A stretch of DNA of 64,000 nt from Cordylochernes scorpioides (taxonomy: Eukaryota; Arthropoda; Arachnida; Pseudoscorpiones; Chernetidae). A model generated the notes under the pieces. It was not told the origin of the DNA. It was given only the letters and a program-made list of their open reading frames with translations, and made no database searches. The translations under genes and the position numbers were made by a program. Positions 1 to 64,000 of this stretch are shown piece by piece (position 1 is the first letter of the stretch; the number at the start of each line of letters is the position of its first letter). The stretch lies in assembly GCA_030710605.1 (NCBI GenBank), contig CP092863.1, forward strand, positions 64,479,572 through 64,543,571, read 5' to 3'.

Positions 1-212
1 GAAGTAAGCATGCGTATATTTTACCTGGTCTCTCAGCTGAAAAGACCAAAACTAAATTAACCTAACTGGTATGGATGGTGAAAGACAGACGGCCGATATA
101 ACCCTTTATATTTATGACAAGGCTTCACGAAATAGTGGAGGTCTGACCTTGTCAACCAAGAGGACCCAACTTCAAGAAATCAAAGCGACAGATTCAACGG
201 GTTGCCTAGACC

Positions 213-446
213 ATGGTAATACAACAATGGAGTTCCCTCGATAGCTGCTTCTATGTGGAATTTTGCCTTGACTTCATCAAACTGCAGTACCCTCAAGCGT
301 TAGACAAGCTCTTAGGGGGTAAAGAGGCCATCCTACAGCTGGCCAAGATGAACGGCCACGTCCTCGTCATCCTGTCAACCCTCACCCTCACGGAGCGCCT
401 GATCGATGAGGATTATACAATCGAGGACTGCCAGCAACACCCATGA
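213..446 (+). pseudogene. LINE ORF1 C-terminal remnant (left copy)
   Basis: A 77-residue open frame directly precedes the endonuclease frame of an APE-type LINE. Its stop codon TGA overlaps the downstream ATG as ATGA at 443-446, the arrangement used for termination-reinitiation in some LINEs. I see no zinc knuckle in it. Its mirror copy is at 42312-42545. The identification as ORF1 rests only on position. Confidence 0.45.
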
Positions 447-1066
447 GATTCCGCATTGCGATGCTCAACGTGCGTGGTCTCGCCACTCGCCATAGAAGCA
501 TGGAGCTCTACTGCTTTAACTGTGTGCCATGCTGTTGACTTCGCATTCGTGCAGGAGGCCAACGTCACGGCCCCTGAAAATGAACAAGATATCTGTGTTG
601 GTTACAGAGAAACCATCGCGCCATCGATGTCTACCATTGTATCTGGGCTTGCCTGTGTCGCCGCTCCTGGCGTAACCATCCTGTGGCAGCGAATATTATG
701 GCAAAGGACGATCGCTGTGGTCAGCGTCCGCAGTCGCCAAATGGCTTTAGTAAACTGTCACCTTTTCATGCTCTAGGCGAGCGGCTCCTACAACTGCAGA
801 CCATCGCGGCTGAAGTCATCAGAGAAGATGCCTGGGTCCTTAGTGAGCTGAATATCTCAGGGGAGTCCACAAATGACATTAGCTCTTGTTGAGTGGAAGA
901 ATTCACAGAACTCCTGGAACGAGCTGACCTTGTGGATGCTGCGTGCATCTTCGAGGCCACGCACCTACCAGCTAGGGTCGCCACACTCGAAAGCTGGATC
1001 GATGCGAGTCGTCTTGCTTGATTCCTTTAACCATTCAGGCTCTTTTACCACGTCTCACCCATTTCT
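443..1066 (+). pseudogene. APE-type LINE ORF2 endonuclease remnant (left copy)
   Basis: The frame opening at 443 begins with FRIAMLNVRGLATRH, the N-terminal strand of LINE apurinic-endonuclease domains, in which the Asn of LNVRGL is a conserved active-site residue. Further pieces in shifted frames (FAFVQEANVT, then a catalytic-core-like stretch around 600-770) follow the endonuclease order, but stops and frameshifts break the frame repeatedly. This is a decayed LINE of the L1/Tx1-like type; the clade is a guess. Confidence 0.65.
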
Positions 1067-1551
1067 GAACAATTAATTATAGGCTGTCGGACTACCATGT
1101 TTTGATCATGCATCGCTGCCATGCTTCGCTCGAGGACCGCTATTGACAGAGTAGCGACGCTCTTTGACTACTTACACAGACATGAGATTTCTTCAGAGCA
1201 TATTACCACAGCTATCTGCCACTGCCGCTCGAAAGAGCACTTGAAAGCATACTGATGAAGGCCTTCGATGAGTTCTTCATTGGTACGCTACAGCGAGTCT
1301 TCGAGTCATGGAGGATTTGCTAGCCCTTACTTTCTTCATCACGAAGCAACTCCATCTGCCTCATGCCCAAGTCGCACGGTGGTGGTCGTCCGGCCTCAAC
1401 GGCTACAGACTTATCTCCATTCCAACAATGGGTATCGGGTCCTCCGCAGCGTTCTCCTAGAGCGACTACGACCTCATCTTCCTTGCCTAGTGCCAAGTGC
1501 CAGACCTACGCTGTTCCAGGACGGTCCTCCTCTTGGAATATAGTCCGCGTT

Positions 1552-2146
1552 TCTGACGAGGTCGCCGCAGCCTCAAGGAACAGTACATCACTAGCTGTCA
1601 TCTCCACAGACCTTGAGTCTGCCTTCAATACTTTAGACTGCAGTCTCCTGATTTCTCTACTAGTGTCACTTCGGCTGCAATCAGCCTTCATCGGGGCAAA
1701 CGCTATAGTCAGAGTAAACACCACTACACACATCCTTTCACCTTCTAAAACGGAGTCAAAAAGGGCTGCGCCACCTTGTTCAGCCTTGTGATAAGACCAC
1801 TCCTGCGTCGTCTAGAGCGGATTCTCGGCCAAGGGAACGTTCTGGCAATACCAACATCACCCTATTCATCCCGAATGATGAACAATTCCAACACGTCAAA
1901 AACATCTACGAATTCCAGCATGCGTCGCGAATACAAGCGAACTACAACAAGACCAAAGGTATTTGGTGTGGTGCCTGGAGAAACAGAGTATAACCCTTTG
2001 AACATCTGTTGGTCTATAGTGCCATTGAAGGTTCTGGGTGGTCTAGTGACTACAAGACAAGGAACATCAGTCCAGGATACCCATATCGTGGAGCTGATGG
2101 AGACGGCCACTTTAAGATGGTCCTCCTTCGTTCGCGGCCTCTCCAA
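1552..2146 (+). pseudogene. LINE reverse transcriptase remnant (left copy)
   Basis: The stretch AVISTDLESAFNTLDCSLL near 1597-1650 matches the first catalytic-Asp region (motif A) of LINE reverse transcriptases. Downstream, LFSLVIRPLLRRLERIL corresponds to motif B/C surroundings, and ITLFIPNDEQFQHVKNIYEF followed by ANYNKTKVFG (about 1850-1970) matches the palm end after the YADD box, whose YADD is lost. Several frameshifts make it non-functional. The mirror copy is 40612-41206. Confidence 0.75.
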
Positions 2147-2472
2147 GGGCGGGCGAGAACTTCAACATTCTTATTTCTCTCTCTCTCTCTCCACCATCTC
2201 TAAGTTCCAAGTGGTACATTTTGTCTTGGGACCTGAGCGCACTGCCTGGCTGCCAGGAGGTGTCCTAACACGTCCTGTCTCCATGGGTCACTTCGGCCTT
2301 CTCGAGTCACGCATCTGGGAACTAACGTGTATGAAAGATGCTCAAGCTGGAAGTATCCACATGGAAGTTTCAACGCCTACCGGCTTCATACAGGCCATCA
2401 ATGATTATGAAGGCGGTTTTCTCCCAGCCTTTTTCATCTTCTTCAATCTTCTAATGCCCGGACAAAGATCCA

Positions 2473-2760
2473 TCATGGAGAAGTGACTAGAGCCAGATAA
2501 ATTGTCAAGGCATTGTCAATGTCAATGCGTGGCAGCAGGTAAGCATCCTTGTTTGTGACCTTATTTAATCGAAGGTAATCTATGCAGAATCTCCAGGTTC
2601 CATTTTTCTTTCGAAATATTATAACTAGAGATGACCAAGGACTTTCAGAGGTTTCCACGATGCTATTCTCAATCTTCTTGTTCACTTCATCTTGAATTAG
2701 AATCCGTTCACTTGGTGCTACTCTATAGGGCTGCTGTTTGATAGGAGAGTGGTCTCAGGT
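2473..2760 (-). pseudogene. Gypsy-type reverse transcriptase fragment (left copy)
   Basis: On the minus strand an open piece reads [20 protein letters not shown], then [20 protein letters not shown], the start of the RT domain of Ty3/Gypsy Pol. The catalytic region that should follow is missing. Upstream minus-strand sequence to about 3080 may be more of the same element in broken frames. It abuts the LINE remnant, so one inserted near or into the other. Mirror copy 40065-40285. Confidence 0.8.
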
Positions 2761-3327
2761 GTTTATCTTGTGCTTCACATTACCGGTGGACTTAATAGAA
2801 GTACTCCAAAAGTCAAATGTCAATGAACTCATCAAGACATGAAACAAGCTGCAACTTTTGAATTTCAGTCAGTCCTGGATCCAGAGTAAGGTTTCTTCTG
2901 TGACCATTCACGTAATTTTATCTGTGTTTCTTGTCATTTATCGCTCAATTCGACCAGACTGTAGATATTCCCATTCTTATAACTTTCCATTGTGCACATA
3001 TTCATTCCTGATGGAATCAGTTGCAGCCAAGATGTTCCATTCGTCACCCAAATGCTGCCTCAGCCATGTCGAAATTTAACCAGAGAGTTTGGTATAAGTA
3101 CTTATTTTCTTAGTAATAAGTCCTTAGAAGCATTGACTAAAACATCTCTGACTCTCCACATATTTCTTCATTTATCACACAGATCTTTATTGATTTGGGT
3201 AGGATGACAAAGTCATCAGGGGGAAGTGAACAAATGGATTGGCCAAGTTGATTTCCGTTCCACTAGATGGCACTCTGTCAATTCATGTAATCTTTGTACA
3301 AGGTGATAAGAAACAACAACACATAGT

Positions 3328-5632
3328 TGTTGCGTTCCCGGTTTGGATAGATGAAAAGGGAGGATACACGATGTGACTTATTAAAGTTTCCTTACTTAAG
3401 TATATATATATATAGCAATTTAGGCCAACAACCCCATGTATATAACCCGCAGCAAGACCTTAATGTTGTATAATAGAAGCACAGCTGTCAATGATGCACT
3501 ATCGACATATGTCTTTACATCATCACATGTAATGCAATTTGTGCAAACAGGATAAATAAAATAAAAAAAAGGGGGGAAACTCTGTAATTGATTAAGAGTT
3601 GAGCTAAAGCAGGGATCGAGCATATAATATTGTCAGAACAAAGGTCTAAAGATGGAAACAGCCACGACACTAGTATACAATTTCATCAGACAACCCATGA
3701 AATCGTTATTAAATTGGGCAATCTATAAAATACTCCTTCTGGAGGTTTAGCAACCCACTGAAGACGCTGGGAGCTATTTCATAGAGGAAAATTATAGCAA
3801 CAGATCTCTATAATTTCTACAGATCAACTGTAAATCGATTCATATTAAGGCATTTTTATAGCCCAAATAACACAAACAATAGTCAAACATACAAATCTGT
3901 TTGCATCATGCCGTACCCTCCTAACAGCGTAACAATAGACCGAGGAATCAGAAAATATGGTATAATGGTAAATATGATGGAAAAGCGCACTGAAACACAT
4001 AAAAGTACAAACATTACTAAAACCTGACAGATAGATACCCTCAAAGTAGCCCTAATAAAGTCGTAATTTGCGACTGTTGCTGTGTCAATATATCATAGCA
4101 AAGATATAGTACACAACTCTATTCCAACAGAGTCGGTAGTTCTATATTTAGTACAATTTGTGAAATTAAGGTGTGGGGGGTAGTACCATAAAGCAAAAGG
4201 AATGAAATATGTATGAGAGGAAACAAGAAGATTTCTCTAGATAATTATTTAAATAAATTAAAATTTGGGAACATGTCTATACTGACGAGATATGCTATTT
4301 ACATAGTAAAATTTAGATAGAGGTGACCTGAAGTTACTTTATAGCCCTTTAGGGCCCATGTGAAATCTAGGTTGGTTACTACACAAAAAGGGGGGGGGGC
4401 GCTAAGTCATAATGACAAATGGCTTACCTTTTCTCGAAAGTGCCGGCAAAGGCCCGACTGAAGACTGTCCTCTCACTGAGCGACTCAGATTGAATCTGCC
4501 TTTTGGCAAAGAAACCCTCTTTTATTCTTGTCTCTCTCCGTTTTCATTCGCTGGCCGCGCCAAAGTTTCTATTGGCTGGCATTTTCATTCGCCGAAAGAA
4601 ACACCAATCAAAATGGCCAACGGCTCCAGTATACGATTTCACAGACGCCCCAGGCCTCTCCCATAAAAATAGAACATATAGTATTACCAAAACAAAAAAA
4701 TCTAAAGAGAGAAACAGCCACGGCAATAGTGTAAAATTTCATCAGACCCCAGGCCTCCTCCACATGGGCTGTAATACGATCCTCCCTTTTCTCGGGACGG
4801 TATATATATCGCCCCCCGTCTTGGCTAAAAATCGACCCAGGCCCCTTTTACCTGGACTGTAATGTGATGCTTCCTTTTTTCGGGAAGGATATTTATAAGG
4901 CTTAATCTTTTAGAAATCTTCCTTCTCCATTTCTTCTGGTCACCTTTACCTAAATTTTTGGTGAGGGGAATATATGTACATATGGAACAACAGCTTCCAG
5001 CGCGGATGTCCCTGGATGTCACTGGTGTCTTCTTCACCAGGCATCAGCTTTCGGCATGGAAGTCTGGTGTCATCAATTGTCTAGGTTTCTGGGCAAAAAG
5101 GTGGTCTATAAGTCTATGTGGGAGGGAAGCCATGTATCCATTTGATGTTGATTATACATACGCCTTCTGTTGGGGTATGGTTACAAAAACGTGCCCCAAC
5201 AATCCTCCCCCTGCCAAGTAATGGACAAATGCGTTTGTGCTATTCATTATTCATCTGCCTTTCATCAGTTACTATGAAAGCAGGCCCATTTCTAGCAAAA
5301 TTCATTTTCCATTACTAGGTGAAGCCAGATGTACCGAAACCTATAGGGAAGATAAGGCTAATCAAAATGATGGTATGCTATTCTAGATGTTTATTATTCC
5401 GAACATTAGTGGGCATTGTGCATCCTGGCAAAGGGGTTTTTATGTGTTATTATTCTGTCAGCACACTGTTATCAACATAGGTTATGGGGGACAGTCATAT
5501 CATATGTATGGAAGTAAGCAAGGTCATCTGTCTCACCATTCACCTCATCCTTGCCTCTTGGTGCGCTGGTTTCATTGCTACCTTCTTTCTGTTAGCAATA
5601 CAGTTATAACATTTCCCTATTACATATTATAT
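3328..5632. other. Non-coding part of the 10.6-kb insertion
   Basis: No convincing gene. Short overlapping open frames at 4412-4862 have no recognisable domain and alternate frames within simple-sequence-rich DNA. A G12 run lies near 4389-4400. Confidence 0.6.
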
Positions 5633-5884
5633 TGTGACAAAGAAATATTTTATTATTTAATTTAATATTATTCAATGAAAATATATTCAACAGATTATAA
5701 AAATATATATTAATCTGTATTTGTGAAATCATCTTTAAAATATTTCTTCGCTGGCTTGCTTAAGATTCCCTAGCTGTAGAGGGAGTTGGGCTGACCTGTT
5801 AATAATTGTCGACTCGTCGCTGTGACGTCATCAATAAATACTTTTACATCTTAGGATATTTCAAGGCTTGATTTCTACGCTACA
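5633..5884 (+). repeat. 5' LTR of gag-only element
   Basis: 252 bp, TG...CA ends, AT-rich U3-like first half, with an AATAAA-like signal (TCAATAAATAC) near 5831-5840. A TGG-starting primer-binding-site candidate begins 2 bases downstream at 5887. Confidence 0.93.
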
Positions 5885-5894
5885 ACTGGTAGAG

Positions 5895-7106
5895 ATGCTG
5901 GACCGATACCCATTAAGAAATAAAAGAAAAATTGATTCTGTTGAACCAGAAGAAACTTCTATGAATGTAAAGAAGGAAGGTATTCAGGTAAGCAACTACG
6001 TTGTTCAACATTTGCCAAGGAACCCTTCCATTTTCTCCGGGGAGGATGGAGAAGATCTCCAAAAATGGTTAAAAGGGTATGCACGTGTGGCAAAGTACAA
6101 CCATTGGGATGAAACCCTTTGTCTTACTAAAGTTTATTTTTATCTGTCTGGAACTGCTCTCAAATGGTTTGAGAACAACGAAGAAAGCATCCAGACTTGG
6201 AAGGAATTCACATCTCAATTAGAGAATGTGTTCGGAAAAAAAGAAAATTCAAAATTGCAAGCGGAGAAGAAACTTAAAACGCGGGCACAATTAAGAGGCG
6301 AAAGTACCGAATTTTACATCCAGGATGTCCTGTGCTTGTGCAAAGAGGCTGATCTTCAAATGAGCGAGGAAGATAAAATCTCCCACCTCATGAAGGGGAT
6401 AGCTGAGGAGCTTTATCAAGCACTCCTACCGAGGGATGTACAGAGCACCGAGCAATTCATTACAGAATGTCGCCGTGTCGAAGCGCTCCGTTGTAGGCGA
6501 GTTACCTCAACCAAGTACGAGCGCCTACCAAATGTAGCCTCTCTCTGTGACCAGGATGACGGAGAAGATCTGTCATCGCTGATCCGAAAAATTGTTCGTG
6601 AAGAGATAAGGCAAGCATTGGACTCTCCTCAAGAGGAGCCTAAAATCGCTGTCATTGAAGATTTAGTGAGGGAAGAGATTGTAAAGACCTTGGCACCTAG
6701 ATCAAAACCTACAATAAGTCCCCCCCAAGCATCCAGGCCCACATACGAGGCCCAAACGATACGACCGCATTCTGAACCTCATTACCGAAAGCAAGGAGGA
6801 AGACGCGACACCAATGATTGGCGTACAACTGAGGGAAGGCCAATCTGTTTCTACTGCGGACGCCCAGGTCACGTCGTCCGCTATTGCCGTGACAGGAAGA
6901 GACACAATGAGGAAAGGAGAAATGACTATTTCCAAAGAAAGCAAGACGCAATGGTATCCTACAACTCTCGAGCTGAATCTCAGGACCCCAATGACGAATC
7001 ATCGAGGGAAACCTTCACTCGCTACCGAAGCCCTACTTCATATCGCGGTCGAAACAGACAACATTTCTCACCTGCTAGAAGATCTAGCTGGACGCCCCGC
7101 CATTAA
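5895..7106 (+). CDS. gag: Gag protein with CCHC zinc knuckle (gag-only element)
   Basis: A 403-residue Gag if translation starts at the first ATG after the LTR (5895); the frame is open further upstream into the LTR only through a TTG. Residues roughly 40-200 form a Retrotrans_gag-type domain (FSGEDGEDLQKWLKGY, ALKWFENN, and FIQDVLCLCK-like helices). A charged linker leads to a single CX2CX4HX4C knuckle (CFYCGRPGHVVRYC, nt about 6846-6887), and the tail is rich in Arg, Ser and Tyr. Gag packages element RNA in particles. The gene has no internal stop, but pol is absent, which is unusual for a copy with identical LTRs. Confidence 0.9.
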   Translation: MLDRYPLRNKRKIDSVEPEETSMNVKKEGIQVSNYVVQHLPRNPSIFSGEDGEDLQKWLKGYARVAKYNHWDETLCLTKVYFYLSGTALKWFENNEESIQTWKEFTSQLENVFGKKENSKLQAEKKLKTRAQLRGESTEFYIQDVLCLCKEADLQMSEEDKISHLMKGIAEELYQALLPRDVQSTEQFITECRRVEALRCRRVTSTKYERLPNVASLCDQDDGEDLSSLIRKIVREEIRQALDSPQEEPKIAVIEDLVREEIVKTLAPRSKPTISPPQASRPTYEAQTIRPHSEPHYRKQGGRRDTNDWRTTEGRPICFYCGRPGHVVRYCRDRKRHNEERRNDYFQRKQDAMVSYNSRAESQDPNDESSRETFTRYRSPTSYRGRNRQHFSPARRSSWTPRH

Positions 7107-7364
7107 AACTAGATGATAGACCACATTGGAGGTGAGGCCGCAAAGTTATAAAATCCCCCCTTACCGACCACAGTAGAAATGAGAAAAAGCTACCTTGACG
7201 TAAACATAGACCTACCAAGCCCTCATGAAGAAGATATCTCAACTGAAAGAAGACATCCACCGCAGTCACCTGAAAATATCCCTGGCCATAGTACTAGTTC
7301 TTAAGACTGACGACGTACGTCTCCTGCTGAGCATCGGGTCGATGCTCTCTATAGGAGGAGGCTA

Positions 7365-7616
7365 TGTGACAAAGAAATATTTTATTATTTAATTTAATAT
7401 TATTCAATGAAAATATATTCAACAGATTATAAAAATATATATTAATCTGTATTTGTGAAATCATCTTTAAAATATTTCTTCGCTGGCTTGCTTAAGATTC
7501 CCTAGCTGTAGAGGGAGTTGGGCTGACCTGTTAATAATTGTCGACTCGTCGCTGTGACGTCATCAATAAATACTTTTACATCTTAGGATATTTCAAGGCT
7601 TGATTTCTACGCTACA
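7365..7616 (+). repeat. 3' LTR of gag-only element
   Basis: 252 bp, visually identical to 5633-5884. It is preceded by the purine tract at 7352-7362 and followed by the ATAT target duplication. Confidence 0.93.
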
Positions 7617-10600
7617 ATATTTAAAAAATATTGGGCGCCAAGAAGTCGTTTAGAAATAACTGACTAGTCCAACTTCTAAAACATGCCAGTATCTTTATTT
7701 AAGTACCAATCAAGACATTCGTGTGGTATAGTTATATATATACAATCAAAGGAAAGGATAATTATAGTTAGCTGAAAGAAATATCTTGGTATAAAATGAT
7801 TAGCCTATGACATGATGACTTTTGCTAAATAAAAAAAAAAACAGAAAACAAATTGTGAAAGTAATTATTAAATAAGGCACGAAATATGTAATGATAAAAT
7901 GAATCCTTCCATGTTATATGATGGGTATAATATATATATTGAAGAAAACACGTATCATGCAGATAGTGATTAAATATGATAAAAATCATCCCATGATAGA
8001 TGATAAAGAAAACCACTACAAAATTATATATGATGACAAAATATATATACATATACAAGTAAGGCGGATAAAAGACAATAAGGATAAAATAGATCATGCC
8101 TTGAGGGAAGAATAAGCCACGACAACATGTTAAAAAAAAAATCGCAACATGGCAGGTAAATATTACTAATATCATGAATATCAAAGGAAATAAATTTGTT
8201 GAAATGAATAGTATATGATTATAATATAATATAAATGATATAAAATAATAACCTATTCAATAAGAAAATGAAAACACATTATATATATTTGTGCGCTGAA
8301 GGTTCAAGGTTTAGTATCTCAGTTAAGTTTTCAATCTTATTCAGTCTGGAATCACGAGTTGGTCACTGGGTAAAATTCGTCTATTCCGATCCTACTGGAG
8401 GGTGTGTTTTCTCTTATGTGTTAGATTCCTCTGTTACAATACTCTCAACCCAGGTGGGAACGTCATTTAGAATCTTGGTCAAATGGAACATAGCCCAGAC
8501 CTCTATTAAACTACACAGTCCATTTAAATCTAGGGTGACAACCGTATGAAGAGAATTTTTTTTTTCTGTTTTGGCAGAGCGACTAATCAATTTCTACTAT
8601 TTTGTTTGTGGCTCCGTTTACCTTGCCTCTGGGGTGTGTACAGTTCAGCTACCTCCCCCTTCCAAGAAATTCATATTACTTTCATCTACTAATATACTCT
8701 CTATTCATTGACCTGAATCCTATAAATCTACATCTTATAAGTTTGAATTTTATCAATCTGAAATTTTGGTTCCTTTTACAAATTCCTTCAGAATTCTACT
8801 CCCTGTATAACTGCTCTTAATTCTACTGTCCTCAATACAACACTTCTAAAACTTTGACTCATTGGCTCGTTCTGGCGTCTCGTTCGCGGTCATTATAGTT
8901 AACTAATACTTTAAAATCTTATCCTATCATGGAACGAGTTTGAACTCGTTGAAGGTCCTAATAATTACTTATTCTGCCTCTCGAATCGGTCTTATGCTCG
9001 AATTCATTCCAACAAAACGTATGGCAGGGCGAATCCTTTATTAGAAGAAACTTCCGCTAGCTATGGGGGATCAAACTGGTACCAAAAAAAATTCAATAGA
9101 CGGAAACTACTTCGTCTAGAATAACTGGGCAATCTCTGCCTACATGCTATTCTTACAGGACCTCCCGTCTGAAACACCCTCGCTCCAGCCACGCTAAAAG
9201 CGTCGAAACTACGGTGTCAGATCGGTTACCCAAGGTCGCGCCGTTATACCCCAGGCTATACGGCATGGCGCTAAAACAAATCCCCCATCCTGCATAAAAT
9301 TCAATCTATACCTCTTCGCTTCCTCTTGCGAGGAGGAGTTGAGTGGGAAATTCGGCTTGATCCTTGCCTTCCACTATCTCCAAGTCTGAGGGTCGGGATA
9401 GGGATCATTTATCCACAATCCTTAGAATTCAAGCTAAACTAAGATAAAAGAAAATCAAAGGAAAATTATACCCCTTAACGAGGGACCTAACAAAAGGGAG
9501 CGAATATTTTCTAACTAGATAGAGTTGTAGTTGTCCTGTTTGAGGCTTCTCGGTCCTAACAAAATTCGAAATAAAAAATAAAATAAAATAAAAATCGATC
9601 CTATTAAAGTCCTTAACCCTATTCTAATGTAATTTGGGCTCACAATATAATAGTTTTTAACCTTTTTCTACATTCATTGCACCAATTCATTCATACACCC
9701 TCCCCCCTTTCATTCGCGGTACGCATACAAACTAAGGTTGAAAGCTGCTACAAAGGCCAAAATACTCATTTATCTATATCAATAGATCCTAACAAATGAT
9801 AACATCTTTCAGGACACAATGTGAAATCAAATAAAATAATAAAATTAAAACAAATTGGGAACTAAAGCCCTAGGTTACTCAAAAGAAAATGCCTCTGTAC
9901 AAGCTCTATATATACTAATACTTTATACTCGATAAATGATTGTTAACAATAATTGTTAACAATTCTAAATAATCTGGAAGCTAACCTACTAAAAAAAATC
10001 AGTGTAACTTCAAAAACTGCCCTTGCCTTGACACCAAGCGACTTTTCACGACAATTCTATATAAAGACATACACAAATTATAATGGCGAATAAAGGACCA
10101 TTAAGCGTGACACCTCATAAAAGCGGATTGAGTCTCTCCCCTAGCCACCGTGGGTGAAGTCACTTTCTTCTTACTTCCTCGTGTGTCTGCCCCCTTTGCA
10201 CTCTATTGAAAGATGGATTTATAGGGTTTACGATTCACTACCCAACACTAACATTCTCAAGTGCTTTCCAAGGATCGACTACAGTCTGGGCCTACTTAAC
10301 TTCTACCCCTGGCTTAGGGTCCCTATACTTCACAACTTCACTCTGAGAGATTGAACTTTTATGTCCTCATTAGACACCTATTTCAAAGCTACTACCTGAA
10401 AGCCAGGGATTATAGGGTTTCTTTTCTAAATTACCCAACACAAGCCATAGTATGCCTATTAGGTTTGTTGTTTTAGACATAGCCCCCCTCTAAGTTGTGA
10501 TTTCCTACACCTTCCTTCACCTATTACTCCTGATAATAACTAAAATTTCAGATTTATACTAAATAGTTAATTCACAATGGTATACATTATTCTCATTGGT

Positions 10601-12930
10601 CTTTGAAACTCGGGTTTTAACAAGAAATAGTTTGTATAGAAAAAAAGGAATCCTAATGAAGTTCTACTTTAAAAGAAAAAAAAGGTTTTTAAAAGAAAAA
10701 AAAAAAGGTTGAAATCTCTAAACTTCTCATTCTATCGAGCTGATTCTCCGTACACACTCCAAAATCCTAGTTAGTGGCGACAGTCTAAGTAGAATTTACA
10801 CTGTGTGGGCCTTTTCACCCTTGTAGACCTGCGTAAAGTTAAACTGTTCACACTAACTCTGTCAACTTCCCCTCGTCTCATTACTTCTGAGTTCGCTCTG
10901 GTTGTCACTTAGCGGCTGTTATTAGAAATTTCCTTCATGTATTTATACAGTATGAGGCATAGTAATTAAAAGGCTGCATTTTCATGAGTTCAATTTTCTC
11001 ACAACATGCTGAAACGAAATCAAATGTGGTTATAAGATCACTGTCTATGTGGTAACAGGTGCACATTGGATTGGGAAAGGACAAAGTTATTTTGCCCTTT
11101 ATGATACCAATTGTAACCGGGTTTTCTGTTGAGTTATGATGATATACTGAGAATTTGATAGGGAAATTATTTTGTAGATTTTGTTGCATATCAGGGGTCT
11201 TGTTTGTTCCTGGGTTAGAAATTTTATATTATTCCTTACTGTCAGTCTGATAATTACATTCCTGGCTCATGAGATAGGTGTGCAACTTGTATAATTCACT
11301 GTGGAAATATATGTGGACATTTAAGAATTTATAGAGGTATATTTAATATGGAGTCGTCACCTCAGCTCGATCCATCCACATTTTGTTCTGGAATTAGCGT
11401 CATATTCTAGATGGACTTCACTGCCTCATCTATAGTCCAGGCATATCACCTTAAATGTCAATTTTAGGAAACGTCATCTCGTCCTAGACCTTTCTTTTCT
11501 GCATGCTGGCACATCTTCAATGACATTTCCAATGTGGGGAACACACCCTTTTGGCGGTCTATCGGTATCCAGTGATCATACTTGGCAGAAAACGTCGTCA
11601 AAGGGGGCCTCCCTCCTTGCGTGTCTAGCCATCTAATCCAATCACGATACCGCCTCACGCCTATAGGTTCCGAATTATATTCAATGTAATATCTTTGCTC
11701 GGGTGTGTGTGTGTCCCGACTTTATCAATCTTTATTCACAGCCTTTAGGTGATTTTACTCCGCACTGGAGGCTCGCATTCCGCTAACTTCCTCATTATAT
11801 ACAAGTGTTAAATCGAGCCTTGATAAACTCTCCTGTCTCCTATACCCCCATTATTAGATAGATCCTGTCTCTAACACAGGTGGCTTTTGCTGCCTTGTCA
11901 TTAGCTTAAAGCTGTCCAAGCACACCTCGGGATATCTCAGCTGTCTTGTAGACACAAGCTCCAGTCATCTCCTTCCCTTTGAATATTTTAAAAGATTATC
12001 CCAGGTAGTTGTCATAAGTTAATAAATAGTTCAACAGTGATTTAAAAGGTACTCGCGCAAATTGGTCACCAGATCTACTCCTTGAGATTCTGCCATTGGA
12101 ATGTTAAAACCAGATTTCTATCCATTATTGATTTCAAATAAAAAAGGTTTTACGAAGAGAAAAAAAAAAAAAGGTGCGTCTTTCTATGGTGATCAAACTT
12201 CTCTCTTCACGGGTACGCTAACTGGATCTTCAATTCTATTTTCACCTTAAGGCTCATATATTTGCCACTCTCCCAATCCATTATGCGTTAAAAAAAATAA
12301 AATCGATTAACTATCATTCAGCATGTTAGCCCTAATCTGGATGCACAGGCTAGTATGATTTGATAGAAAGCGCTATTAAAATGAAGTTAAGATATTTGTA
12401 TCCAGCAATAATTATCAGAACTCACCTCTGCTGTGAGAAAATTATATCAGAGCTATGATGAAAAAAAATGCTAAGTCATTTCAGTAGACTACTGTAAAAC
12501 ACTGATCACCGTTCTAAATTTGAACCATGGGAATCCAACCTCATTTCTCATACTGTATATAATAATTTGAGAAAGTAAAATAAAGAAATTGTAATCAATG
12601 GTGCTCGCAACAGAATTCAAAATGATTGAGACACAGAACATTATAAATAATGTCCAGCAAGCAGGATACCAAACCACCTTTATATTACAACATTTCCACA
12701 AAAGTATAACTATCAATAACCCAATAAACAAAACCACAAAATATCTATAGGGCGATATGTTACATTCCATACTCACAAACATCTATAACAATAGCCAACT
12801 ACTTAAGAAACTCTGGCATCCAAACATATTACTGTAATTCCCCTAACATAGGCTCCACCATAAAAGTCCACTATCTAAAAATAATCCTACTATCATAAAA
12901 CCCACTAACCAAAACAGAGAATAAAAGGCA
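7617..12930. other. Long non-coding stretch inside the 10.6-kb insertion
   Basis: Apart from short AT-rich open frames with no recognisable domain, I see no gene here. The part from about 8860 to 9420 is less AT-rich and may be an old coding or LTR region, but its frames are broken on both strands. A-rich tracts at about 10676-10710 and 12140-12175 look like old retroposon tails. Confidence 0.5.
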
Positions 12931-13194
12931 ATATATTCCGTAGAGTGTAACAGCTGCCAAGCCAAATACGCAGGGGAGACAGGAAGGAGAGTCAGCAATA
13001 GAATATATGAACATAGACGCAACGTTATTAATCAAGACAATAGGTCTCTAATTTTCCAATACTGCAAAGGAACAGGTCACACTTTCGCATTAGGAGAACC
13101 TAGAATACATTACAATAACATAAACAGCAAATATCAAAGGCTTATAATTGATTCTCTATTATTCAGAAAACACAATAGCATTAATAGAAAATAG
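12931..13194 (+). pseudogene. Penelope-like element GIY-YIG endonuclease remnant
   Basis: An open frame of 87 codons before a TAG reads YSVECNSCQAKYAGETGRR, then RIYEHRRNV, then a GTGH-containing stretch. This is the Cys-rich entry and GIY-YIG core typical of endonuclease-bearing Penelope-like elements (CxxC...YxGET...R...EH). The upstream RT is not readable. About 300 bp downstream (13505-13560), CTGTAGAAGGGCGG followed by CGAAAGCTTGAG resembles the terminal motif of such elements, so the element probably ends near 13600. Confidence 0.8.
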
Positions 13195-14168
13195 ATTTGC
13201 CCAAAACATATAACACAATATATCCTAGTACCAGCTAATAATATCAACAATAATATAAGTAACTTATATGTAATAGCCAATAACTATTATAAAACTACTT
13301 AAATAATAGAATTTCTAACCTATAAGATAATTCATAGAATATAGCAAACAATAGTAGAATATGTATAAATACCTTAACCAAAAAAAAATGTCTTAAGAAA
13401 ACAAATAATATGCAAAACTTCCTAATGTATATATATATATATGTACATAGAATCATAATAGTTTTAGCATCAGGCGAGGTTATATTTTCTTGATATATTG
13501 TATATGTTTCTCCTGTAGAAGGGCGGACAAGCTCGAAAGCTTGAGAAGATCAGAATAAAAGATACTCATCCCCATAAACGTTTTACTTTGATATCAGAAA
13601 TCAATGACAATATTAAGGTTTTGCCACAAACAATGTGAATCGTAAAAGACAGCGGCGAGAGATGCGGTATACACCGCCTCAACATAACTTTCATTGCCTG
13701 ATAAAATGCCAGTGAAACGGAAAGCATAAATTAAAATTCACGATTTATAATAGACTGTTAATCTCAGGATGCGTGGACTACTTCACCAATACTTAAAAAT
13801 AGTATGGCTTTTCATTAGGTATATATTTCTAAAGTATAGGGGATGAAACATATACTAAATTCGAGCCCCGCGGCGGGCGACATACGTGCCCCACGTGCCC
13901 CAACATAGTCAATTAATCTATTAAGACTTCAAGCAAAGATTACTATCACAATTTATTAAAACATTATCATTTTTCATTCTAACTTGTAAGAATTTCTTTA
14001 TTTATTTATTTCAACACACAAAACGTAATATCCCCTCTAGGGATAATTGCATCAATTTACAATTGTTAAACAGAAACAGCTATATAGATCACTATTCAAG
14101 TAAAAAAGAAACAATGAGATGTATTAGGAACCTGATACTTTCAAGTCAGACAGACAGACATAAATATA

Positions 14169-14343
14169 CAGTTAAATCTGTCTACAGCGCCCCCTCTTGG
14201 GACTCACCAAAATAGGGTGCTATAGAGAGGGGTGCTATAGACAGGTCAATTTTAATGTAAATCGCATCGTACTACGTATTTAAAATCAGGCGCTATAGAG
14301 AGGGAGGTGCTATTTAGAGGGGCGCTATAGACAGATTTTATTG
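14169..14343. repeat. MITE family B copy (CAGTTAAACCTG ends)
   Basis: Begins CAGTTAAATCTGTCTACAGC and ends with a complementary sequence, flanked by TA. Internal blocks repeat CTATAGMGC-type words. The mirror copy on the right arm is 38994-39169. Confidence 0.8.
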
Positions 14344-14597
14344 TATTTATAAAATTAGTTAAATCTGTAACAAATCTCTCTGGTGTTTACAAATTCATAC
14401 AGATCTTCAATATTAGTAACTGTCTGTTGTCTAGCGCTATAGAAAAGTGGGCATTCCAACAGTAGGTGTCTTGAGTCTTGGGTTTCCTTGCTACAGTAAC
14501 AGCTCAAGTCTAACTTGCAAGATATTATATAGATTTTTTAATTGCTTATTATTGTATTTGGAACTGATTTGGTTTCTTATGCATAATTGTTGAGAAT

Positions 14598-14945
14598 TCT
14601 TCTTCTTTATTATCTCCACTCAATCATATTAGGGTGTCAAGCTTGTAAAGCTTGAGACTTTTGAAAAAGAGATTTGACAATCATCATGATTGGGTGAAGT
14701 AGAATGCGCCTGCCTTTGTCATTAAGACTGGGAGCACTACTTGGTGGCAAGCTGACTTAGCTCCAAAAGAAATGGCCACCTCTGACATGAGGAACAGACG
14801 ACATGTGCAGCCACTCCTAACATGGAATACAAATGCTGCTCATCCTGTATCCCTGGATTAAGGCTCTTACAGGGTACTATCAGCCGGGCCAGCTGAGCCC
14901 AGGTTTTTTTAGTGAGCTTGTTACTGCTCCCCCTCCTCCTTTTTC
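14598..14945 (-). repeat. LINE-B 3' end
   Basis: Copy of a family whose 3' end on this strand is TGAGTGGAGATAAGAAAGAAG. It includes the block with GACAAAGGC and the short hairpin AAGCTTTACAAGCTT. Other copies lie at about 28430, 36510, 44457, 45475, 48600, 49620, 54915, 56672 and 58640. The name LINE-B is mine. Confidence 0.6.
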
Positions 14946-15484
14946 ATCAATCATCATTATCATGGTAGGTAGAAGTAGGCGACTGCTTTTACTGTAAGTG
15001 CACCACATGTCTCCACATGTGAAAACTCTCAAGGGTTACTGAGTTGATGTATCATATAGACAGACAGAGATTTACAAGATACTTTAATTTATATAGATGA
15101 TATGGTAGATGCAGAAAATCTTCTCTCTATTGAATAACATCAGCCTAGCATTGTTACTTGATTTCTTCTGCAACATTGTTGAGAATTGCATATCATATAA
15201 GGAGATCTTTAAATAGGTTTAAAGATTATAAATACAAGATAATAAGACCAAATCCAGATAAATAGTGTGTCTTAACACACTAGTTAGTCATTTATATTAG
15301 TCTTATTATCATTTGTGTTTATAATTTATAATCCAAATTGTGCCTTATCTAGGTTAAAAAAGAAAAAATAAGAGATTAACAAATAATAAACATATATTTT
15401 ATTTGACATAAATTATATTGAAAGAAAGATATGTGTGTCATATATATAATTACATATTTACATATTGGTGTTGTAAGAGAGAGG

Positions 15485-15605
15485 TCAACTGGTCATGTAG
15501 AACTTTCTAGATTTCTCCACAATGTCTTCATCAGGCTTGATAAGTCCCAGGACAATCCCTGCCACCAGGGCGGCTGCTTGCTCTGAGAGTTTCTTGTTCT
15601 TTTCT
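15485..15605 (-). CDS. DUS2: DUS2 left copy, terminal exon
   Basis: 121 nt from acceptor CTGTGTAG to TGA. It encodes EKNKKLSEQAAALVAGIV (final dsRBD helix) and a short tail ending FYMTS. Three differences from 38321-38441 are all silent. Confidence 0.87.
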
Positions 15606-18600
15606 CTACACAGACAGTAAATATATGAAATGTAAGGATTTAAAAGCATATGAATGTTTCTTCTATACACAATACAAACTGGAGACGACGGTTATGTAAA
15701 TTTCTATTTTTTTTTGGCTTATTCATTCAGAAGATTTACATATTTGTAAATATAATTCTGTATATAAAGATGTGTTAGTGGGGGTCGGTAGAAGGGTGGT
15801 CTAAACCGTTGGTTTTCGACTGCTACGACCCGGGTTCGATTCCTGCATTGGACACTTTTTTTTATTAAAAAAAAAAAATGCTCCAATGGCCCCCGATTCT
15901 TGCAAAAGTCCAACCCCACCAATGAGTGCAAGTAACCAAATGGGGCTCTGGAAAATTTGTAAGTGCGATGTCAAACTGCTTTTCACATGTGTAGACACGT
16001 GGTGCACTTACAGTAAAAGCAGTTGCTTACTTCTACCCACCATGATTATCATGGCCTGTACCACGTGTACTAGGGATAAGCAAAATAAAAAGGATGTGTT
16101 AGTTTAATAAAGGTCTGTCAGTTATAAACCAGGTGTTAGTGAATTATTAGTGTCATCAGGGTTTCTGGTGTTGTGGGCACTTTTAAGGAAGCATTCGGTT
16201 GGAGACCAGAAGAAGTCTGGCAAGAAGATACAGTCAAGCTCTGCTACAACTATTTAGATAAGGCCAGACATCTCCAGGATGCAGCAAGCTTTCCGAGCTT
16301 AGTAAGTGAGGCAGTGATCGTATCCGAAACACAAACTTCTACTGTCCTTACTGCAATGAAAAAATATATTGGGAGGGCTTGGCTCATCAGTGGTGAACCC
16401 TCCCAGCGATTTTGCCAATTTAATTCACCAGACTGCTTCTTTAGAGCTCTAATACTGTATCGGACAATTCTGCTTATATACGCAGCACTGAAGGGCGGAA
16501 TCTCAGAAATGGTTTTCAAGAAAACTATGGACATAAGCTTAAAGGACAGTAGAATTACATTCAATTATTTGCATCGAGCAATGCTCTTCCGCAAACAATA
16601 AAGACAAGGCCAGTTAGGCATAAATTAACACAAAGTAATAACACACCATCTATATATATAAAGTGAAATGATTTAAAAGAATGAATGTTTCTTTTATACA
16701 CAATACAAACTTCTACTGTCCTACTTTTGCACTTACAAATGTGCCAGACCCCCGTTTGGTTACTTGCACTCACTGGTGGGGTTGGACTTTTGCAAGAATC
16801 GGGGGTCATTGGAGAATTTTTAAATCAGAAAAAAAGTGCCCAATGTGGGAATCGAACCCGAGTTGTAGCAGTTGAAAACCAATGGTTTAGACCATCCTAC
16901 CCCCCTGATATGAAACCTTATAAACAGATAAAGGGATCCCCAAAGGCAAGGGGCCCATTTTCCACTTTAGTCACCGAAATCACCATACATTCCATAAATG
17001 AATAACCTCCTTATTGCCCTTAGACATAATCATATGGCACAGATATATAGACATTAAAATAAACTTTTTATAAAGCTATATTGAACAACTATCAGGTGAA
17101 ATTGGAGAATATTTGTCCATATGGTCCCCAAAATTTGACTTAATGAACCTTAATAACATATCATTTGGCCCAGCCACTTTGCCAGCTAAACACTTCTTTG
17201 GCAGATTGTCAAGATTCCATTAGATCCCGTGTGGATCTCATGGAATAAAGTCCGCCCTAGACTGACGAGGGCCATTAGCCTGAAACCATGGTCTCTAGGT
17301 GGATGCTTTTCAGTTTGTCAAAGCTGGTGTTGTGGCTTTGTCACCGACCTGAGGTCGCTAGTTCGTGGCGACGGTCAATAGATGGTGTCTGGTTTTAGAC
17401 GTCTATTTTGACGTGAGAGGTGACCTTTGTCTCTTTAGATATCATTTGGGAATTGTAATTTGCAATATGTTAATTATATGTAAAATTATCTTTGTGTGCA
17501 TAAATGTATTGTTGGCATTAGAATTAGCACCTATTAGATTTCAAAAAAGGTTTTAACTTTTTTTAAATCTTCAAAGCCTTCTCAGGTGGTTTTCCAGAAT
17601 TTGCCATGTTGATTTTGTGGCATTTTTCCTGATCAGTGACTGTTGGATTGAAGAGAGAGTCAATAGATGAATCCTAGCTTCTGGATCTTTATTTTGGTGG
17701 GACACACATGGAGACCCGCTGGAGATCTTCCACCAAATTCTACAACGGTGGCAGAGGTGCCATATTCATTGTACATATACAGTAAAACCCCTCTATAGTG
17801 AACCCCAATGGGACAGAGCTTTTGGTTCACTATAGCCACGGTTTGGCCATTTTTTTAAACTTTTCTAAATTTTTAGACCGTATAATTAAAAAACAGCCAT
17901 ACAAACAGGAAAAGGCAGCCACTTAATAATGGTCACTTTGTTTTAATTCCCTAAATTGACCTATTTCTTTACAGTAATGCTGAATATCAAAAGAAGCCAT
18001 TTGTTAATAGGTTCTTCTTATCATTAGCATACATATTTATATATAAACCTATGTATTATTTAAAAATTAAGCCAAATCCCCTAGGCAAAACATTATTAAT
18101 TATATATTTAAAAGGTATAAAAGTATTTTCGAACATCTTTCTCAAATAATATAATACTATATTTATTTGAAAAAATGCCTCTAATACCTTGTTTGAAAGT
18201 GAAAAGTGAAATTTGAAAAATCAGAATTTTCTTAAAATATCGTTATTTCCCTCAAAGGAATGAAGCTCTGTGTATTCTGAATCAATTGAAGATGAGTTAA
18301 AAGTATCCAATTCAGAAAAATCGGACGCGAAACATGTTGATACGATAGCGTGATCGGTAAAATTGCGAATAAAAAACGCCAATTTGCAAACATAAAATCG
18401 GTGGTAAAACGGCCGGCCAGGGGGAATATCCGCGAACCCTGAATGAGTCATATACCTAACAAGAATTCCATTCTAAAAATAGAACTGTAGTGGTAGTTTT
18501 TGAGAATTTATAAGTCGATTTGTCTGTGGCCCTTGAGACACGGGGAACTGTTTTTTCTTCTTCTTCTTCTTCTTCCAATTCCTACATATTCTTCTGAAGT

Positions 18601-21600
18601 GTATATTAAATTTTGTTTTTAACCTGTTATTCAAACCATTTCTGGCTTTAAAATTATTTGGAATTATGTTTTAGCCTAGGTTAAACTTGATATAGAACGC
18701 TTCTAAAAGGGCATGCTGCCACTGTTTTTTTTTAGAACGCCACTCTTTGTTTCTTTTTTTATTTTGGAAGCCATTTGTATTTTTCTTCTATTTCAAAATT
18801 GTCGAATGCAAAGATATTCTATTAAATAAAAGTATAATGTGTAAAAATTTATACAACATACCGCAAAAATAGAATGGAAATGAAAACAAACAATGCCGCT
18901 AATTTTTTGTTTTGAAATCGCGATCCGTGAGCTGAAACATGCTCAAAATTTTGATGTTTTAAAAATTTTTTTAATCACAATTTTAAGTTCATTATAAGCA
19001 TAGTATTTTTTATAGATTTTATCATTTTGGGACCGAAAATAGGTTCGTTATAGGGGTAGTTCGTTATTCTAAAAATCGCAAAGTTCGTTATAATGATGGT
19101 ATTTTCAATGGAATGAAATTGGGAATCACTGTGGGTTCGTTATAAGGGAAGGTTCGCTATATCCGGGGTTCGTATTAGCGGGGTTTTAGTGTATACAGTT
19201 AAACCTGTCTATAGCGCTCCCTCTCTATAGCGTCCGATTTTAAACATTAAAATGTAAACATTTTACATTAAAAGTGACCTGTTTATAGCACCCCCTCTCT
19301 ATAGCACCCTATTTTGGTAAGTCCCAAGAGGGGGCGCTATCGACAGGTTTAACTGTATATATATATAATTATCATTTTAAAATAGTACGATGTTTAACAA
19401 GTTTTACCGCAAATGTTTCTTTTTACAGAATGAAAAATCGTCATTTTAATTATTTTAAGGAGAAATAAAGACTATTCCTATCCTTAGGGATGAAGTATGA
19501 AAGGATGAATTGTGAAGAGTAATGATAAACGGAAAATAAAAGTGTCCAGGGAAGGGAATCAAACCCACAGTGTTCCGCTTACCGGGGCAGATGTCATGTC
19601 CACTAGGCTACCCTGGACATATTTTTCCACTCATAAATATAGAGTTAATTTATAATACAATATAATGGATTATAACTTATTGTTTTATCCTAGAAGGTTG
19701 GGAGGTAGCCAAGAGTGAGGTGTCGCTTCACTGAGACAAACGGACTCCAGTAATCTCGTTTATTGACATAAATTGACTGACTGCTGGTAGCTAAAAACTG
19801 TCGCTATTTATATACAATATTTTATGAAAACTATTATGCAAAACAGGATATTTGCATATCCATAATTCAATATGCAAATACACTACACTTATAATACTTG
19901 TTAAAGGTCGTTCTATAATCATAGGAATAGTCATTATTTCTCCTTAAATAATTAAAATTACGATTTTTTTGTTCTGTAAAAAGAAATATTTGCGGTAAAA
20001 CTTGTAAATGTTGTTCTATAATCAAAGCCGCATTATATTGTACTGATGGAAATTTTGCCGGGAGGTAATTGATCTAAAGAGACAAAGGTCGCCTCTCCTG
20101 TCAAAATAGACGTCAAAACTAGATGCCATCTATTGACCGTCGCCACAAACTAGCGGCCTCAGGTCAGGGTGGCTTTGTCATCAACCTGAGGCCGCTAGTT
20201 TGCGGCGACGGTCAATAGATGGCATCTAGTTTTGACGTCTATTTTGACAGGAGAGGCGACTTTGGCTCTTCAGATCATTTTATTGTATTATATTTTAAAA
20301 TAGTGAAGACTGTACACTTTTACATGTATTGACAAGATTTCGATAAAATTATGTTGTCAATTATCTAGATCTATGATTGCCATCTGTAACCCAAACTACA
20401 CCTGGGAATTGGTGGTGATAACCAACCTGCCATCCAACAAGGTCTAAACACTGTGAACTTACCCAAGACTGTTTGCATATTTCTCTCCGTTGACAGTTAC
20501 TTCTGTATAGAAGGTCTTGTCCTTCTGGATCTGTCACATCATAAGTCTGGTTAGATGACATTCATTTCTTTACTGGACAACTGCTGATAGATCCAATGTA
20601 CACCAGTACAACCAGTTGTTGTTGTTTCTTATCATGTGCAAAGATTACACGAATTCCATGTTCTGCTTGACAGGCAATGCAGCATGAAAAATCAACATCT
20701 GATCTCTGGAATAGGGTATAGGGGTGCAAGTTTTATTGATCATGGCACCATGACCCAGGCACACTTTAGTGAAAGTCTGACTTTGCCTGTAATTTGAGGC
20801 CGTTCCTAACATGGAAGCCTTTGCTGCTGATTCTAACATAAGTACAGACACAGTTCCTCCGTATACCCGGAAAGGAACCCTTGCTGAGGTCTATCAACCG
20901 GTTCAGTTGAACTCCGGGTTTTTGAAGAGATCTTTCTCCTCTTTCTAACAATGCTGCTGTTGGTCTGTGGCTGCTTATTAGTCAGTTATTCTGTTTGTTT
21001 CGCAGCTTGCCTTCATATCTGAAGGTCGTTCTCCTATCGCCATCTAGGGACGAGCCCTGTGGCAGTCAGCTCTGTCAAGGGCCAGTACAACCTGTCATCC
21101 CTAGTGATCACAAGTCTGGTGAGATAACATTTCTTCTCTTTGCTGGACAACTGCTGATTTTCATAAAGATAGAGGCTGCCTGGCCGGCATTCATAGTTCT
21201 TCAAATTAAAGATACTTCAGCCAACAAATCTTTTTTTATTGTCTCGACATTTCGACAAAAATCTTTTGTCCTCGTCAGGAGCGAACAAAAATTAAAACAT
21301 TTGGCAAAGCGTTAAAAATTATTAGAGCAAGAATAATTTTTAACGCTTTGCCAAATGTTTTAATTTTTGTTCGCTCTTCACGAGGACAAAAGATTTTTGT
21401 CGAAACGTCGAGACAATAAAAAGATTTACTGGCTGAAGTATCTTTAATTTGAGGAAATTCTGATATGTCAAATATCTTTTTTGCTTATCCCTAGTACACG
21501 TGGTACAGGCCATGATAATCATGGTGGGTAGAAATAGGCGACTGCTTTTACTGTAAGTGCACCACATGTCTACATATGTGAAAAGCATTTCGAATAATTT

Positions 21601-24600
21601 GTCAAATATACACCAGTACAACCTAGTTGCTGCTAATGACCACAGAACAAAGTTCTCTACCAATAATATAGAAGTAACAAGCATGAATCCCAGTGTAAAG
21701 TTAGATGCAGCAAGGGATGGTTGAAAGAAATGAACCAATCAATAAAAAATGAGAAGGAGACTCACAGTCTGGTAGGAGGGTGGAGTATCACACTGCTGGG
21801 CCCAATTATGGAGAACTGTCTTGGGCAGCAAGGTGTGAGACTGGTAGAGCTTCCTGGACAAAGTATTCCACATTGTAAATCATCACTGTTGCTCAATGTG
21901 GTGTACAGCCAGTATTACATATAGGGTTAGAGAAATCAGCACTGTGCACAATCAATTCTTCACATTTACACCATTGGTTTTCAACCGCTACAACCCAGGT
22001 TCGATTCCCACATTGGGCACTTTTTTCTGATTTAAAAAAAAAAAATGTTCCGATGGCCCCCGTTTCTTGCAAAAATCCAACCTCACCAGCGAGTGCAAGT
22101 AACCAAACGAGGTTCTGGCACATTTGTAAGTGCAAAGTCGAAATGCTTTTCACATGTGTAGACATGTGGTGCACTTACAGTAAAAGCAGTAGCCTACTTC
22201 TACCCACCATGATTATCATGGTCTGTACCACGTGTTGTTGTTTCTTATCCCCTTGTGTAAAGATTACACGAATTCCATGAGTTCATGCTCCTCGAGCTGT
22301 TTTATGATAAGCAGCGGCCTCTCCCAAAGGTCCTGTTTAGTGCATCTAATGCAAGCCAAGTTGTGTTCTGGAGCTGCAGGTGCCAAGCTACATTTTGGGC
22401 AAGTGGGGTAGATTTTGTTGTTATTTTCTATCTTCAATGGCTTGAGATGCCCTGTTCTAAATCTTGTTAGTGTTGTTTGATGCTGTCTATTTCGGATGTT
22501 CAAAGCTCCTCCTGGGTGAGATAAGAGGATGCCAGCGGGCGACGCTGGCATGGGACGCCGGGAATTCTGCGAGCTGGCCAGCCGGCCTGCGCGCGCACCG
22601 GGGGCTGCGCGCGCACTTTTCGAACACCGCCTGATGTCGCAGGCTGTTTACCGCGCGTCGCTACAACCTGCTGCGGTTCCTTCCATTATATAATACTCTA
22701 GGCGCTGGTGGAGTAAAAACTGTACTCCATCTGCCTCTTATAATTGTATGTAATTTTTGGACTTATTAAAATATAAATTATTAATTTATAGTTCTCACTG
22801 CAGCTCGAACCTTTACCCTAACGCGGTAGAACATGGCGCAGTCGACATTCGGTTAATTATAGCCGTTTTTTAAGTGACAGCTCAGTGACAATTAGTAATC
22901 AAGATGCCCTCAAGAAGGAATCGCCGACCATCCCAAACCCCTCCAGAGAACCCTGCCTCGCCGACCAGCACCGACATCCTCAGGTCCATAGCCGCACTGT
23001 TGCAGCAGATGGCTACTCGGAATCCGACACCGACAGTCCCATTAGGAGCTCCTCCTCACCACGCCACAAAAATCATCCAGCTTCCTAAACTGGCTTCCCC
23101 GGAGGAGTTAACGATGTCTTTTTTCCGCGATTGGAAACAACGTTGGAACGACTACGTGGACGCCCAACAAATAGCCACCTTCCCGCTATCCACACAGCAA
23201 GTGACTTTGCGTGCCGCCCTCCATTCCGAATGGACCATCCTTTGGCAATCAGGCCGCCTTCATATTTCTACCACCACCACCCTCGATGAAGCCGTGAATG
23301 CTCTCGAGGCCTACCTACGCAAGAAGCGAAACCCCCTCCTTGATCGGCAAGATTTTCATCGTAGGGACCAACAAACCGGAGAATCGGTGGATCGCTACTT
23401 CGCAGCCCTTAAAGCTCTTGATGACTTGTGTGCACATGAGCTGGATTTTAAGTGCAGCACATGCGGCGACCCGTGTATTACAATATGCACAAAAAGAGCT
23501 TGTGGGAAAACGTTTGCCCTTGCTGATTATCAACAGCAACTCCGTATCCGTGACAGGTTAATATGTGGCCTGTTTGATAAAGACCTCCAACGAAAAGTAC
23601 TGGCGGAGCAGTACAATTCCGACCTCTCCCTGGACCGAGTCCTCTCAATTTGCATCGCACATGAGAGTGCTACCGCCGTGGGCGCGACTCTTTCACCCTC
23701 CCCAACCACCTCCCCCGAAGCCTTCATTGCAACCAGACGTGCACCATCAACCTACAAGCATCAACAAGCCAGCTCGTCTGAAACCTCACCTAAGGCCAAC
23801 CGTTTCTTTCAGAAACCCTATGATCCTAACGACCCCTGCTCCGGATGTGGGGCTAACCCAAGACACCGCCGTGACCAGTGCCCAGCAAAAGACATAGAGT
23901 GTAACAAATGCGGCATCACCGGGCATTACGGAAGGGTTTGCCGACAACTGAAACGGAAACCCACAACCAAACCTAATATCCCGCCAACCGCAACCAGAAA
24001 CAATCAGTCCCAACCAGGACCCTCAAACACAGTTGTTGCAGCTGGAGTACGCAACGAACTCATAACCATTCCGACCGATATCAACCATAAGTTACACCAA
24101 ATCCGTTGGCTGGCGGACCCGGGGTCAGATCTGGATCTAATCCCAGAATCAGAATTCCTGTTACTGGATGAGCAGACCCGATCAGCACTCAACCCGAAGA
24201 ACGTCCCTTGCGTAGGAGCCAACGGCATCAGCTTAAGTCCTTGTGGATCGTTCGTCGCGGCACTGCATCTCAACGGGAAAACATACAGTACTACCGTTGG
24301 AGTCTGCAAGCACCTGAACGCCCCTCTCTTGAGCAAGAGCGGATGCAAAGCCTTAGGACTTCTGCCGGATAACTGGCCCCATTCAATGATCGTCAATGCC
24401 ATAACCAACGGACAAGTTCTAACGTTCCCGCCGACCCCGATGAGAGCCAATGAGATCGATAAGCAGTCTATCCTTACCCATTATGCTAGAGCGTTCGACG
24501 ACACAGTGTTAAAACCCATGCAAGGACCCCCCATGTCTATCGAACTAGTTAAAGATGCCGTTCCTTGCAAACGCTACCGGGCATACAACGTTCCCTTTCA

Positions 24601-27600
24601 CTGGAGAGACCCCGTCAAAACTCAACTCGATACCATGTTGGCGAAAGGGATAATCGAACAGGTACCCGTCGGCGAAGCCATCGATTGGTGCCATCCTATG
24701 GTAGTCGTCCCGAAAAAAGGCTCATCAGAACCGCGCGTAACCGTGGACCTCACCGGACTGAACAAATACGTCCGACGACCCGCCTATCCAGTCAGGGTAC
24801 CCCGCGAGGTTGTTGCTCGCATCCCACCAGGAATGCAGTTTTTCAGCACGCTAGATGCCCGTCACGGTTATTGGCAAGTCCCCCTCGATGAAAAGAGTAA
24901 AAAACTAACCACCTTCATCACACCATGGGGAAGTTACCGCTATTGTCGCAACGTGATGGGATTGTGTTCCGCCGGAGACGAGCACAACCGTCGTGGAGAC
25001 GAAGCCCTATTTGGAATACAGAACGTAGAAAAAGTGGTAGAGGACATCATTATCTTCGATTCAGACTACAAAACACACGTCCAACGTGTTCGACAGGTCA
25101 TTTCCCGGTGTCAGGAACATGGAATCACCCTCAACCAGAAGAAGTTCGTATTCGCTCAGCCAGAAGTCGACTGGTGCGGCTTCCGTATAAATTCTTCCGG
25201 TTACACACCTTCTCCACATTTGTACTCCGCTCTAAAGAATTTCCCGATACCAACCAACAAGACCGACGTGCGTTCCTTTAACGGCCTTGTTCAACAGTTT
25301 GAGGCCTTTTCCCATCATCTAACCGAGCTATCCGCGCCAATCCGATCACTTTTGTCAGCCAAAGCCGCCTTCGTTTGGGAGAACCCCCACCAGCGAGCTT
25401 TTGACGCAGTCATTCAAGAACTCTGCAGCTCACGCATCCTAGCACAGTTCTCCCCAGGACAACCCCTCCGCCTAGAAACGGACGCAGCACAGACCCAGGG
25501 ACTAGGATATGCCCTTTATCAACAACAACCTGATAGTCAATGGAGACTTCTCCAGGTAGGATCCCGCAATGTGACTCCTGCAGAGTCCCGGTATAGCGCC
25601 ACGGAAATTGAGTTATTAGCTGTCGTGTGGGCAGCCAAGAAATGCAAGTTATTTCTTATGGGATCTCATTTCGAACTTATAGTCGACCACCGTCCCCTTA
25701 TTCCCATACTGAACTCCAAAACTCTGGACGAGATAGAAAACCCAAGGCTCCTCCGGCTAAAGGAAAAGCTGACTCCGTACCTCATTACGGCAGTTTGGCG
25801 TCCGGGAAAGAAACATACCGTTGTCGACGTGCTCTCTCGCCACCCATCCCCAGTTCCCGACGTTTACGATACCGATGATCATCCTGATTCTGATCCCGCA
25901 CCTCTCATTGCCGCTGCAGTAGTAGACCCGGTCGATGGATCCAGGGTAATGGAGGATTCGTTAATACGACAAATCAGAGCAGCCGCAGAGCATGATGGAG
26001 AGTACAAACGTATACGCAATATCATCCCTCAAAAGATTCAACGTAAAGAAGACCTCGACGAAGATCTTCGCCCCTACTGGAGAGTATTGCACCAACTAAG
26101 CGTACGCGAAGAACTCGTTTTCTTAGGCTCTCGCCTACTCATCCCAACACCATTACGCTCAGAAGTGCTAAAAATACTCCATGCTTCGCATCAAGGCCAA
26201 GACCGGACTCTTCGACGCGCTGGCCAATCTGTCTTTTGGCCGAGCATCACTAATGACATCCGGAACGTAGTAAAAACGTGTGCCGAGTGTTCAGCCTATC
26301 TACCCTCGCAACAGAAAGAACCACTCTATTCCGACCCGCCGCCTAGCTACCCATTTCAACATGTTTCCTGCGACCTTTTTTCGCACGCTGGATACCAATA
26401 TCTCGTTATGGTCGACCGCTTTTCAGGTTGGATCAACGTGACGCAATGTGGCAGAGCCCCCACGTCCACCACGGTCATCCGTCACCTTCAAAAGTGGATG
26501 GCAGATTACGGCATCCCAGAGATACTCACATCCGACAATGGTCCCCAATTCTCCTCTCAAGAGTTTCGGAGTTGGACAAAGCGTTGGAACATCGAGCACT
26601 CCACCTCATCTCCACACTTTCCTCAATCAAATGGACTTGCCGAAGCGGCCGTAAAAGCGATAAAGTACCTAATCAGCAAGACCACCACCAATGGGAATCT
26701 CAAGTCCGACACATTTTTAGAAAGTTTGATGGAGTTCCGAAACACGCCCAAAGCAGAGGGACGAAGTCCAGCGCAGATTGTGTTTGGTGCCCCGACACGT
26801 ACCAAGCTACCGCTTCACCGTAGTCAGTTTGCCAAGGAATGGAGAACAAGGATTTCAGAATGCGATCAACGAGCCCAGAACTTAAGGCAGAAAGCCCTCA
26901 AGCGATACAATCGCAACGCCAAGCCACTCTCACATTTGGAAGTGGGAGCAATAGTCCTTGTCCAGGATCACCGCACAAAACATTGGACCCTCCTTGCTGA
27001 GGTTCTCGAACAACTTCCACGCGGTCGCAGCTACCTCATCCGGACCGACGCCGGACGCCTTCTTCGCCGTAATCGCAGATTCTTACGACCTTTCGTGCCT
27101 CCACTGTACACCACCCCACCCAACTCAGCTCAACATCAGCAGACCTTATCCCCTCGAACCCGAGAACCGAACCCGCGTTATAGCAACTACGTTGGATCGG
27201 TCCCAAGTCCCAATCTCCAGGGGGGGCATGAGATAAGAGGATGCCAGCGGGCGACGCTGGCATGGGACGCCGGGAATTCTGCGAGCTGGCCAGCCGGCCT
27301 GCGCGCGCACCGGGGGCTGCGCGCGCACTTTTCGAACACCGCCTGATGTCGCAGGCTGTTTACCGCGCGTCGCTACAACCTGCTGCGGTTCCTTCCATTA
27401 TATAATACTCTAGGCGCTGGTGGAGTAAAAACTGTACTCCATCTGCCTCTTATAATTGTATGTAATTTTTGGACTTATTAAAATATAAATTATTAATTTA
27501 TAGTTCTCACTGCAGCTCGAACCTTTACCCTAACGCGGTAGAACACTGGGTTTGCTCCACTGTACCAACTGTGCTTAGGTGGGATCCTCCAGTTCTTATT

Positions 27601-30478
27601 TATTTTGTACCACGTGTACTAGGGATAAGAAAAAAAAAAGCTTCACATAGCCATGGACGGGAACAGCATATTTCATACAAGGAGAGAAACTCACTTGAAG
27701 AATTTGATGTCCATCTCCCAGCGCTCATGGCCATCGTCCACTTTCCTTCGTTTGGGCTTGCTGGCAGTGAGATCACAGCCCCGCTTGAGAGAATGCAGCC
27801 TCTCCTGGAAGATGGATTGGTGGATGTCATATTCTTCCTTCAGTCCCCAGATCTCACTGCATAGCACAGTTGTCATGGAACTAAATTTGTACACCTTAAG
27901 TTGATGTACCTTTACAGTAATACCTCAAAGTTTGGTGGGACAAACAGAAATTCTGAGATTCCACCTATCAATGTAGCATATACAGTAGAACTACCTCCCT
28001 GTAAAGGACAACACCTAATTGCAGAGCCAAAGTGTCTTTTAGGGAGAGATGTCCTCTTACAAGAGAGTTTCGAATTAGTAAAAATGGTAATTTTGCAAAT
28101 GAAAACTGTCCTTTGAAGAGAAGTGTCCTCTAGAGCAAGTGTCCTCTCATGGAGGTTCTACTGAATAAATAGAATGATCCAATACAGTATTAGAGCTCTA
28201 AAGAAGCAGTCTGGTAGATTAAATTGGCGAAACCGCTGGGAGGGTTGACCACTGATAAGCCAAGCCCTCCCAATATTTTTTTTCATCGCAGTAAGGACAG
28301 TAAAAGTTTGATTTATGTTGAAAAAAACATTCGCGTCTGTGGGCAAAACTTTTAGCATAAGAAAGCGTGAAGGTTTGCTTTAAAAGTTTATAAAACACAG
28401 ACCAAACTTGTGTTGACTGTAGAATCATCTTCTTCTTTCTTATCTCCACTCAATCATATTAAGGTATCAAGTTGTGACCCTTGATGGTGTCTGACAACCA
28501 TCATGACTGGGTGAAGTAGAATGTGTCAGCCTTTGTCATTAAGACTGGGAGCACTACTCAGTAGCAGGCCGACTTAGCTCCAAAAGAAATGGCCGCCTCT
28601 GACATGAGGAACAGACACCATGTGCAGCCGCTCCTAACATGACGTTGCTCATCCTGTATTCCTGGATTAGGAGTCCTTACAAGGTACTATCAGCCGGGCC
28701 AGCTGAACCCAGGTTTTTTAGCGAGCTTGTTACTGCTCCCCCTCCTCTTTTTTTATCCGGGCTTGGGACCGGCAAAGGCGGAGTTTTATAGAATCATGAT
28801 TGTATGCATGTATATAATACATTGATTTTGTTTTTTCTTATCCCCATGTGTAAAGATTACACAAATTCCAATGGAATAGGGTGTAGGGGTACAGCTTTCG
28901 TTGATCATGGCACCATGATCCAGGCACACTTTGGTGAAAGTCTAATTTTGCCAATAATTTGAGGTTTTCCTAACATGGAAGCCTTTGCTGCCGACTCTAA
29001 CATAATACAGAAGAACCTCCATGTGAAGAACAACACCTAATTGAAGAGACAAAGTTTCTTATAGGGAGAGGTATCTGTCCTCTTACTGGAGAGTTGCTAA
29101 ATAGTAAAAATGGTAATTTAGTAAATAAAAACCATCCTTTGTGGAGAGGTGTCCGTTAGCGGGGTTTTCTGCTAAAGTGAGGTTCTACTGTACATAGCAG
29201 AAAAAGGGGAAGATAAATGATGGCAGTGTTGTTACCAAATGGAAAAAACAAATTGGGGTAACAATGGTTTGTTAAAGATCTTTAAATCTTTGGAATTGCA
29301 CCCTGTCACATAGTCAACTAGATGATCTGAAGCTGTTGACGAACACAAGATAACTAAGGTTTTGATAACTGGTCTTGTGGCACCAGCAATATATCTAAAG
29401 TAAAAAAAAATACATTTTTATATATAAAATAAGAGTTATAATAGATACAAGGTAATAAGACCAAATACAAATATATTAATAGTGTATGACGTTTTGACAA
29501 AAGCGTTGTTACCATAATCAGAAAAAAGAATAAATGACAAATTATTATTCTGTTTGATGATGGTAACGCTATTACCGAAACATCACACATAATTAATTTA
29601 TTTGGATTAGGTCTTATTTTTTTGTACAGTAGAACCTCCATGAGAGGACACTCATGCTAGAGGACACCTCTCTATAAAAGACAGTTTCTATTGCCAAAAT
29701 GACCATTTTTACTATTTAGCAACTCTCTGGTAAGAGGACACCTCTCTCTAAAGGACATTTTGGCTCTGCAATTAGGTGCCCTTTACAGAGAAGGTTCTAA
29801 TGTATCGATAATCTATAATCCAAATTGTTCTTTATCAAGATTTATAACAATGAAGAAGTGAGACATTGTTTGTTCCTTGATTTAAATGATCTAACTCTTT
29901 TACCTCAGCTACTTTGTCTATATAAATTTTATGAACTCTGTAGAAAAATACATGTAAATTTGTATTTAATTCTAAGTTCTAATTTGTTTGTTGTTTTGTT
30001 TCTTCTGTATTAGGTGCAAATATTTCAATACCATGCCTGGTTTATTAATAAATAAAGAAAAAAGATTTATAATAATAAATAGAGGTAAAAGGTAATAAGA
30101 ACAAATTCAAATACATAAATAGTGTATGACATTTCAGTAACAGTGTTGTTAACATTTTCAGACAAAGTACTGAATGTGGTTTCAGCACTTTTTTCTGAAG
30201 ATGGTAACAATGCTGTTACAGAAACATCACACACTATTTATTTATTTGGTCTTATTACCTTGTGTTTATAATCAATAATCCAAATTGTGACTTATAATAA
30301 ATGGAGGTAAATTGTGGCTTATCATGCTGTAGAAAGAAAGGAAATAATTCACTCACCAGATAGAAGGAAGGTCCCAAGATGCCAGCAACCTCCGTCCTTT
30401 CCCAGAGTCCTGGAGTGAGCCCAACATCTGCTGGATACAGTACTTGGTGTTGGCCGCACAGTTATCATACTTGATGGC
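15485..30478 (-). CDS. DUS2: DUS2-like tRNA-dihydrouridine(20) synthase, 3' half, left copy
   Basis: Five exons on the minus strand at 30357-30478, 27695-27880, 21766-21853, 20463-20530 and 15485-15605 join in phase (40 codons +2 nt; 1+61 codons+2; 1+29 codons; 22 codons+2; 1+ to stop). The product has the end of the Dus helical tRNA-binding domain (NTKYCIQQML), a basic linker (KRRKVDDG), and a complete dsRBD (LPKTVLHNW, then FYTEVTVNG, then KNKKLSEQAAALV), ending FYMTS. This order is specific to animal DUS2, a cytosolic FMN enzyme that reduces U20 in tRNA D-loops, with the dsRBD binding tRNA. The catalytic barrel exons should lie upstream, in or beyond the gap at 30555. A Gypsy element sits antisense in the second intron. 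Apart from one Arg/Leu difference, the visible coding part equals the right copy. Confidence 0.87.
15780..16092 (+). repeat. tRNA-derived SINE, near full length
   Basis: The head contains a perfect pol III B box, GGTTCGATTCC, at 15833-15843 and a weak A-box-like segment (GTGGTCTAAACCGTTGG) about 30 bases earlier. It continues through a T/A tract, TCTTGCAAAAGTCCAACCCC, a palindromic CACATGTGTAGACACGTGG block, and ends near CCACGTGTACTAGGGATAAG. Other copies: 16718-16912, 21478-21595, 21964-22240, 32811-33070, 33458-33560. Confidence 0.75.
16310..16500 (+). repeat. MITE family C copy
   Basis: Contains ACTTCTACTGTCCTTACTGC and the CATCAGTGGTGAACCCTCCC block that forms the arms of the 43088-43438 foldback. 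Other copies: 28158-28358, 31210-31378, 36236-36345, 57715-57900, 58975-59080. Confidence 0.6.
16718..16912 (-). repeat. tRNA-derived SINE copy
   Basis: Reverse-strand copy of the SINE head and middle with B box GGTTCGATTCC, ending just before a DUS2 intron segment shared with the right arm. Confidence 0.7.
17345..17445. repeat. Half copy of the 20072-20277 foldback family
   Basis: CCTGAGGTCGCTAG, CGACGGTCAATAGATGG and GACGTCTATTTTGAC occur here in the order seen in one arm of the foldback at 20072-20277, without the opposite arm. Confidence 0.7.
17780..19191. mobile_element. pogo/Tigger-like DNA element without intact transposase
   Basis: Begins CAGTAAAACCCCTCTATAGT and ends with the complement (GCGGGGTTTTAGTG), flanked by TA on both sides, as pogo/Tigger elements are. 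The ends hold several copies of GTTCACTATAG/GTTCGTTATA-type words, probably transposase sites. No transposase domain is readable; a 76-codon minus-strand frame at 18221-18451 has an acidic stretch of no clear family. Absent from the right arm. Confidence 0.75.
19196..19355. repeat. MITE family B copy
   Basis: 160 bp with CAGTTAAACCTGTCTATAGC at one end and its complement at the other, TA-flanked, lying immediately next to the pogo-like element so that two TA insertions abut. Confidence 0.85.
19378..20010. repeat. Inverted-repeat element enclosing a tRNA-like sequence
   Basis: The sequence around 19390-19480 (AAGTTTTACCGCAAATGTTT, TTAATTATTTTAAGGAGAAA) recurs inverted at about 19925-20010, so the segment is bounded by roughly 90-bp inverted repeats. 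Inside are the tRNA-like sequence (19545-19617) and an AT-rich part. Not seen in the right arm. Confidence 0.65.
19545..19617 (-). pseudogene. tRNA-like sequence (tRNA pseudogene or SINE head)
   Basis: 73 bases whose ends form a perfect 7-bp acceptor stem, TCCAGGG with CCCTGGA, extendable to 9 bp. It has a perfect A box (TAGCCTAGTGG) and a near-perfect B box (GGTTTGATTCC). The T stem has only three good pairs, and the anticodon stem TCTGC/GCGGA encloses an 8-base loop without the usual U33. It could be a pseudogene or a pol III-promoted SINE head rather than a working tRNA. Confidence 0.6.
20072..20277. repeat. Foldback MITE, about 92-bp arms
   Basis: TAAAGAGACAAAGGTCGCCT... at 20073-20165 returns inverted at 20187-20277 with few mismatches around a 21-base centre. 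The arm contains CATCTATTGACCGTCGCC and AGCGGCCTCAGGT. A single-arm relative lies at 17345-17445. Confidence 0.85.
20463..20530 (-). CDS. DUS2: DUS2 left copy, dsRBD beta-strand exon
   Basis: 68 nt, acceptor GTGACAG, donor GG|GTAAGT. It encodes IQKDKTFYTEVTVNGEKY and then ANSLG, strands 1-2 of the dsRBD. Five differences from the right-arm exon are all at silent third positions. Confidence 0.87.
20580..20960 (-). repeat. LINE-A 3' end
   Basis: On the minus strand: the segment with CTTTCACTAAAGTGTGCCTG and the conserved end GTGTAATCTTTGCACATGAT followed by AAGAAACAACAACAAC. The tail (GATAAGAAACAACAAC) marks this family, which I call LINE-A; copies also at 28830-29000, 30900-31090, 34640-34785 and 51400-51785. 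Confidence 0.6.
21208..21452. repeat. PLE-type inverted repeat with decayed hammerhead-like cores
   Basis: GATACTTCAGCC...TTTTTGTTCGCTC arms face each other around 21310-21330. Each arm has the GGACAAAAGATTTTTGTC hairpin, but the flanking core is altered (CTGACGA and GAAATGTC in one, TTCACGA in the other). Its mirror is 33585-33829. Confidence 0.7.
21478..21595 (-). repeat. tRNA-derived SINE 3' part
   Basis: Only the CCACGTGTACTAGGGATAAG end and the palindromic CACATGT block are present. Confidence 0.65.
21766..21853 (-). CDS. DUS2: DUS2 left copy, dsRBD first exon
   Basis: 88 nt, acceptor TTTGTCCAG, donor ACT|GTGAGT. It encodes KLYQSHTLLPKTVLHNW and ends PPSYQT: helix 1 and the loop before strand 1 of the dsRBD. 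The exon looks identical to 33189-33276. Confidence 0.87.
21964..22240 (+). repeat. tRNA-derived SINE copy
   Basis: Contains the B box GGTTCGATTCC at about 22000, the A tract and the CACATGTGTAGACATGTGG block. The mirror is 32811-33070. Confidence 0.7.
22240..22511 (-). pseudogene. LINE-A ORF2 C-terminal fragment, split by the Gypsy element
   Basis: Minus-strand frame reads TRFRTGHLKPLKIENNN, then a Cys/His cluster (CPKC...EH.LACIRC), a common C-terminal region of APE-type LINE ORF2 proteins, then the LINE-A tail. The Gypsy element entered at CTGGG (22512-22516); the rest of the fragment resumes at 27551 and runs to about 27640. The uninterrupted version is at 32520-32810. Confidence 0.75.
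22517..22833 (+). repeat. 5' LTR of Gypsy element
   Basis: 317 bp, TGAGATAAGAGG to GCGGTAGAACA. Contains a GC-rich block with GCGCGCGCAC repeats, a TATATAATA box near 22688 and an ATTAAAATATAAATT region near 22765 that could hold the poly(A) signal. Confidence 0.97.
22834..22851 (+). promoter_or_regulatory. Primer-binding site of Gypsy element
   Basis: TGGCGCAGTCGACATTCG directly abuts the LTR end, as a site complementary to a tRNA 3' end (..CGCCA) should. I could not assign the tRNA. Confidence 0.7.
22904..27346 (+). CDS. gag-pol: Gag-Pol polyprotein of Gypsy element
   Basis: A 1480-residue single frame without stops, ATG in good context (AAGATGC). Gag ends with two Cys/His knuckles (residues 312-346, the second a canonical CX2CX4HX4C). 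The protease has DPGSD (Asp405) where DTG/DSG is usual. Reverse transcriptase spans about 560-740, with first catalytic Asp651 in STLDARHGY; the YxDD site reads VVED (711-714). RNase H has TDAA (Asp860) and TEIELLAV. Integrase has the zinc site His1093/His1096/Cys1126/Cys1129 and the triad Asp1157, Asp1211, Glu1247 with 35 residues between the last two. The frame reads through the polypurine tract and ends 118 nt inside the 3' LTR. All enzymes needed for copying and integration are encoded. Confidence 0.95.
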   Translation: MPSRRNRRPSQTPPENPASPTSTDILRSIAALLQQMATRNPTPTVPLGAPPHHATKIIQLPKLASPEELTMSFFRDWKQRWNDYVDAQQIATFPLSTQQVTLRAALHSEWTILWQSGRLHISTTTTLDEAVNALEAYLRKKRNPLLDRQDFHRRDQQTGESVDRYFAALKALDDLCAHELDFKCSTCGDPCITICTKRACGKTFALADYQQQLRIRDRLICGLFDKDLQRKVLAEQYNSDLSLDRVLSICIAHESATAVGATLSPSPTTSPEAFIATRRAPSTYKHQQASSSETSPKANRFFQKPYDPNDPCSGCGANPRHRRDQCPAKDIECNKCGITGHYGRVCRQLKRKPTTKPNIPPTATRNNQSQPGPSNTVVAAGVRNELITIPTDINHKLHQIRWLADPGSDLDLIPESEFLLLDEQTRSALNPKNVPCVGANGISLSPCGSFVAALHLNGKTYSTTVGVCKHLNAPLLSKSGCKALGLLPDNWPHSMIVNAITNGQVLTFPPTPMRANEIDKQSILTHYARAFDDTVLKPMQGPPMSIELVKDAVPCKRYRAYNVPFHWRDPVKTQLDTMLAKGIIEQVPVGEAIDWCHPMVVVPKKGSSEPRVTVDLTGLNKYVRRPAYPVRVPREVVARIPPGMQFFSTLDARHGYWQVPLDEKSKKLTTFITPWGSYRYCRNVMGLCSAGDEHNRRGDEALFGIQNVEKVVEDIIIFDSDYKTHVQRVRQVISRCQEHGITLNQKKFVFAQPEVDWCGFRINSSGYTPSPHLYSALKNFPIPTNKTDVRSFNGLVQQFEAFSHHLTELSAPIRSLLSAKAAFVWENPHQRAFDAVIQELCSSRILAQFSPGQPLRLETDAAQTQGLGYALYQQQPDSQWRLLQVGSRNVTPAESRYSATEIELLAVVWAAKKCKLFLMGSHFELIVDHRPLIPILNSKTLDEIENPRLLRLKEKLTPYLITAVWRPGKKHTVVDVLSRHPSPVPDVYDTDDHPDSDPAPLIAAAVVDPVDGSRVMEDSLIRQIRAAAEHDGEYKRIRNIIPQKIQRKEDLDEDLRPYWRVLHQLSVREELVFLGSRLLIPTPLRSEVLKILHASHQGQDRTLRRAGQSVFWPSITNDIRNVVKTCAECSAYLPSQQKEPLYSDPPPSYPFQHVSCDLFSHAGYQYLVMVDRFSGWINVTQCGRAPTSTTVIRHLQKWMADYGIPEILTSDNGPQFSSQEFRSWTKRWNIEHSTSSPHFPQSNGLAEAAVKAIKYLISKTTTNGNLKSDTFLESLMEFRNTPKAEGRSPAQIVFGAPTRTKLPLHRSQFAKEWRTRISECDQRAQNLRQKALKRYNRNAKPLSHLEVGAIVLVQDHRTKHWTLLAEVLEQLPRGRSYLIRTDAGRLLRRNRRFLRPFVPPLYTTPPNSAQHQQTLSPRTREPNPRYSNYVGSVPSPNLQGGHEIRGCQRATLAWDAGNSASWPAGLRAHRGLRAHFSNTA
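27229..27545 (+). repeat. 3' LTR of Gypsy element
   Basis: 317 bp, visually identical to the 5' LTR, preceded by CCAGGGGGGGCA. Its first 118 bp are also coding for the polyprotein C terminus. Confidence 0.97.
27695..27880 (-). CDS. DUS2: DUS2 left copy, linker exon
   Basis: 186 nt, acceptor AATTTAG, donor CAA|GTGAGT. It reads SMTTVLCSEIWGLKEEY and ends KPKRRKVDDGHERWEMDIKF. It carries the only amino-acid difference from the right copy (Leu here, Arg there, codon CTA/CGA) and two synonymous changes. Confidence 0.87.
27983..28163. repeat. MITE family A copy (CAGTAGAACCTCC ends)
   Basis: Starts CAGTAGAACTACCTCC and ends GGAGGTTCTACTG. Internal AGGACA/TGTCCT blocks repeat. The mirror is 31379-31553. 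Confidence 0.85.
28158..28358 (-). repeat. MITE family C copy
   Basis: Carries TTAGAGCTCTAATACTG, CTGGGAGGGTTGACCACTG and GTAAGGACAGTAAAAG. The mirror is 31210-31378. Confidence 0.65.
28430..28765 (-). repeat. LINE-B 3' end
   Basis: Minus-strand copy ending TGAGTGGAGATAAGAAAGAAG, with the AGCAGTAACAAGCTCGCTAA block at its far side. Confidence 0.6.
28830..29000 (-). repeat. LINE-A 3' end
   Basis: Contains the TAATCTTTACACATGGGGAT end and the CTTTCACCAAAGTGTGCCTG block on the minus strand. The mirror is 30900-31085. Confidence 0.6.
29008..29190. repeat. MITE family A copy
   Basis: CAGAAGAACCTCCATG at one end and GAGGTTCTACTG at the other; mirror at 30721-30898 with about 12% difference by eye. 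Confidence 0.85.
29440..29615. repeat. PLE-type inverted repeat, decayed
   Basis: AATAAGACCAAATACAAAT...GTGTATGACG arms oppose ATCACACAT...TTTGGATTAGGTCTTATT. GGTAAC/GTTACC hairpins are present, but the hammerhead-like cores are mutated. Confidence 0.7.
29627..29802. repeat. MITE family A copy
   Basis: CAGTAGAACCTCCATGAGAG to GAAGGTTCTAATG, TA-flanked; lies in the part of the left contig without a right-arm partner. Confidence 0.85.
30078..30270. repeat. PLE-type inverted repeat, decayed
   Basis: Arms GGTAATAAGA...GTGTATGACATTTC and GAAACATCACACACTATTTA...TCTTATTACC enclose TCTGAAGATGGTAACAATGC; the core GAAACGTC has become GAAACATC. Confidence 0.7.
30357..30478 (-). CDS. DUS2: DUS2 left copy, exon with helical-domain end
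   Basis: 122 nt between acceptor GTGTGCAG and donor TG|GTGAGT. It reads AIKYDNCAANTKYCIQQML and then a Gly/Arg-rich turn, matching the NTKYC..QML signature I associate with DUS2 upstream of its dsRBD. It ends with two bases of a split Cys codon. No mirror is visible on the right, because that contig starts beyond this point. Confidence 0.82.
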
Positions 30479-30554
30479 CTGCACACCTAGCTATTTAGTA
30501 TAGGAGATAGCATAGCACTTGGATAGAATATATAAAGAGAGGTCAGTTGGTCTA

Positions 30555-30654
30555 NNNNNNNNNNNNNNNNNNNNNNNNNNNNNNNNNNNNNNNNNNNNNN
30601 NNNNNNNNNNNNNNNNNNNNNNNNNNNNNNNNNNNNNNNNNNNNNNNNNNNNNN
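30555..30654. other. Assembly gap of 100 N at centre of the inverted duplication
   Basis: Exactly 100 unknown bases, a conventional placeholder length for a gap of unknown size. The left gene copy runs into it from one side and the right contig begins at its other edge, so orientation across it is not supported by sequence. Confidence 0.99.
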
Positions 30655-30720
30655 CCTAAATTGTTTTTCCATTTGGTAACAACACTGCTATCATTTATCT
30701 TCCCCTTTTTCTGCTATGTA

Positions 30721-30898
30721 CAGTAGAATCTCACTTTAGCAGACACCCCGCTAACAGACACCTCTTCACAAAGAACAGTTTTTTTTTTGCTAAATTACCA
30801 TTTTTACTATTTAGAAACTCTCCAATAAGAGGACACATCTCCCTAAAGGACACTTTGGCTCTACAATTAGGTGTTGTTCTTCACAGGGAGGTTCTACT
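30721..30898. repeat. MITE family A copy (right arm)
   Basis: CAGTAGAATCTCAC to GGAGGTTCTACTA; partner of 29008-29190. Confidence 0.85.
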
Positions 30899-30899
30899 A

Positions 30900-31085
30900 T
30901 ATTTTGTTAGAGTTGGCAGCAAAGGCTTCCATGTTAGGAACAACCTCAAACTACAGGCAAAGTCAGACTTTCACCAAAGTGTGCCTGGATCATTGTACCA
31001 TGATCAAAGAAAGCTTGCACCCTCTACACCCCATTCCATTGGAATTTGTGTAATCTTTACACATGGGGATAAGAAACAACAAAAT
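30900..31085 (+). repeat. LINE-A 3' end (right arm)
   Basis: Carries CTTTCACCAAAGTGTGCCTG and ends GTAATCTTTACACATGGGGA then TAAGAAACAACAAAA. Confidence 0.6.
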
Positions 31086-31209
31086 CAATGTATTATGTAC
31101 ATGTGTATAATCATGATTCAACAGTCAACACAAGTTTGATCTGTGTTTTATAATCTCTTAAAGCAAACCTTCACACTTGCTAATGCGAAAAGTTTTGCCC
31201 ACAGACGGG

Positions 31210-31378
31210 AATGTTTTTTTCACACATAAATCAAACTTTTACTGTCCTTACTGCTATGAAAAAAATATTGGGAGGGCTTGGCTTATCATTGGTGAAGCCT
31301 TCCAGCGGTTTTCACCAATTTAATTTACCAGACTGCTTCTTTAGAGCTCTAATACTGTATTGAAACATTCTATTTATT
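31210..31378 (+). repeat. MITE family C copy (right arm)
   Basis: ACTTTTACTGTCCTTACTGC, GGGAGGGCTTGGCTTATCA and TTAGAGCTCTAATACTG in the family order. Confidence 0.65.
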
Positions 31379-31553
31379 CAGTAGAACCTCCATGAGAGGG
31401 CACTCACTTTAGAGGACACATCTCTTCAAAGGACAGTTTTTATTTGCAAAATTACCATGTTTACTATTTACCAACTCTTCGGTAAGAGGAGACCTCTCTT
31501 TAAAGGACACTTTGTCTCTGCAATTAGGTGTCCTTTACAGAGAGGTTCTACTG
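31379..31553. repeat. MITE family A copy (right arm)
   Basis: CAGTAGAACCTCCATGAGAG to GAGAGGTTCTACTG. Confidence 0.85.
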
Positions 31554-31655
31554 TATATGTTACACTGAAGGGTGGAATCTTAGAATTTCTGTTTTTCCCA
31601 CCAAACTTTGAGGTATTACTGTAAAGGTACATCAACTTAAGGTGTACAAAATTAG

Positions 31656-31841
31656 TTCCATGACAACTGTGCGATGCAGTGAGATCTGGGGACTGAAGGA
31701 AGAATATGACATCCACCAATCCATCTTCCAGGAGAGGCTGCATTCCCTCAAGCGGGGCTGTGATCTCACCGCCAGCAAGCCCAAACGAAGGAAAGTGGAC
31801 GATGGCCATGAGCGCTGGGAGATGGACATCAAATTCTTCAA
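31656..31841 (+). CDS. DUS2: DUS2 right copy, linker exon
   Basis: 186 nt, acceptor AAAATTAG, donor CAA|GTGAGT; reads SMTTVRCSEIWGLKEEY and ends in the basic linker and MDIKF. Confidence 0.87.
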
Positions 31842-34800
31842 GTGAGTTTCTCTCCTTGTATGAAATATGCTGTTCCCATTCATGGCTATGTGAAGTTTTT
31901 TTTTCTTATCCCTAGTACACGTGGTACAAAATAAATAAGAACTGGAGGATCCCACCTAAGCACAGTTGGTACAGACTAGAAGCAATAGTTTCCCAGACCT
32001 CAAAGGTCCATAAACCGTACACCATTGCTGACATCCAGGTCACACAGCCAAAAGGGAATGATGCATTCTCCATGCACCGAGCGGCCATTGTTTGGCCCCT
32101 CGCGCCCGGCATTATGGTCTGGCTCCATGGGGTCGACCAATCAAACCCACAGGCGTTTTCGAAAGTTCATTGGCAAGGTTGCTGACCGAGCCCTCTCGTT
32201 CGGACTTAATTAAACCCGTCCTACGCTCCAATAGGACTTCCCCCCCTTTGGCCCTCGAACCCTTAGTTCCCAGTACTCCCTGAATCTGCCGTCGAATCAA
32301 GGACCTCTGAGGTTCTGAGGTTGACGCGGGGAACCCCGTGAAGGCGGGGGGTGGTACTGCTGTGTGCACCCCTTGGTGTTTTTCAGCAGCCAGGCCTAGC
32401 CCTGGTTTGCAATTTTCACGCATGGCAAGGACGCTCCCAATGGCGCACACACAGAGCGAAGACCCAAGAGTTTCAAGACTCGTGCGCCCCACGACCAGCT
32501 AGCACAGTTCGTACAGTGGAGTGAACCCAGGAGGAGCTCTGAACATCCGAAATAGACAGCATCAAACAACACTAACAAGATTTAGAACAGGCCATCTCAA
32601 GCCATTGAAGATAGAAAATAACAACAAAATCTACCCCACTTGCCCAAAATGTAGCTTGGCACCTGCAGCTCCAGAACACATTTTGGCTTGCATTAGATGC
32701 ACTAAACAGGACCTTTGGGAGAGGCCGCTGCTTATCATAAAACAGCTCGAGGAGCATGAACTCATGGAATTCGTGTAATCTTTACACAAGGGGATAAGAA
32801 ATAACAACAACACGTGGTACAGACCATGATAATCATGGTCGGTAGAAGTAGGCTACTGCTTTTACTGTAAGTACACCACATGTCTACATATGTGTAAAGC
32901 ATTTCGACTTTGCACTTACAAATGTGCCAGAGCCCCGTTTGGTTACTTGCACTCGCTGGTGAGGTTGGATTTTTGCAAGAAACAGGGGCCATCGGAACAT
33001 TTTTTTTTAAATTGGAAAAAAGTGCCCAATGTGGGAATCGAACCTGGGTTGTAGCGGTTGAAAACCAATGGTGTAAATGTGAAGAATTGATTGTGCACAG
33101 TGCTGATTTCTCTAATCCTATATGTAATACTGGCTGTACACCACATTGAGCAACAGTGATGATTTACAATGTGGAATACTCTGTCCAGGAAGCTCTACCA
33201 GTCTCACACCTTGCTGCCCAAGACAGTTCTCCATAATTGGGCCCAGCAGTGTGATACTCCACCCTCCTACCAGACTGTGAGTCTCCTTCTCATTTTTAAT
33301 TGATTGGTTCATTTCTTTCAACCATCCCTTGCTGCATCTAACTTTACACTGGGATGCATGCTTGTTACTTCTATACTATTGGTAGAGAACTTTGTTCTGT
33401 GGTCATTAGCAGCAACTAGGTTGTACTGGTGTATATTTGACAAATTATTCGAACTGCTTTTCACATATGTAGACATGTGGTGCACTTACAGTAAAAGCAG
33501 TCGCCTACTTCTACCCACCATGATTATCATGGCCTGTACCACGTGTACTAGGGATAAGCAAAAAAGATATTTGACATATCAGAAGTTTTTCAAATTAAAG
33601 ATACTTCAGCCAGTAATTCTTTTTTATTGTCTCGACGTTTCGACAAAAATATTTTGTCCTCATCAGGAGCGAACAAAAATTAAAATATTTGGCAAAGTGT
33701 TATAAATTATTCTCGCTAATAATTTTTAATGCTTTGCCAAATGTGTTTTAATTTTTGTTCACTCCTGATGAGGACAAAAGATTTTTGTCGAGACAATAGA
33801 TTTACTGGCTGAAGTATCTTTAATTTGAAGAACTATGAATGCCAGCCAGGCAGCCTCTATCTTTATGAAAATCAGCAGTTGTCCAGCAAAGAGATGGAAT
33901 GTTATCTCACCAGACTTGTGATGTGGCAGATCCAGAAGGACAAGACTTTCTATACAGAGGTAACGGTCAACGGAGAGAAATACGCCAACAGTCTTGGGTG
34001 AGTTCACAGTGTTGTTGGATGGCAGGTTGGTTATCACCACCAGATGTAGCTTACGTTCCAGATGGAAATTATAGCAGTGATAGGGAACAGTGTGTCTCAC
34101 CAAAATAAAGAAACAAAAGCTATTGACTCTCTCTTCAATCCTACAGACACTGATCAGGGAAAATGCCACAGCATCAGTATGGCAAATTCTGGAAAACCAT
34201 CTGAGAAGGCTTGAAAATTAAAAAAAAGTTTTAAATCATCATTGATATCTAGTACAGTAGAACCTTACTTTAGGGGACAGCCTGCTAACAGACACCTCTC
34301 TACAAAGGACAGTTTTCATTTGCAAAATTACCATTTTTACTATTTAGCAAGTCTCCGGTAAGAGAACACCTCTCCCTAAAGGACACTTTGGCTCTGCAAT
34401 TGGTGTCCTTTACAGGGAGGTTATACTGTATATACTAATTCTAATGCCAACAACACACACATTCACACACTCAAAGATCATTTTACATATAATTGACATA
34501 TTATTGCAAATTACCATTCCTGAACAATGTCATGTTGTTAATGTCCTTCAAGTCGACTTTTAGTGACCATATGGATATATATTCTCCAATTTGACATGAT
34601 AGTTGTACCATATAGCTCAAATTATATAGCTCAAATTACAAGTAAAGTCAGACTTTCACCAAAGTGTGCCTGGATCATGGTGCCATGATCAACGAAAGCT
34701 GCATCCCTATACCCCATTCCATGAGATCATGAACTCATGGAATTCGTGAAGTCTTTACACAATGGGATAAGAAACAACAACCATATAGCTTTTTAAGTAG

Positions 34801-37800
34801 TGTTTGATACAGAACTGGTTTGCCAGTGCCTTCTTCCATCTATGCCGCTGGCCAAATAAATTTGGCTCTTCCATCTTTTTGAGCAATTTTTCTCTCCAAG
34901 AACAAAAGAGTGTCCTTCTTCATTACAAGAATGAAGTCCCAGTTTTCATTCCATCCCCCTTTGGGTTAGCCATCCCATTAGGATGTTGTTTGTTCTCTAC
35001 CGGAGATGTATTCGAACTGAGAGTTACAAGTAGGAGTGTGAAATTCATTGGGATTGATACCAAATGGCATTTCTCTAAACCCTCCAGTAGAGCTTGTTAC
35101 TGCTTCCCCTCCTCCTTTTTCATACGGGCTTGGGACCGGAAAATGCGAATTTTAACATGTTCCAAGCAAATGTAATACAGGAAAAATTCCAGGTAGTGAT
35201 GCCCATCTCAAATTCTAAAATAATTCTCGGCAATGATGGACATGTACATACTGCCCTCACTGGGACCTTCTTCAGCATCGATTTTCTATAGCCATGGCAT
35301 TTTATAAAATAAACAGTAGCAATACGTTTCTTCATTCGTGAAAAGTGCAAGCTCTCGTATCTCTACAATCCTTCCACAGGCATAGCTGTAAGTTGAGAGA
35401 ATGAGTATAAATAAATATACAATATTATTTACATATATATTTAAAGACACAACAAATTTACATACAGCTATGCTCGTGGAATAATATTGTATATTTATAT
35501 ATCCTCATTCTCTCAACTTACAGCTATTCCCGTGGAAGGATTGTAGAGATCCGAAAGCTTGCATTTTCATGAATAAAGAAACGCATTGCTGCCGTTTATA
35601 TTTGTATATTTTTACTTTATAGCAATTTTCTTTTTTAAAGGACATTCTATGTTAACCTGCTCTTGGGCCAATTATCATTGCTTGGGATTCACCACAGGAG
35701 AGCAGAGAACTTAGCCTTCCAATTATCCAGATATAATTTCAATAAAATATAATTCCTTGTACAGTAGAACCTCCATGAGAGTGCACTCACGCTAGAGGAC
35801 ATCTCTCTACAAAGAATAGTTTTCATTTGCAAAATTACCAATTTTACAATTTAGCAACTCTCCAGTAAGAGGACATCTCCCTAAAGGACACTTTGACTCT
35901 ACAATTAGGTGTTGTCCTTTACAGTGAGTAAGTTCTACTGTATCAATATTCAGAGTGAAAATATCAGGCTTCCAGGAATAAGTTTCTTTTAATGTCTATA
36001 TATCTTCCCCTTATGATTACGTCTAACAGGAATAAGGAGGTTATCCACTTATCTATGGAACATACGGTGACGTCAGTGACTGAAGTGGAAAGAGGTCTTC
36101 CCATTGGGGAATCCTTTTATCTGTTTATAATGTTTCATAACATATGAAAGAAACTTATATTATGATACATTAGCGCGCCATCTGTTATCAAAATTCGAAA
36201 CTATTATAGACACGTATGATTATTTTAAAAAATAAACAATTTCTACTGTCCTTACTCGGCCCTTCCATAAATTTTTCCATTGCAGTAAGGACAGTAGAAA
36301 TTTTTTATCTTTAAAAAGAATCATACGCGTCTATAATAGTTTCGAATTTTTATAAATAAACTTATCCTTGTAAGCCTGATAGTTTTACCCTAAGATATAA
36401 TTTCATATACTGTATTCCAAAATGCATTGTTAATTCTCACAGGATTATGTTAACCTTTCATTAATTTATGCTTCTGATCATGGGGACTGATAGTTTTGTT
36501 TAACTAATTTATAAATTCACAAAACTCCGCCTCTGCCGGTCCCAAGCCCAGATGTAAAAGGAGGAGGGGAGCAGTAACAAACTCACTAAAAAAACCTGGG
36601 TTCAGCTGGCCCAGCTGATAGTACCCTGTAAGGGCTCCTAATCCAGGGATACAGGATGAGTCTGTACTCCATGTTAGGAGCGGCTGCACATGGCATCCGT
36701 TCCTCATGTCATTCTTAATGACAAAGGCAGACGCAATCTACCACACCCAGTGTGGAGATAAGAAAGAAGAAGATAAATTCACATCAAAATTGACCATAGT
36801 GATAGTAATAAAGTGGTAAAGCACTATTAATATACAAGGTAGGATCAAAAAGTTCCCAAGCTTTTTTAAATTAATTATTTATTCATAGTATAGTAATTTA
36901 AATATCAAAATTTTCAAAATAGGAACCTTGGTTATCTACACATTTTTTTTTCAGCGTGAAAAAAGGTGTTGGAATGCTTGTTCAAAGTCAATTTTTCTAA
37001 GCTTGTTTAGCTCCACCGTCGCATTTTCAATTACTTCTGATGACGATGAAAAGCGCCTCCCTTTTAACGTCATTTTAAGTTTTGGAAAGAAGAAGAAATC
37101 ACATGGGGCGATATCAGGAGAGTAAGGAGGATGCGGTAAGACAGATACAGAGTGTTTGGCTAAATAGTCTTGAACAATAATGGATCTATGAGCAGGGGGC
37201 ATTATCATTTAGCAATTTCCACTGTTTTGATTTAAAGAGTTGGTTTCTTTTTCTTCTTATCGCATCACGAAGGCGCACAAGTATTTCTTTGTATGCCTGT
37301 TTATTAATAGTAACCCCCTCTTTAATAAATTCATAATAAACAAGTCCTTGATAATCGAAAAACACTACAAGCATTACTTTTCCTTTGGACTTGTCAAGAC
37401 GAACTTTCTTCTTTCTAGGAGAACTTGGTGTGTGCCATTCGAGTGATTGTTTTTTTGTTTGTGGATCAAAAATAAAGCACCATGTTTCATCCCCAGTTAT
37501 TAATGTTTTTAAAAAATCAGAATCATTATTTGCAGTTTCAATTAAATCTTTGCAAATTAATAATCTGGTTTCTCTTTATTGATCAGTTAAATTTCGTGGG
37601 ACAAAATAACCACAAAGTTTTTTCATGTTTAAATGTTCACCAATAATTTTTTGTAACTACCATACGAAATTCCAAGTATTTCTGATATATTATCAATAGT
37701 AATTTTGTTATAAGCAACAATTAAATCACATACTGTCCAATATTGCGATTCGTTGTTGACGTCAATGGCCGACCTGACCTTGAATTATCTGCAATGCTCT

Positions 37801-38441
37801 TACGGCCATCTTTAAAACGTTTATACCAGAAATAAACTTGCGTTCGTGACAATTTTTCGTCTTCATAAGTTTCATTCATTAATGATAACGTCTCTGTGAA
37901 ATACAATTTTAATTTTACACAAAATTTAATATTTGCCCTTTGCTCAAATGATGACATTGCAGAAACCGACGCGAGCTAAATACTTACAACAAAAATATGC
38001 CTAAAATGAAAACTACACATGCACATTTACTGACGTTGCTAAATTAAATTATAGTTTAGGCTTTGTTCTTTACAGTAAAATTGATTTTACATTTTTCAAA
38101 AGTTGTTTTATATTTTATTTTTTTAAAGTTTGGGAACTTTTTGATCCTACCGTGTATATATGAAAAAATAAAATAATAAAAAGGCCAGGTGTTGGTATTA
38201 CCTTGTGTTTTTACTTCATTAAAATAAAACAAGCTTTTTCATATAATGATTACACCCCTTCTTGTTTGTCTTGTGTCCAAAAATCTGCTCCCAAATATCC
38301 CAACTGTACTGTCTGTGTAGAGAAAAGAACAAGAAACTCTCAGAGCAAGCAGCTGCCCTGGTGGCAGGGATTGTTCTGGGACTTATCAAACCTGATGAAG
38401 ACATTGTGGAGAAATCTAGAAAGTTCTACATGACCAGTTGA
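31656..38441 (+). CDS. DUS2: DUS2-like tRNA-dihydrouridine(20) synthase, 3' part, right copy
   Basis: Four exons, 31656-31841, 33189-33276, 33930-33997 and 38321-38441, have the same lengths, phases and splice borders as the left copy and encode the linker plus the whole C-terminal dsRBD. Spliced, they give an uninterrupted frame to TGA at 38439. The exon before the linker, present at 30357 in the left copy, would fall before this contig's start at the gap. Over 463 coding nt I count 11 differences from the left copy, one non-silent. The introns carry LINE-A, SINEs, a PLE-type repeat, MITEs and a mariner. Confidence 0.87.
32520..32810 (+). pseudogene. LINE-A ORF2 C-terminal fragment and 3' end (right arm)
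   Basis: An 85-codon frame reads RQHQTTLTRFRTGHLKPLKI, then CPKCSLAPAAPEHILACIRC, then a stop at 32776 followed by the tail GGGGATAAGAAATAACAACA. This is the uninterrupted counterpart of the fragment split by the Gypsy element on the left. Upstream sequence (about 32040-32510), GC-richer with GGTTGACGCGGGGAACCCCG, may be more LINE sequence; it has no left-arm partner. Confidence 0.75.
32811..33070 (-). repeat. tRNA-derived SINE copy (right arm)
   Basis: Reverse-strand copy with GGTTCGATTCC complement (GGAATCGAACC) near 33033; partner of 21964-22240. Confidence 0.7.
33189..33276 (+). CDS. DUS2: DUS2 right copy, dsRBD first exon
   Basis: 88 nt between CTCTGTCCAG and GTGAGTCT; encodes KLYQSHTLLPKTVLHNW to PPSYQT. 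The split Lys codon (AA|G) joins the previous exon. Confidence 0.87.
33458..33560 (+). repeat. tRNA-derived SINE 3' part (right arm)
   Basis: CACATATGTAGACATGTGG to CCACGTGTACTAGGGATAAG; partner of 21478-21595. Confidence 0.65.
33585..33829. repeat. PLE-type inverted repeat (right arm)
   Basis: Arms run from AAATTAAAGATACTTCAGCC to its complement near 33829, each containing the CTGATGAGGACAAAA hairpin. The left half keeps a full hammerhead-like core; the right half has lost about 8 bases of it (GTCGAGAC instead of GTCGAAACGTCGAGAC). Confidence 0.75.
33634..33666 (-). ncRNA. Hammerhead-like self-cleaving motif candidate
   Basis: On the minus strand CTGATGA is followed by a hairpin (GACAAAA/TTTTGTC) and then GAAACGTC, the order of the hammerhead core (CUGANGA, stem II, GAAA, minimal stem III/cleavage triplet GUC). 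One extra G lies between the core and stem II. Small hammerheads of this kind are known from Penelope-like elements. Activity is not shown by sequence. Confidence 0.45.
33930..33997 (+). CDS. DUS2: DUS2 right copy, dsRBD beta-strand exon
   Basis: 68 nt. The acceptor is TGTGGCAG at 33922-33929; an AG 16 bases upstream would break the frame relationship. It encodes IQKDKTFYTEVTVNGEKY and ANSLG. Confidence 0.87.
34254..34428. repeat. MITE family A copy
   Basis: CAGTAGAACCTTACTTTAGG to GGGAGGTTATACTG. Confidence 0.85.
34640..34785 (+). repeat. LINE-A 3' end
   Basis: CTTTCACCAAAGTGTGCCTG followed by TCATGGAATTCGTGAAGTC and GGGATAAGAAACAACAAC. Confidence 0.6.
35330..35600. repeat. PLE-terminus-like inverted repeat
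   Basis: TCTCTACAATCCTTCCACAG at about 35358 is opposed by GGAAGGATTGTAGAGATCCG at about 35534; the second is followed by AAAGCTTGCA. These resemble the CTGTGGAAGG...CGAAAGCT terminal hairpins of some Penelope-like elements. Confidence 0.55.
35762..35940. repeat. MITE family A copy
   Basis: CAGTAGAACCTCCATGAGAG to AAGTTCTACTG, TA-flanked. Confidence 0.85.
36236..36345. repeat. Short hairpin of MITE family C
   Basis: AATTTCTACTGTCCTTACT and AGTAAGGACAGTAGAAATT face each other around a 30-base centre. It is bounded on the left by GCGCGCCATCTGTTATC, also found next to the 43088 foldback. Confidence 0.7.
36510..36775 (+). repeat. LINE-B 3' end
   Basis: CTCCGCCTCTGCCGGTCCCA through AGGAGCGGCTGCACATGGC to GTGGAGATAAGAAAGAAG, partly deleted. 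Confidence 0.6.
36835..38154 (-). mobile_element. mariner element, right arm only
   Basis: 1320 bp flanked by TA, with about 28-bp inverted ends (AAGGTAGGATCAAAAAGTTC at the left; the complement of CGGTAGGATCAAAAAGTTCC at the right). The size, TA target and internal transposase pieces identify Tc1/mariner of the mariner type. No partner exists in the left arm. Confidence 0.93.
36951..37957 (-). pseudogene. mariner transposase, broken
   Basis: The N-terminal piece (from 37957) has the helix-turn-helix start SSFEQRANIKFCVKLKLYFT and the RSGRP linker (SRSGRPLTS). Central and C-terminal pieces lie in other frames: DNAP (near 37190), then AHRSIIVQDYL in a shifted frame and PYSPDIAPCDFFFF, holding the second and third Asp of the D,D34D triad. 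A frameshift at about 37190 splits DNAPAHRS, and stops lie between 37374 and 37721, so it cannot make active transposase. Confidence 0.9.
38321..38441 (+). CDS. DUS2: DUS2 right copy, terminal exon
   Basis: 121 nt from acceptor CTGTGTAG to TGA; encodes EKNKKLSEQAAALVAGIV and the tail ending FYMTS. Confidence 0.87.
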
Positions 38442-38579
38442 CCTCTCTCTTACAACACCAATATGTAAATATGTAATTATATATATGATACACATATCCC
38501 TCAATATAATTTATGTCAAATAAAATATGTTTATTATTTGTTAATCTTATTTTTCATTTTTAACATAGATAAGACACAC

Positions 38580-38700
38580 AATTTGGATTATAGATTATAT
38601 ACACAAGGTAATAAGACCTAATCTAAATAAATAAATAGTGTGTTAACACACACACTATTTGTTTATTTATTTAGATTTGGTCTTATTACCTTATGTTTAT
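38580..38700. repeat. PLE-type inverted repeat, core deleted
   Basis: CAAGGTAATAAGACCTAATC...AATAGTGTG faces CACACTATTTG...GGTCTTATTACC; the central hammerhead-like part is missing. A shorter relative lies at 15250-15330. Confidence 0.7.
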
Positions 38701-38993
38701 AATCTTTTAACCTATTTAAAGAACCCTTATATGATATGCAATTCTCAACAATGTTTCAGAAGAAACTAAATCAGTTCCAAATACAATAATAAGCAATCAA
38801 ATCTATATAATATCTTAAAAGTTAGACTCGAGCTGTTACTGTAGCAAGGAAAGCTTGGACTCGAGACACCTACTGCTGGAATGTCCACTCTTTTATAGAG
38901 CGTTAGACAACAGACAGCTACCAATGTAGAATATCTGTATGAATTTGTAAACACCAGAGAGAATTGTTACAGATTTAACCACTTTTATAAATA

Positions 38994-39169
38994 CAATTAA
39001 ATTTGTCTATAGCGTCCCCTCTAAATAGCACCTCCCTCTCTATAGCACCTGATTTTAAATACGTAGTACGATGTGATTTACATTAAAATTGACCTGTCTA
39101 TAGCACCCCTCTCTATAGCACCCTATTTTGGTGAGTCCCAAGAGGGGGCACTATAGACAGGTTTAACTG
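38994..39169. repeat. MITE family B copy (right arm)
   Basis: CAATTAAATTTGTCTATAGC to GACAGGTTTAACTG; partner of 14169-14343. Confidence 0.8.
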
Positions 39170-40064
39170 TATATTTATGTCTGTCTGTCTGACTTGAAAG
39201 TATCAGGTTCCTAATACATCATTGTTTCTTTTTTACTTGAATAGTGATCTATATAGCTGTTTCTGTTTAACAATTGTAAATTGATGCAATTATCCCTAGA
39301 GGGGATATTACGTTTTGTGTGTTGAAATAAATAAATAAAGAAATTCTTACAAGTTAGAATGAAAAATGATAATGTTTTAATAAATTGTGATAGTAATCTT
39401 TGCTTGAAGTCTTAATAGATTAATTGACTTTATGTGTTGTTGTTTCTTATCACCTTGTACAAAGATTACATGAATTGGCAGAGTGCCATCTAGTGGAACG
39501 GAAATCAACTTGGCCAATCCATTTGTCACTTCCCCCTGATGACTTTGTCATCCTACCCAAATCAATAAAGAAGGTCAGTGTGATGAAGAAATATGTGGAG
39601 AGTCAGATGTTTTAGTCAATGCTTCTAAGGACTTATTACTAAGAAAATAAGTACTTATACCAAACTCTCTGGTTAAATTTCAACATGGCTGAGGCAGCAT
39701 TTGGGTGACGAATGGAACATCTTGGCTGCAACTGATTCCATCAGGAATGAATATGTGCACCATGGAAAGTTATAAGAATGGGAATATCTACAATCTGGTC
39801 GAATTGAGCGATAAATGACAAGAAACACAGATAAAATTACGTGAATGGTCACAGAAGAAACCTTACTCTGGATCCAGGACTGACTGAAATTCAAAAGTTG
39901 CAGCTTGTTTCATGTCTTGATGAGTTCATTGACATTTGACTTTTGGAGTACTTCTATTAAGTCCACCGGTAATGTGAAGCACAAGATAAACACCTGAGAC
40001 CACTCTCCTATCAAACAGCAGCCCTATAGAGTAGCACCAAGTGAACGGATTCTAATTCAAGATG

Positions 40065-40285
40065 AAGTGAACAAGAAGATTGAGAATAGCATCGTGGAAA
40101 CCTCTGAAAGTCCTTGGTCATCTCTAGTTATAATATTTTGAAAGAAAAATGGAACCTGGAGATTCTGCATAGATTACCTTCGATTAAATAAGGTCACAAA
40201 CAAGGATGCTTACCTGCTGCCACGCATTGACATTGATGATGCCTTGACAATTTATCTGGCTCTAGTCACTTCTCCATGATGGATC
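40065..40285 (+). pseudogene. Gypsy-type reverse transcriptase fragment (right copy)
   Basis: Mirror of 2473-2690, reading [10 protein letters not shown], then a TGA where the left has CGA (Arg), then [18 protein letters not shown]. The stop distinguishes it from the left copy. Confidence 0.78.
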
Positions 40286-40611
40286 TTTGTCCGGGCATTA
40301 GAAGATTGAAGAGGATGAAAAAGGCTGGGAGAAAACCGCCTTCATCATCATTGATGGCCTGTATGAAGCCGGTAGGCGTTGAAACTTCCATGTGGATACT
40401 TCCAGCTTGAGCATCTTTCATACACGTTAGTTCCCAGATGCGTTAGTTCCCAGATGCGTAACTCGAGAAGGCCGAAGTGACCCATGGAGACAGGACGTGT
40501 TAGGACACCTCCTGGCAGCCAAGCAGTGCGCTCAGGTCCCAAGACAAAATGTACCACTTGGAACTTAGAGATGGTGGAGAGAAATAAGAATGTTGAAGTT
40601 CTCGCCCGCCC

Positions 40612-41206
40612 TTGGAGAGGCCGCGAACGAAGGAGGACCATCTTAAAGTGGCCGTCTCCATCAGCCCCACGATATGGGTATCCTGGACTGATGTTCCTTG
40701 TCTTGTAGTCACTAGACCACCCAGAACCTTCAATGGCACTATAGACCAACAGATGTTCAAAGGGTTATACTCTGTTTCTCCAGGCACCACACCAAAGACC
40801 TTTGGTCTTGTTGTAGTTCGCTTGTATTCGCGACGCATGCTGGAATTCATAGAAGTTTTTGACGTGTTGGAATTGTTCATCATTCGGGATGAATAGGGTG
40901 ATGTTGGTATTGCCAGAACGTTCCCTTGGCCGAGAATCCGCTCTAGACGACGCAGGAGTGGTCTTATCACAAGGCTGAACAAGGTGGCGCAGCCCTTTTT
41001 GACTCCGTTTTAGAAGGTGAAAGGATGTGTGTAGTGGTGTTTACTCTGACTATAGCGTTTGCCCCGATGAAGGCTGATTGCAGCCGAAGTGACACTAGTA
41101 GAGAAATCAGGAGACTGCAGTCTAAAGTATTGAAGGCAGACTCAAGGTCTGTGGAGATGACAGCTAGTGATATACTGTTCCTTGAGGCTGCGGCGACCTC
41201 GTCAGA
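40612..41206 (-). pseudogene. LINE reverse transcriptase remnant (right copy)
   Basis: Mirror of 1552-2146 with only a few substitutions; the same frameshifts are present. Confidence 0.75.
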
Positions 41207-41691
41207 AACGCGGACTATATTCCAAGAGGAAGACCGTCCTGGAACAGCGTAGGTCTGGCACTTGGCACTAGGCAAGGAAGATAAGGTCGTAGTCGCTCTA
41301 GGAGAACGCTGCGGAGGACTCGATACCCATTGTTGGAATGGAGATAAGTCTGTAGCCGTTGAGGCCGGACGACCACCACCGTGCGACTTGGGCATGAGGC
41401 AGATGGAGTTGCGTCGTGATGAAGAAAGTAAGGGCTAGCAAATCCTCCATGACTCGAAGACTCGCTGTAGCGTACCAATGAAGAACTCATCGAAGGCCTT
41501 CATCAGTATGCTTTCAGGTGCTCTTTCGAGCGGCAGTGGCAGATAGCTGTGGTAATATGCTCTGAAGAAATCTCATGTCTGTGTAAGTAGTCAAAGAGCG
41601 TCGCTACTCTGTCAATAGCGGTCCTCGAGCGAAGCATGGCAGCGATGCATGATCAAAACATGGTAGTCCGACAGCCTATAATTAATTGTTC

Positions 41692-42315
41692 AGAAATGGG
41701 TGAGACGTGGTAAAAGAGCCTGAATGGTTAATGGAATCAAGCAAGACGACTCGCATCGATCCAGCTTTCGAGTGTGGCGACCCTAGCTGGTAGGTGCGTG
41801 GCCTCGAAGATGCACGCAGCATCCACGAGGTCAGCTCGTTCCAGGAGTTCTGTGAATTCTTCCACTCAACAAGAGCTAATGTCATTTGTGGACTCCCCTG
41901 AGATATTCAGCTCACTAAGGACCCAGGCATCTTTTCTGATGACTTCAGCCGCGATGGTCTGTAGTTGTAGGAGCCGCTCGCCTAGAGCATATAAAGGTGA
42001 CAGTTTACTAAAGCCATTTGGCGACTGCGGACGCTGACCACAGCGATCGTCCTTTGCCATAATATTCGCTGCCACAGGATGGTTACGCCAGGAGCGGCGA
42101 CACAGGCAAGCCCAGACACAATGGTAGACATCGATGGCGCGATGGTTTCTCTGTAACCAACACAGATATCTTGTTCATTTTCAGGGGCCATGACGTTGTT
42201 GCCCTGCACGAATGCGAAGTCAACAGCATGGCACACAGTTAAAGCAGTAGAGCTCCATGCTTCTATGGCGAGTGGCGAGACCACGCACGTTGAGCATCGC
42301 AATGCGGAATCTCAT
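41692..42315 (-). pseudogene. LINE endonuclease remnant (right copy)
   Basis: Mirror of 443-1066 opening with the same FRIAMLNVRGL-type frame; a short cluster of substitutions at about 42195-42205 (VQGNNVM against VQEANVT) is the main difference. Confidence 0.65.
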
Positions 42316-42545
42316 GGGTGTTGCTGGCAGTCCTCGATTGTATAATCCTCATCGATCAGGCACTCCGTGAGGGTGAGGGTTGACAGGATGACGAGGACGT
42401 GGCCGTTCATCTTGGCCAGCTGTAGGATGGCCTCTTTACCCCCTAAGAGCTTGTCTAACGCTTGAGGGTACTGCAGTTTGATGAAGTCCAGGCAAAATTC
42501 CACATAGAAGCAGCTATCGAGGGAACTCCATTGTTGTATTACCAT
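42312..42545 (-). pseudogene. LINE ORF1 C-terminal remnant (right copy)
   Basis: Mirror of 213-446 with one amino-acid difference (Cys for Arg) and the same ATGA overlap with the endonuclease frame. Confidence 0.45.
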
Positions 42546-43087
42546 GGTCTAGGCAACCTGTTGAATCTGTCGCTTTGATTTCTTGAAGTTGGGTCCTCTT
42601 GGTTGACAAGGTCAGACCTCCACTATTTCGTGAAGCCTTGTCATAAATATAAAGGGTTATATCGGCCGTCTGTCTTTCACCATCCATGCCAGTTAGGTTA
42701 ATTTAGTTTTGGTCTTTACAGCTGAGAGACCAGGTAAAATATACGCATGCTTACTTCTAGCTACTTTATATGGTTCTATACATTACACAATAAACCCTTT
42801 TAAATAAAATACTAATATATATTCAAGTTATTCAAAGGTGTGTGATTTTAGCAGCCCACCTTTCATTCTTCAATAAGAAAAAAATAATTTAATTAGATTT
42901 GAATAATTGGAGCTCTGATAATCGGTATTTAGAATAGTTGGAGATCTGATAATTGGAATTTAGAATAATTTGAGTTCTGATAATAGGAGTTTTGCTTAAT
43001 TATTGTGCTTATAATTTTAGTTTCGCGGATGAGTGTGATATCAAATAATCAGAGTTATTATATTACGATGCACTAGCGCGCCATCTG

Positions 43088-43438
43088 TTATCAAATTACA
43101 AAACTATTTTTGAGGCGTAATATTCTTTTTAAAATAAAACAATTTCTACTGTCCTTACTGCAATGGAAAATTAAAGGGAGGGCCTGGCTCATCAGTGGTG
43201 AACCCTCCCAGCGGTTTCGCCAGTTTAATCTACCATACCGCTGTTATATTGCAATTTTGGAACTTCCAAAAATGCAATATAACAGCGGTATGGTAGATTA
43301 AACTGGCGAAACCGCTGGGAGGGTTCACCACTGATGAGCCAGGCCCTCCCTTTAATTTTCCATTGCAGTAAGGACAGTAGAAATTGTTTTATTTTAAAAA
43401 GAATATTACGCCTCAAAAATAGTTTTGTAATTTGATAA
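43088..43438. repeat. Foldback element with 166-bp arms and 19-bp loop
   Basis: 43088-43253 and 43273-43438 appear to be exact reverse complements; only the 19 bases between them are unpaired. The arms contain the family C MITE words (TTCTACTGTCCTTACTGC, CATCAGTGGTGAACCCTCCC). GCGCGCCATCTG lies just outside on the left. Confidence 0.95.
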
Positions 43439-43439
43439 T

Positions 43440-44330
43440 CAGAGTTATGATAATTAGAGTTCTATCATAGGTATACCCTATTTTGGTTGGTTTCCCTAAT
43501 TTAATATTTAGGGTACTCCGCCTTTTACATAGTTTTCTGTCGAGTTCTATTTACATAATTATTTTCGAACATATTCATTTGATATGCGAATATACTTGAA
43601 GCTTTTAATTACAAGTTTATTCGCTAGAAATTGCGGTGGTATAGACAACATTAGAATTATGCATTATTCATTAAGAAAAGAAAAAAAAAAGCTTATTACT
43701 TTCTTCAAAGCTTAGTACACATTTATATTTTGTCTCTTCATTGAAATTGATATCTTTTAAGTACTATTAAAAAAAAAAATCACAGAAAAAAATTTTTTTT
43801 TACGACCTCTGTGGTTAATAAACTACTATCCACTTTCTTCTTTTTCTCTCAGTATAAACATTCTCTTCAAAATACTTCACTTTTTCTGCAATAATCGCTC
43901 AGCAAATTAGTTTTGATACACTTAAAAATGGGTATGTGCGCAATATTTAAATGCAACTATTTTTTTTCTTTCAGAATAATCATTATTAGATATTTAACTT
44001 ACCTTTAACACAACTAATCTATATTCAATTTTAAACATTTCAAAATAGAACAAAATTCAATGAATATAATTTTGTGCATTTATTATATGGATTTAATGAC
44101 TTTAAATACTCTAATTCCAACGCTAATAAGAGGAATATAAAGGTTATATCATTTTTGATTGTAGGTAAGAATCGCAAAATATTAATATCCCATCCAAATA
44201 TCATCAAATCGTCTGAAGTATAGACTACTTAGATAGAACATGCCTTTAGTAGTATTTAAATTAATTGGGGAAAAATACTCATTTTTTATAAAAAGTGCGA
44301 AATCATAAGGCAAAAGGTTTCTTTTAAAGT
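43440..44330. other. AT-rich DNA without recognisable features
   Basis: Very AT-rich with A and T homopolymers; no open frame with a known domain and no obvious repeat family. Confidence 0.6.
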
Positions 44331-44332
44331 TT

Positions 44333-45430
44333 TTTTTATTTTGCTGAGCTTTCAAGCATTACTGCCCTTCTACAGGAGAAAAATAGAAAACGTATAAGAA
44401 GATGATTTGTTTATACATATCTGCATATTTACATATATTAGGAGATTTGCGCAACATTGTGAACTCCGCCTTTGCCGGTCCCAAGCCCGGATGAAAAAGG
44501 AGGAGGGGGAGCAGTAACAAGCTCACTAAAAAACCTAGGCTCAGCTGGCCTGGCTGATAGTACCCTGTAAGGGCTCCTAATCCAGGGATACAGGATGAGC
44601 AGCGCTTGTACTCCGTGTTAGGAGCAGCTGCACATGGCGTCTGTTACTCATGTCAGAGGCGGCCATTTCTTTTGGAGCAAGTTGGCCTGCCACTGAGTAG
44701 TGCTCCCAGTCTTAATGACAAAGGCAGACACATTCTACTTCACCCAATCATGATGGTTTTCAAATCTCAACCATCAATGTCTCAAGCTTGTAAAGCTTGA
44801 GACATTGATGGTTGAGATTTGAAAACCATTTGTAAAGCTTGTAAAGCTTGACACCCAAATATGATTAAAGAAGAAGGAACCACAGAAATATTTAATAAGA
44901 GTATATACACAGAATTGTATTTAGTAGAAAATGAACTATGGAGAAAATTATACAATAGTGGCTATTTTGTTGTACAAATAAATAAAAATCATTGAAGCCT
45001 ATGACAGAAACGAGAAAGCTATGTGTTAAACTATTAGGGAATATATTGGACAGGCAGTTCAATACTTCTATTGATGCTATTGAGTCCTTTGGACACCATT
45101 GTCTCTAATTTTAATCTTTGGTGTTTGTTTTTGATATTTGTGTAGTGGAAAGTGGCTTGGGAAAAGTTGAATGAGTGTCCGATAGAATTTATATGTTGGA
45201 AAATTTGGGATCTATTGTCCTGGTTTCAAACGCATCTTTGATGTTCATTTATTCTGATACCTATTGTAAGACTGGTCTCACCTACTGCATTGTGATCAGT
45301 TTACAGAGTAAACTTCGTTATGGATAAGGAGTCTGGAGTGGTAGAGGCTTTTGTTAGAGGATTTCTGTGTTTTGTGCCTAGGTTAGGAGAATTATAGAAG
45401 GTAGCAATACCAAATTTATGGATCTTTTTT
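44333..45430 (-). pseudogene. Penelope-like element remnant with GIY-YIG domain, split by LINE-B
   Basis: On the minus strand the segment 45310-45034 reads, with breaks, VGETSLTIGIRINEHQRCV, NQDNRSQIFQH, SIGHSFNF and a NSINRS end, the GIY-YIG region also seen at 12931. Its downstream end at 44400-44333 has CTGTAGAAGGGC...TTGAAAGCTCAGC, a PLE-type terminal motif. LINE-B lies between. The same NQDNRS..IFQ words in both copies place them in one family. Confidence 0.72.
44457..44880 (+). repeat. LINE-B 3' end with internal hairpin
   Basis: Long copy from AACTCCGCCTTTGCCGGTCC to ATGATTAAAGAAGAAG. It holds an inverted duplication at 44750-44830 (TTTTCAAATCTCAACCATCA and its complement). Confidence 0.6.
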
Positions 45431-45474
45431 TATATGAAATTGGAGACGTGAGAGTATGGAAAAATGCAATGTCT

Positions 45475-45830
45475 TCTTCTTCTTCTTTCTTATCTCCACT
45501 CAATCATATTAGGGTATCAAGCTTGTAAAGCTTGAGACTTAACAACCATCATGACTGGGTGAAGTAGAATGCCTTTGTCATTAAGACAGAGAGCACTACT
45601 CAGTGGCATGCCGACTTAGCTCCAAAATAAATGGCCGCCTCTGACATGAGGAACAGACGCTGTGTGCAGCTGCACCTAACATGGAGTACAAACGCTGCTC
45701 ATCCTGTATCCCTGGAGCCCTTACAGGGTACTATCAGCCGGGCCAGCTGAGCCCAGGTTTTTTACAGAGCTTGTTACTGCTCCCCCTCCTCCTTTTCCAT
45801 CCGGGCTTGGGACCGGCAAAGGTGCAGTTA
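45475..45830 (-). repeat. LINE-B 3' end
   Basis: Minus-strand copy ending TGAGTGGAGATAAGAAAGAAG, preceded by the AGCAGTAACAAGCTCTGTAA block. Confidence 0.6.
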
Positions 45831-46021
45831 GAATGCAATGTGATTTGTAGGTATTGAAGGTGTGAGTGTCTCACCCATCATGCCACTGTCAATAACAGGG
45901 AGTAGGACAACTTCACTCCTGGCCATCACAGGGATGATAGCAGTTAGGGATAGTATACATTTTAAAAAGGAGGGGAGGTATGTTCTTAACTAATTAAAAG
46001 AAATGAACCCTACTAACAATT

Positions 46022-46272
46022 AAGAAAAAGGCATCTCCTTATCGTGATCTGAAAGTTGCTGATGGCTTGCGCCATCTATCTGAATAAATATCAACTATTC
46101 TCGTTGATTTTTAATAATTCCAGAATTAGCCAAATACCCATTCTTGATTAATCAAGAAAAGCTAACCATGGACGCGTTTATTTTAATTTGTTGTGTAATA
46201 TATTTATTCTGATAGATGGCGCAAGCCATCAGAAAATTTCAGTTGCACGATAAGGAGATGCCTTTTTCTTAA
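46022..46272. repeat. MITE family D
   Basis: Ends AGAAAAAGGCATCTCCTTATCGTG and complement, with a second inner pair GATGGCTTGCGCCATCTATC and its complement. Degenerate relatives lie at about 48075-48205 and 48235-48590. Confidence 0.75.
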
Positions 46273-46671
46273 TTAATGCACCTTATCCCAGTACAATATC
46301 ATTTTTCACTATTTTTTCCTACTAGCAATGTTATTAGATTACAATTCAAAATATACCACATACATGTGTCCTGCAAACTCCCATTTCCTTTTAAATATTC
46401 CATTTAGAAGACTGTGCTCTTCATTAAATCTCTCTTATCCAAACTTCTCTGTTTGTCCCATTTGATCCTGATAACTCTTCTCCCACACTAGATATCAAAA
46501 ATGATGATTTTTTCTGCTCCATTTTTTGGCCATTCTCAAAGTTTTATATTTATACAGGAAAACTGGCCAAACAAAACACCTTAAGCATCCTTTTCTTTAT
46601 ATAGTTCACCTATTTAAATCTCCTTAAAAGACCTATATTTAATTATAAGGCGATAATGTACCATCTATATA

Positions 46672-46849
46672 CAGTAGAACCTCCATGAGAGGACACTCGT
46701 GCTAGAGGACATCTCTCTACAAAGGACAGTTTTCATCGCTAAAAATACAATTTTACTATTTAGCAACTCTCCAGTAAGAGGACACCTCTCTCTAAAGGAA
46801 CACTATGGCCCTGCAATTAGGTGTTGTCCTTTACAGGGAGGTTCTACTG
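46672..46849. repeat. MITE family A copy
   Basis: CAGTAGAACCTCCATGAGAG to GGGAGGTTCTACTG, TA-flanked. Confidence 0.85.
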
Positions 46850-47059
46850 TATAAGAAATGGAAGCACCAAAGAACGAATATTTCTTTTTAAATATAAAAC
46901 AAACTTCTACTGTTCTTACTACAATTGTTTTATATTTAAAAAGAAACATTCGTGCTTTGATGCTTCCATTTCTTAGACCTCTATTTTATCTAAAAAGTAA
47001 CTTTTGTATTTGGTAAAATAAGTAAAGATTTTTACTTGGTCAATTTACACACCATAATA

Positions 47060-47237
47060 CAGTAGAATCTCCATGAGAGGACACTCATGCTAGAGGACAC
47101 CTCTCTACAAAGGACAGTTTTCATTTGTAAAATGATCATTTTTACTATTTAAAGACTCTCCGGTAAAAGGACACCGCTCCCTAAAGAATACTTTGGCTTT
47201 GCAACTAGGTGTTGTCCTTTACAGGGAGGTTCTACTG
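47060..47237. repeat. MITE family A copy
   Basis: CAGTAGAATCTCCATGAGAG to GGGAGGTTCTACTG, TA-flanked; 210 bp from the previous copy. Confidence 0.85.
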
Positions 47238-47319
47238 TATTAAATTTTGTTTGTTATTAAGAGCCAGAATCTTCTTGGATTGAATTCGTATTCCATAAAA
47301 GTTCTTGTGAGATTTTATT

Positions 47320-48060
47320 TCTGTTTAATGCCTTCATCAGATCCTTCTTTCTCTTCCCCTTGTAATAATTGCAATGTCATCAGAATAGCTAATGTATTGT
47401 TCTCAAGCTATTTCCACAAATAAAAATGCCATTTATTCCAGAGGGTGCCTCTGAGATCAAATTTACACCCTAAGTAATAAGATGGGTCCTACAGGAACTG
47501 CAATAACTGTCACAACACCCAACTCACTCCGGACCATATATACCTGACCATCCTTGTAGTCCTCTATATGGCAGACATCAATCCAGAAGAGGACATCCAT
47601 ATGGACAAGGCATCTCAGTTGGCGGGTATTGTGATTAGGGTGCATGAACCGATCTGATCTATTCCATGGACAAGACACCACCACCACCACATCATGCGTT
47701 CTGTTCCTGTAGGATACAATTGTCACAACACCCAACTCACTCCGGACCTTATATACCCGGCCATCCTTGCAGCCCTCTATATGGCAGACATCAATCCAAA
47801 TGAGGACATCCATACGGACAAGGCATCTCAGTTGGCCAGTATTGTGATCAGGGTGCATGGACCGACCTGATCTGCTCCATGGACACCACCACCAGATCCT
47901 TTTTCTTTCCCTTGTAATAATTACAATGTCATTAGCATAGATAATGTATTGTTCTCCAGCTCTTTCCACAAATAAAAAAAAAAACATTTATTCCAGAGGG
48001 TGCCTCTGGGATCAAATATACACCCCAAGTAATAAGATGGGTCACACCCTAGACATTCTT
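47320..48060 (-). pseudogene. LINE reverse transcriptase blocks, duplicated
   Basis: On the minus strand, blocks at 48060-47890 and 47460-47330 read SGINGIFICGNSLRTI-like and YANDIVIITR, a YADD-box region of RTE/CR1-type LINE reverse transcriptases with Asn or other changes at the first Asp. Between them a block of about 200 bp (CGGACATCCA..., WIDVCHIE) is present twice (47489-47690 and 47711-47895). The order is RT, repeat, repeat, RT. Confidence 0.6.
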
Positions 48061-48599
48061 CTCTGATACTATTCTTAAGAAAAAAGGCATTTCCTGATCT
48101 CAGTACAATTTGACTTTAGCACTATTTGAAAAAAATAGTACAGAAGTGAAATTGTATTGGGATCAGGTAGATAAATTAAGAAATAGTCATTTCCTGATTG
48201 TGAAACTAAAAGTTGTTGACGTCTTGTTCCATCTGTAGGAATAAATATCAACTAATCGTTGATTTTTAATTATTCCAGAATTGACCAAGTACCCATTCAT
48301 GATTAATCAAGAAAAATTAACCATATACACATTTCGGGCTGTTGACCCTCATCATGAAATTTTCAGGATGTCTACCAGCTTTTTGGTCATTGAGGTACGG
48401 CTTTCACCACATTGATGAGGGCCAACAGCCTTAAATGCATACATGGTTAGCTTTTCTTGATTAATCAAGAATGGATATTTGGTCAATTCTGGATAATTAA
48501 AAGTCAACGAATAGTTAGTATTTATTCCTACACATGGCCATCAGTGACTTTTAGTTGCATGATCAGGAGATGGCCTTTTTCTTAATTTGTACTATTTAT

Positions 48600-48965
48600 T
48601 CATACTAATAAATCTGCCTTTGCCGGTCCCAAGCCCAGATGAAAAAGGAGGAGGGGGAGCAGTAACAAGCTCACTAAAAAAACCTCAGCTGGCCCGGCTG
48701 ATAGTACCCTGTAAGGGCTCCTAATCCAGGGATACAGGATGAATCTGTACTCCATTGTTAGGAGCGGTTGCACATGGCATCTGTTCCTCATGTCAGAGGC
48801 GGCCATTTCTTATGGAGCTAAGTCGGCCTGCCATTGAGTAGTGCTCCCAGTCTTAATGACAAAGGCAGACACATTCTACTTCACCCAGTCATGATGGTTG
48901 TCAAATCTCAAGCTTTACAAGCTTGATACCCTAATATGATTGAGTCGAGATAAGAAAGAAGAAGA
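48600..48965 (+). repeat. LINE-B 3' end
   Basis: From CTGCCTTTGCCGGTCCCAAG to TGAGTCGAGATAAGAAAGAAG. Confidence 0.65.
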
Positions 48966-48999
48966 AGATTCATACAAATCTTGATGTCAATCCAATTTT

Positions 49000-49610
49000 T
49001 AGGAGAGCTCTGTCAAGCATTGCACATACTTTGGACCTGTAGATTACATGCAGATGCAGGATGAGGCTGAACCCCAGCTAAGGAAAATTTGGACCAGGTT
49101 CTGGTTGGGTTCATGAGCATGGAAAAGATATTCTGTTATAAGCCCCCTTCCATACAAGAAAAGAGTAGAAAAGATAATCAACAATCTGCCCTTTGTGTTC
49201 ATTTTGATGAAGATATCATTGCCATCTTGCAGCTTCTCTTTTTTTTTTGTGAGATTTTCATATACACAAACTGTGTTATCCACTGGTGAGGCTCAGTTGT
49301 CTACTAAATTTGAAATGAAGAGAAAATATATGAATGGATATGATAGAATTATCATATACAGGTATTCATTTAGGAATGGAATAGTCAAAATGATCCTTGA
49401 ACCAAGCCAATAACCAACATGGTCCTGTGCTGATCTTCCCCCCTTTTTGCCTACCTTCCACTCTCATACAGTTATGATGCACCAACATCAGCCATAGATT
49501 ACTCTCATACAGTAGACTCCTGGGATACCTCTTCTGTACCAAGATGCAGCTGAAGCAACTAATGCTCCTCCAGAAAACTCTTGAACCCAAGGTTTCCAAA
49601 CCTGCATCAA
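49000..49610. other. Unassigned stretch with exon-like words
   Basis: A 66-codon plus-strand frame at 49089-49289 (FMSMEKIFCYKPPSIQEKS) has protein-like composition, but I find no convincing splice borders and recognise no family. Confidence 0.3.
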
Positions 49611-49619
49611 ACCCAGTAT

Positions 49620-50108
49620 CCTGTAAGGTGTCATAATCCAGGGATACAGAATGAGTCTATACTCCATATTAATAGCGGCTGCACATGGTGTCTTTTCCTC
49701 ATATCAGAGGCGGCCATTTCTTTTGGAACTAAGACAGTGGACTGTTACTTAGTAGTGCTCCCAGTCTTAATGACAAAGGCATTCTACTTCACCCAGTCAT
49801 GATGGTTGTCAAACTCTACAGGCTTGATACCCTAATATGATTGAGTGGAGATAAGAAAGAAGAAGACACATCCCCAGCAGACACCATCAACCAGCTCTAC
49901 AAGCTTGATACTCTAATATGATTGAATGGAGATAAGAAAGAAGAAGACACATCCCCAGCAGACACCATCAACAAGCTCTACAAGCTTGATACTCTAATAT
50001 GATTGAATGGAGATAAGAAAGAAGAAGACACATCCCCAGCAGACACCATCAACAAGCTCTACAAGCTTGATACTCTAATATGATTGAGTGGAGATAAGAA
50101 AGAAGATG
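49620..50108 (+). repeat. LINE-B 3' end extended by three 81-bp tandem units
   Basis: After a LINE-B copy ending near 49865, the segment ACACATCCCCAGCAGACACC to GATTG(A)ATGGAGATAAGAAAGAAG recurs at 49866, 49947 and 50028 with 81-bp spacing and almost no differences. The unit itself is the last 81 bp of LINE-B. Confidence 0.85.
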
Positions 50109-50548
50109 AGATACAATAAAAATATATCATTTATTTATATTTTTAGATTGTTTATTGACGACTGTCTCTCAACACAATGTTTTGAACTTTCTCTCTCCTT
50201 TTATAAGATTTGAATGATATTTCTGAGGTTAAATATCCTTATGTGTGGTGTATATTTAATTAGAATATTAAAGTTATATTACGGGTATAATAAGACACAA
50301 TTTGGTTTAAAGATTATAAACACAAGGTAATAAGACCAAATCCAAATAAATAAATAGTGTGTGATGTTTCTGTAACAGCGTTGTTACCAAAATGTTACAC
50401 ACTATGCAGAGACAAAGTTTCCATTAGGGAGAGGTGTCCTCTTACCGGAGAGTATCAAAATAGTAAAAAATGGTCATTTTAAAAATAAAAACTGTCCTTT
50501 GTAGAAAGGTGTCCTCTAGCAGGAGTGACCTCTCGTGTTTCTAATCTA

Positions 50549-50640
50549 CTAGCCGAATGACCCGGGCAACGCCCGTGTTTTACCCGATTGAATGTTTTTA
50601 TTCAAATACTATTTGTTACAATTATAAATTGGCGCCTTAA
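50549..50640 (-). mobile_element. Helitron 3' end
   Basis: On the minus strand a hairpin ACGGGCGTTGCCCGGGT is followed by CATTCGGCTAG and T, the hairpin-CTAG-T pattern at Helitron 3' ends. The 5' end was not found. Confidence 0.55.
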
Positions 50641-50841
50641 ATAAATGCATATATTAGTTAATAACTATAGCCTATGTGCTTTATCTGTCTATGTACTGTT
50701 GGCTTCCGTAGGCGTCTCTTACTGGGTAAAAGAAAGAGAGGATTCCATTTAGTTATTAACTAATATATGCATTTATTTAAGGAGCGACCCGCTCCAACAC
50801 AATAGTTACAAAAACGAAAAAGCGAGTGGGGGAGGCATGAT

Positions 50842-50860
50842 GGGGGGGGGGGGGGGGGGG
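50842..50860. repeat. G19 homopolymer
   Basis: Nineteen consecutive G. The surrounding TTATTTAAGGAGCGACCCGC (about 50772) resembles part of the Copia LTR at 61599-61780, so this may be an old Copia LTR. Confidence 0.8.
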
Positions 50861-51068
50861 TCAAAGGTGGCGTGATCGTAGCCAACCAATAGGAGTGCGC
50901 CATTCCAAAAAAAAAAAAGCAAACGGTGACAGAGATGAAAAGAATTGATGACGCTCGTAACTGTATATTGAATAATCCAAATTGTGCTGTCATAAATTCA
51001 GCTAAATGTGGATGTTGTGTCAAATGACTTGAAACTGTGTCCAAATTAACAAAGATGTGTGTGTCCAG

Positions 51069-51170
51069 AGGAACTTACAAAGTCCATTTCAGAATTAAAG
51101 CTGACAAGCAGCAATCAGAACAAGCTGGCCAGCCTGGACTGTGTACTGGACAACTTGGTACAGAAGGAAG
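51069..51170 (+). CDS. Candidate internal exon of unknown gene
   Basis: 102 nt bounded by a good acceptor (GTGTGTGTCCAG) and donor (GAAG|GTACGG). The open frame reads ELTKSISELKLTSSNQNKL and then ASLDCVLDNLVQKE, amphipathic and probably helical. I do not recognise the family, and no neighbouring exon was found. Confidence 0.4.
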
Positions 51171-51399
51171 GTACGGTGGATTCATCATTCTTTTACTTGA
51201 TCCTCTAAACATGTAATTCTACTTTAAAAAATGTAAAAGTTAACTAAATTAATGCAAAAATTTACTGAAAATAACATTCCATTCATACCTGATGATTGAC
51301 AAAATAAGCAGGTTCTTCCATATATGTGTAGAACTAACTGAACAAAGGAAAATGTAAAGCAGTGACCTCACTAAACATCTATTGGGGGAAAAACAAAAA

Positions 51400-51785
51400 T
51401 AAATAAGAACTGGAGGATCCCATCTAAGCACAGCTGGTACATCCTAGAAGCAGATGGTATCCAGACCTTTAGGTCCATAAGCTGGGCACAGTTGGTACAG
51501 AGTGGAGTGGACCCAGGAGTGAACCTCAGACAACATCAAACAACACTAACAAGATTTAGAACAGGCCATCTCAAGCCATTGAAGATAGAAAACAACAACA
51601 AAATCTACCCCATTTGCCCAAAATGTAGCTTGACACCTACAGCTCCAGAACACATTTTGGCTTGTATTAGATGTACTAAACAGGAACATTGGGAAAGGCC
51701 GCTGCTTATCATAAAACAGCTCGAGGAGTATGAACTCATGGAATTCATGTAATCTTTACACAAGGGGATAAGAAACAACAACATC
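51400..51785 (+). pseudogene. LINE-A ORF2 C-terminal fragment and 3' end
   Basis: The frame from 51492 reads VQSGVDPGVNLRQHQTTLTR, then the GHLKPLK and CPKCSL..PEHILACIRC region, with a stop at 51750, then GGGGATAAGAAACAACAACA. This copy keeps sequence upstream of the fragment in the arms. Confidence 0.75.
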
Positions 51786-52074
51786 AATTTGGACCAGGAC
51801 TTGTTATAACGATGGTTAAATGTGGTTTGGATTATAGATGGGAATCCCAAGTAACAACTAAATGCCATCTATCTTTGACAGAAGAGGTAACCTTTCTTTT
51901 TATTATCAAAATGATTCTCTCTACAATATATTTGTTGGCCTCTAATTTAAAAGATTTCAAACACAAAAATATAGCTTTTAAAAGAGATGGGATTACACAG
52001 CTGTGCCAAGTACACAAGAAAAAAGCCTTGCGGGTGACCTCCGGGAGCTTCGTCCATCTTCCATAAACGACCAT

Positions 52075-52496
52075 GATTTTATTCAACTTATCGAGTATTT
52101 TTCAAGGGACCGGGAAAAAAATGTTCACTAGATAAAACGATGATTTTGTAATGTAGAAAATTAGGAACGACAAAATTCAGGATGACACGGCACACAGGGA
52201 CCGGGAAAAAATGATCACTTTATCGAGAGATTCAAATTTACGAGTTTCAAATTATCAAAATATATCTTTTTTTTTTATTATAAGTTTATAGAGAATTGTT
52301 TTAACAAATGTTCGTTAGACAAACCTTTACTCGAGTGAAACCCGTGCCAATTACCGAGGCTACCAATTAATATTGATTTTATTCAACTTATCGAGTATTT
52401 TCAAGGGACCGGGAAAAAATGTTGGCTTTATCGAGAAATTCGTTAGACAAACCTTTACTCGGGTAAAACCCGGGCGAAGCCGGGTACGTCCTCTAG
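52075..52496 (+). mobile_element. Helitron-like element, 3' end intact
   Basis: Ends with hairpin CCCGGGCGAAGCCGGG, then TACGTCCTCTAG and T. Internal words (TTATCGAGTATTTTCAAGGG, GGACCGGGAAAAAATG) occur twice and recur at 55910-55980. The 5' end is unclear. Confidence 0.65.
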
Positions 52497-52699
52497 TTAT
52501 TTACATAAAATGACAATAATCATATCAGAGAGAATATGTACAGAGTTATATTTGAGTCGCTAAAATTTAGTCGAGATCTTTTTCTACATCATAGTTGTTA
52601 TTAAAATCAGCACCATAGGTTGTATATGACGTATTTAGTAATATCAAAAATCCTTATTATTTTAATTGTTTCTTTATTATAGACGAATCTACTTTGATC

Positions 52700-52799
52700 N
52701 NNNNNNNNNNNNNNNNNNNNNNNNNNNNNNNNNNNNNNNNNNNNNNNNNNNNNNNNNNNNNNNNNNNNNNNNNNNNNNNNNNNNNNNNNNNNNNNNNNN
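52700..52799. other. Assembly gap of 100 N
   Basis: Exactly 100 unknown bases. Confidence 0.99.
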
Positions 52800-52919
52800 C
52801 AGGTCAATGAGATCTGCTGATATCTTCATTGTGCCTACAACACCACAGTGGTTTGAACTTCAGCATATCTCAGCTAGATTTTTTTTTTTGTTATATTTGT
52901 GATAAAGCACAATTGCAAA

Positions 52920-53350
52920 ATTTGGATTATAGATTATAGCTACAAGAAAATAAGTCCAAATCCAAATAAATTAATAGTGTGTGATGTGTTTGGGTAACAG
53001 ACATCATCAGATAAAATAATAAATGAGAAAAAAAGAACATGTTGTAATATTTTTTCTTATTTATTCTTTTGTCTGATGATGGTAACAACACTGTTACCAA
53101 AACGTCACACACTATTAATTTATTTGGATTAGGTCTTATTTTCTTGTAGCTATTTCTATTTGTGTTTATAGAGAATGATAAGGCAAAATTTGGATTATAG
53201 ATTAGAAACAATAACCTAATAAGACCAAATCCAAATAAATAAATAGTATGTGATGTTTTGGTAACAACTCTGTTACGGAAACATCACACACAATTTATTT
53301 ACTTGGATTTGGTTTTATTATCTTGTGTTTCTACTCTATAATCCAAATTT
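52920..53350. repeat. Two PLE-type inverted repeats
   Basis: At 52940-53150 arms GACCTAATCC-type sequence enclose CTGATGATGGTAACAAC...CCAAAACGTC (one G-to-A change in the core, 53073-53106). At 53210-53345 the core is GAAACATC. Both are bounded by AATCCAAAT and its complement. Confidence 0.7.
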
Positions 53351-53459
53351 TGCCATTCAAAACTGTTTGGTACTTTGGTCCTTACAGAGAGTAAACTATT
53401 ACTGTACAAAATTTAACATTTAAAAATTCTTGGTTACTTATATTTGGGTAATAATATTT

Positions 53460-53708
53460 TTAAAGAAGAGAGAGATGGGAGAGGAGTGTGGGGTAGTTAA
53501 CATCAGCCAACAACAACACAGCAGCTCCTATTGTAATAAGAGATAAGAGAATGAAAGTTGAGATAGGAGAACCTGGCTTATCAGTTGTTTGGGTAAAGGC
53601 AAATTGGCAGCTGGCCCACCATAAATACCGCACAGACTGCTGGTGATGCAAGACTTCCTGAGTCCTGATATGAAAGCCTTCCTCTGGAAACTTGAGAGAA
53701 ACCAAAAC
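53460..53708 (-). CDS. Candidate terminal exon with one membrane segment
   Basis: Minus-strand frame from a good acceptor (TTATCTTGTAG) to TAA: LVSLKFPEEGFHIRTQEV, then WWASCQFAFTQTTDKPG, then a hydrophobic run STFILLSLITIGAAVLLLAD that would span a membrane once, ending SHLSLL. About 82 residues. I do not recognise the protein. Codon use and composition look like a host gene rather than a repeat, and the stretch is unique in the window. Confidence 0.45.
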   Translation of the reverse strand, partial: VLVSLKFPEEGFHIRTQEVLHHQQSVRYLWWASCQFAFTQTTDKPGSPISTFILLSLITIGAAVLLLADVNYPTLLSHLSLL

Positions 53709-53934
53709 CTACAAGATAAAGTGTTGTGTTTAATTGAATTCTCAACTTAATATCATCCTTTATTGCTATTCTCCTTCTTGGAAGAGGCCATTTTACCCTT
53801 GTAATGTGATTTTGTTGATGGCAAAAATAACCGATGTTTATATCTTGATTTATTGTTGTTGTGCTTCCTGCAAAATAGGTTTCTCAGTAGTTCGGACTTT
53901 TTATTGTATTGCTTCAATAAAAAAAAGAGAAGTA

Positions 53935-54180
53935 GGTTCTGTCCTCCCAAGAGAACAACAGTCTCTGATTTCCAGACTTAAGTCTGGTCATCTACAGACA
54001 ATGACTTTCCAGAATGGTTGCAAGGTTTTCCCCACTATGTACTAAGTATCAACCTGCAACCCCCAAACTACATCATTGACTGTATTTACTCATCCATTGA
54101 TGAGTTCTACTCTTCCCCGGCAGACACCATCAACAAGCTTTACAAACTTGACACCCTAATTGAGTGGAGATAAGAAAGAA
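53935..54180 (+). pseudogene. LINE-B ORF2 C-terminal fragment and 3' end
   Basis: SLISRLKSGHLQTMTFQNG, then TPNYIIDCI, SSIDEFYSSPADTINKLYKL with one frameshift, ending at TGAGTGGAGATAAGAAAGAAG. The SRL.SGHL...HIIDC pattern parallels LINE-A, so both are related APE-type LINEs. This shows what the non-coding LINE-B ends belong to. Confidence 0.78.
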
Positions 54181-54384
54181 GAAAAAAAAAAAATCTAGTA
54201 ATGCCCAAGATTGTTTATAGAAAACACCCAATTCCATACAACAGTTTGTGTGAATATGAAAAATGGTTTCTGAATAGATACTGAGAGATTACATTAGTTT
54301 GAATGTGTAATTGTAATATCATTTTTTTTTTTTTAACATCCAAAAAAATGTACTAAAAAAAATACTTATTTATAACTAACCAAA

Positions 54385-54565
54385 CACAAGGTAATAAGAC
54401 CAAATCCAAATAAATAAATAGTGTGTGACGTTTCGGTAACAGCGTTGTTACCATCTTCAGACAAAAGTACTGAAGATGGTAACAACACTGAAATGTCACA
54501 CACTATTTATTTATTTGGATTTGGTCTTATTACCTTGTGTTTATAATCTACAATCCAAATTGTGC
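54385..54565. repeat. PLE-type inverted repeat, well preserved left half
   Basis: CACAAGGTAATAAGACCAAA to AATAGTGTGTGACG faces GTCACACACTATTTATTTA to GGTCTTATTACCTTGTG. The centre is TTCAGACAAAAGTACTGAA. Confidence 0.85.
54427..54460 (-). ncRNA. Hammerhead-like motif candidate
   Basis: Minus strand: CTGAAGA (fits CUGANGA), one extra T, hairpin GGTAACA/TGTTACC with loop ACGC, then GAAACGTC. The opposite-strand partner at about 54470-54505 has lost the second half of stem II. Confidence 0.45.
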
Positions 54566-54914
54566 CTCATCAATATAACTAACCAAGTAAAAAAGAAACC
54601 AATTTTATGTGAAGAATGAGCCATTTTTTAACACCTTGGACACCATGGACACATCCTCAATTTCTTAAAATAAACTTTCTAGCGGCCGACACAAATCACT
54701 GGTATCTTATCCCATACATTGTCCCTAACTATTAATGACTTGGATGTCAGCTGGCCCAATGTACATGTAAAACATCACATGTTTCAGCACAAGTTCAAAG
54801 CTATTGCCTGATTATCTTTCTTCATTGTTTGTTCATTTGTCTTTGTTTGAGGGCTTTTATCAATTTTCGATAGCTTTTTTTTAAAATGCACCTAGTGCAT
54901 TTACCACACAAGAT

Positions 54915-55030
54915 TACTTCTTCTTTTTTTATCTCCACTCAATCAAATTAAGGTATCAAGCTTGTATGCCGGGGAAGAGTAGAGCTCATCAATAGATGAG
55001 CCAATACAGTCAATAATGTATTTTGGAGTT
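54915..55030 (-). repeat. LINE-B 3' end
   Basis: Minus-strand copy with ATTGACTGTATTGGCTCATC and TGAGTGGAGATAAAAAAAGAAG. Confidence 0.6.
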
Positions 55031-55234
55031 GCAGGTTGAGAAACAAGATTACTTAATCACATTGCTATTGTCATTGCTTATAAACTATAACATTGCCATT
55101 TATAAACCAAAAGTTTTCAAGAGAGAGAGAGAGAGAAATTTTACTAATATATTCAAAAAGTATGAAAAAATAAAAATGGAAACCATGTAATCCTATTTCT
55201 CAACAACCATAAGAACAACCAATTACCAAAAAAA

Positions 55235-55556
55235 AATCAGATTTAATCTATGAAGTGAAATGTGACCAATGCTATGTAGGACAAACATCCAGAACTTTAA
55301 AAGAAAGAATGAAAAACATGAAAACGTTTTAAAATGGGATAAAATTGAGAATTCTGCACTTGTAGAACATAGAAAAATGACAGGGCATAATAATTTTAAC
55401 CTAAAAGAAACAAAGATACTAGATTATGAGAAAAATTATTTTAAGAGAAAATTTAAAGAAGCCTTTTTCATTCAAAAGAAATGTGCTACAATTAACAGAA
55501 TGGAAGAAAGAGGAAATATTAATGATATTTATAGATATGCTTTTAATTATATCTAA
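55235..55556 (+). pseudogene. Penelope-like element GIY-YIG endonuclease, one frameshift
   Basis: First frame: LIYEVKCDQCYVGQTSRTL then KERM, stopping at 55331. Second frame: ENSALVEHRKMTGHNNFNLK, ILDYEKNYFKRKFKEAFFIQ, ending YAFNYI at 55556. This is the CxxC..YVGQTSR...EH...TGH...EAFFIQK order of PLE GIY-YIG domains. A PLE-type terminal piece (CTGAAGATGCTGTTACTGAAACATC) follows at 55710, so the element and its terminal repeat are together here. Confidence 0.85.
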
Positions 55557-55853
55557 AAAAAAAGTGTTTTTTTCCACTTTTAATTCTAAGAATAATATTA
55601 TGCATTTCTCAGAAAACCTTATTATTATGCTATCTTGTTTTGCATTACACACTTGATAACAGTAACTATTTAAAACATGCTGTGGTAAAATTTCTCATTC
55701 AATACTTTTGTCTGAAGATGCTGTTACTGAAACATCACACACTATTTATTTATTTGGTCTTATTACCTTGTGTTTAAACTCTCAAAGTTTGTTAGAAGAT
55801 ATTGAGTATGTGAAAAATCGAAAAAAATAAAAATATGTTTTTTATATTGAGTA

Positions 55854-56315
55854 CTAGCGGATGTACTCGGCTTCGCCCGGGTTTTACCCGAGTAAAGGTT
55901 TGTCTAACGAATCTCTCGAAAAAGTGAACATTTTTTCCCGGTCCCTTGAAAAATACTCGATAAGTTGAATAAAATCAATATTAATTGGTTCCCTCAGTAA
56001 TTGGAAGTTAAAGGAATAGTATCTTGCCTTGGAATTGAATCATTATTCTTGTCTCATTTTGTCTTTCCTAATTTTCTACATTACAAAATCATTGTATCAT
56101 CATAATAATATATAGAGCAGATTGTTGAATTATAACAGATAAATTAGAATATTTATCTTGATTATTTTTAGGCGAAAAGTTATTTCAAAAATTTTATTTG
56201 CTAGAAACCTTCCCAGTACTATACTTAATAACTTCCCAAAGTTTCATGGCGGTCCAATGAATGGTTTGGTCAGGCATAAAGGACACACACATACATTCAT
56301 TTTTATATATATAGA
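55854..56315 (-). mobile_element. Helitron-like element, both ends
   Basis: On the minus strand it starts after A with TCTATATATATAAAAATG (56315) and ends with a CCCGGGCGAAGCC hairpin, then GAGTACATCCGCTAG before T (55854). 462 bp, non-autonomous. Confidence 0.75.
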
Positions 56316-56671
56316 TATAATGGCAAGTTCCTCTTTGTATAAAAGACTGTTTATCACACTAAGATAGTGGCAGAAACTTTTATCTTAAAATAAATATTTA
56401 TAGAAATATAGCTTATCTGACAATATTTACTTTATTTTTCCTTTTACTTTTTAGCCATTGTCTATATAGTATATCAAATATGAATTTATATTTTGTACAA
56501 TCTCAATTAAAAAATTTAATATAGACTTTAAAAAAAAATAAAATACACTAGTTTAATCTTTTTTTTTTAGTTTTTATTCATTATTTCAAACACACACTAT
56601 AGATTATACTTTCTTCCAAATATCTATTTTGAAATGTATATAGTATTTGGAAGAAATGCCTGTGGAAAACT

Positions 56672-56790
56672 TCTTCTTTCTTATCTCCACTCAATCATAT
56701 TAGGATATCAAGCTTGTAGAGCTTGTTGATGGTGTCTGCTGGGGATGAGTAGAGTTCATCAATGGACGAGTTAATACAGTCAATGATGTG
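56672..56790 (-). repeat. LINE-B 3' end, head-to-head with the next copy
   Basis: Minus-strand copy from CATTGACTGTATTAACTCGT to TGAGTGGAGATAAGAAAGAAG. Confidence 0.6.
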
Positions 56791-56960
56791 TGTGGTCATC
56801 TACGGACAATGACTTTCCAGAATGGTTGCAGGGTTTTCCCACTATGTACTAAGTGTAATTCTCAGCCTGCAACCCCAAGACATATTATTGACTGTATTGA
56901 CTCATCCATTGATGAGCTCTACTCTTACCCGGCAGACACCATCAACAAGCTTTACAAGCA
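56788..56960 (+). pseudogene. LINE-B ORF2 C-terminal fragment
   Basis: CGHLRTMTFQNGCRVFPLCT, then CNSQPATPRHIIDCID and SSIDELYSYPADTINKLYK in one frame, cut off by a PLE-type repeat before its 3' end. Confidence 0.78.
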
Positions 56961-57000
56961 AAAGAAAATAAGACCTAATCCAAAAAATTTATTAATGTGT

Positions 57001-57034
57001 GACGTTTCGGCAACAACATTGTCACCATCATCAG
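57001..57034 (-). ncRNA. Hammerhead-like motif candidate
   Basis: Minus strand: CTGATGA, extra T, stem GGTGACAA/TTGTTGCC with wobble pairs, GAAACGTC. Confidence 0.45.
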
Positions 57035-57053
57035 ACAAAAGAATAAATGATGT

Positions 57054-57087
57054 CTGATGATGGTGACAATGTTGTTGCCGAAACGTC
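57054..57087 (+). ncRNA. Hammerhead-like motif candidate
   Basis: Same 34-base core as 57001-57034 on the opposite strand, so a transcript in either direction contains one intact core. Confidence 0.45.
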
Positions 57088-57269
57088 ACACACTAATAAA
57101 TTATTTGGATTAGGTCTTATTTTCTTTTATTATAATCTATAATCCAAATTGTGCTTTATCAAGCTTTACAAGCTGGATTGCTTGCTGATTTTGTTAAATA
57201 GTAAAGGCAGGGATGATTATGTATTATGAAAATATTTTCTGCAATTTCTAACAGGATGGAAAGTATATA

Positions 57270-57435
57270 CAGTTAAACCTGTCGCCTCCTCTTGGGACTC
57301 ACCAGGGTGCTATAGAGAGGAAGTGCTATAGACAGGTCACTTTTAATGTAAAATGTTTACATTTCAATGTTTAAAATCGGGCGCTATAGAGAGGAAGGCA
57401 CTATTTAGAGGGGGCGCTATAGACAGGTTTAACTG
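57270..57435. repeat. MITE family B copy
   Basis: CAGTTAAACCTGTCGCC to GACAGGTTTAACTG, TA-flanked. Confidence 0.85.
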
Positions 57436-57714
57436 TATTATAATTACAATTTAAAATTGCACATTTTTGAAAATGATTATTTTTTTTATTAAAAAAAAAA
57501 AAATTATTATAAAAATAACTCAATATGAACATGGTCCAGTGACCCATGCAACTCGGGAATCCAACGACCTCAAAGTGTTAATTTGGGTTTGGTCTTATTA
57601 CCATGTGATTCTAACCTCTAATCCAAATTGTATCTTATCATGAATAATAAAGCACAATTTGGATTATAGATTATAAACACAAGGTAATATGACCAAATCC
57701 AAATAAATAAATAG

Positions 57715-57960
57715 TCCATTTCTGAGATTCCTTCCTTTAGTGCTGCGTATATAAGCAGAATCGTCCAATACAGTATTAGAGCTCTGAGAAGCGGTCTGGT
57801 GGATTAAATTGGCAAAACCGCTGGGAGGGTTCACCACTGATGAGCCAAGCCCTCCCAATATATTTTTTCATCGCAGTAAGGGTAGTAGAAGTTTATATTA
57901 TGTATAAAAGAAACAGTCGTGCTTTTAAATCCTTTCATTTTATATGTATAGATGGCGCGT
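57715..57960 (-). repeat. MITE family C copy, with GATGGCGCG end
   Basis: TTAGAGCTCT, CTGGGAGGGTTCACCACTGA and GTAAGGGTAGTAGAAG in order, ending TATAGATGGCGCG at 57945-57957, the complement of the CGCGCCATCT found beside the 43088 foldback. Confidence 0.7.
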
Positions 57961-58177
57961 TATTGCTTTGTGTTAAATAAATAGTGTGTGACGTTTCCAT
58001 CAATGGATGAGTCAATACAGTCAATAATGTGTTTTGGGATTGTAGGTTGAGATTTGTTTATCTACTATCATGTGAGAATATAGACAATGATACATGTTTG
58101 GATCCTTTTACTTTATCTTATCATGAAAAAAAAAATGTATTCAAATATTAGGCTAACAAGACTTATTGCTACTAAAT

Positions 58178-58390
58178 CTGTGCAACAACAAGAACAACAA
58201 GCTTTATTAAGACATTTTAGTCTTAAACAGATTGTCCAAGCACAGAAATGTAGGATACAGGCAGGAAAAACAGTAATAGTACCAGTAATCAGCAATGTAC
58301 AACAACAAAAAGCTTTATTAAGACCTTTTAGTCTTATACAGATTCTCCAAGCACACAGAAATGTAGGGTACAGGCAGGAAAAACAGTAAT
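58178..58390 (+). repeat. Tandem duplication of about 118 bp
   Basis: GCTTTATTAAGAC...TTTTAGTCTTA...CAGATT...CAAGCACA...GGCAGGAAAAACAGTAAT occurs at 58200-58275 and again at 58312-58390 with small changes. No coding function is apparent. Confidence 0.7.
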
Positions 58391-58639
58391 AATACCATGA
58401 TAAGGCACAATTTGGATTATAGATTATAAACACAAGGTAATAAGATTTATTTATTTGGATTTGGTCCTATTACCTTGTGTAGTAATAATACCAGTAATAT
58501 ATGCAATGTTATTATTATTATTTTTTTTAATTAATCAAAATTAACGGTACAGTAGAGCCTACTTGATAACCGCGCTAGAGGACACTTCTCTTGAAAGAAC
58601 AGAGATATGCATTTGCAAAATTATTAATGTCATTATTAG

Positions 58640-58745
58640 TGTCAAGCTTGTAAAGCTTGTTGATGGTGTTTGCTGGGGATGAGTAGAGCTCATCAATGGA
58701 TGAGTCAATACAGTCAATGATGTAGTTTGGGGTTGCAGGTTGAGA
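58640..58745 (-). repeat. LINE-B 3' fragment
   Basis: Contains GTCAAGCTTGTAAAGCTTGT and GAGCTCATCAATGGATGAGT on the plus strand (complement of the LINE-B C-terminal region). Confidence 0.6.
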
Positions 58746-59210
58746 ATGGTTTATCTACTATCATATGTGGTAATATAGACAATGATTCATTACTTGTTTG
58801 GATGCTTTTACTTTATTTATTTATAAATTTTAAAAAAATTAGTAGTGCCAAAAATATATATAAAAGTTGAAAACTATATTTTATTTATAAATTCAATTGC
58901 CAACATTCAATAAAATTTGTATTAATTATGATTTGGCAATGTGTTTCCTTTCAATAATATCATCAAATATTATCTCTACAGACCTTACTGCAATGATAAA
59001 AGTTATTGAATGAGAGGGCTTGACTCATCAGTAGTGAACTCTCTCAGCAGTGTCACTAAATTAATCTCTAGATATCTCTACTATTGTATTGGATTGGAAT
59101 ATACCCTGTATTTTCTATGGAAGACAGCTTATAGGTCTGTAATTGCATCGACCAAATCTCAACAGCAAAAAATGATCTCATATTAAAGTTATATTAGCAA
59201 ACTATATTTA

Positions 59211-59707
59211 TCTATATTAATAAAATGCAAATTTCATAAGTGGTGTTCGCTAAAAACTTTCGTTACAATGCATCAATTTCGACCAAATTTTCAACATTTA
59301 TGTAAAACGAGATGGAGCAGGTTTTGCTTAACATCAAAATATTTTTCCCTAACATTAACATGCGTAACTTAGCTGTTCGATAACTTAGCTGTTATCGATT
59401 AAATACAAAAAAATCAACAGAGTTAATTTTATTTATATATAAATACAAAAAAAAAAATTCAGCAATTCATTCAACTCAATCTAAAAAAATATTCAAAACA
59501 AGCAATTTTAAGATAACACCATATGTAAAACAGTCGGCCAAGAAAACAACAACGATATTACATCTTTCTCACATATTCACACACAATCTTGATTAATAAT
59601 TAAAACTAATCTTTAACATTGTTTATTATACTTCATAATATATAATATTCGTTAGGCAAACTTTCACTCGGATAAAACCCGGGCGAAGCCGGGTACACAT
59701 CCGCTAG
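59211..59707 (+). mobile_element. Helitron-like element, both ends
   Basis: Starts TCTATATTAATAAAATG after A (59210) and ends with hairpin CCCGGGCGAAGCCGGG, then TACACATCCGCTAG before T (59708). 497 bp without coding content; ends match 55854-56315. Confidence 0.75.
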
Positions 59708-61590
59708 TAATTAATAAATTTATATTTAATTAAATAATAATAATATATAATAATTTAATGTGGCATTCTGCTATCCAAAATGTTCATGTAAGCATAGTCA
59801 GGATATGCCTTTTTTGTTTTTAATATAAATGTATTTTTTTTTAAATATATATAATAGTGTTAATTTGAAAAATATCAAATTTTACTCTATTTTTAATTCT
59901 AAAAATTAAGTCCAAAACTAAAACTAATATCCATTAAAGTTTGGTTATGCTGAGTCAAATACATAAATAATAATCAAACTTAAAATACGTTTTACAATTG
60001 AGCTATTCCCTAACACGCTTTTATTTTAAGCTAAAAGGTCCTAGACAAACAAAATGGGTCGGCAACCACCATTGAGTAGTCTTCTGTTTACAAATAGCCT
60101 GCTTCTTGAGAATACTTTATTTTTATTCTAATACTATTAATATAATTCTTTTTTTTTTTTTTTTTTAATAAATTGGAAACGATTATTGATGTTTCTCAAT
60201 ATCAACAGGAAACAAAATTATTAGGTTTATCGCTTTTATCTTTAGAATTTTCATTAATGTGAATGCTTTTGTATTCGATTTCTATAAATTTCTAAATATC
60301 AAGAGATAAGATATATTTTAAATTTCTATTTTATTATATTGAAAACTTGCTGAGAAAATTAAAACTTGAATGTATTTTTAAAAATAAGAAAAAAAATTCA
60401 AAAATATACAATTATTTGCTCAAAATGTTTACGACTATTAGAAAATGTCTATTTGGAACCCTAAACTTATAAATATGTGTTACTTACCCTTTTATTTTCT
60501 TAAATTCACGTTCTAGTCTGTTCCAAACAAAAACCTAAACAAATAAACGAGGAACTACGCAATAAGATTGCTGTAAACCATTAGTTGACATGTATTATAA
60601 CGCGCTAAAACATAACTCCATAAAAGCTTCAAAGAAATCACAAACTATATAATGTTTTTAAAGTATTATCATTATTAATTGATGTGTCTTCAATCAAAAT
60701 GTTATTAAAATTTGTAATGGAATTGAAATAAATCTGACAATATATATGAGAAAGTGCGCATTGATATGTGCTAAATGATGTCAATTTTGACTTGTCAGCT
60801 GTATGGTGACTATAGGAAGAAAATATCGATCCGGAATTTTCTGCATATTTCAAACATTTACCACTTACCACTATTATTTTTGAAATCGAAATTTATAAAT
60901 TCTTTAGAATTCAAGAAGAAAATAAGTTTATCTGTCAAACAAGCCTAAATTTAAAGAATTGATACGAAAAAAAAAAAACTGGAAAATTTTGCTTATAATT
61001 GGAATACAATTTAAGAATTATAAAAAAATTTCACTATCAAACCAGAAAATATTTCAGTTTTTTTTTAGCTCATACTTTTAGGACAATTCTTTTCGAAATA
61101 ATTCCTAATAAATAAAACTAATCAATGATTTAAAAATGAAGTTTTATTATTAGAAGTTATTAGAAATATGACATAAATGAAAAATCTAAAATTAAATAAT
61201 TAAAGTTTTAAAATGAACGTTTTACGAAATTGTATCGACTTATTTTTCAAAATATAAAATGCATTTTTATACACAATTCCCAAAAATATATATATATTTT
61301 TTAATGAAAGTTTTAATATCATCATCAGGTATGAAAGATTTATAAACCAATAGATCAAAGTATTTTCAAAAGTATAATTTAATTAATATTGCCTTGTATA
61401 ATAGCATCATATTTAAGCACTGTTTCTTCATGTGATTTCATTTTGTCATTATCTAATAAAATTATTCTGTAATCTCTCTTATTAAATACCTACAGCACAA
61501 AATAATTCAGGATAAATTTTATAAAATATTTCTGATATAGGCTTAGCAAAATACGATGTTCCTTTTTAAGGATTTCTAGTTGTTTTTGTA
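59708..61590. other. AT-rich DNA without recognisable features
   Basis: Mostly A/T-rich sequence. A 77-codon minus-strand frame at 60638-60871 has no recognisable domain. Confidence 0.6.
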
Positions 61591-61598
61591 CTCACGTA

Positions 61599-61780
61599 TG
61601 TTGTAGTTACGAGGACATCCCTTTAGATAAAAAACAAATATATATTTATTTAAGGAACGACTTGTTCCAAAACAAATATTGTTAAAACAAGCTAGCGGTA
61701 AAACATAACAGAAAGGTTGAAGGTAGAAGTTGGAAGTGACGTCAGCATCGATGATGATTAAAGTCAAAGTTTGCGTAACA
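61599..61780 (-). repeat. 3' LTR of a Copia-type element
   Basis: On the minus strand it begins TGTTACGCAAACTTTG directly after a purine tract (AAGGAGGGAAT) and ends GTAACTACAACA: 182 bp, TG...CA. It contains CTTAAATAAATATATATTTG, a likely poly(A) region. Confidence 0.85.
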
Positions 61781-61789
61781 ATTCCCTCC

Positions 61790-61987
61790 TTACTTTGTCT
61801 TTACTCCCACGATGCTGAGGTTCTCCAGGTGTTTCTTCATCTGGTCTCGGGATAGGTCCTTTGTGAAGATATCCGCCTCCAGGTCCTGAGATGGCTTGTA
61901 AAGAAGGCAGATGTCTCTGGATTCATAACAGTCTCTTATGAAGTGGTACTTTCTGTTGATATGTATTGCGATTTCACCGCCACTCTG
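61790..61987 (-). pseudogene. Copia Pol C terminus (RNase H end)
   Basis: Minus-strand frame reads SGGEIAIHINRKYHFIRDC, then LYKPSQDLEADIFTKDLSRD and ends GVKTK before TAA. The HFIR...ADIFTK...L pattern is the RNase H end of Ty1/Copia Pol, a few bases before the LTR. The frame is truncated upstream where the BEL/Pao LTR begins. Confidence 0.88.
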
Positions 61988-62251
61988 TGTTGTGACGACG
62001 ATCTAAATTCTATAGAGGTAGTCACTCACCTCTATTCTTGGTCGGCGGGGTTGAAGGTTCAAAGTTAAGGCGTCGTTGTTTATAACACTTTTAAAATATA
62101 CGACGAAAACAGGAGGGAAAACTATATTTATTACAATTTAAGAAATAAGTAAAGTATTATTTAAATATTTACACTAAAAGATATTTATAAAAAGAGAATC
62201 GTAGATCAGGGCAAATTCTAGTGTTCGAAAAAGTTGTTTACAAGTTCTACA
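61988..62251 (-). repeat. Probable 3' LTR of BEL/Pao element
   Basis: Lies between the BEL/Pao stop codon and the Copia remnant. On the minus strand it starts TGTAGAACTTG and ends CGTCACAACA, about 264 bp, preceded by a short purine-rich tract (GAGGAAATAA). The other LTR is outside the window, so the borders are inferred. Confidence 0.6.
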
Positions 62252-62268
62252 GTTGTTATTTCCTCATT

Positions 62269-64000
62269 TTACCGCTGCATCCCCGTGGCCGCTTCCGCCG
62301 GCTTCCCATTGGCTGCTTCGGACGTCTTCTTTTCCAACATTTCTCCCACCTTTGAGTTGGCGTCTCGACGACTCAAACATGGGAAGGAAAAGTTCAGTAG
62401 ATCCAATCGGTTGGGTCTCTTGATGGGCCGTCCGTAACTTGACACAACATTCGGGGTATCAATGTGATGTTGCTCTTGCTGTGAAGTCAAAGGGTCCTCT
62501 TCAGTTGTCAATCGAACTTCTTGTGTGGGAGATCGCTCCGTTAGAGGGTCTCGACATCTTATCTCGGGCGTTATCTCTAAATTGTAGAGTTTTTGAATAG
62601 GTCGTATTTTATCACCTGATGAAGTTTTCACTTTCGCAACCCTCACAAGTCCGTCTTTTCCTGGATAGAGTTGGATTATTCTGGCTAACGGCCAGTGTAG
62701 TCTCTTTAAACTCTCTTGTCCAATGAGTACCATGTCTCCCACCTTGAGTGGTATGGTAGTCTTCAGGCGTCTCGTTTCTTGTCTCAGGAATCCAAAATAT
62801 TCGATACGAAATCGTTCTCTAAGATCTTCTCGTACACGTTTGATATATTGATATTTGCGGGAGAGGGTTTGGTTATCAATCAAGTCCAGGTCTGGAACGC
62901 CAACCTCTCTGACCTCATGTAAGAACAACGAAGGTGTCAATGGAGCGAGATCCTCACTTTCTTCAGTTAGGTAGGTCAGTGGGCGTGTGTTCATCAAGCT
63001 TTCGACGTCACACATCACCGTGGAAAGTTCTTCATATCCCAAGGAGGTTTGACCGAGAATCCTAAAGAGCAATTGTTTCATCATTCCAATCAAACGCTCC
63101 CACCATCCACCCCACCAAGGAGCACCAGGCGGTATGAATTTCCAGGTGATGTTTTTCAATGTGGGATCACATTTTAATCTCGAAAAATCAATCTTCTTTA
63201 AAGCATTAGCCATACCTTTGAAATTAGTCCCATTATCCGAATACACAATCAATGGTCGGCCTCTTCGAGCAATAAATCGGCGGAAAGCTTGGAGGAAGGC
63301 TTCCATAGACAAAGATGTCACAAGTTCCAGATGAACTCCTCTATACACTGCACATGTGAAGATGACAATCCATGCTTTCTTCTTATTCTTTAAGATAAGA
63401 TGTCCAGTTAGATCAACTCCTACTATTTCGAAAACTGCAGCATCTCGTACTCTGTCTTCTGGTAATGATGTTGACTCGACGGTAGCTGGTGTCGCGGTGA
63501 ATCTTTTACAGCGAATGCATTGATTGATGATCTTCTTGACGGTTTTCCTGGATCTTAGTATCCAATAGTTTTCTCTCAGAATACCGAGGAGAGTTTGTAG
63601 ACCGGCGTGCCCGTGGGTTTCATGGTTCCACCTGATGAGCAAAGAAACCAAAAAGTGATCTGAGGGCAATAAAATGGGCATTCTAAAATTAGCAAAATCT
63701 TCTCTTCTGCAAATTTTAGTTTTTATTCTCAAAATCCCTGAAGAGTCTACTAGCAACTTAAAGCCTTGTAGTTTCTTATCTTCATGCCCTGAAAACGATT
63801 CTCTCTGGATAAGTCTTATCAGTATTATTTCTGACTTAGTGATTTCCTCTGTACTGAGATCTTCTGAAATTATCTTTCTTCTATCAATCTTGGCGTTGTT
63901 GAAGAATCTGTATATCCAGGCGGTGATTCGTACTATTCTCAAAAAATGGGAATAACGTCCAAATAAATTTTCATTTTCTCTTGTCGTACACAAGGTGTTC
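62269..64000 (-). CDS. pol: BEL/Pao Pol, C-terminal part with integrase (runs off the window)
   Basis: An open frame of at least 574 residues (numbered from the ATG at 63993; the true start lies beyond the window). It has an integrase zinc site with His124/His129 and Cys159/Cys162 (QCIRC), catalytic Asp194 (VGVDLTG), Asp253 (YSDNGTNF) and Glu299 (WWERLIGMMK), and the PWWGGWWER motif typical of BEL/Pao. After it come GDMVLIG and WPLARIIQLYPGKDGLVR, the usual chromodomain-like tail. No stops or frameshifts, so the element may be intact. It reads toward the Copia remnant. Confidence 0.95.
   Translation of the reverse strand, partial: NTLCTTRENENLFGRYSHFLRIVRITAWIYRFFNNAKIDRRKIISEDLSTEEITKSEIILIRLIQRESFSGHEDKKLQGFKLLVDSSGILRIKTKICRREDFANFRMPILLPSDHFLVSLLIRWNHETHGHAGLQTLLGILRENYWILRSRKTVKKIINQCIRCKRFTATPATVESTSLPEDRVRDAAVFEIVGVDLTGHLILKNKKKAWIVIFTCAVYRGVHLELVTSLSMEAFLQAFRRFIARRGRPLIVYSDNGTNFKGMANALKKIDFSRLKCDPTLKNITWKFIPPGAPWWGGWWERLIGMMKQLLFRILGQTSLGYEELSTVMCDVESLMNTRPLTYLTEESEDLAPLTPSLFLHEVREVGVPDLDLIDNQTLSRKYQYIKRVREDLRERFRIEYFGFLRQETRRLKTTIPLKVGDMVLIGQESLKRLHWPLARIIQLYPGKDGLVRVAKVKTSSGDKIRPIQKLYNLEITPEIRCRDPLTERSPTQEVRLTTEEDPLTSQQEQHHIDTPNVVSSYGRPIKRPNRLDLLNFSFPCLSRRDANSKVGEMLEKKTSEAANGKPAEAATGMQR

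Follow-up and report, generated by a model that had tools for sequence, protein, structure and literature searches.

The 64,000-nucleotide stretch of Cordylochernes scorpioides DNA analysed here (the window) contains two similar arms that face each other across a scaffold gap, and the question it raises is whether these arms form a palindrome in the chromosome or were brought together during assembly. As sequence, the inverted duplication holds up; as a chromosomal palindrome it almost certainly does not. Two haplotype contigs of one locus have very probably been misjoined head-to-head, a reading that draws strong support from the containment of one contig within the homology of the other, from core pieces with only two full-length copies among the best-scoring genome candidates, from insertions that face empty sites, and from the recurrence of the same pattern at two more gaps.

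Extent of the inverted homology

Positions are counted from the first letter of the window, and negative positions lie before it. The left arm (1..30554, forward strand) is the window part of a 41,297-bp contig (-10742..30554), which is regarded as the longer of the two copies and has its left limit at a 100-N gap (-10842..-10743). The apparent palindrome centre is a 100-N scaffold gap at 30555..30654. The right arm (30655..52699, reverse strand) is a complete 22,045-bp contig, an inverted contained copy of -9173..29257 and the putative haplotig; it ends at another 100-N scaffold gap (52700..52799), which starts where the right-arm homology stops.

Comparison of the sequence with itself places inverted homology on both sides of the central gap, with 30655 pairing with 29257. 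This bears out the sequence-only reading, which had one arm beginning exactly at the gap, and its report of shared content in opposite order, which it labelled gene, LINE, SINE and MITE, is likewise confirmed for the multi-copy pieces. That reading had also drawn the inverted duplication at 1..42766, and here the inverted homology around the gap stands but the extent does not: with fetched flanks, homology passes window position 1 leftward to -9173 and runs rightward to 52699, and the end at 42766 is only an effect of the window edge. Position 52699 pairs with -9173, the right contig's far end being still homologous, and both ends of this contig lie inside its homology to the neighbouring contig.

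Within the window, the outer homologous block (1..3325, forward strand) pairs with 39431-42757 and extends to -9173 beyond the window; a further outer block outside it (-6587..-4550) pairs with 47893-49937. The inner homologous blocks, all given on the forward strand, comprise 13907-14598 and 15162-15619 (together 13907..15619), which pair with 38740-39429 and 38307-38765, respectively; 21107..22517, which pairs with 32525-33922; and 27560-28428 and 28791-29257 (together 27560..29257), which pair with 31113-31974 and 30655-31119. For two core pieces, full-length copies number two each, both at this locus, among the 40 best candidates scored per search of the 2.62-Gb genome. No host gene was identified in the 10 of 35 listed ORFs that were scanned, which gave three Pfam matches, all to transposon proteins.

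One-sided insertions and divergence between the arms

Several insertions are confined to one arm. On the left, an LTR-type element of ~10.6 kb (3328..13905, forward strand) with TAGT flanks carries a gag-like ORF at 5838-7106, an apparent 5' LTR at 3328-5202 and a 3' LTR cut down to ~20 bp; each of its ends has at least 39 further genome copies, and matches to other copies start at 3323-3328 and nearly always end at 13883. The left-arm insertion at 14599..15161 (forward strand) has an imperfect 26-bp flanking repeat and contains one copy of a multi-copy element of roughly 360 bp. Part of a repeat at 17800..19195 (forward strand), with no right-arm counterpart, is matched by 39 or more other copies at 92-95%, and the element may start before 17800. 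A Ty3-type LTR retrotransposon (22517..27549, forward strand), whose LTRs of ~320 bp show two substitutions, is flanked by a 5-bp CTGGG target-site duplication, and the right arm has the empty site. Similarly, a roughly 360-bp element on the left arm only (28429..28790, forward strand) has a 7-bp GAATCAT target-site duplication and is absent from an empty right arm. Confined to the right arm are a 550-bp insertion (31975..32524, reverse strand) with a near-identical flanking repeat of ~16 bp and a mariner-type transposon (36830..38160, reverse strand) that recurs in no fewer than 39 other copies at 87-94%.

Eight blocks span 16,590 of the 22,045 bp (75%) of the right-arm contig, a coverage that is incomplete partly because private insertions interrupt this contig. 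Substitutions affect 426 of 16,391 aligned positions (2.60%), a total that takes in the block -6587..-4550 versus 47893-49937 and leaves out five short inner pieces (86-180 columns) with 7-18.5% substitutions; an alternative chain with these five pieces and without that outer block gives 3.12%. The three outer blocks show 1.74, 1.90 and 1.86% and the five inner blocks 4.95, 6.05, 3.09, 5.93 and 8.68%, or 231/12,545 (1.84%) outer versus 195/3,846 (5.07%) inner when pooled (chi-square p ~6e-28, sites treated as independent). A central stretch, 5.5 kb in one arm and 4.4 kb in the other, barely aligns. The earlier estimate of inner neutral divergence of 10% or more was therefore overstated for these blocks, and the 99% identity given for the outer 3.3 kb measures 97.8% with indels counted.

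Four inner blocks out of five diverge by ~5-9% and the short pieces by 7-18.5%, values that, together with the barely aligning central stretch, are high for alleles, and the overall divergence here exceeds the highest heterozygosity, 1.6%, that PMC8081667 gives for its genomes. High-copy repeats account for part of the inner divergence. The argument that the arms are too divergent for alleles unless gene conversion has acted is weak, as most of the aligned sequence (12,545 of 16,391 positions) belongs to blocks that differ by 1.74-1.90%, and the sister joins show patchy divergence.

Recurrence at neighbouring gaps and competing explanations

Three of five gaps within 274 kb of contiguous sequence split contigs that are reciprocal inverted copies: contigs 0/1 share 26.4 kb at 96.8% identity, contigs 2/3 (this locus) 14.6 kb at 95.7%, and contigs 4/5 11.6 kb at 95.6%, all inverted. 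The three pairs fall within C1:64,369,572-64,643,571, with pair 2/3 at about 64,468,700-64,532,400. Among the remaining combinations of contigs, shared sequence never exceeds 3.7 kb and no single piece exceeds 1.4 kb. In pair 0/1 the homology includes the far end of contig 1 (-10843), and in pair 4/5 it includes the first base of contig 5 (142995); some kilobases beside the gap are unaligned in both of these pairs, and both carry one-sided insertions on both sides. The three pairs together have 35 alignment breaks, of which 17 are one-sided, 11 complex (7 of 20, 3 of 6 and 1 of 9 by pair) and 7 small; the first break of pair 2/3 is counted as complex because the break list lacks the block -6587..-4550, and the check for target-site duplications covers the breaks that were read individually. 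Random orientation would make all three local pairs inverted one time in eight, which was counted against a misjoin.

Elsewhere in the assembly, of 29 conserved-gene loci, eight have a second copy within 250 kb, three on opposite strands and five on the same strand, and the other 21 are single at this distance; adding two clusters on C15, made up of 43-44-position fragments, brings the count to 10 of 31. Rpb2, which is multi-copy here, is excluded from both counts (23 of 45 Rpb2 rows were used), and for the counted families every row entered the tally. An inverted pair of proteasome genes lies on C3. Local duplications in both orientations fit retained haplotigs misplaced during scaffolding, and some may be true duplicates.

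A real inverted segmental duplication, that is, a palindrome of ~22-38 kb with its centre unassembled, is very unlikely and is not supported by these observations. The arms are inverted around a gap and inner divergence reaches 8.7%, as such a duplication could show; assemblies can break at true segmental duplications, and assemblers often do break at duplications. However, the centre is a 100-N gap instead of continuous assembled sequence, and unique flank does not lie beyond both arms, the right arm being still homologous at the gap 52700-52799, so that homology reaches both gaps. Three successive inverted duplications, each centred on a scaffold gap, would also be required, and conserved genes elsewhere are locally duplicated in both orientations.

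Less likely still is that the copies are homoeologues or hybrid subgenomes of a polyploid or hybrid animal, rather than alleles, and were misjoined likewise. Divergence of 2-3% and many private insertions would fit this too, but the mostly single conserved loci, among which a nearby second copy is not the rule, argue weakly against it. The same pattern could arise if most loci had been purged or if their second copies lay on other sequences. Just as improbable is a chromosome with a series of distinct inverted duplications, each 20-50 kb long and with a centre that cannot be assembled; if true, this would point to an unusual recurrent process of fold-back duplication in this animal.

A palindrome whose outer ends were kept similar by gene conversion is barely credible. 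The outer and inner values differ in the direction it predicts, which is the part of the earlier claim of an outward identity gradient that holds, but they form a two-level step, and a rank test on ~500-bp windows gives no significant correlation between divergence and distance from the gap at this locus (rho -0.23, p 0.22). All three contig pairs are negative and none is significant (rho -0.15, -0.23 and -0.31; p 0.29, 0.22 and 0.15). The top window of pair 4/5 (12.9%) lies close to the gap; in pair 0/1 the most divergent windows lie far from it and in mid-stretch. The window set excludes the block -6587..-4550, any window in which fewer than 200 positions align, and 2 of 21, 6 of 13 and 3 of 10 chain pieces in pairs 0/1, 2/3 and 4/5, respectively; the means for pair 2/3 are on the low side because its left-out pieces are short and more divergent (7-18.5%). 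Divergence is thus stepwise and patchy, and gene conversion is superfluous if the arms are alleles. An inverted amplification chimera was dropped, because insertions differ between the arms and a scaffold gap separates them.

Origin of the join and known systems

The misjoin of two haplotype contigs would begin in a heterozygous diploid whose haplotypes differ here by ~2-3% substitutions and many insertions, for which reason the assembler would build two contigs. The contigs, their homology and their insertions are observed, and we infer that the two contigs represent alleles in a single individual. The shorter haplotig would escape purging, and scaffolding would set it, reversed, beside its allele and behind a 100-N gap; placement and gap are observed, with scaffolding as their presumed cause. 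The palindrome centre would then be an artificial join without biological function. The same events seem to have taken place at two neighbouring contig pairs. In line with this, a gap separates the copies here and at the sister pairs, the shorter contig lies within its neighbour's homology at both ends, and the copies are haplotype-like in their substitutions, empty sites and target-site duplications.

Overall, the locus is biologically ordinary, and its palindrome is almost certainly not a real feature. The assembly appears to retain second haplotypes inside chromosomes at many places, and gene duplications, gene-family sizes, palindromes and assembly size are therefore untrustworthy without depth checks. 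In addition, the paired copies provide ready-made comparisons of alleles with transposon insertions.

Chromosomal palindromes that undergo gene conversion, for example on mammalian Y chromosomes, likewise have inverted arms of tens of kilobases, but the present locus differs in having no assembled centre, no unique right-arm flank and recurrence at nearby gaps. It resembles a contained haplotig of the kind treated by purge_dups (PMC7203741), in that both ends of a shorter contig lie inside the homology of a longer one, and differs in being aligned over 75% in eight main blocks and in sitting within a chromosome-scale scaffold. Finally, the false heterotype (haplotype) duplication described by the Vertebrate Genomes Project and in PMC9516828 also consists of two divergent haplotype copies that adjoin in a haploid assembly with a gap between them, whereas the present locus is one of three neighbouring cases, all inverted, and PMC9516828 nowhere uses the word 'inverted' in its main text.

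Extent and content of the two arms

The inverted duplication is most likely an assembly artefact, in which an unpurged second haplotype was set head-to-head with the first; the two arms would be alleles of the sequenced animal, and scaffolding would have made the join. The containment of one contig in its neighbour, the gaps, the insertions and the repeated pairing at nearby gaps are directly observed. Self-comparison of the window (C1:64479572-64543571 of a 2.62-Gb genome in 24 sequences) bore out what the sequence-only reading had proposed, homology in inverted orientation on the two sides of a 100-N gap (30555-30654). The limit at 42766 placed on it there was a mere window edge. When the comparison is repeated on sequence extended by 50 kb on the upstream side and 40 kb on the downstream side, the homology runs on in inverted stretches of 96-97% identity, which pair 39431-47488 with 3325..-4700, 47893-49937 with -4550..-6587, and 49972-52699 with -6460..-9173 (negative positions lie upstream of the window). 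Its right-hand end coincides exactly with the start of a second 100-N gap at 52700. The right arm is one complete contig (30655-52699; 22,045 bp), both ends of which lie inside homology to the adjoining left-arm contig (-10742..30554; 41,297 bp). Of the right arm's 22,045 bp, 16,590 fall within eight homologous blocks, in which 426 of 16,391 aligned positions are substituted (2.60%), a figure that omits five further short inner pieces aligning at 80-90%.

The unaligned sequence of the two arms is largely mobile DNA. Clean empty sites in the right arm face two left-arm insertions: a Ty3-type element (22517-27549) with CTGGG at both flanks and two substitutions between its LTRs, and a roughly 360-bp element (28429-28790) flanked by GAATCAT. 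An LTR-type element at 3328-13905, also in the left arm, has TAGT flanks and a right-arm site with two extra bases. Its apparent 5' LTR (3328-5202; TG...CA, about 1.9 kb) accompanies a 3' LTR shrunk to about 20 bp, and it holds a 100% identical 253-bp direct repeat (5633-5885 and 7365-7617); in two other genome copies, on C19 and C21, the LTR start comes directly after the internal end. The right arm carries a 550-bp insertion (31975-32524) with a near-identical ~16-bp repeat at its flanks. It also holds a mariner-type element (about 36830-38160).

Copy number was searched genome-wide. The arm-specific stretches 36800-38200, 17800-19200, 12500-13906 and 3126-4525 are high-copy, with at least 39 further copies each, lower bounds because 40 candidates were scored for each stretch. 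Among the 40 candidates scored for each of two core pieces common to both arms (38800-39400 and 32850-33850), two are full-length, both in the window, and the remaining matches have partial coverage only. Piece 1000-2000 is 99% identical between its two window copies, versus 77-81% for other full-size genome copies. A near-perfect 360-bp palindrome at 43084-43443 (98.6% to its own reverse complement; other-arm copy at -684..-326) is MITE-like by its shape only.

Neighbouring gaps and the divergence profile

Five 100-N gaps divide 274 kb of contiguous sequence into six contigs, numbered 0 to 5, the first and last being cut by the fetched range. Inverted copies extend over 26.4 kb in pair 0/1 (96.8%), 14.6 kb in pair 2/3, the arms themselves (95.7%), and 11.6 kb in pair 4/5 (95.6%); no other pair has more than 3.7 kb in common, and no single shared piece there exceeds 1.4 kb. 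Three of the five gaps, that is, every second one, are thus flanked by a contig and its own inverted copy. A single palindrome could be biology, but three, one per second gap, point to assembly. The sister pairs 0/1 and 4/5 differ by 1.92% and 2.97% substitutions, have one-sided insertions on either side (5 and 1; 4 and 4), and show complex breaks at 7 of 20 and 1 of 9 alignment breaks, respectively. The homology takes in the far end of contig 1 and, in pair 4/5, the first base of contig 5; close to the gap, there is no alignment over 5.9 and 1.9 kb of pair 0/1, nor over 1.6 kb of contig 4. Downstream of the window, a direct 5.2-kb duplication at 99.1% (72443-77642 and 79180-84378; contig 52800-142894, no intervening gap) may have arisen by genuine tandem duplication, or may represent a young element present twice.

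Identity between the arms had also been read as rising outward from the gap. The contrast is real, with 231 of 12,545 positions substituted in the outer blocks (1.84%) and 195 of 3,846 in the inner ones (5.07%), but a slope with gap distance lacks significance: over windows of ~500 bp, divergence and gap distance have a rank correlation of -0.23 (p 0.22). The sister pairs, in ~500-bp windows, likewise give non-significant values of -0.15 (0/1; p 0.29) and -0.31 (4/5; p 0.15), and all three share the proposed direction. The most divergent windows of pair 0/1 lie far from the gap (7.4%) and mid-stretch (10.0%), and that of pair 4/5 lies near it (12.9%). Such patchiness would be expected of haplotypes of locally different ages together with old repeat fragments.

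Conserved genes across the genome

As a genome-wide control, four conserved-gene families were searched. Matches to TCP-1/Cpn60, proteasome and class I aminoacyl-tRNA synthetase, grouped at 250 kb, gave 31 loci, two of which (both on C15) are fragment clusters matching positions 1-44 only and were set aside. The same exon is present twice at 8 of the remaining 29 loci, which include some single fragments or stop-codon-bearing matches; three duplicates are opposite-strand (C2, C3, C7) and five same-strand (C6, C3, C4, C5, C6), with scores mostly equal or nearly so. Retained haplotigs produce just such local doubling, in either orientation, of genes that are normally single-copy, and some of these may be true tandem copies. 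Two Cpn60 N-terminal fragments on C15, at 61345966 (-) and 61545966 (+), start exactly 200,000 apart, perhaps by chance or a coordinate effect.

The fourth family, Rpb2, was excluded from the locus counts because it is multi-copy in this genome. Its C-terminal domain (PF00562) has 45 matches, more than expected from three polymerases and two haplotypes, including six uninterrupted C11 copies with nearly equal scores (458-459 bits); example sites are C11:82.15-82.23 Mb and 87.15-87.55 Mb, C4:128.15-128.21 Mb and C19:0.48-0.72 Mb.

Comparison with described false duplications

PMC8081667 and PMC9516828 describe assemblers as keeping both copies where haplotype divergence is high; the most heterozygous genome given in PMC8081667 stands at 1.6%, and the divergence of the arms exceeds it. 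PMC9516828 lists half read depth, same-scaffold gaps between copies, discordant read pairs and one-copy k-mers as marks of false duplication, and a gap of this kind separates the two arms. Containment is a haplotig mark in PMC7203741, and the right-arm contig 30655-52699 is contained in this sense.
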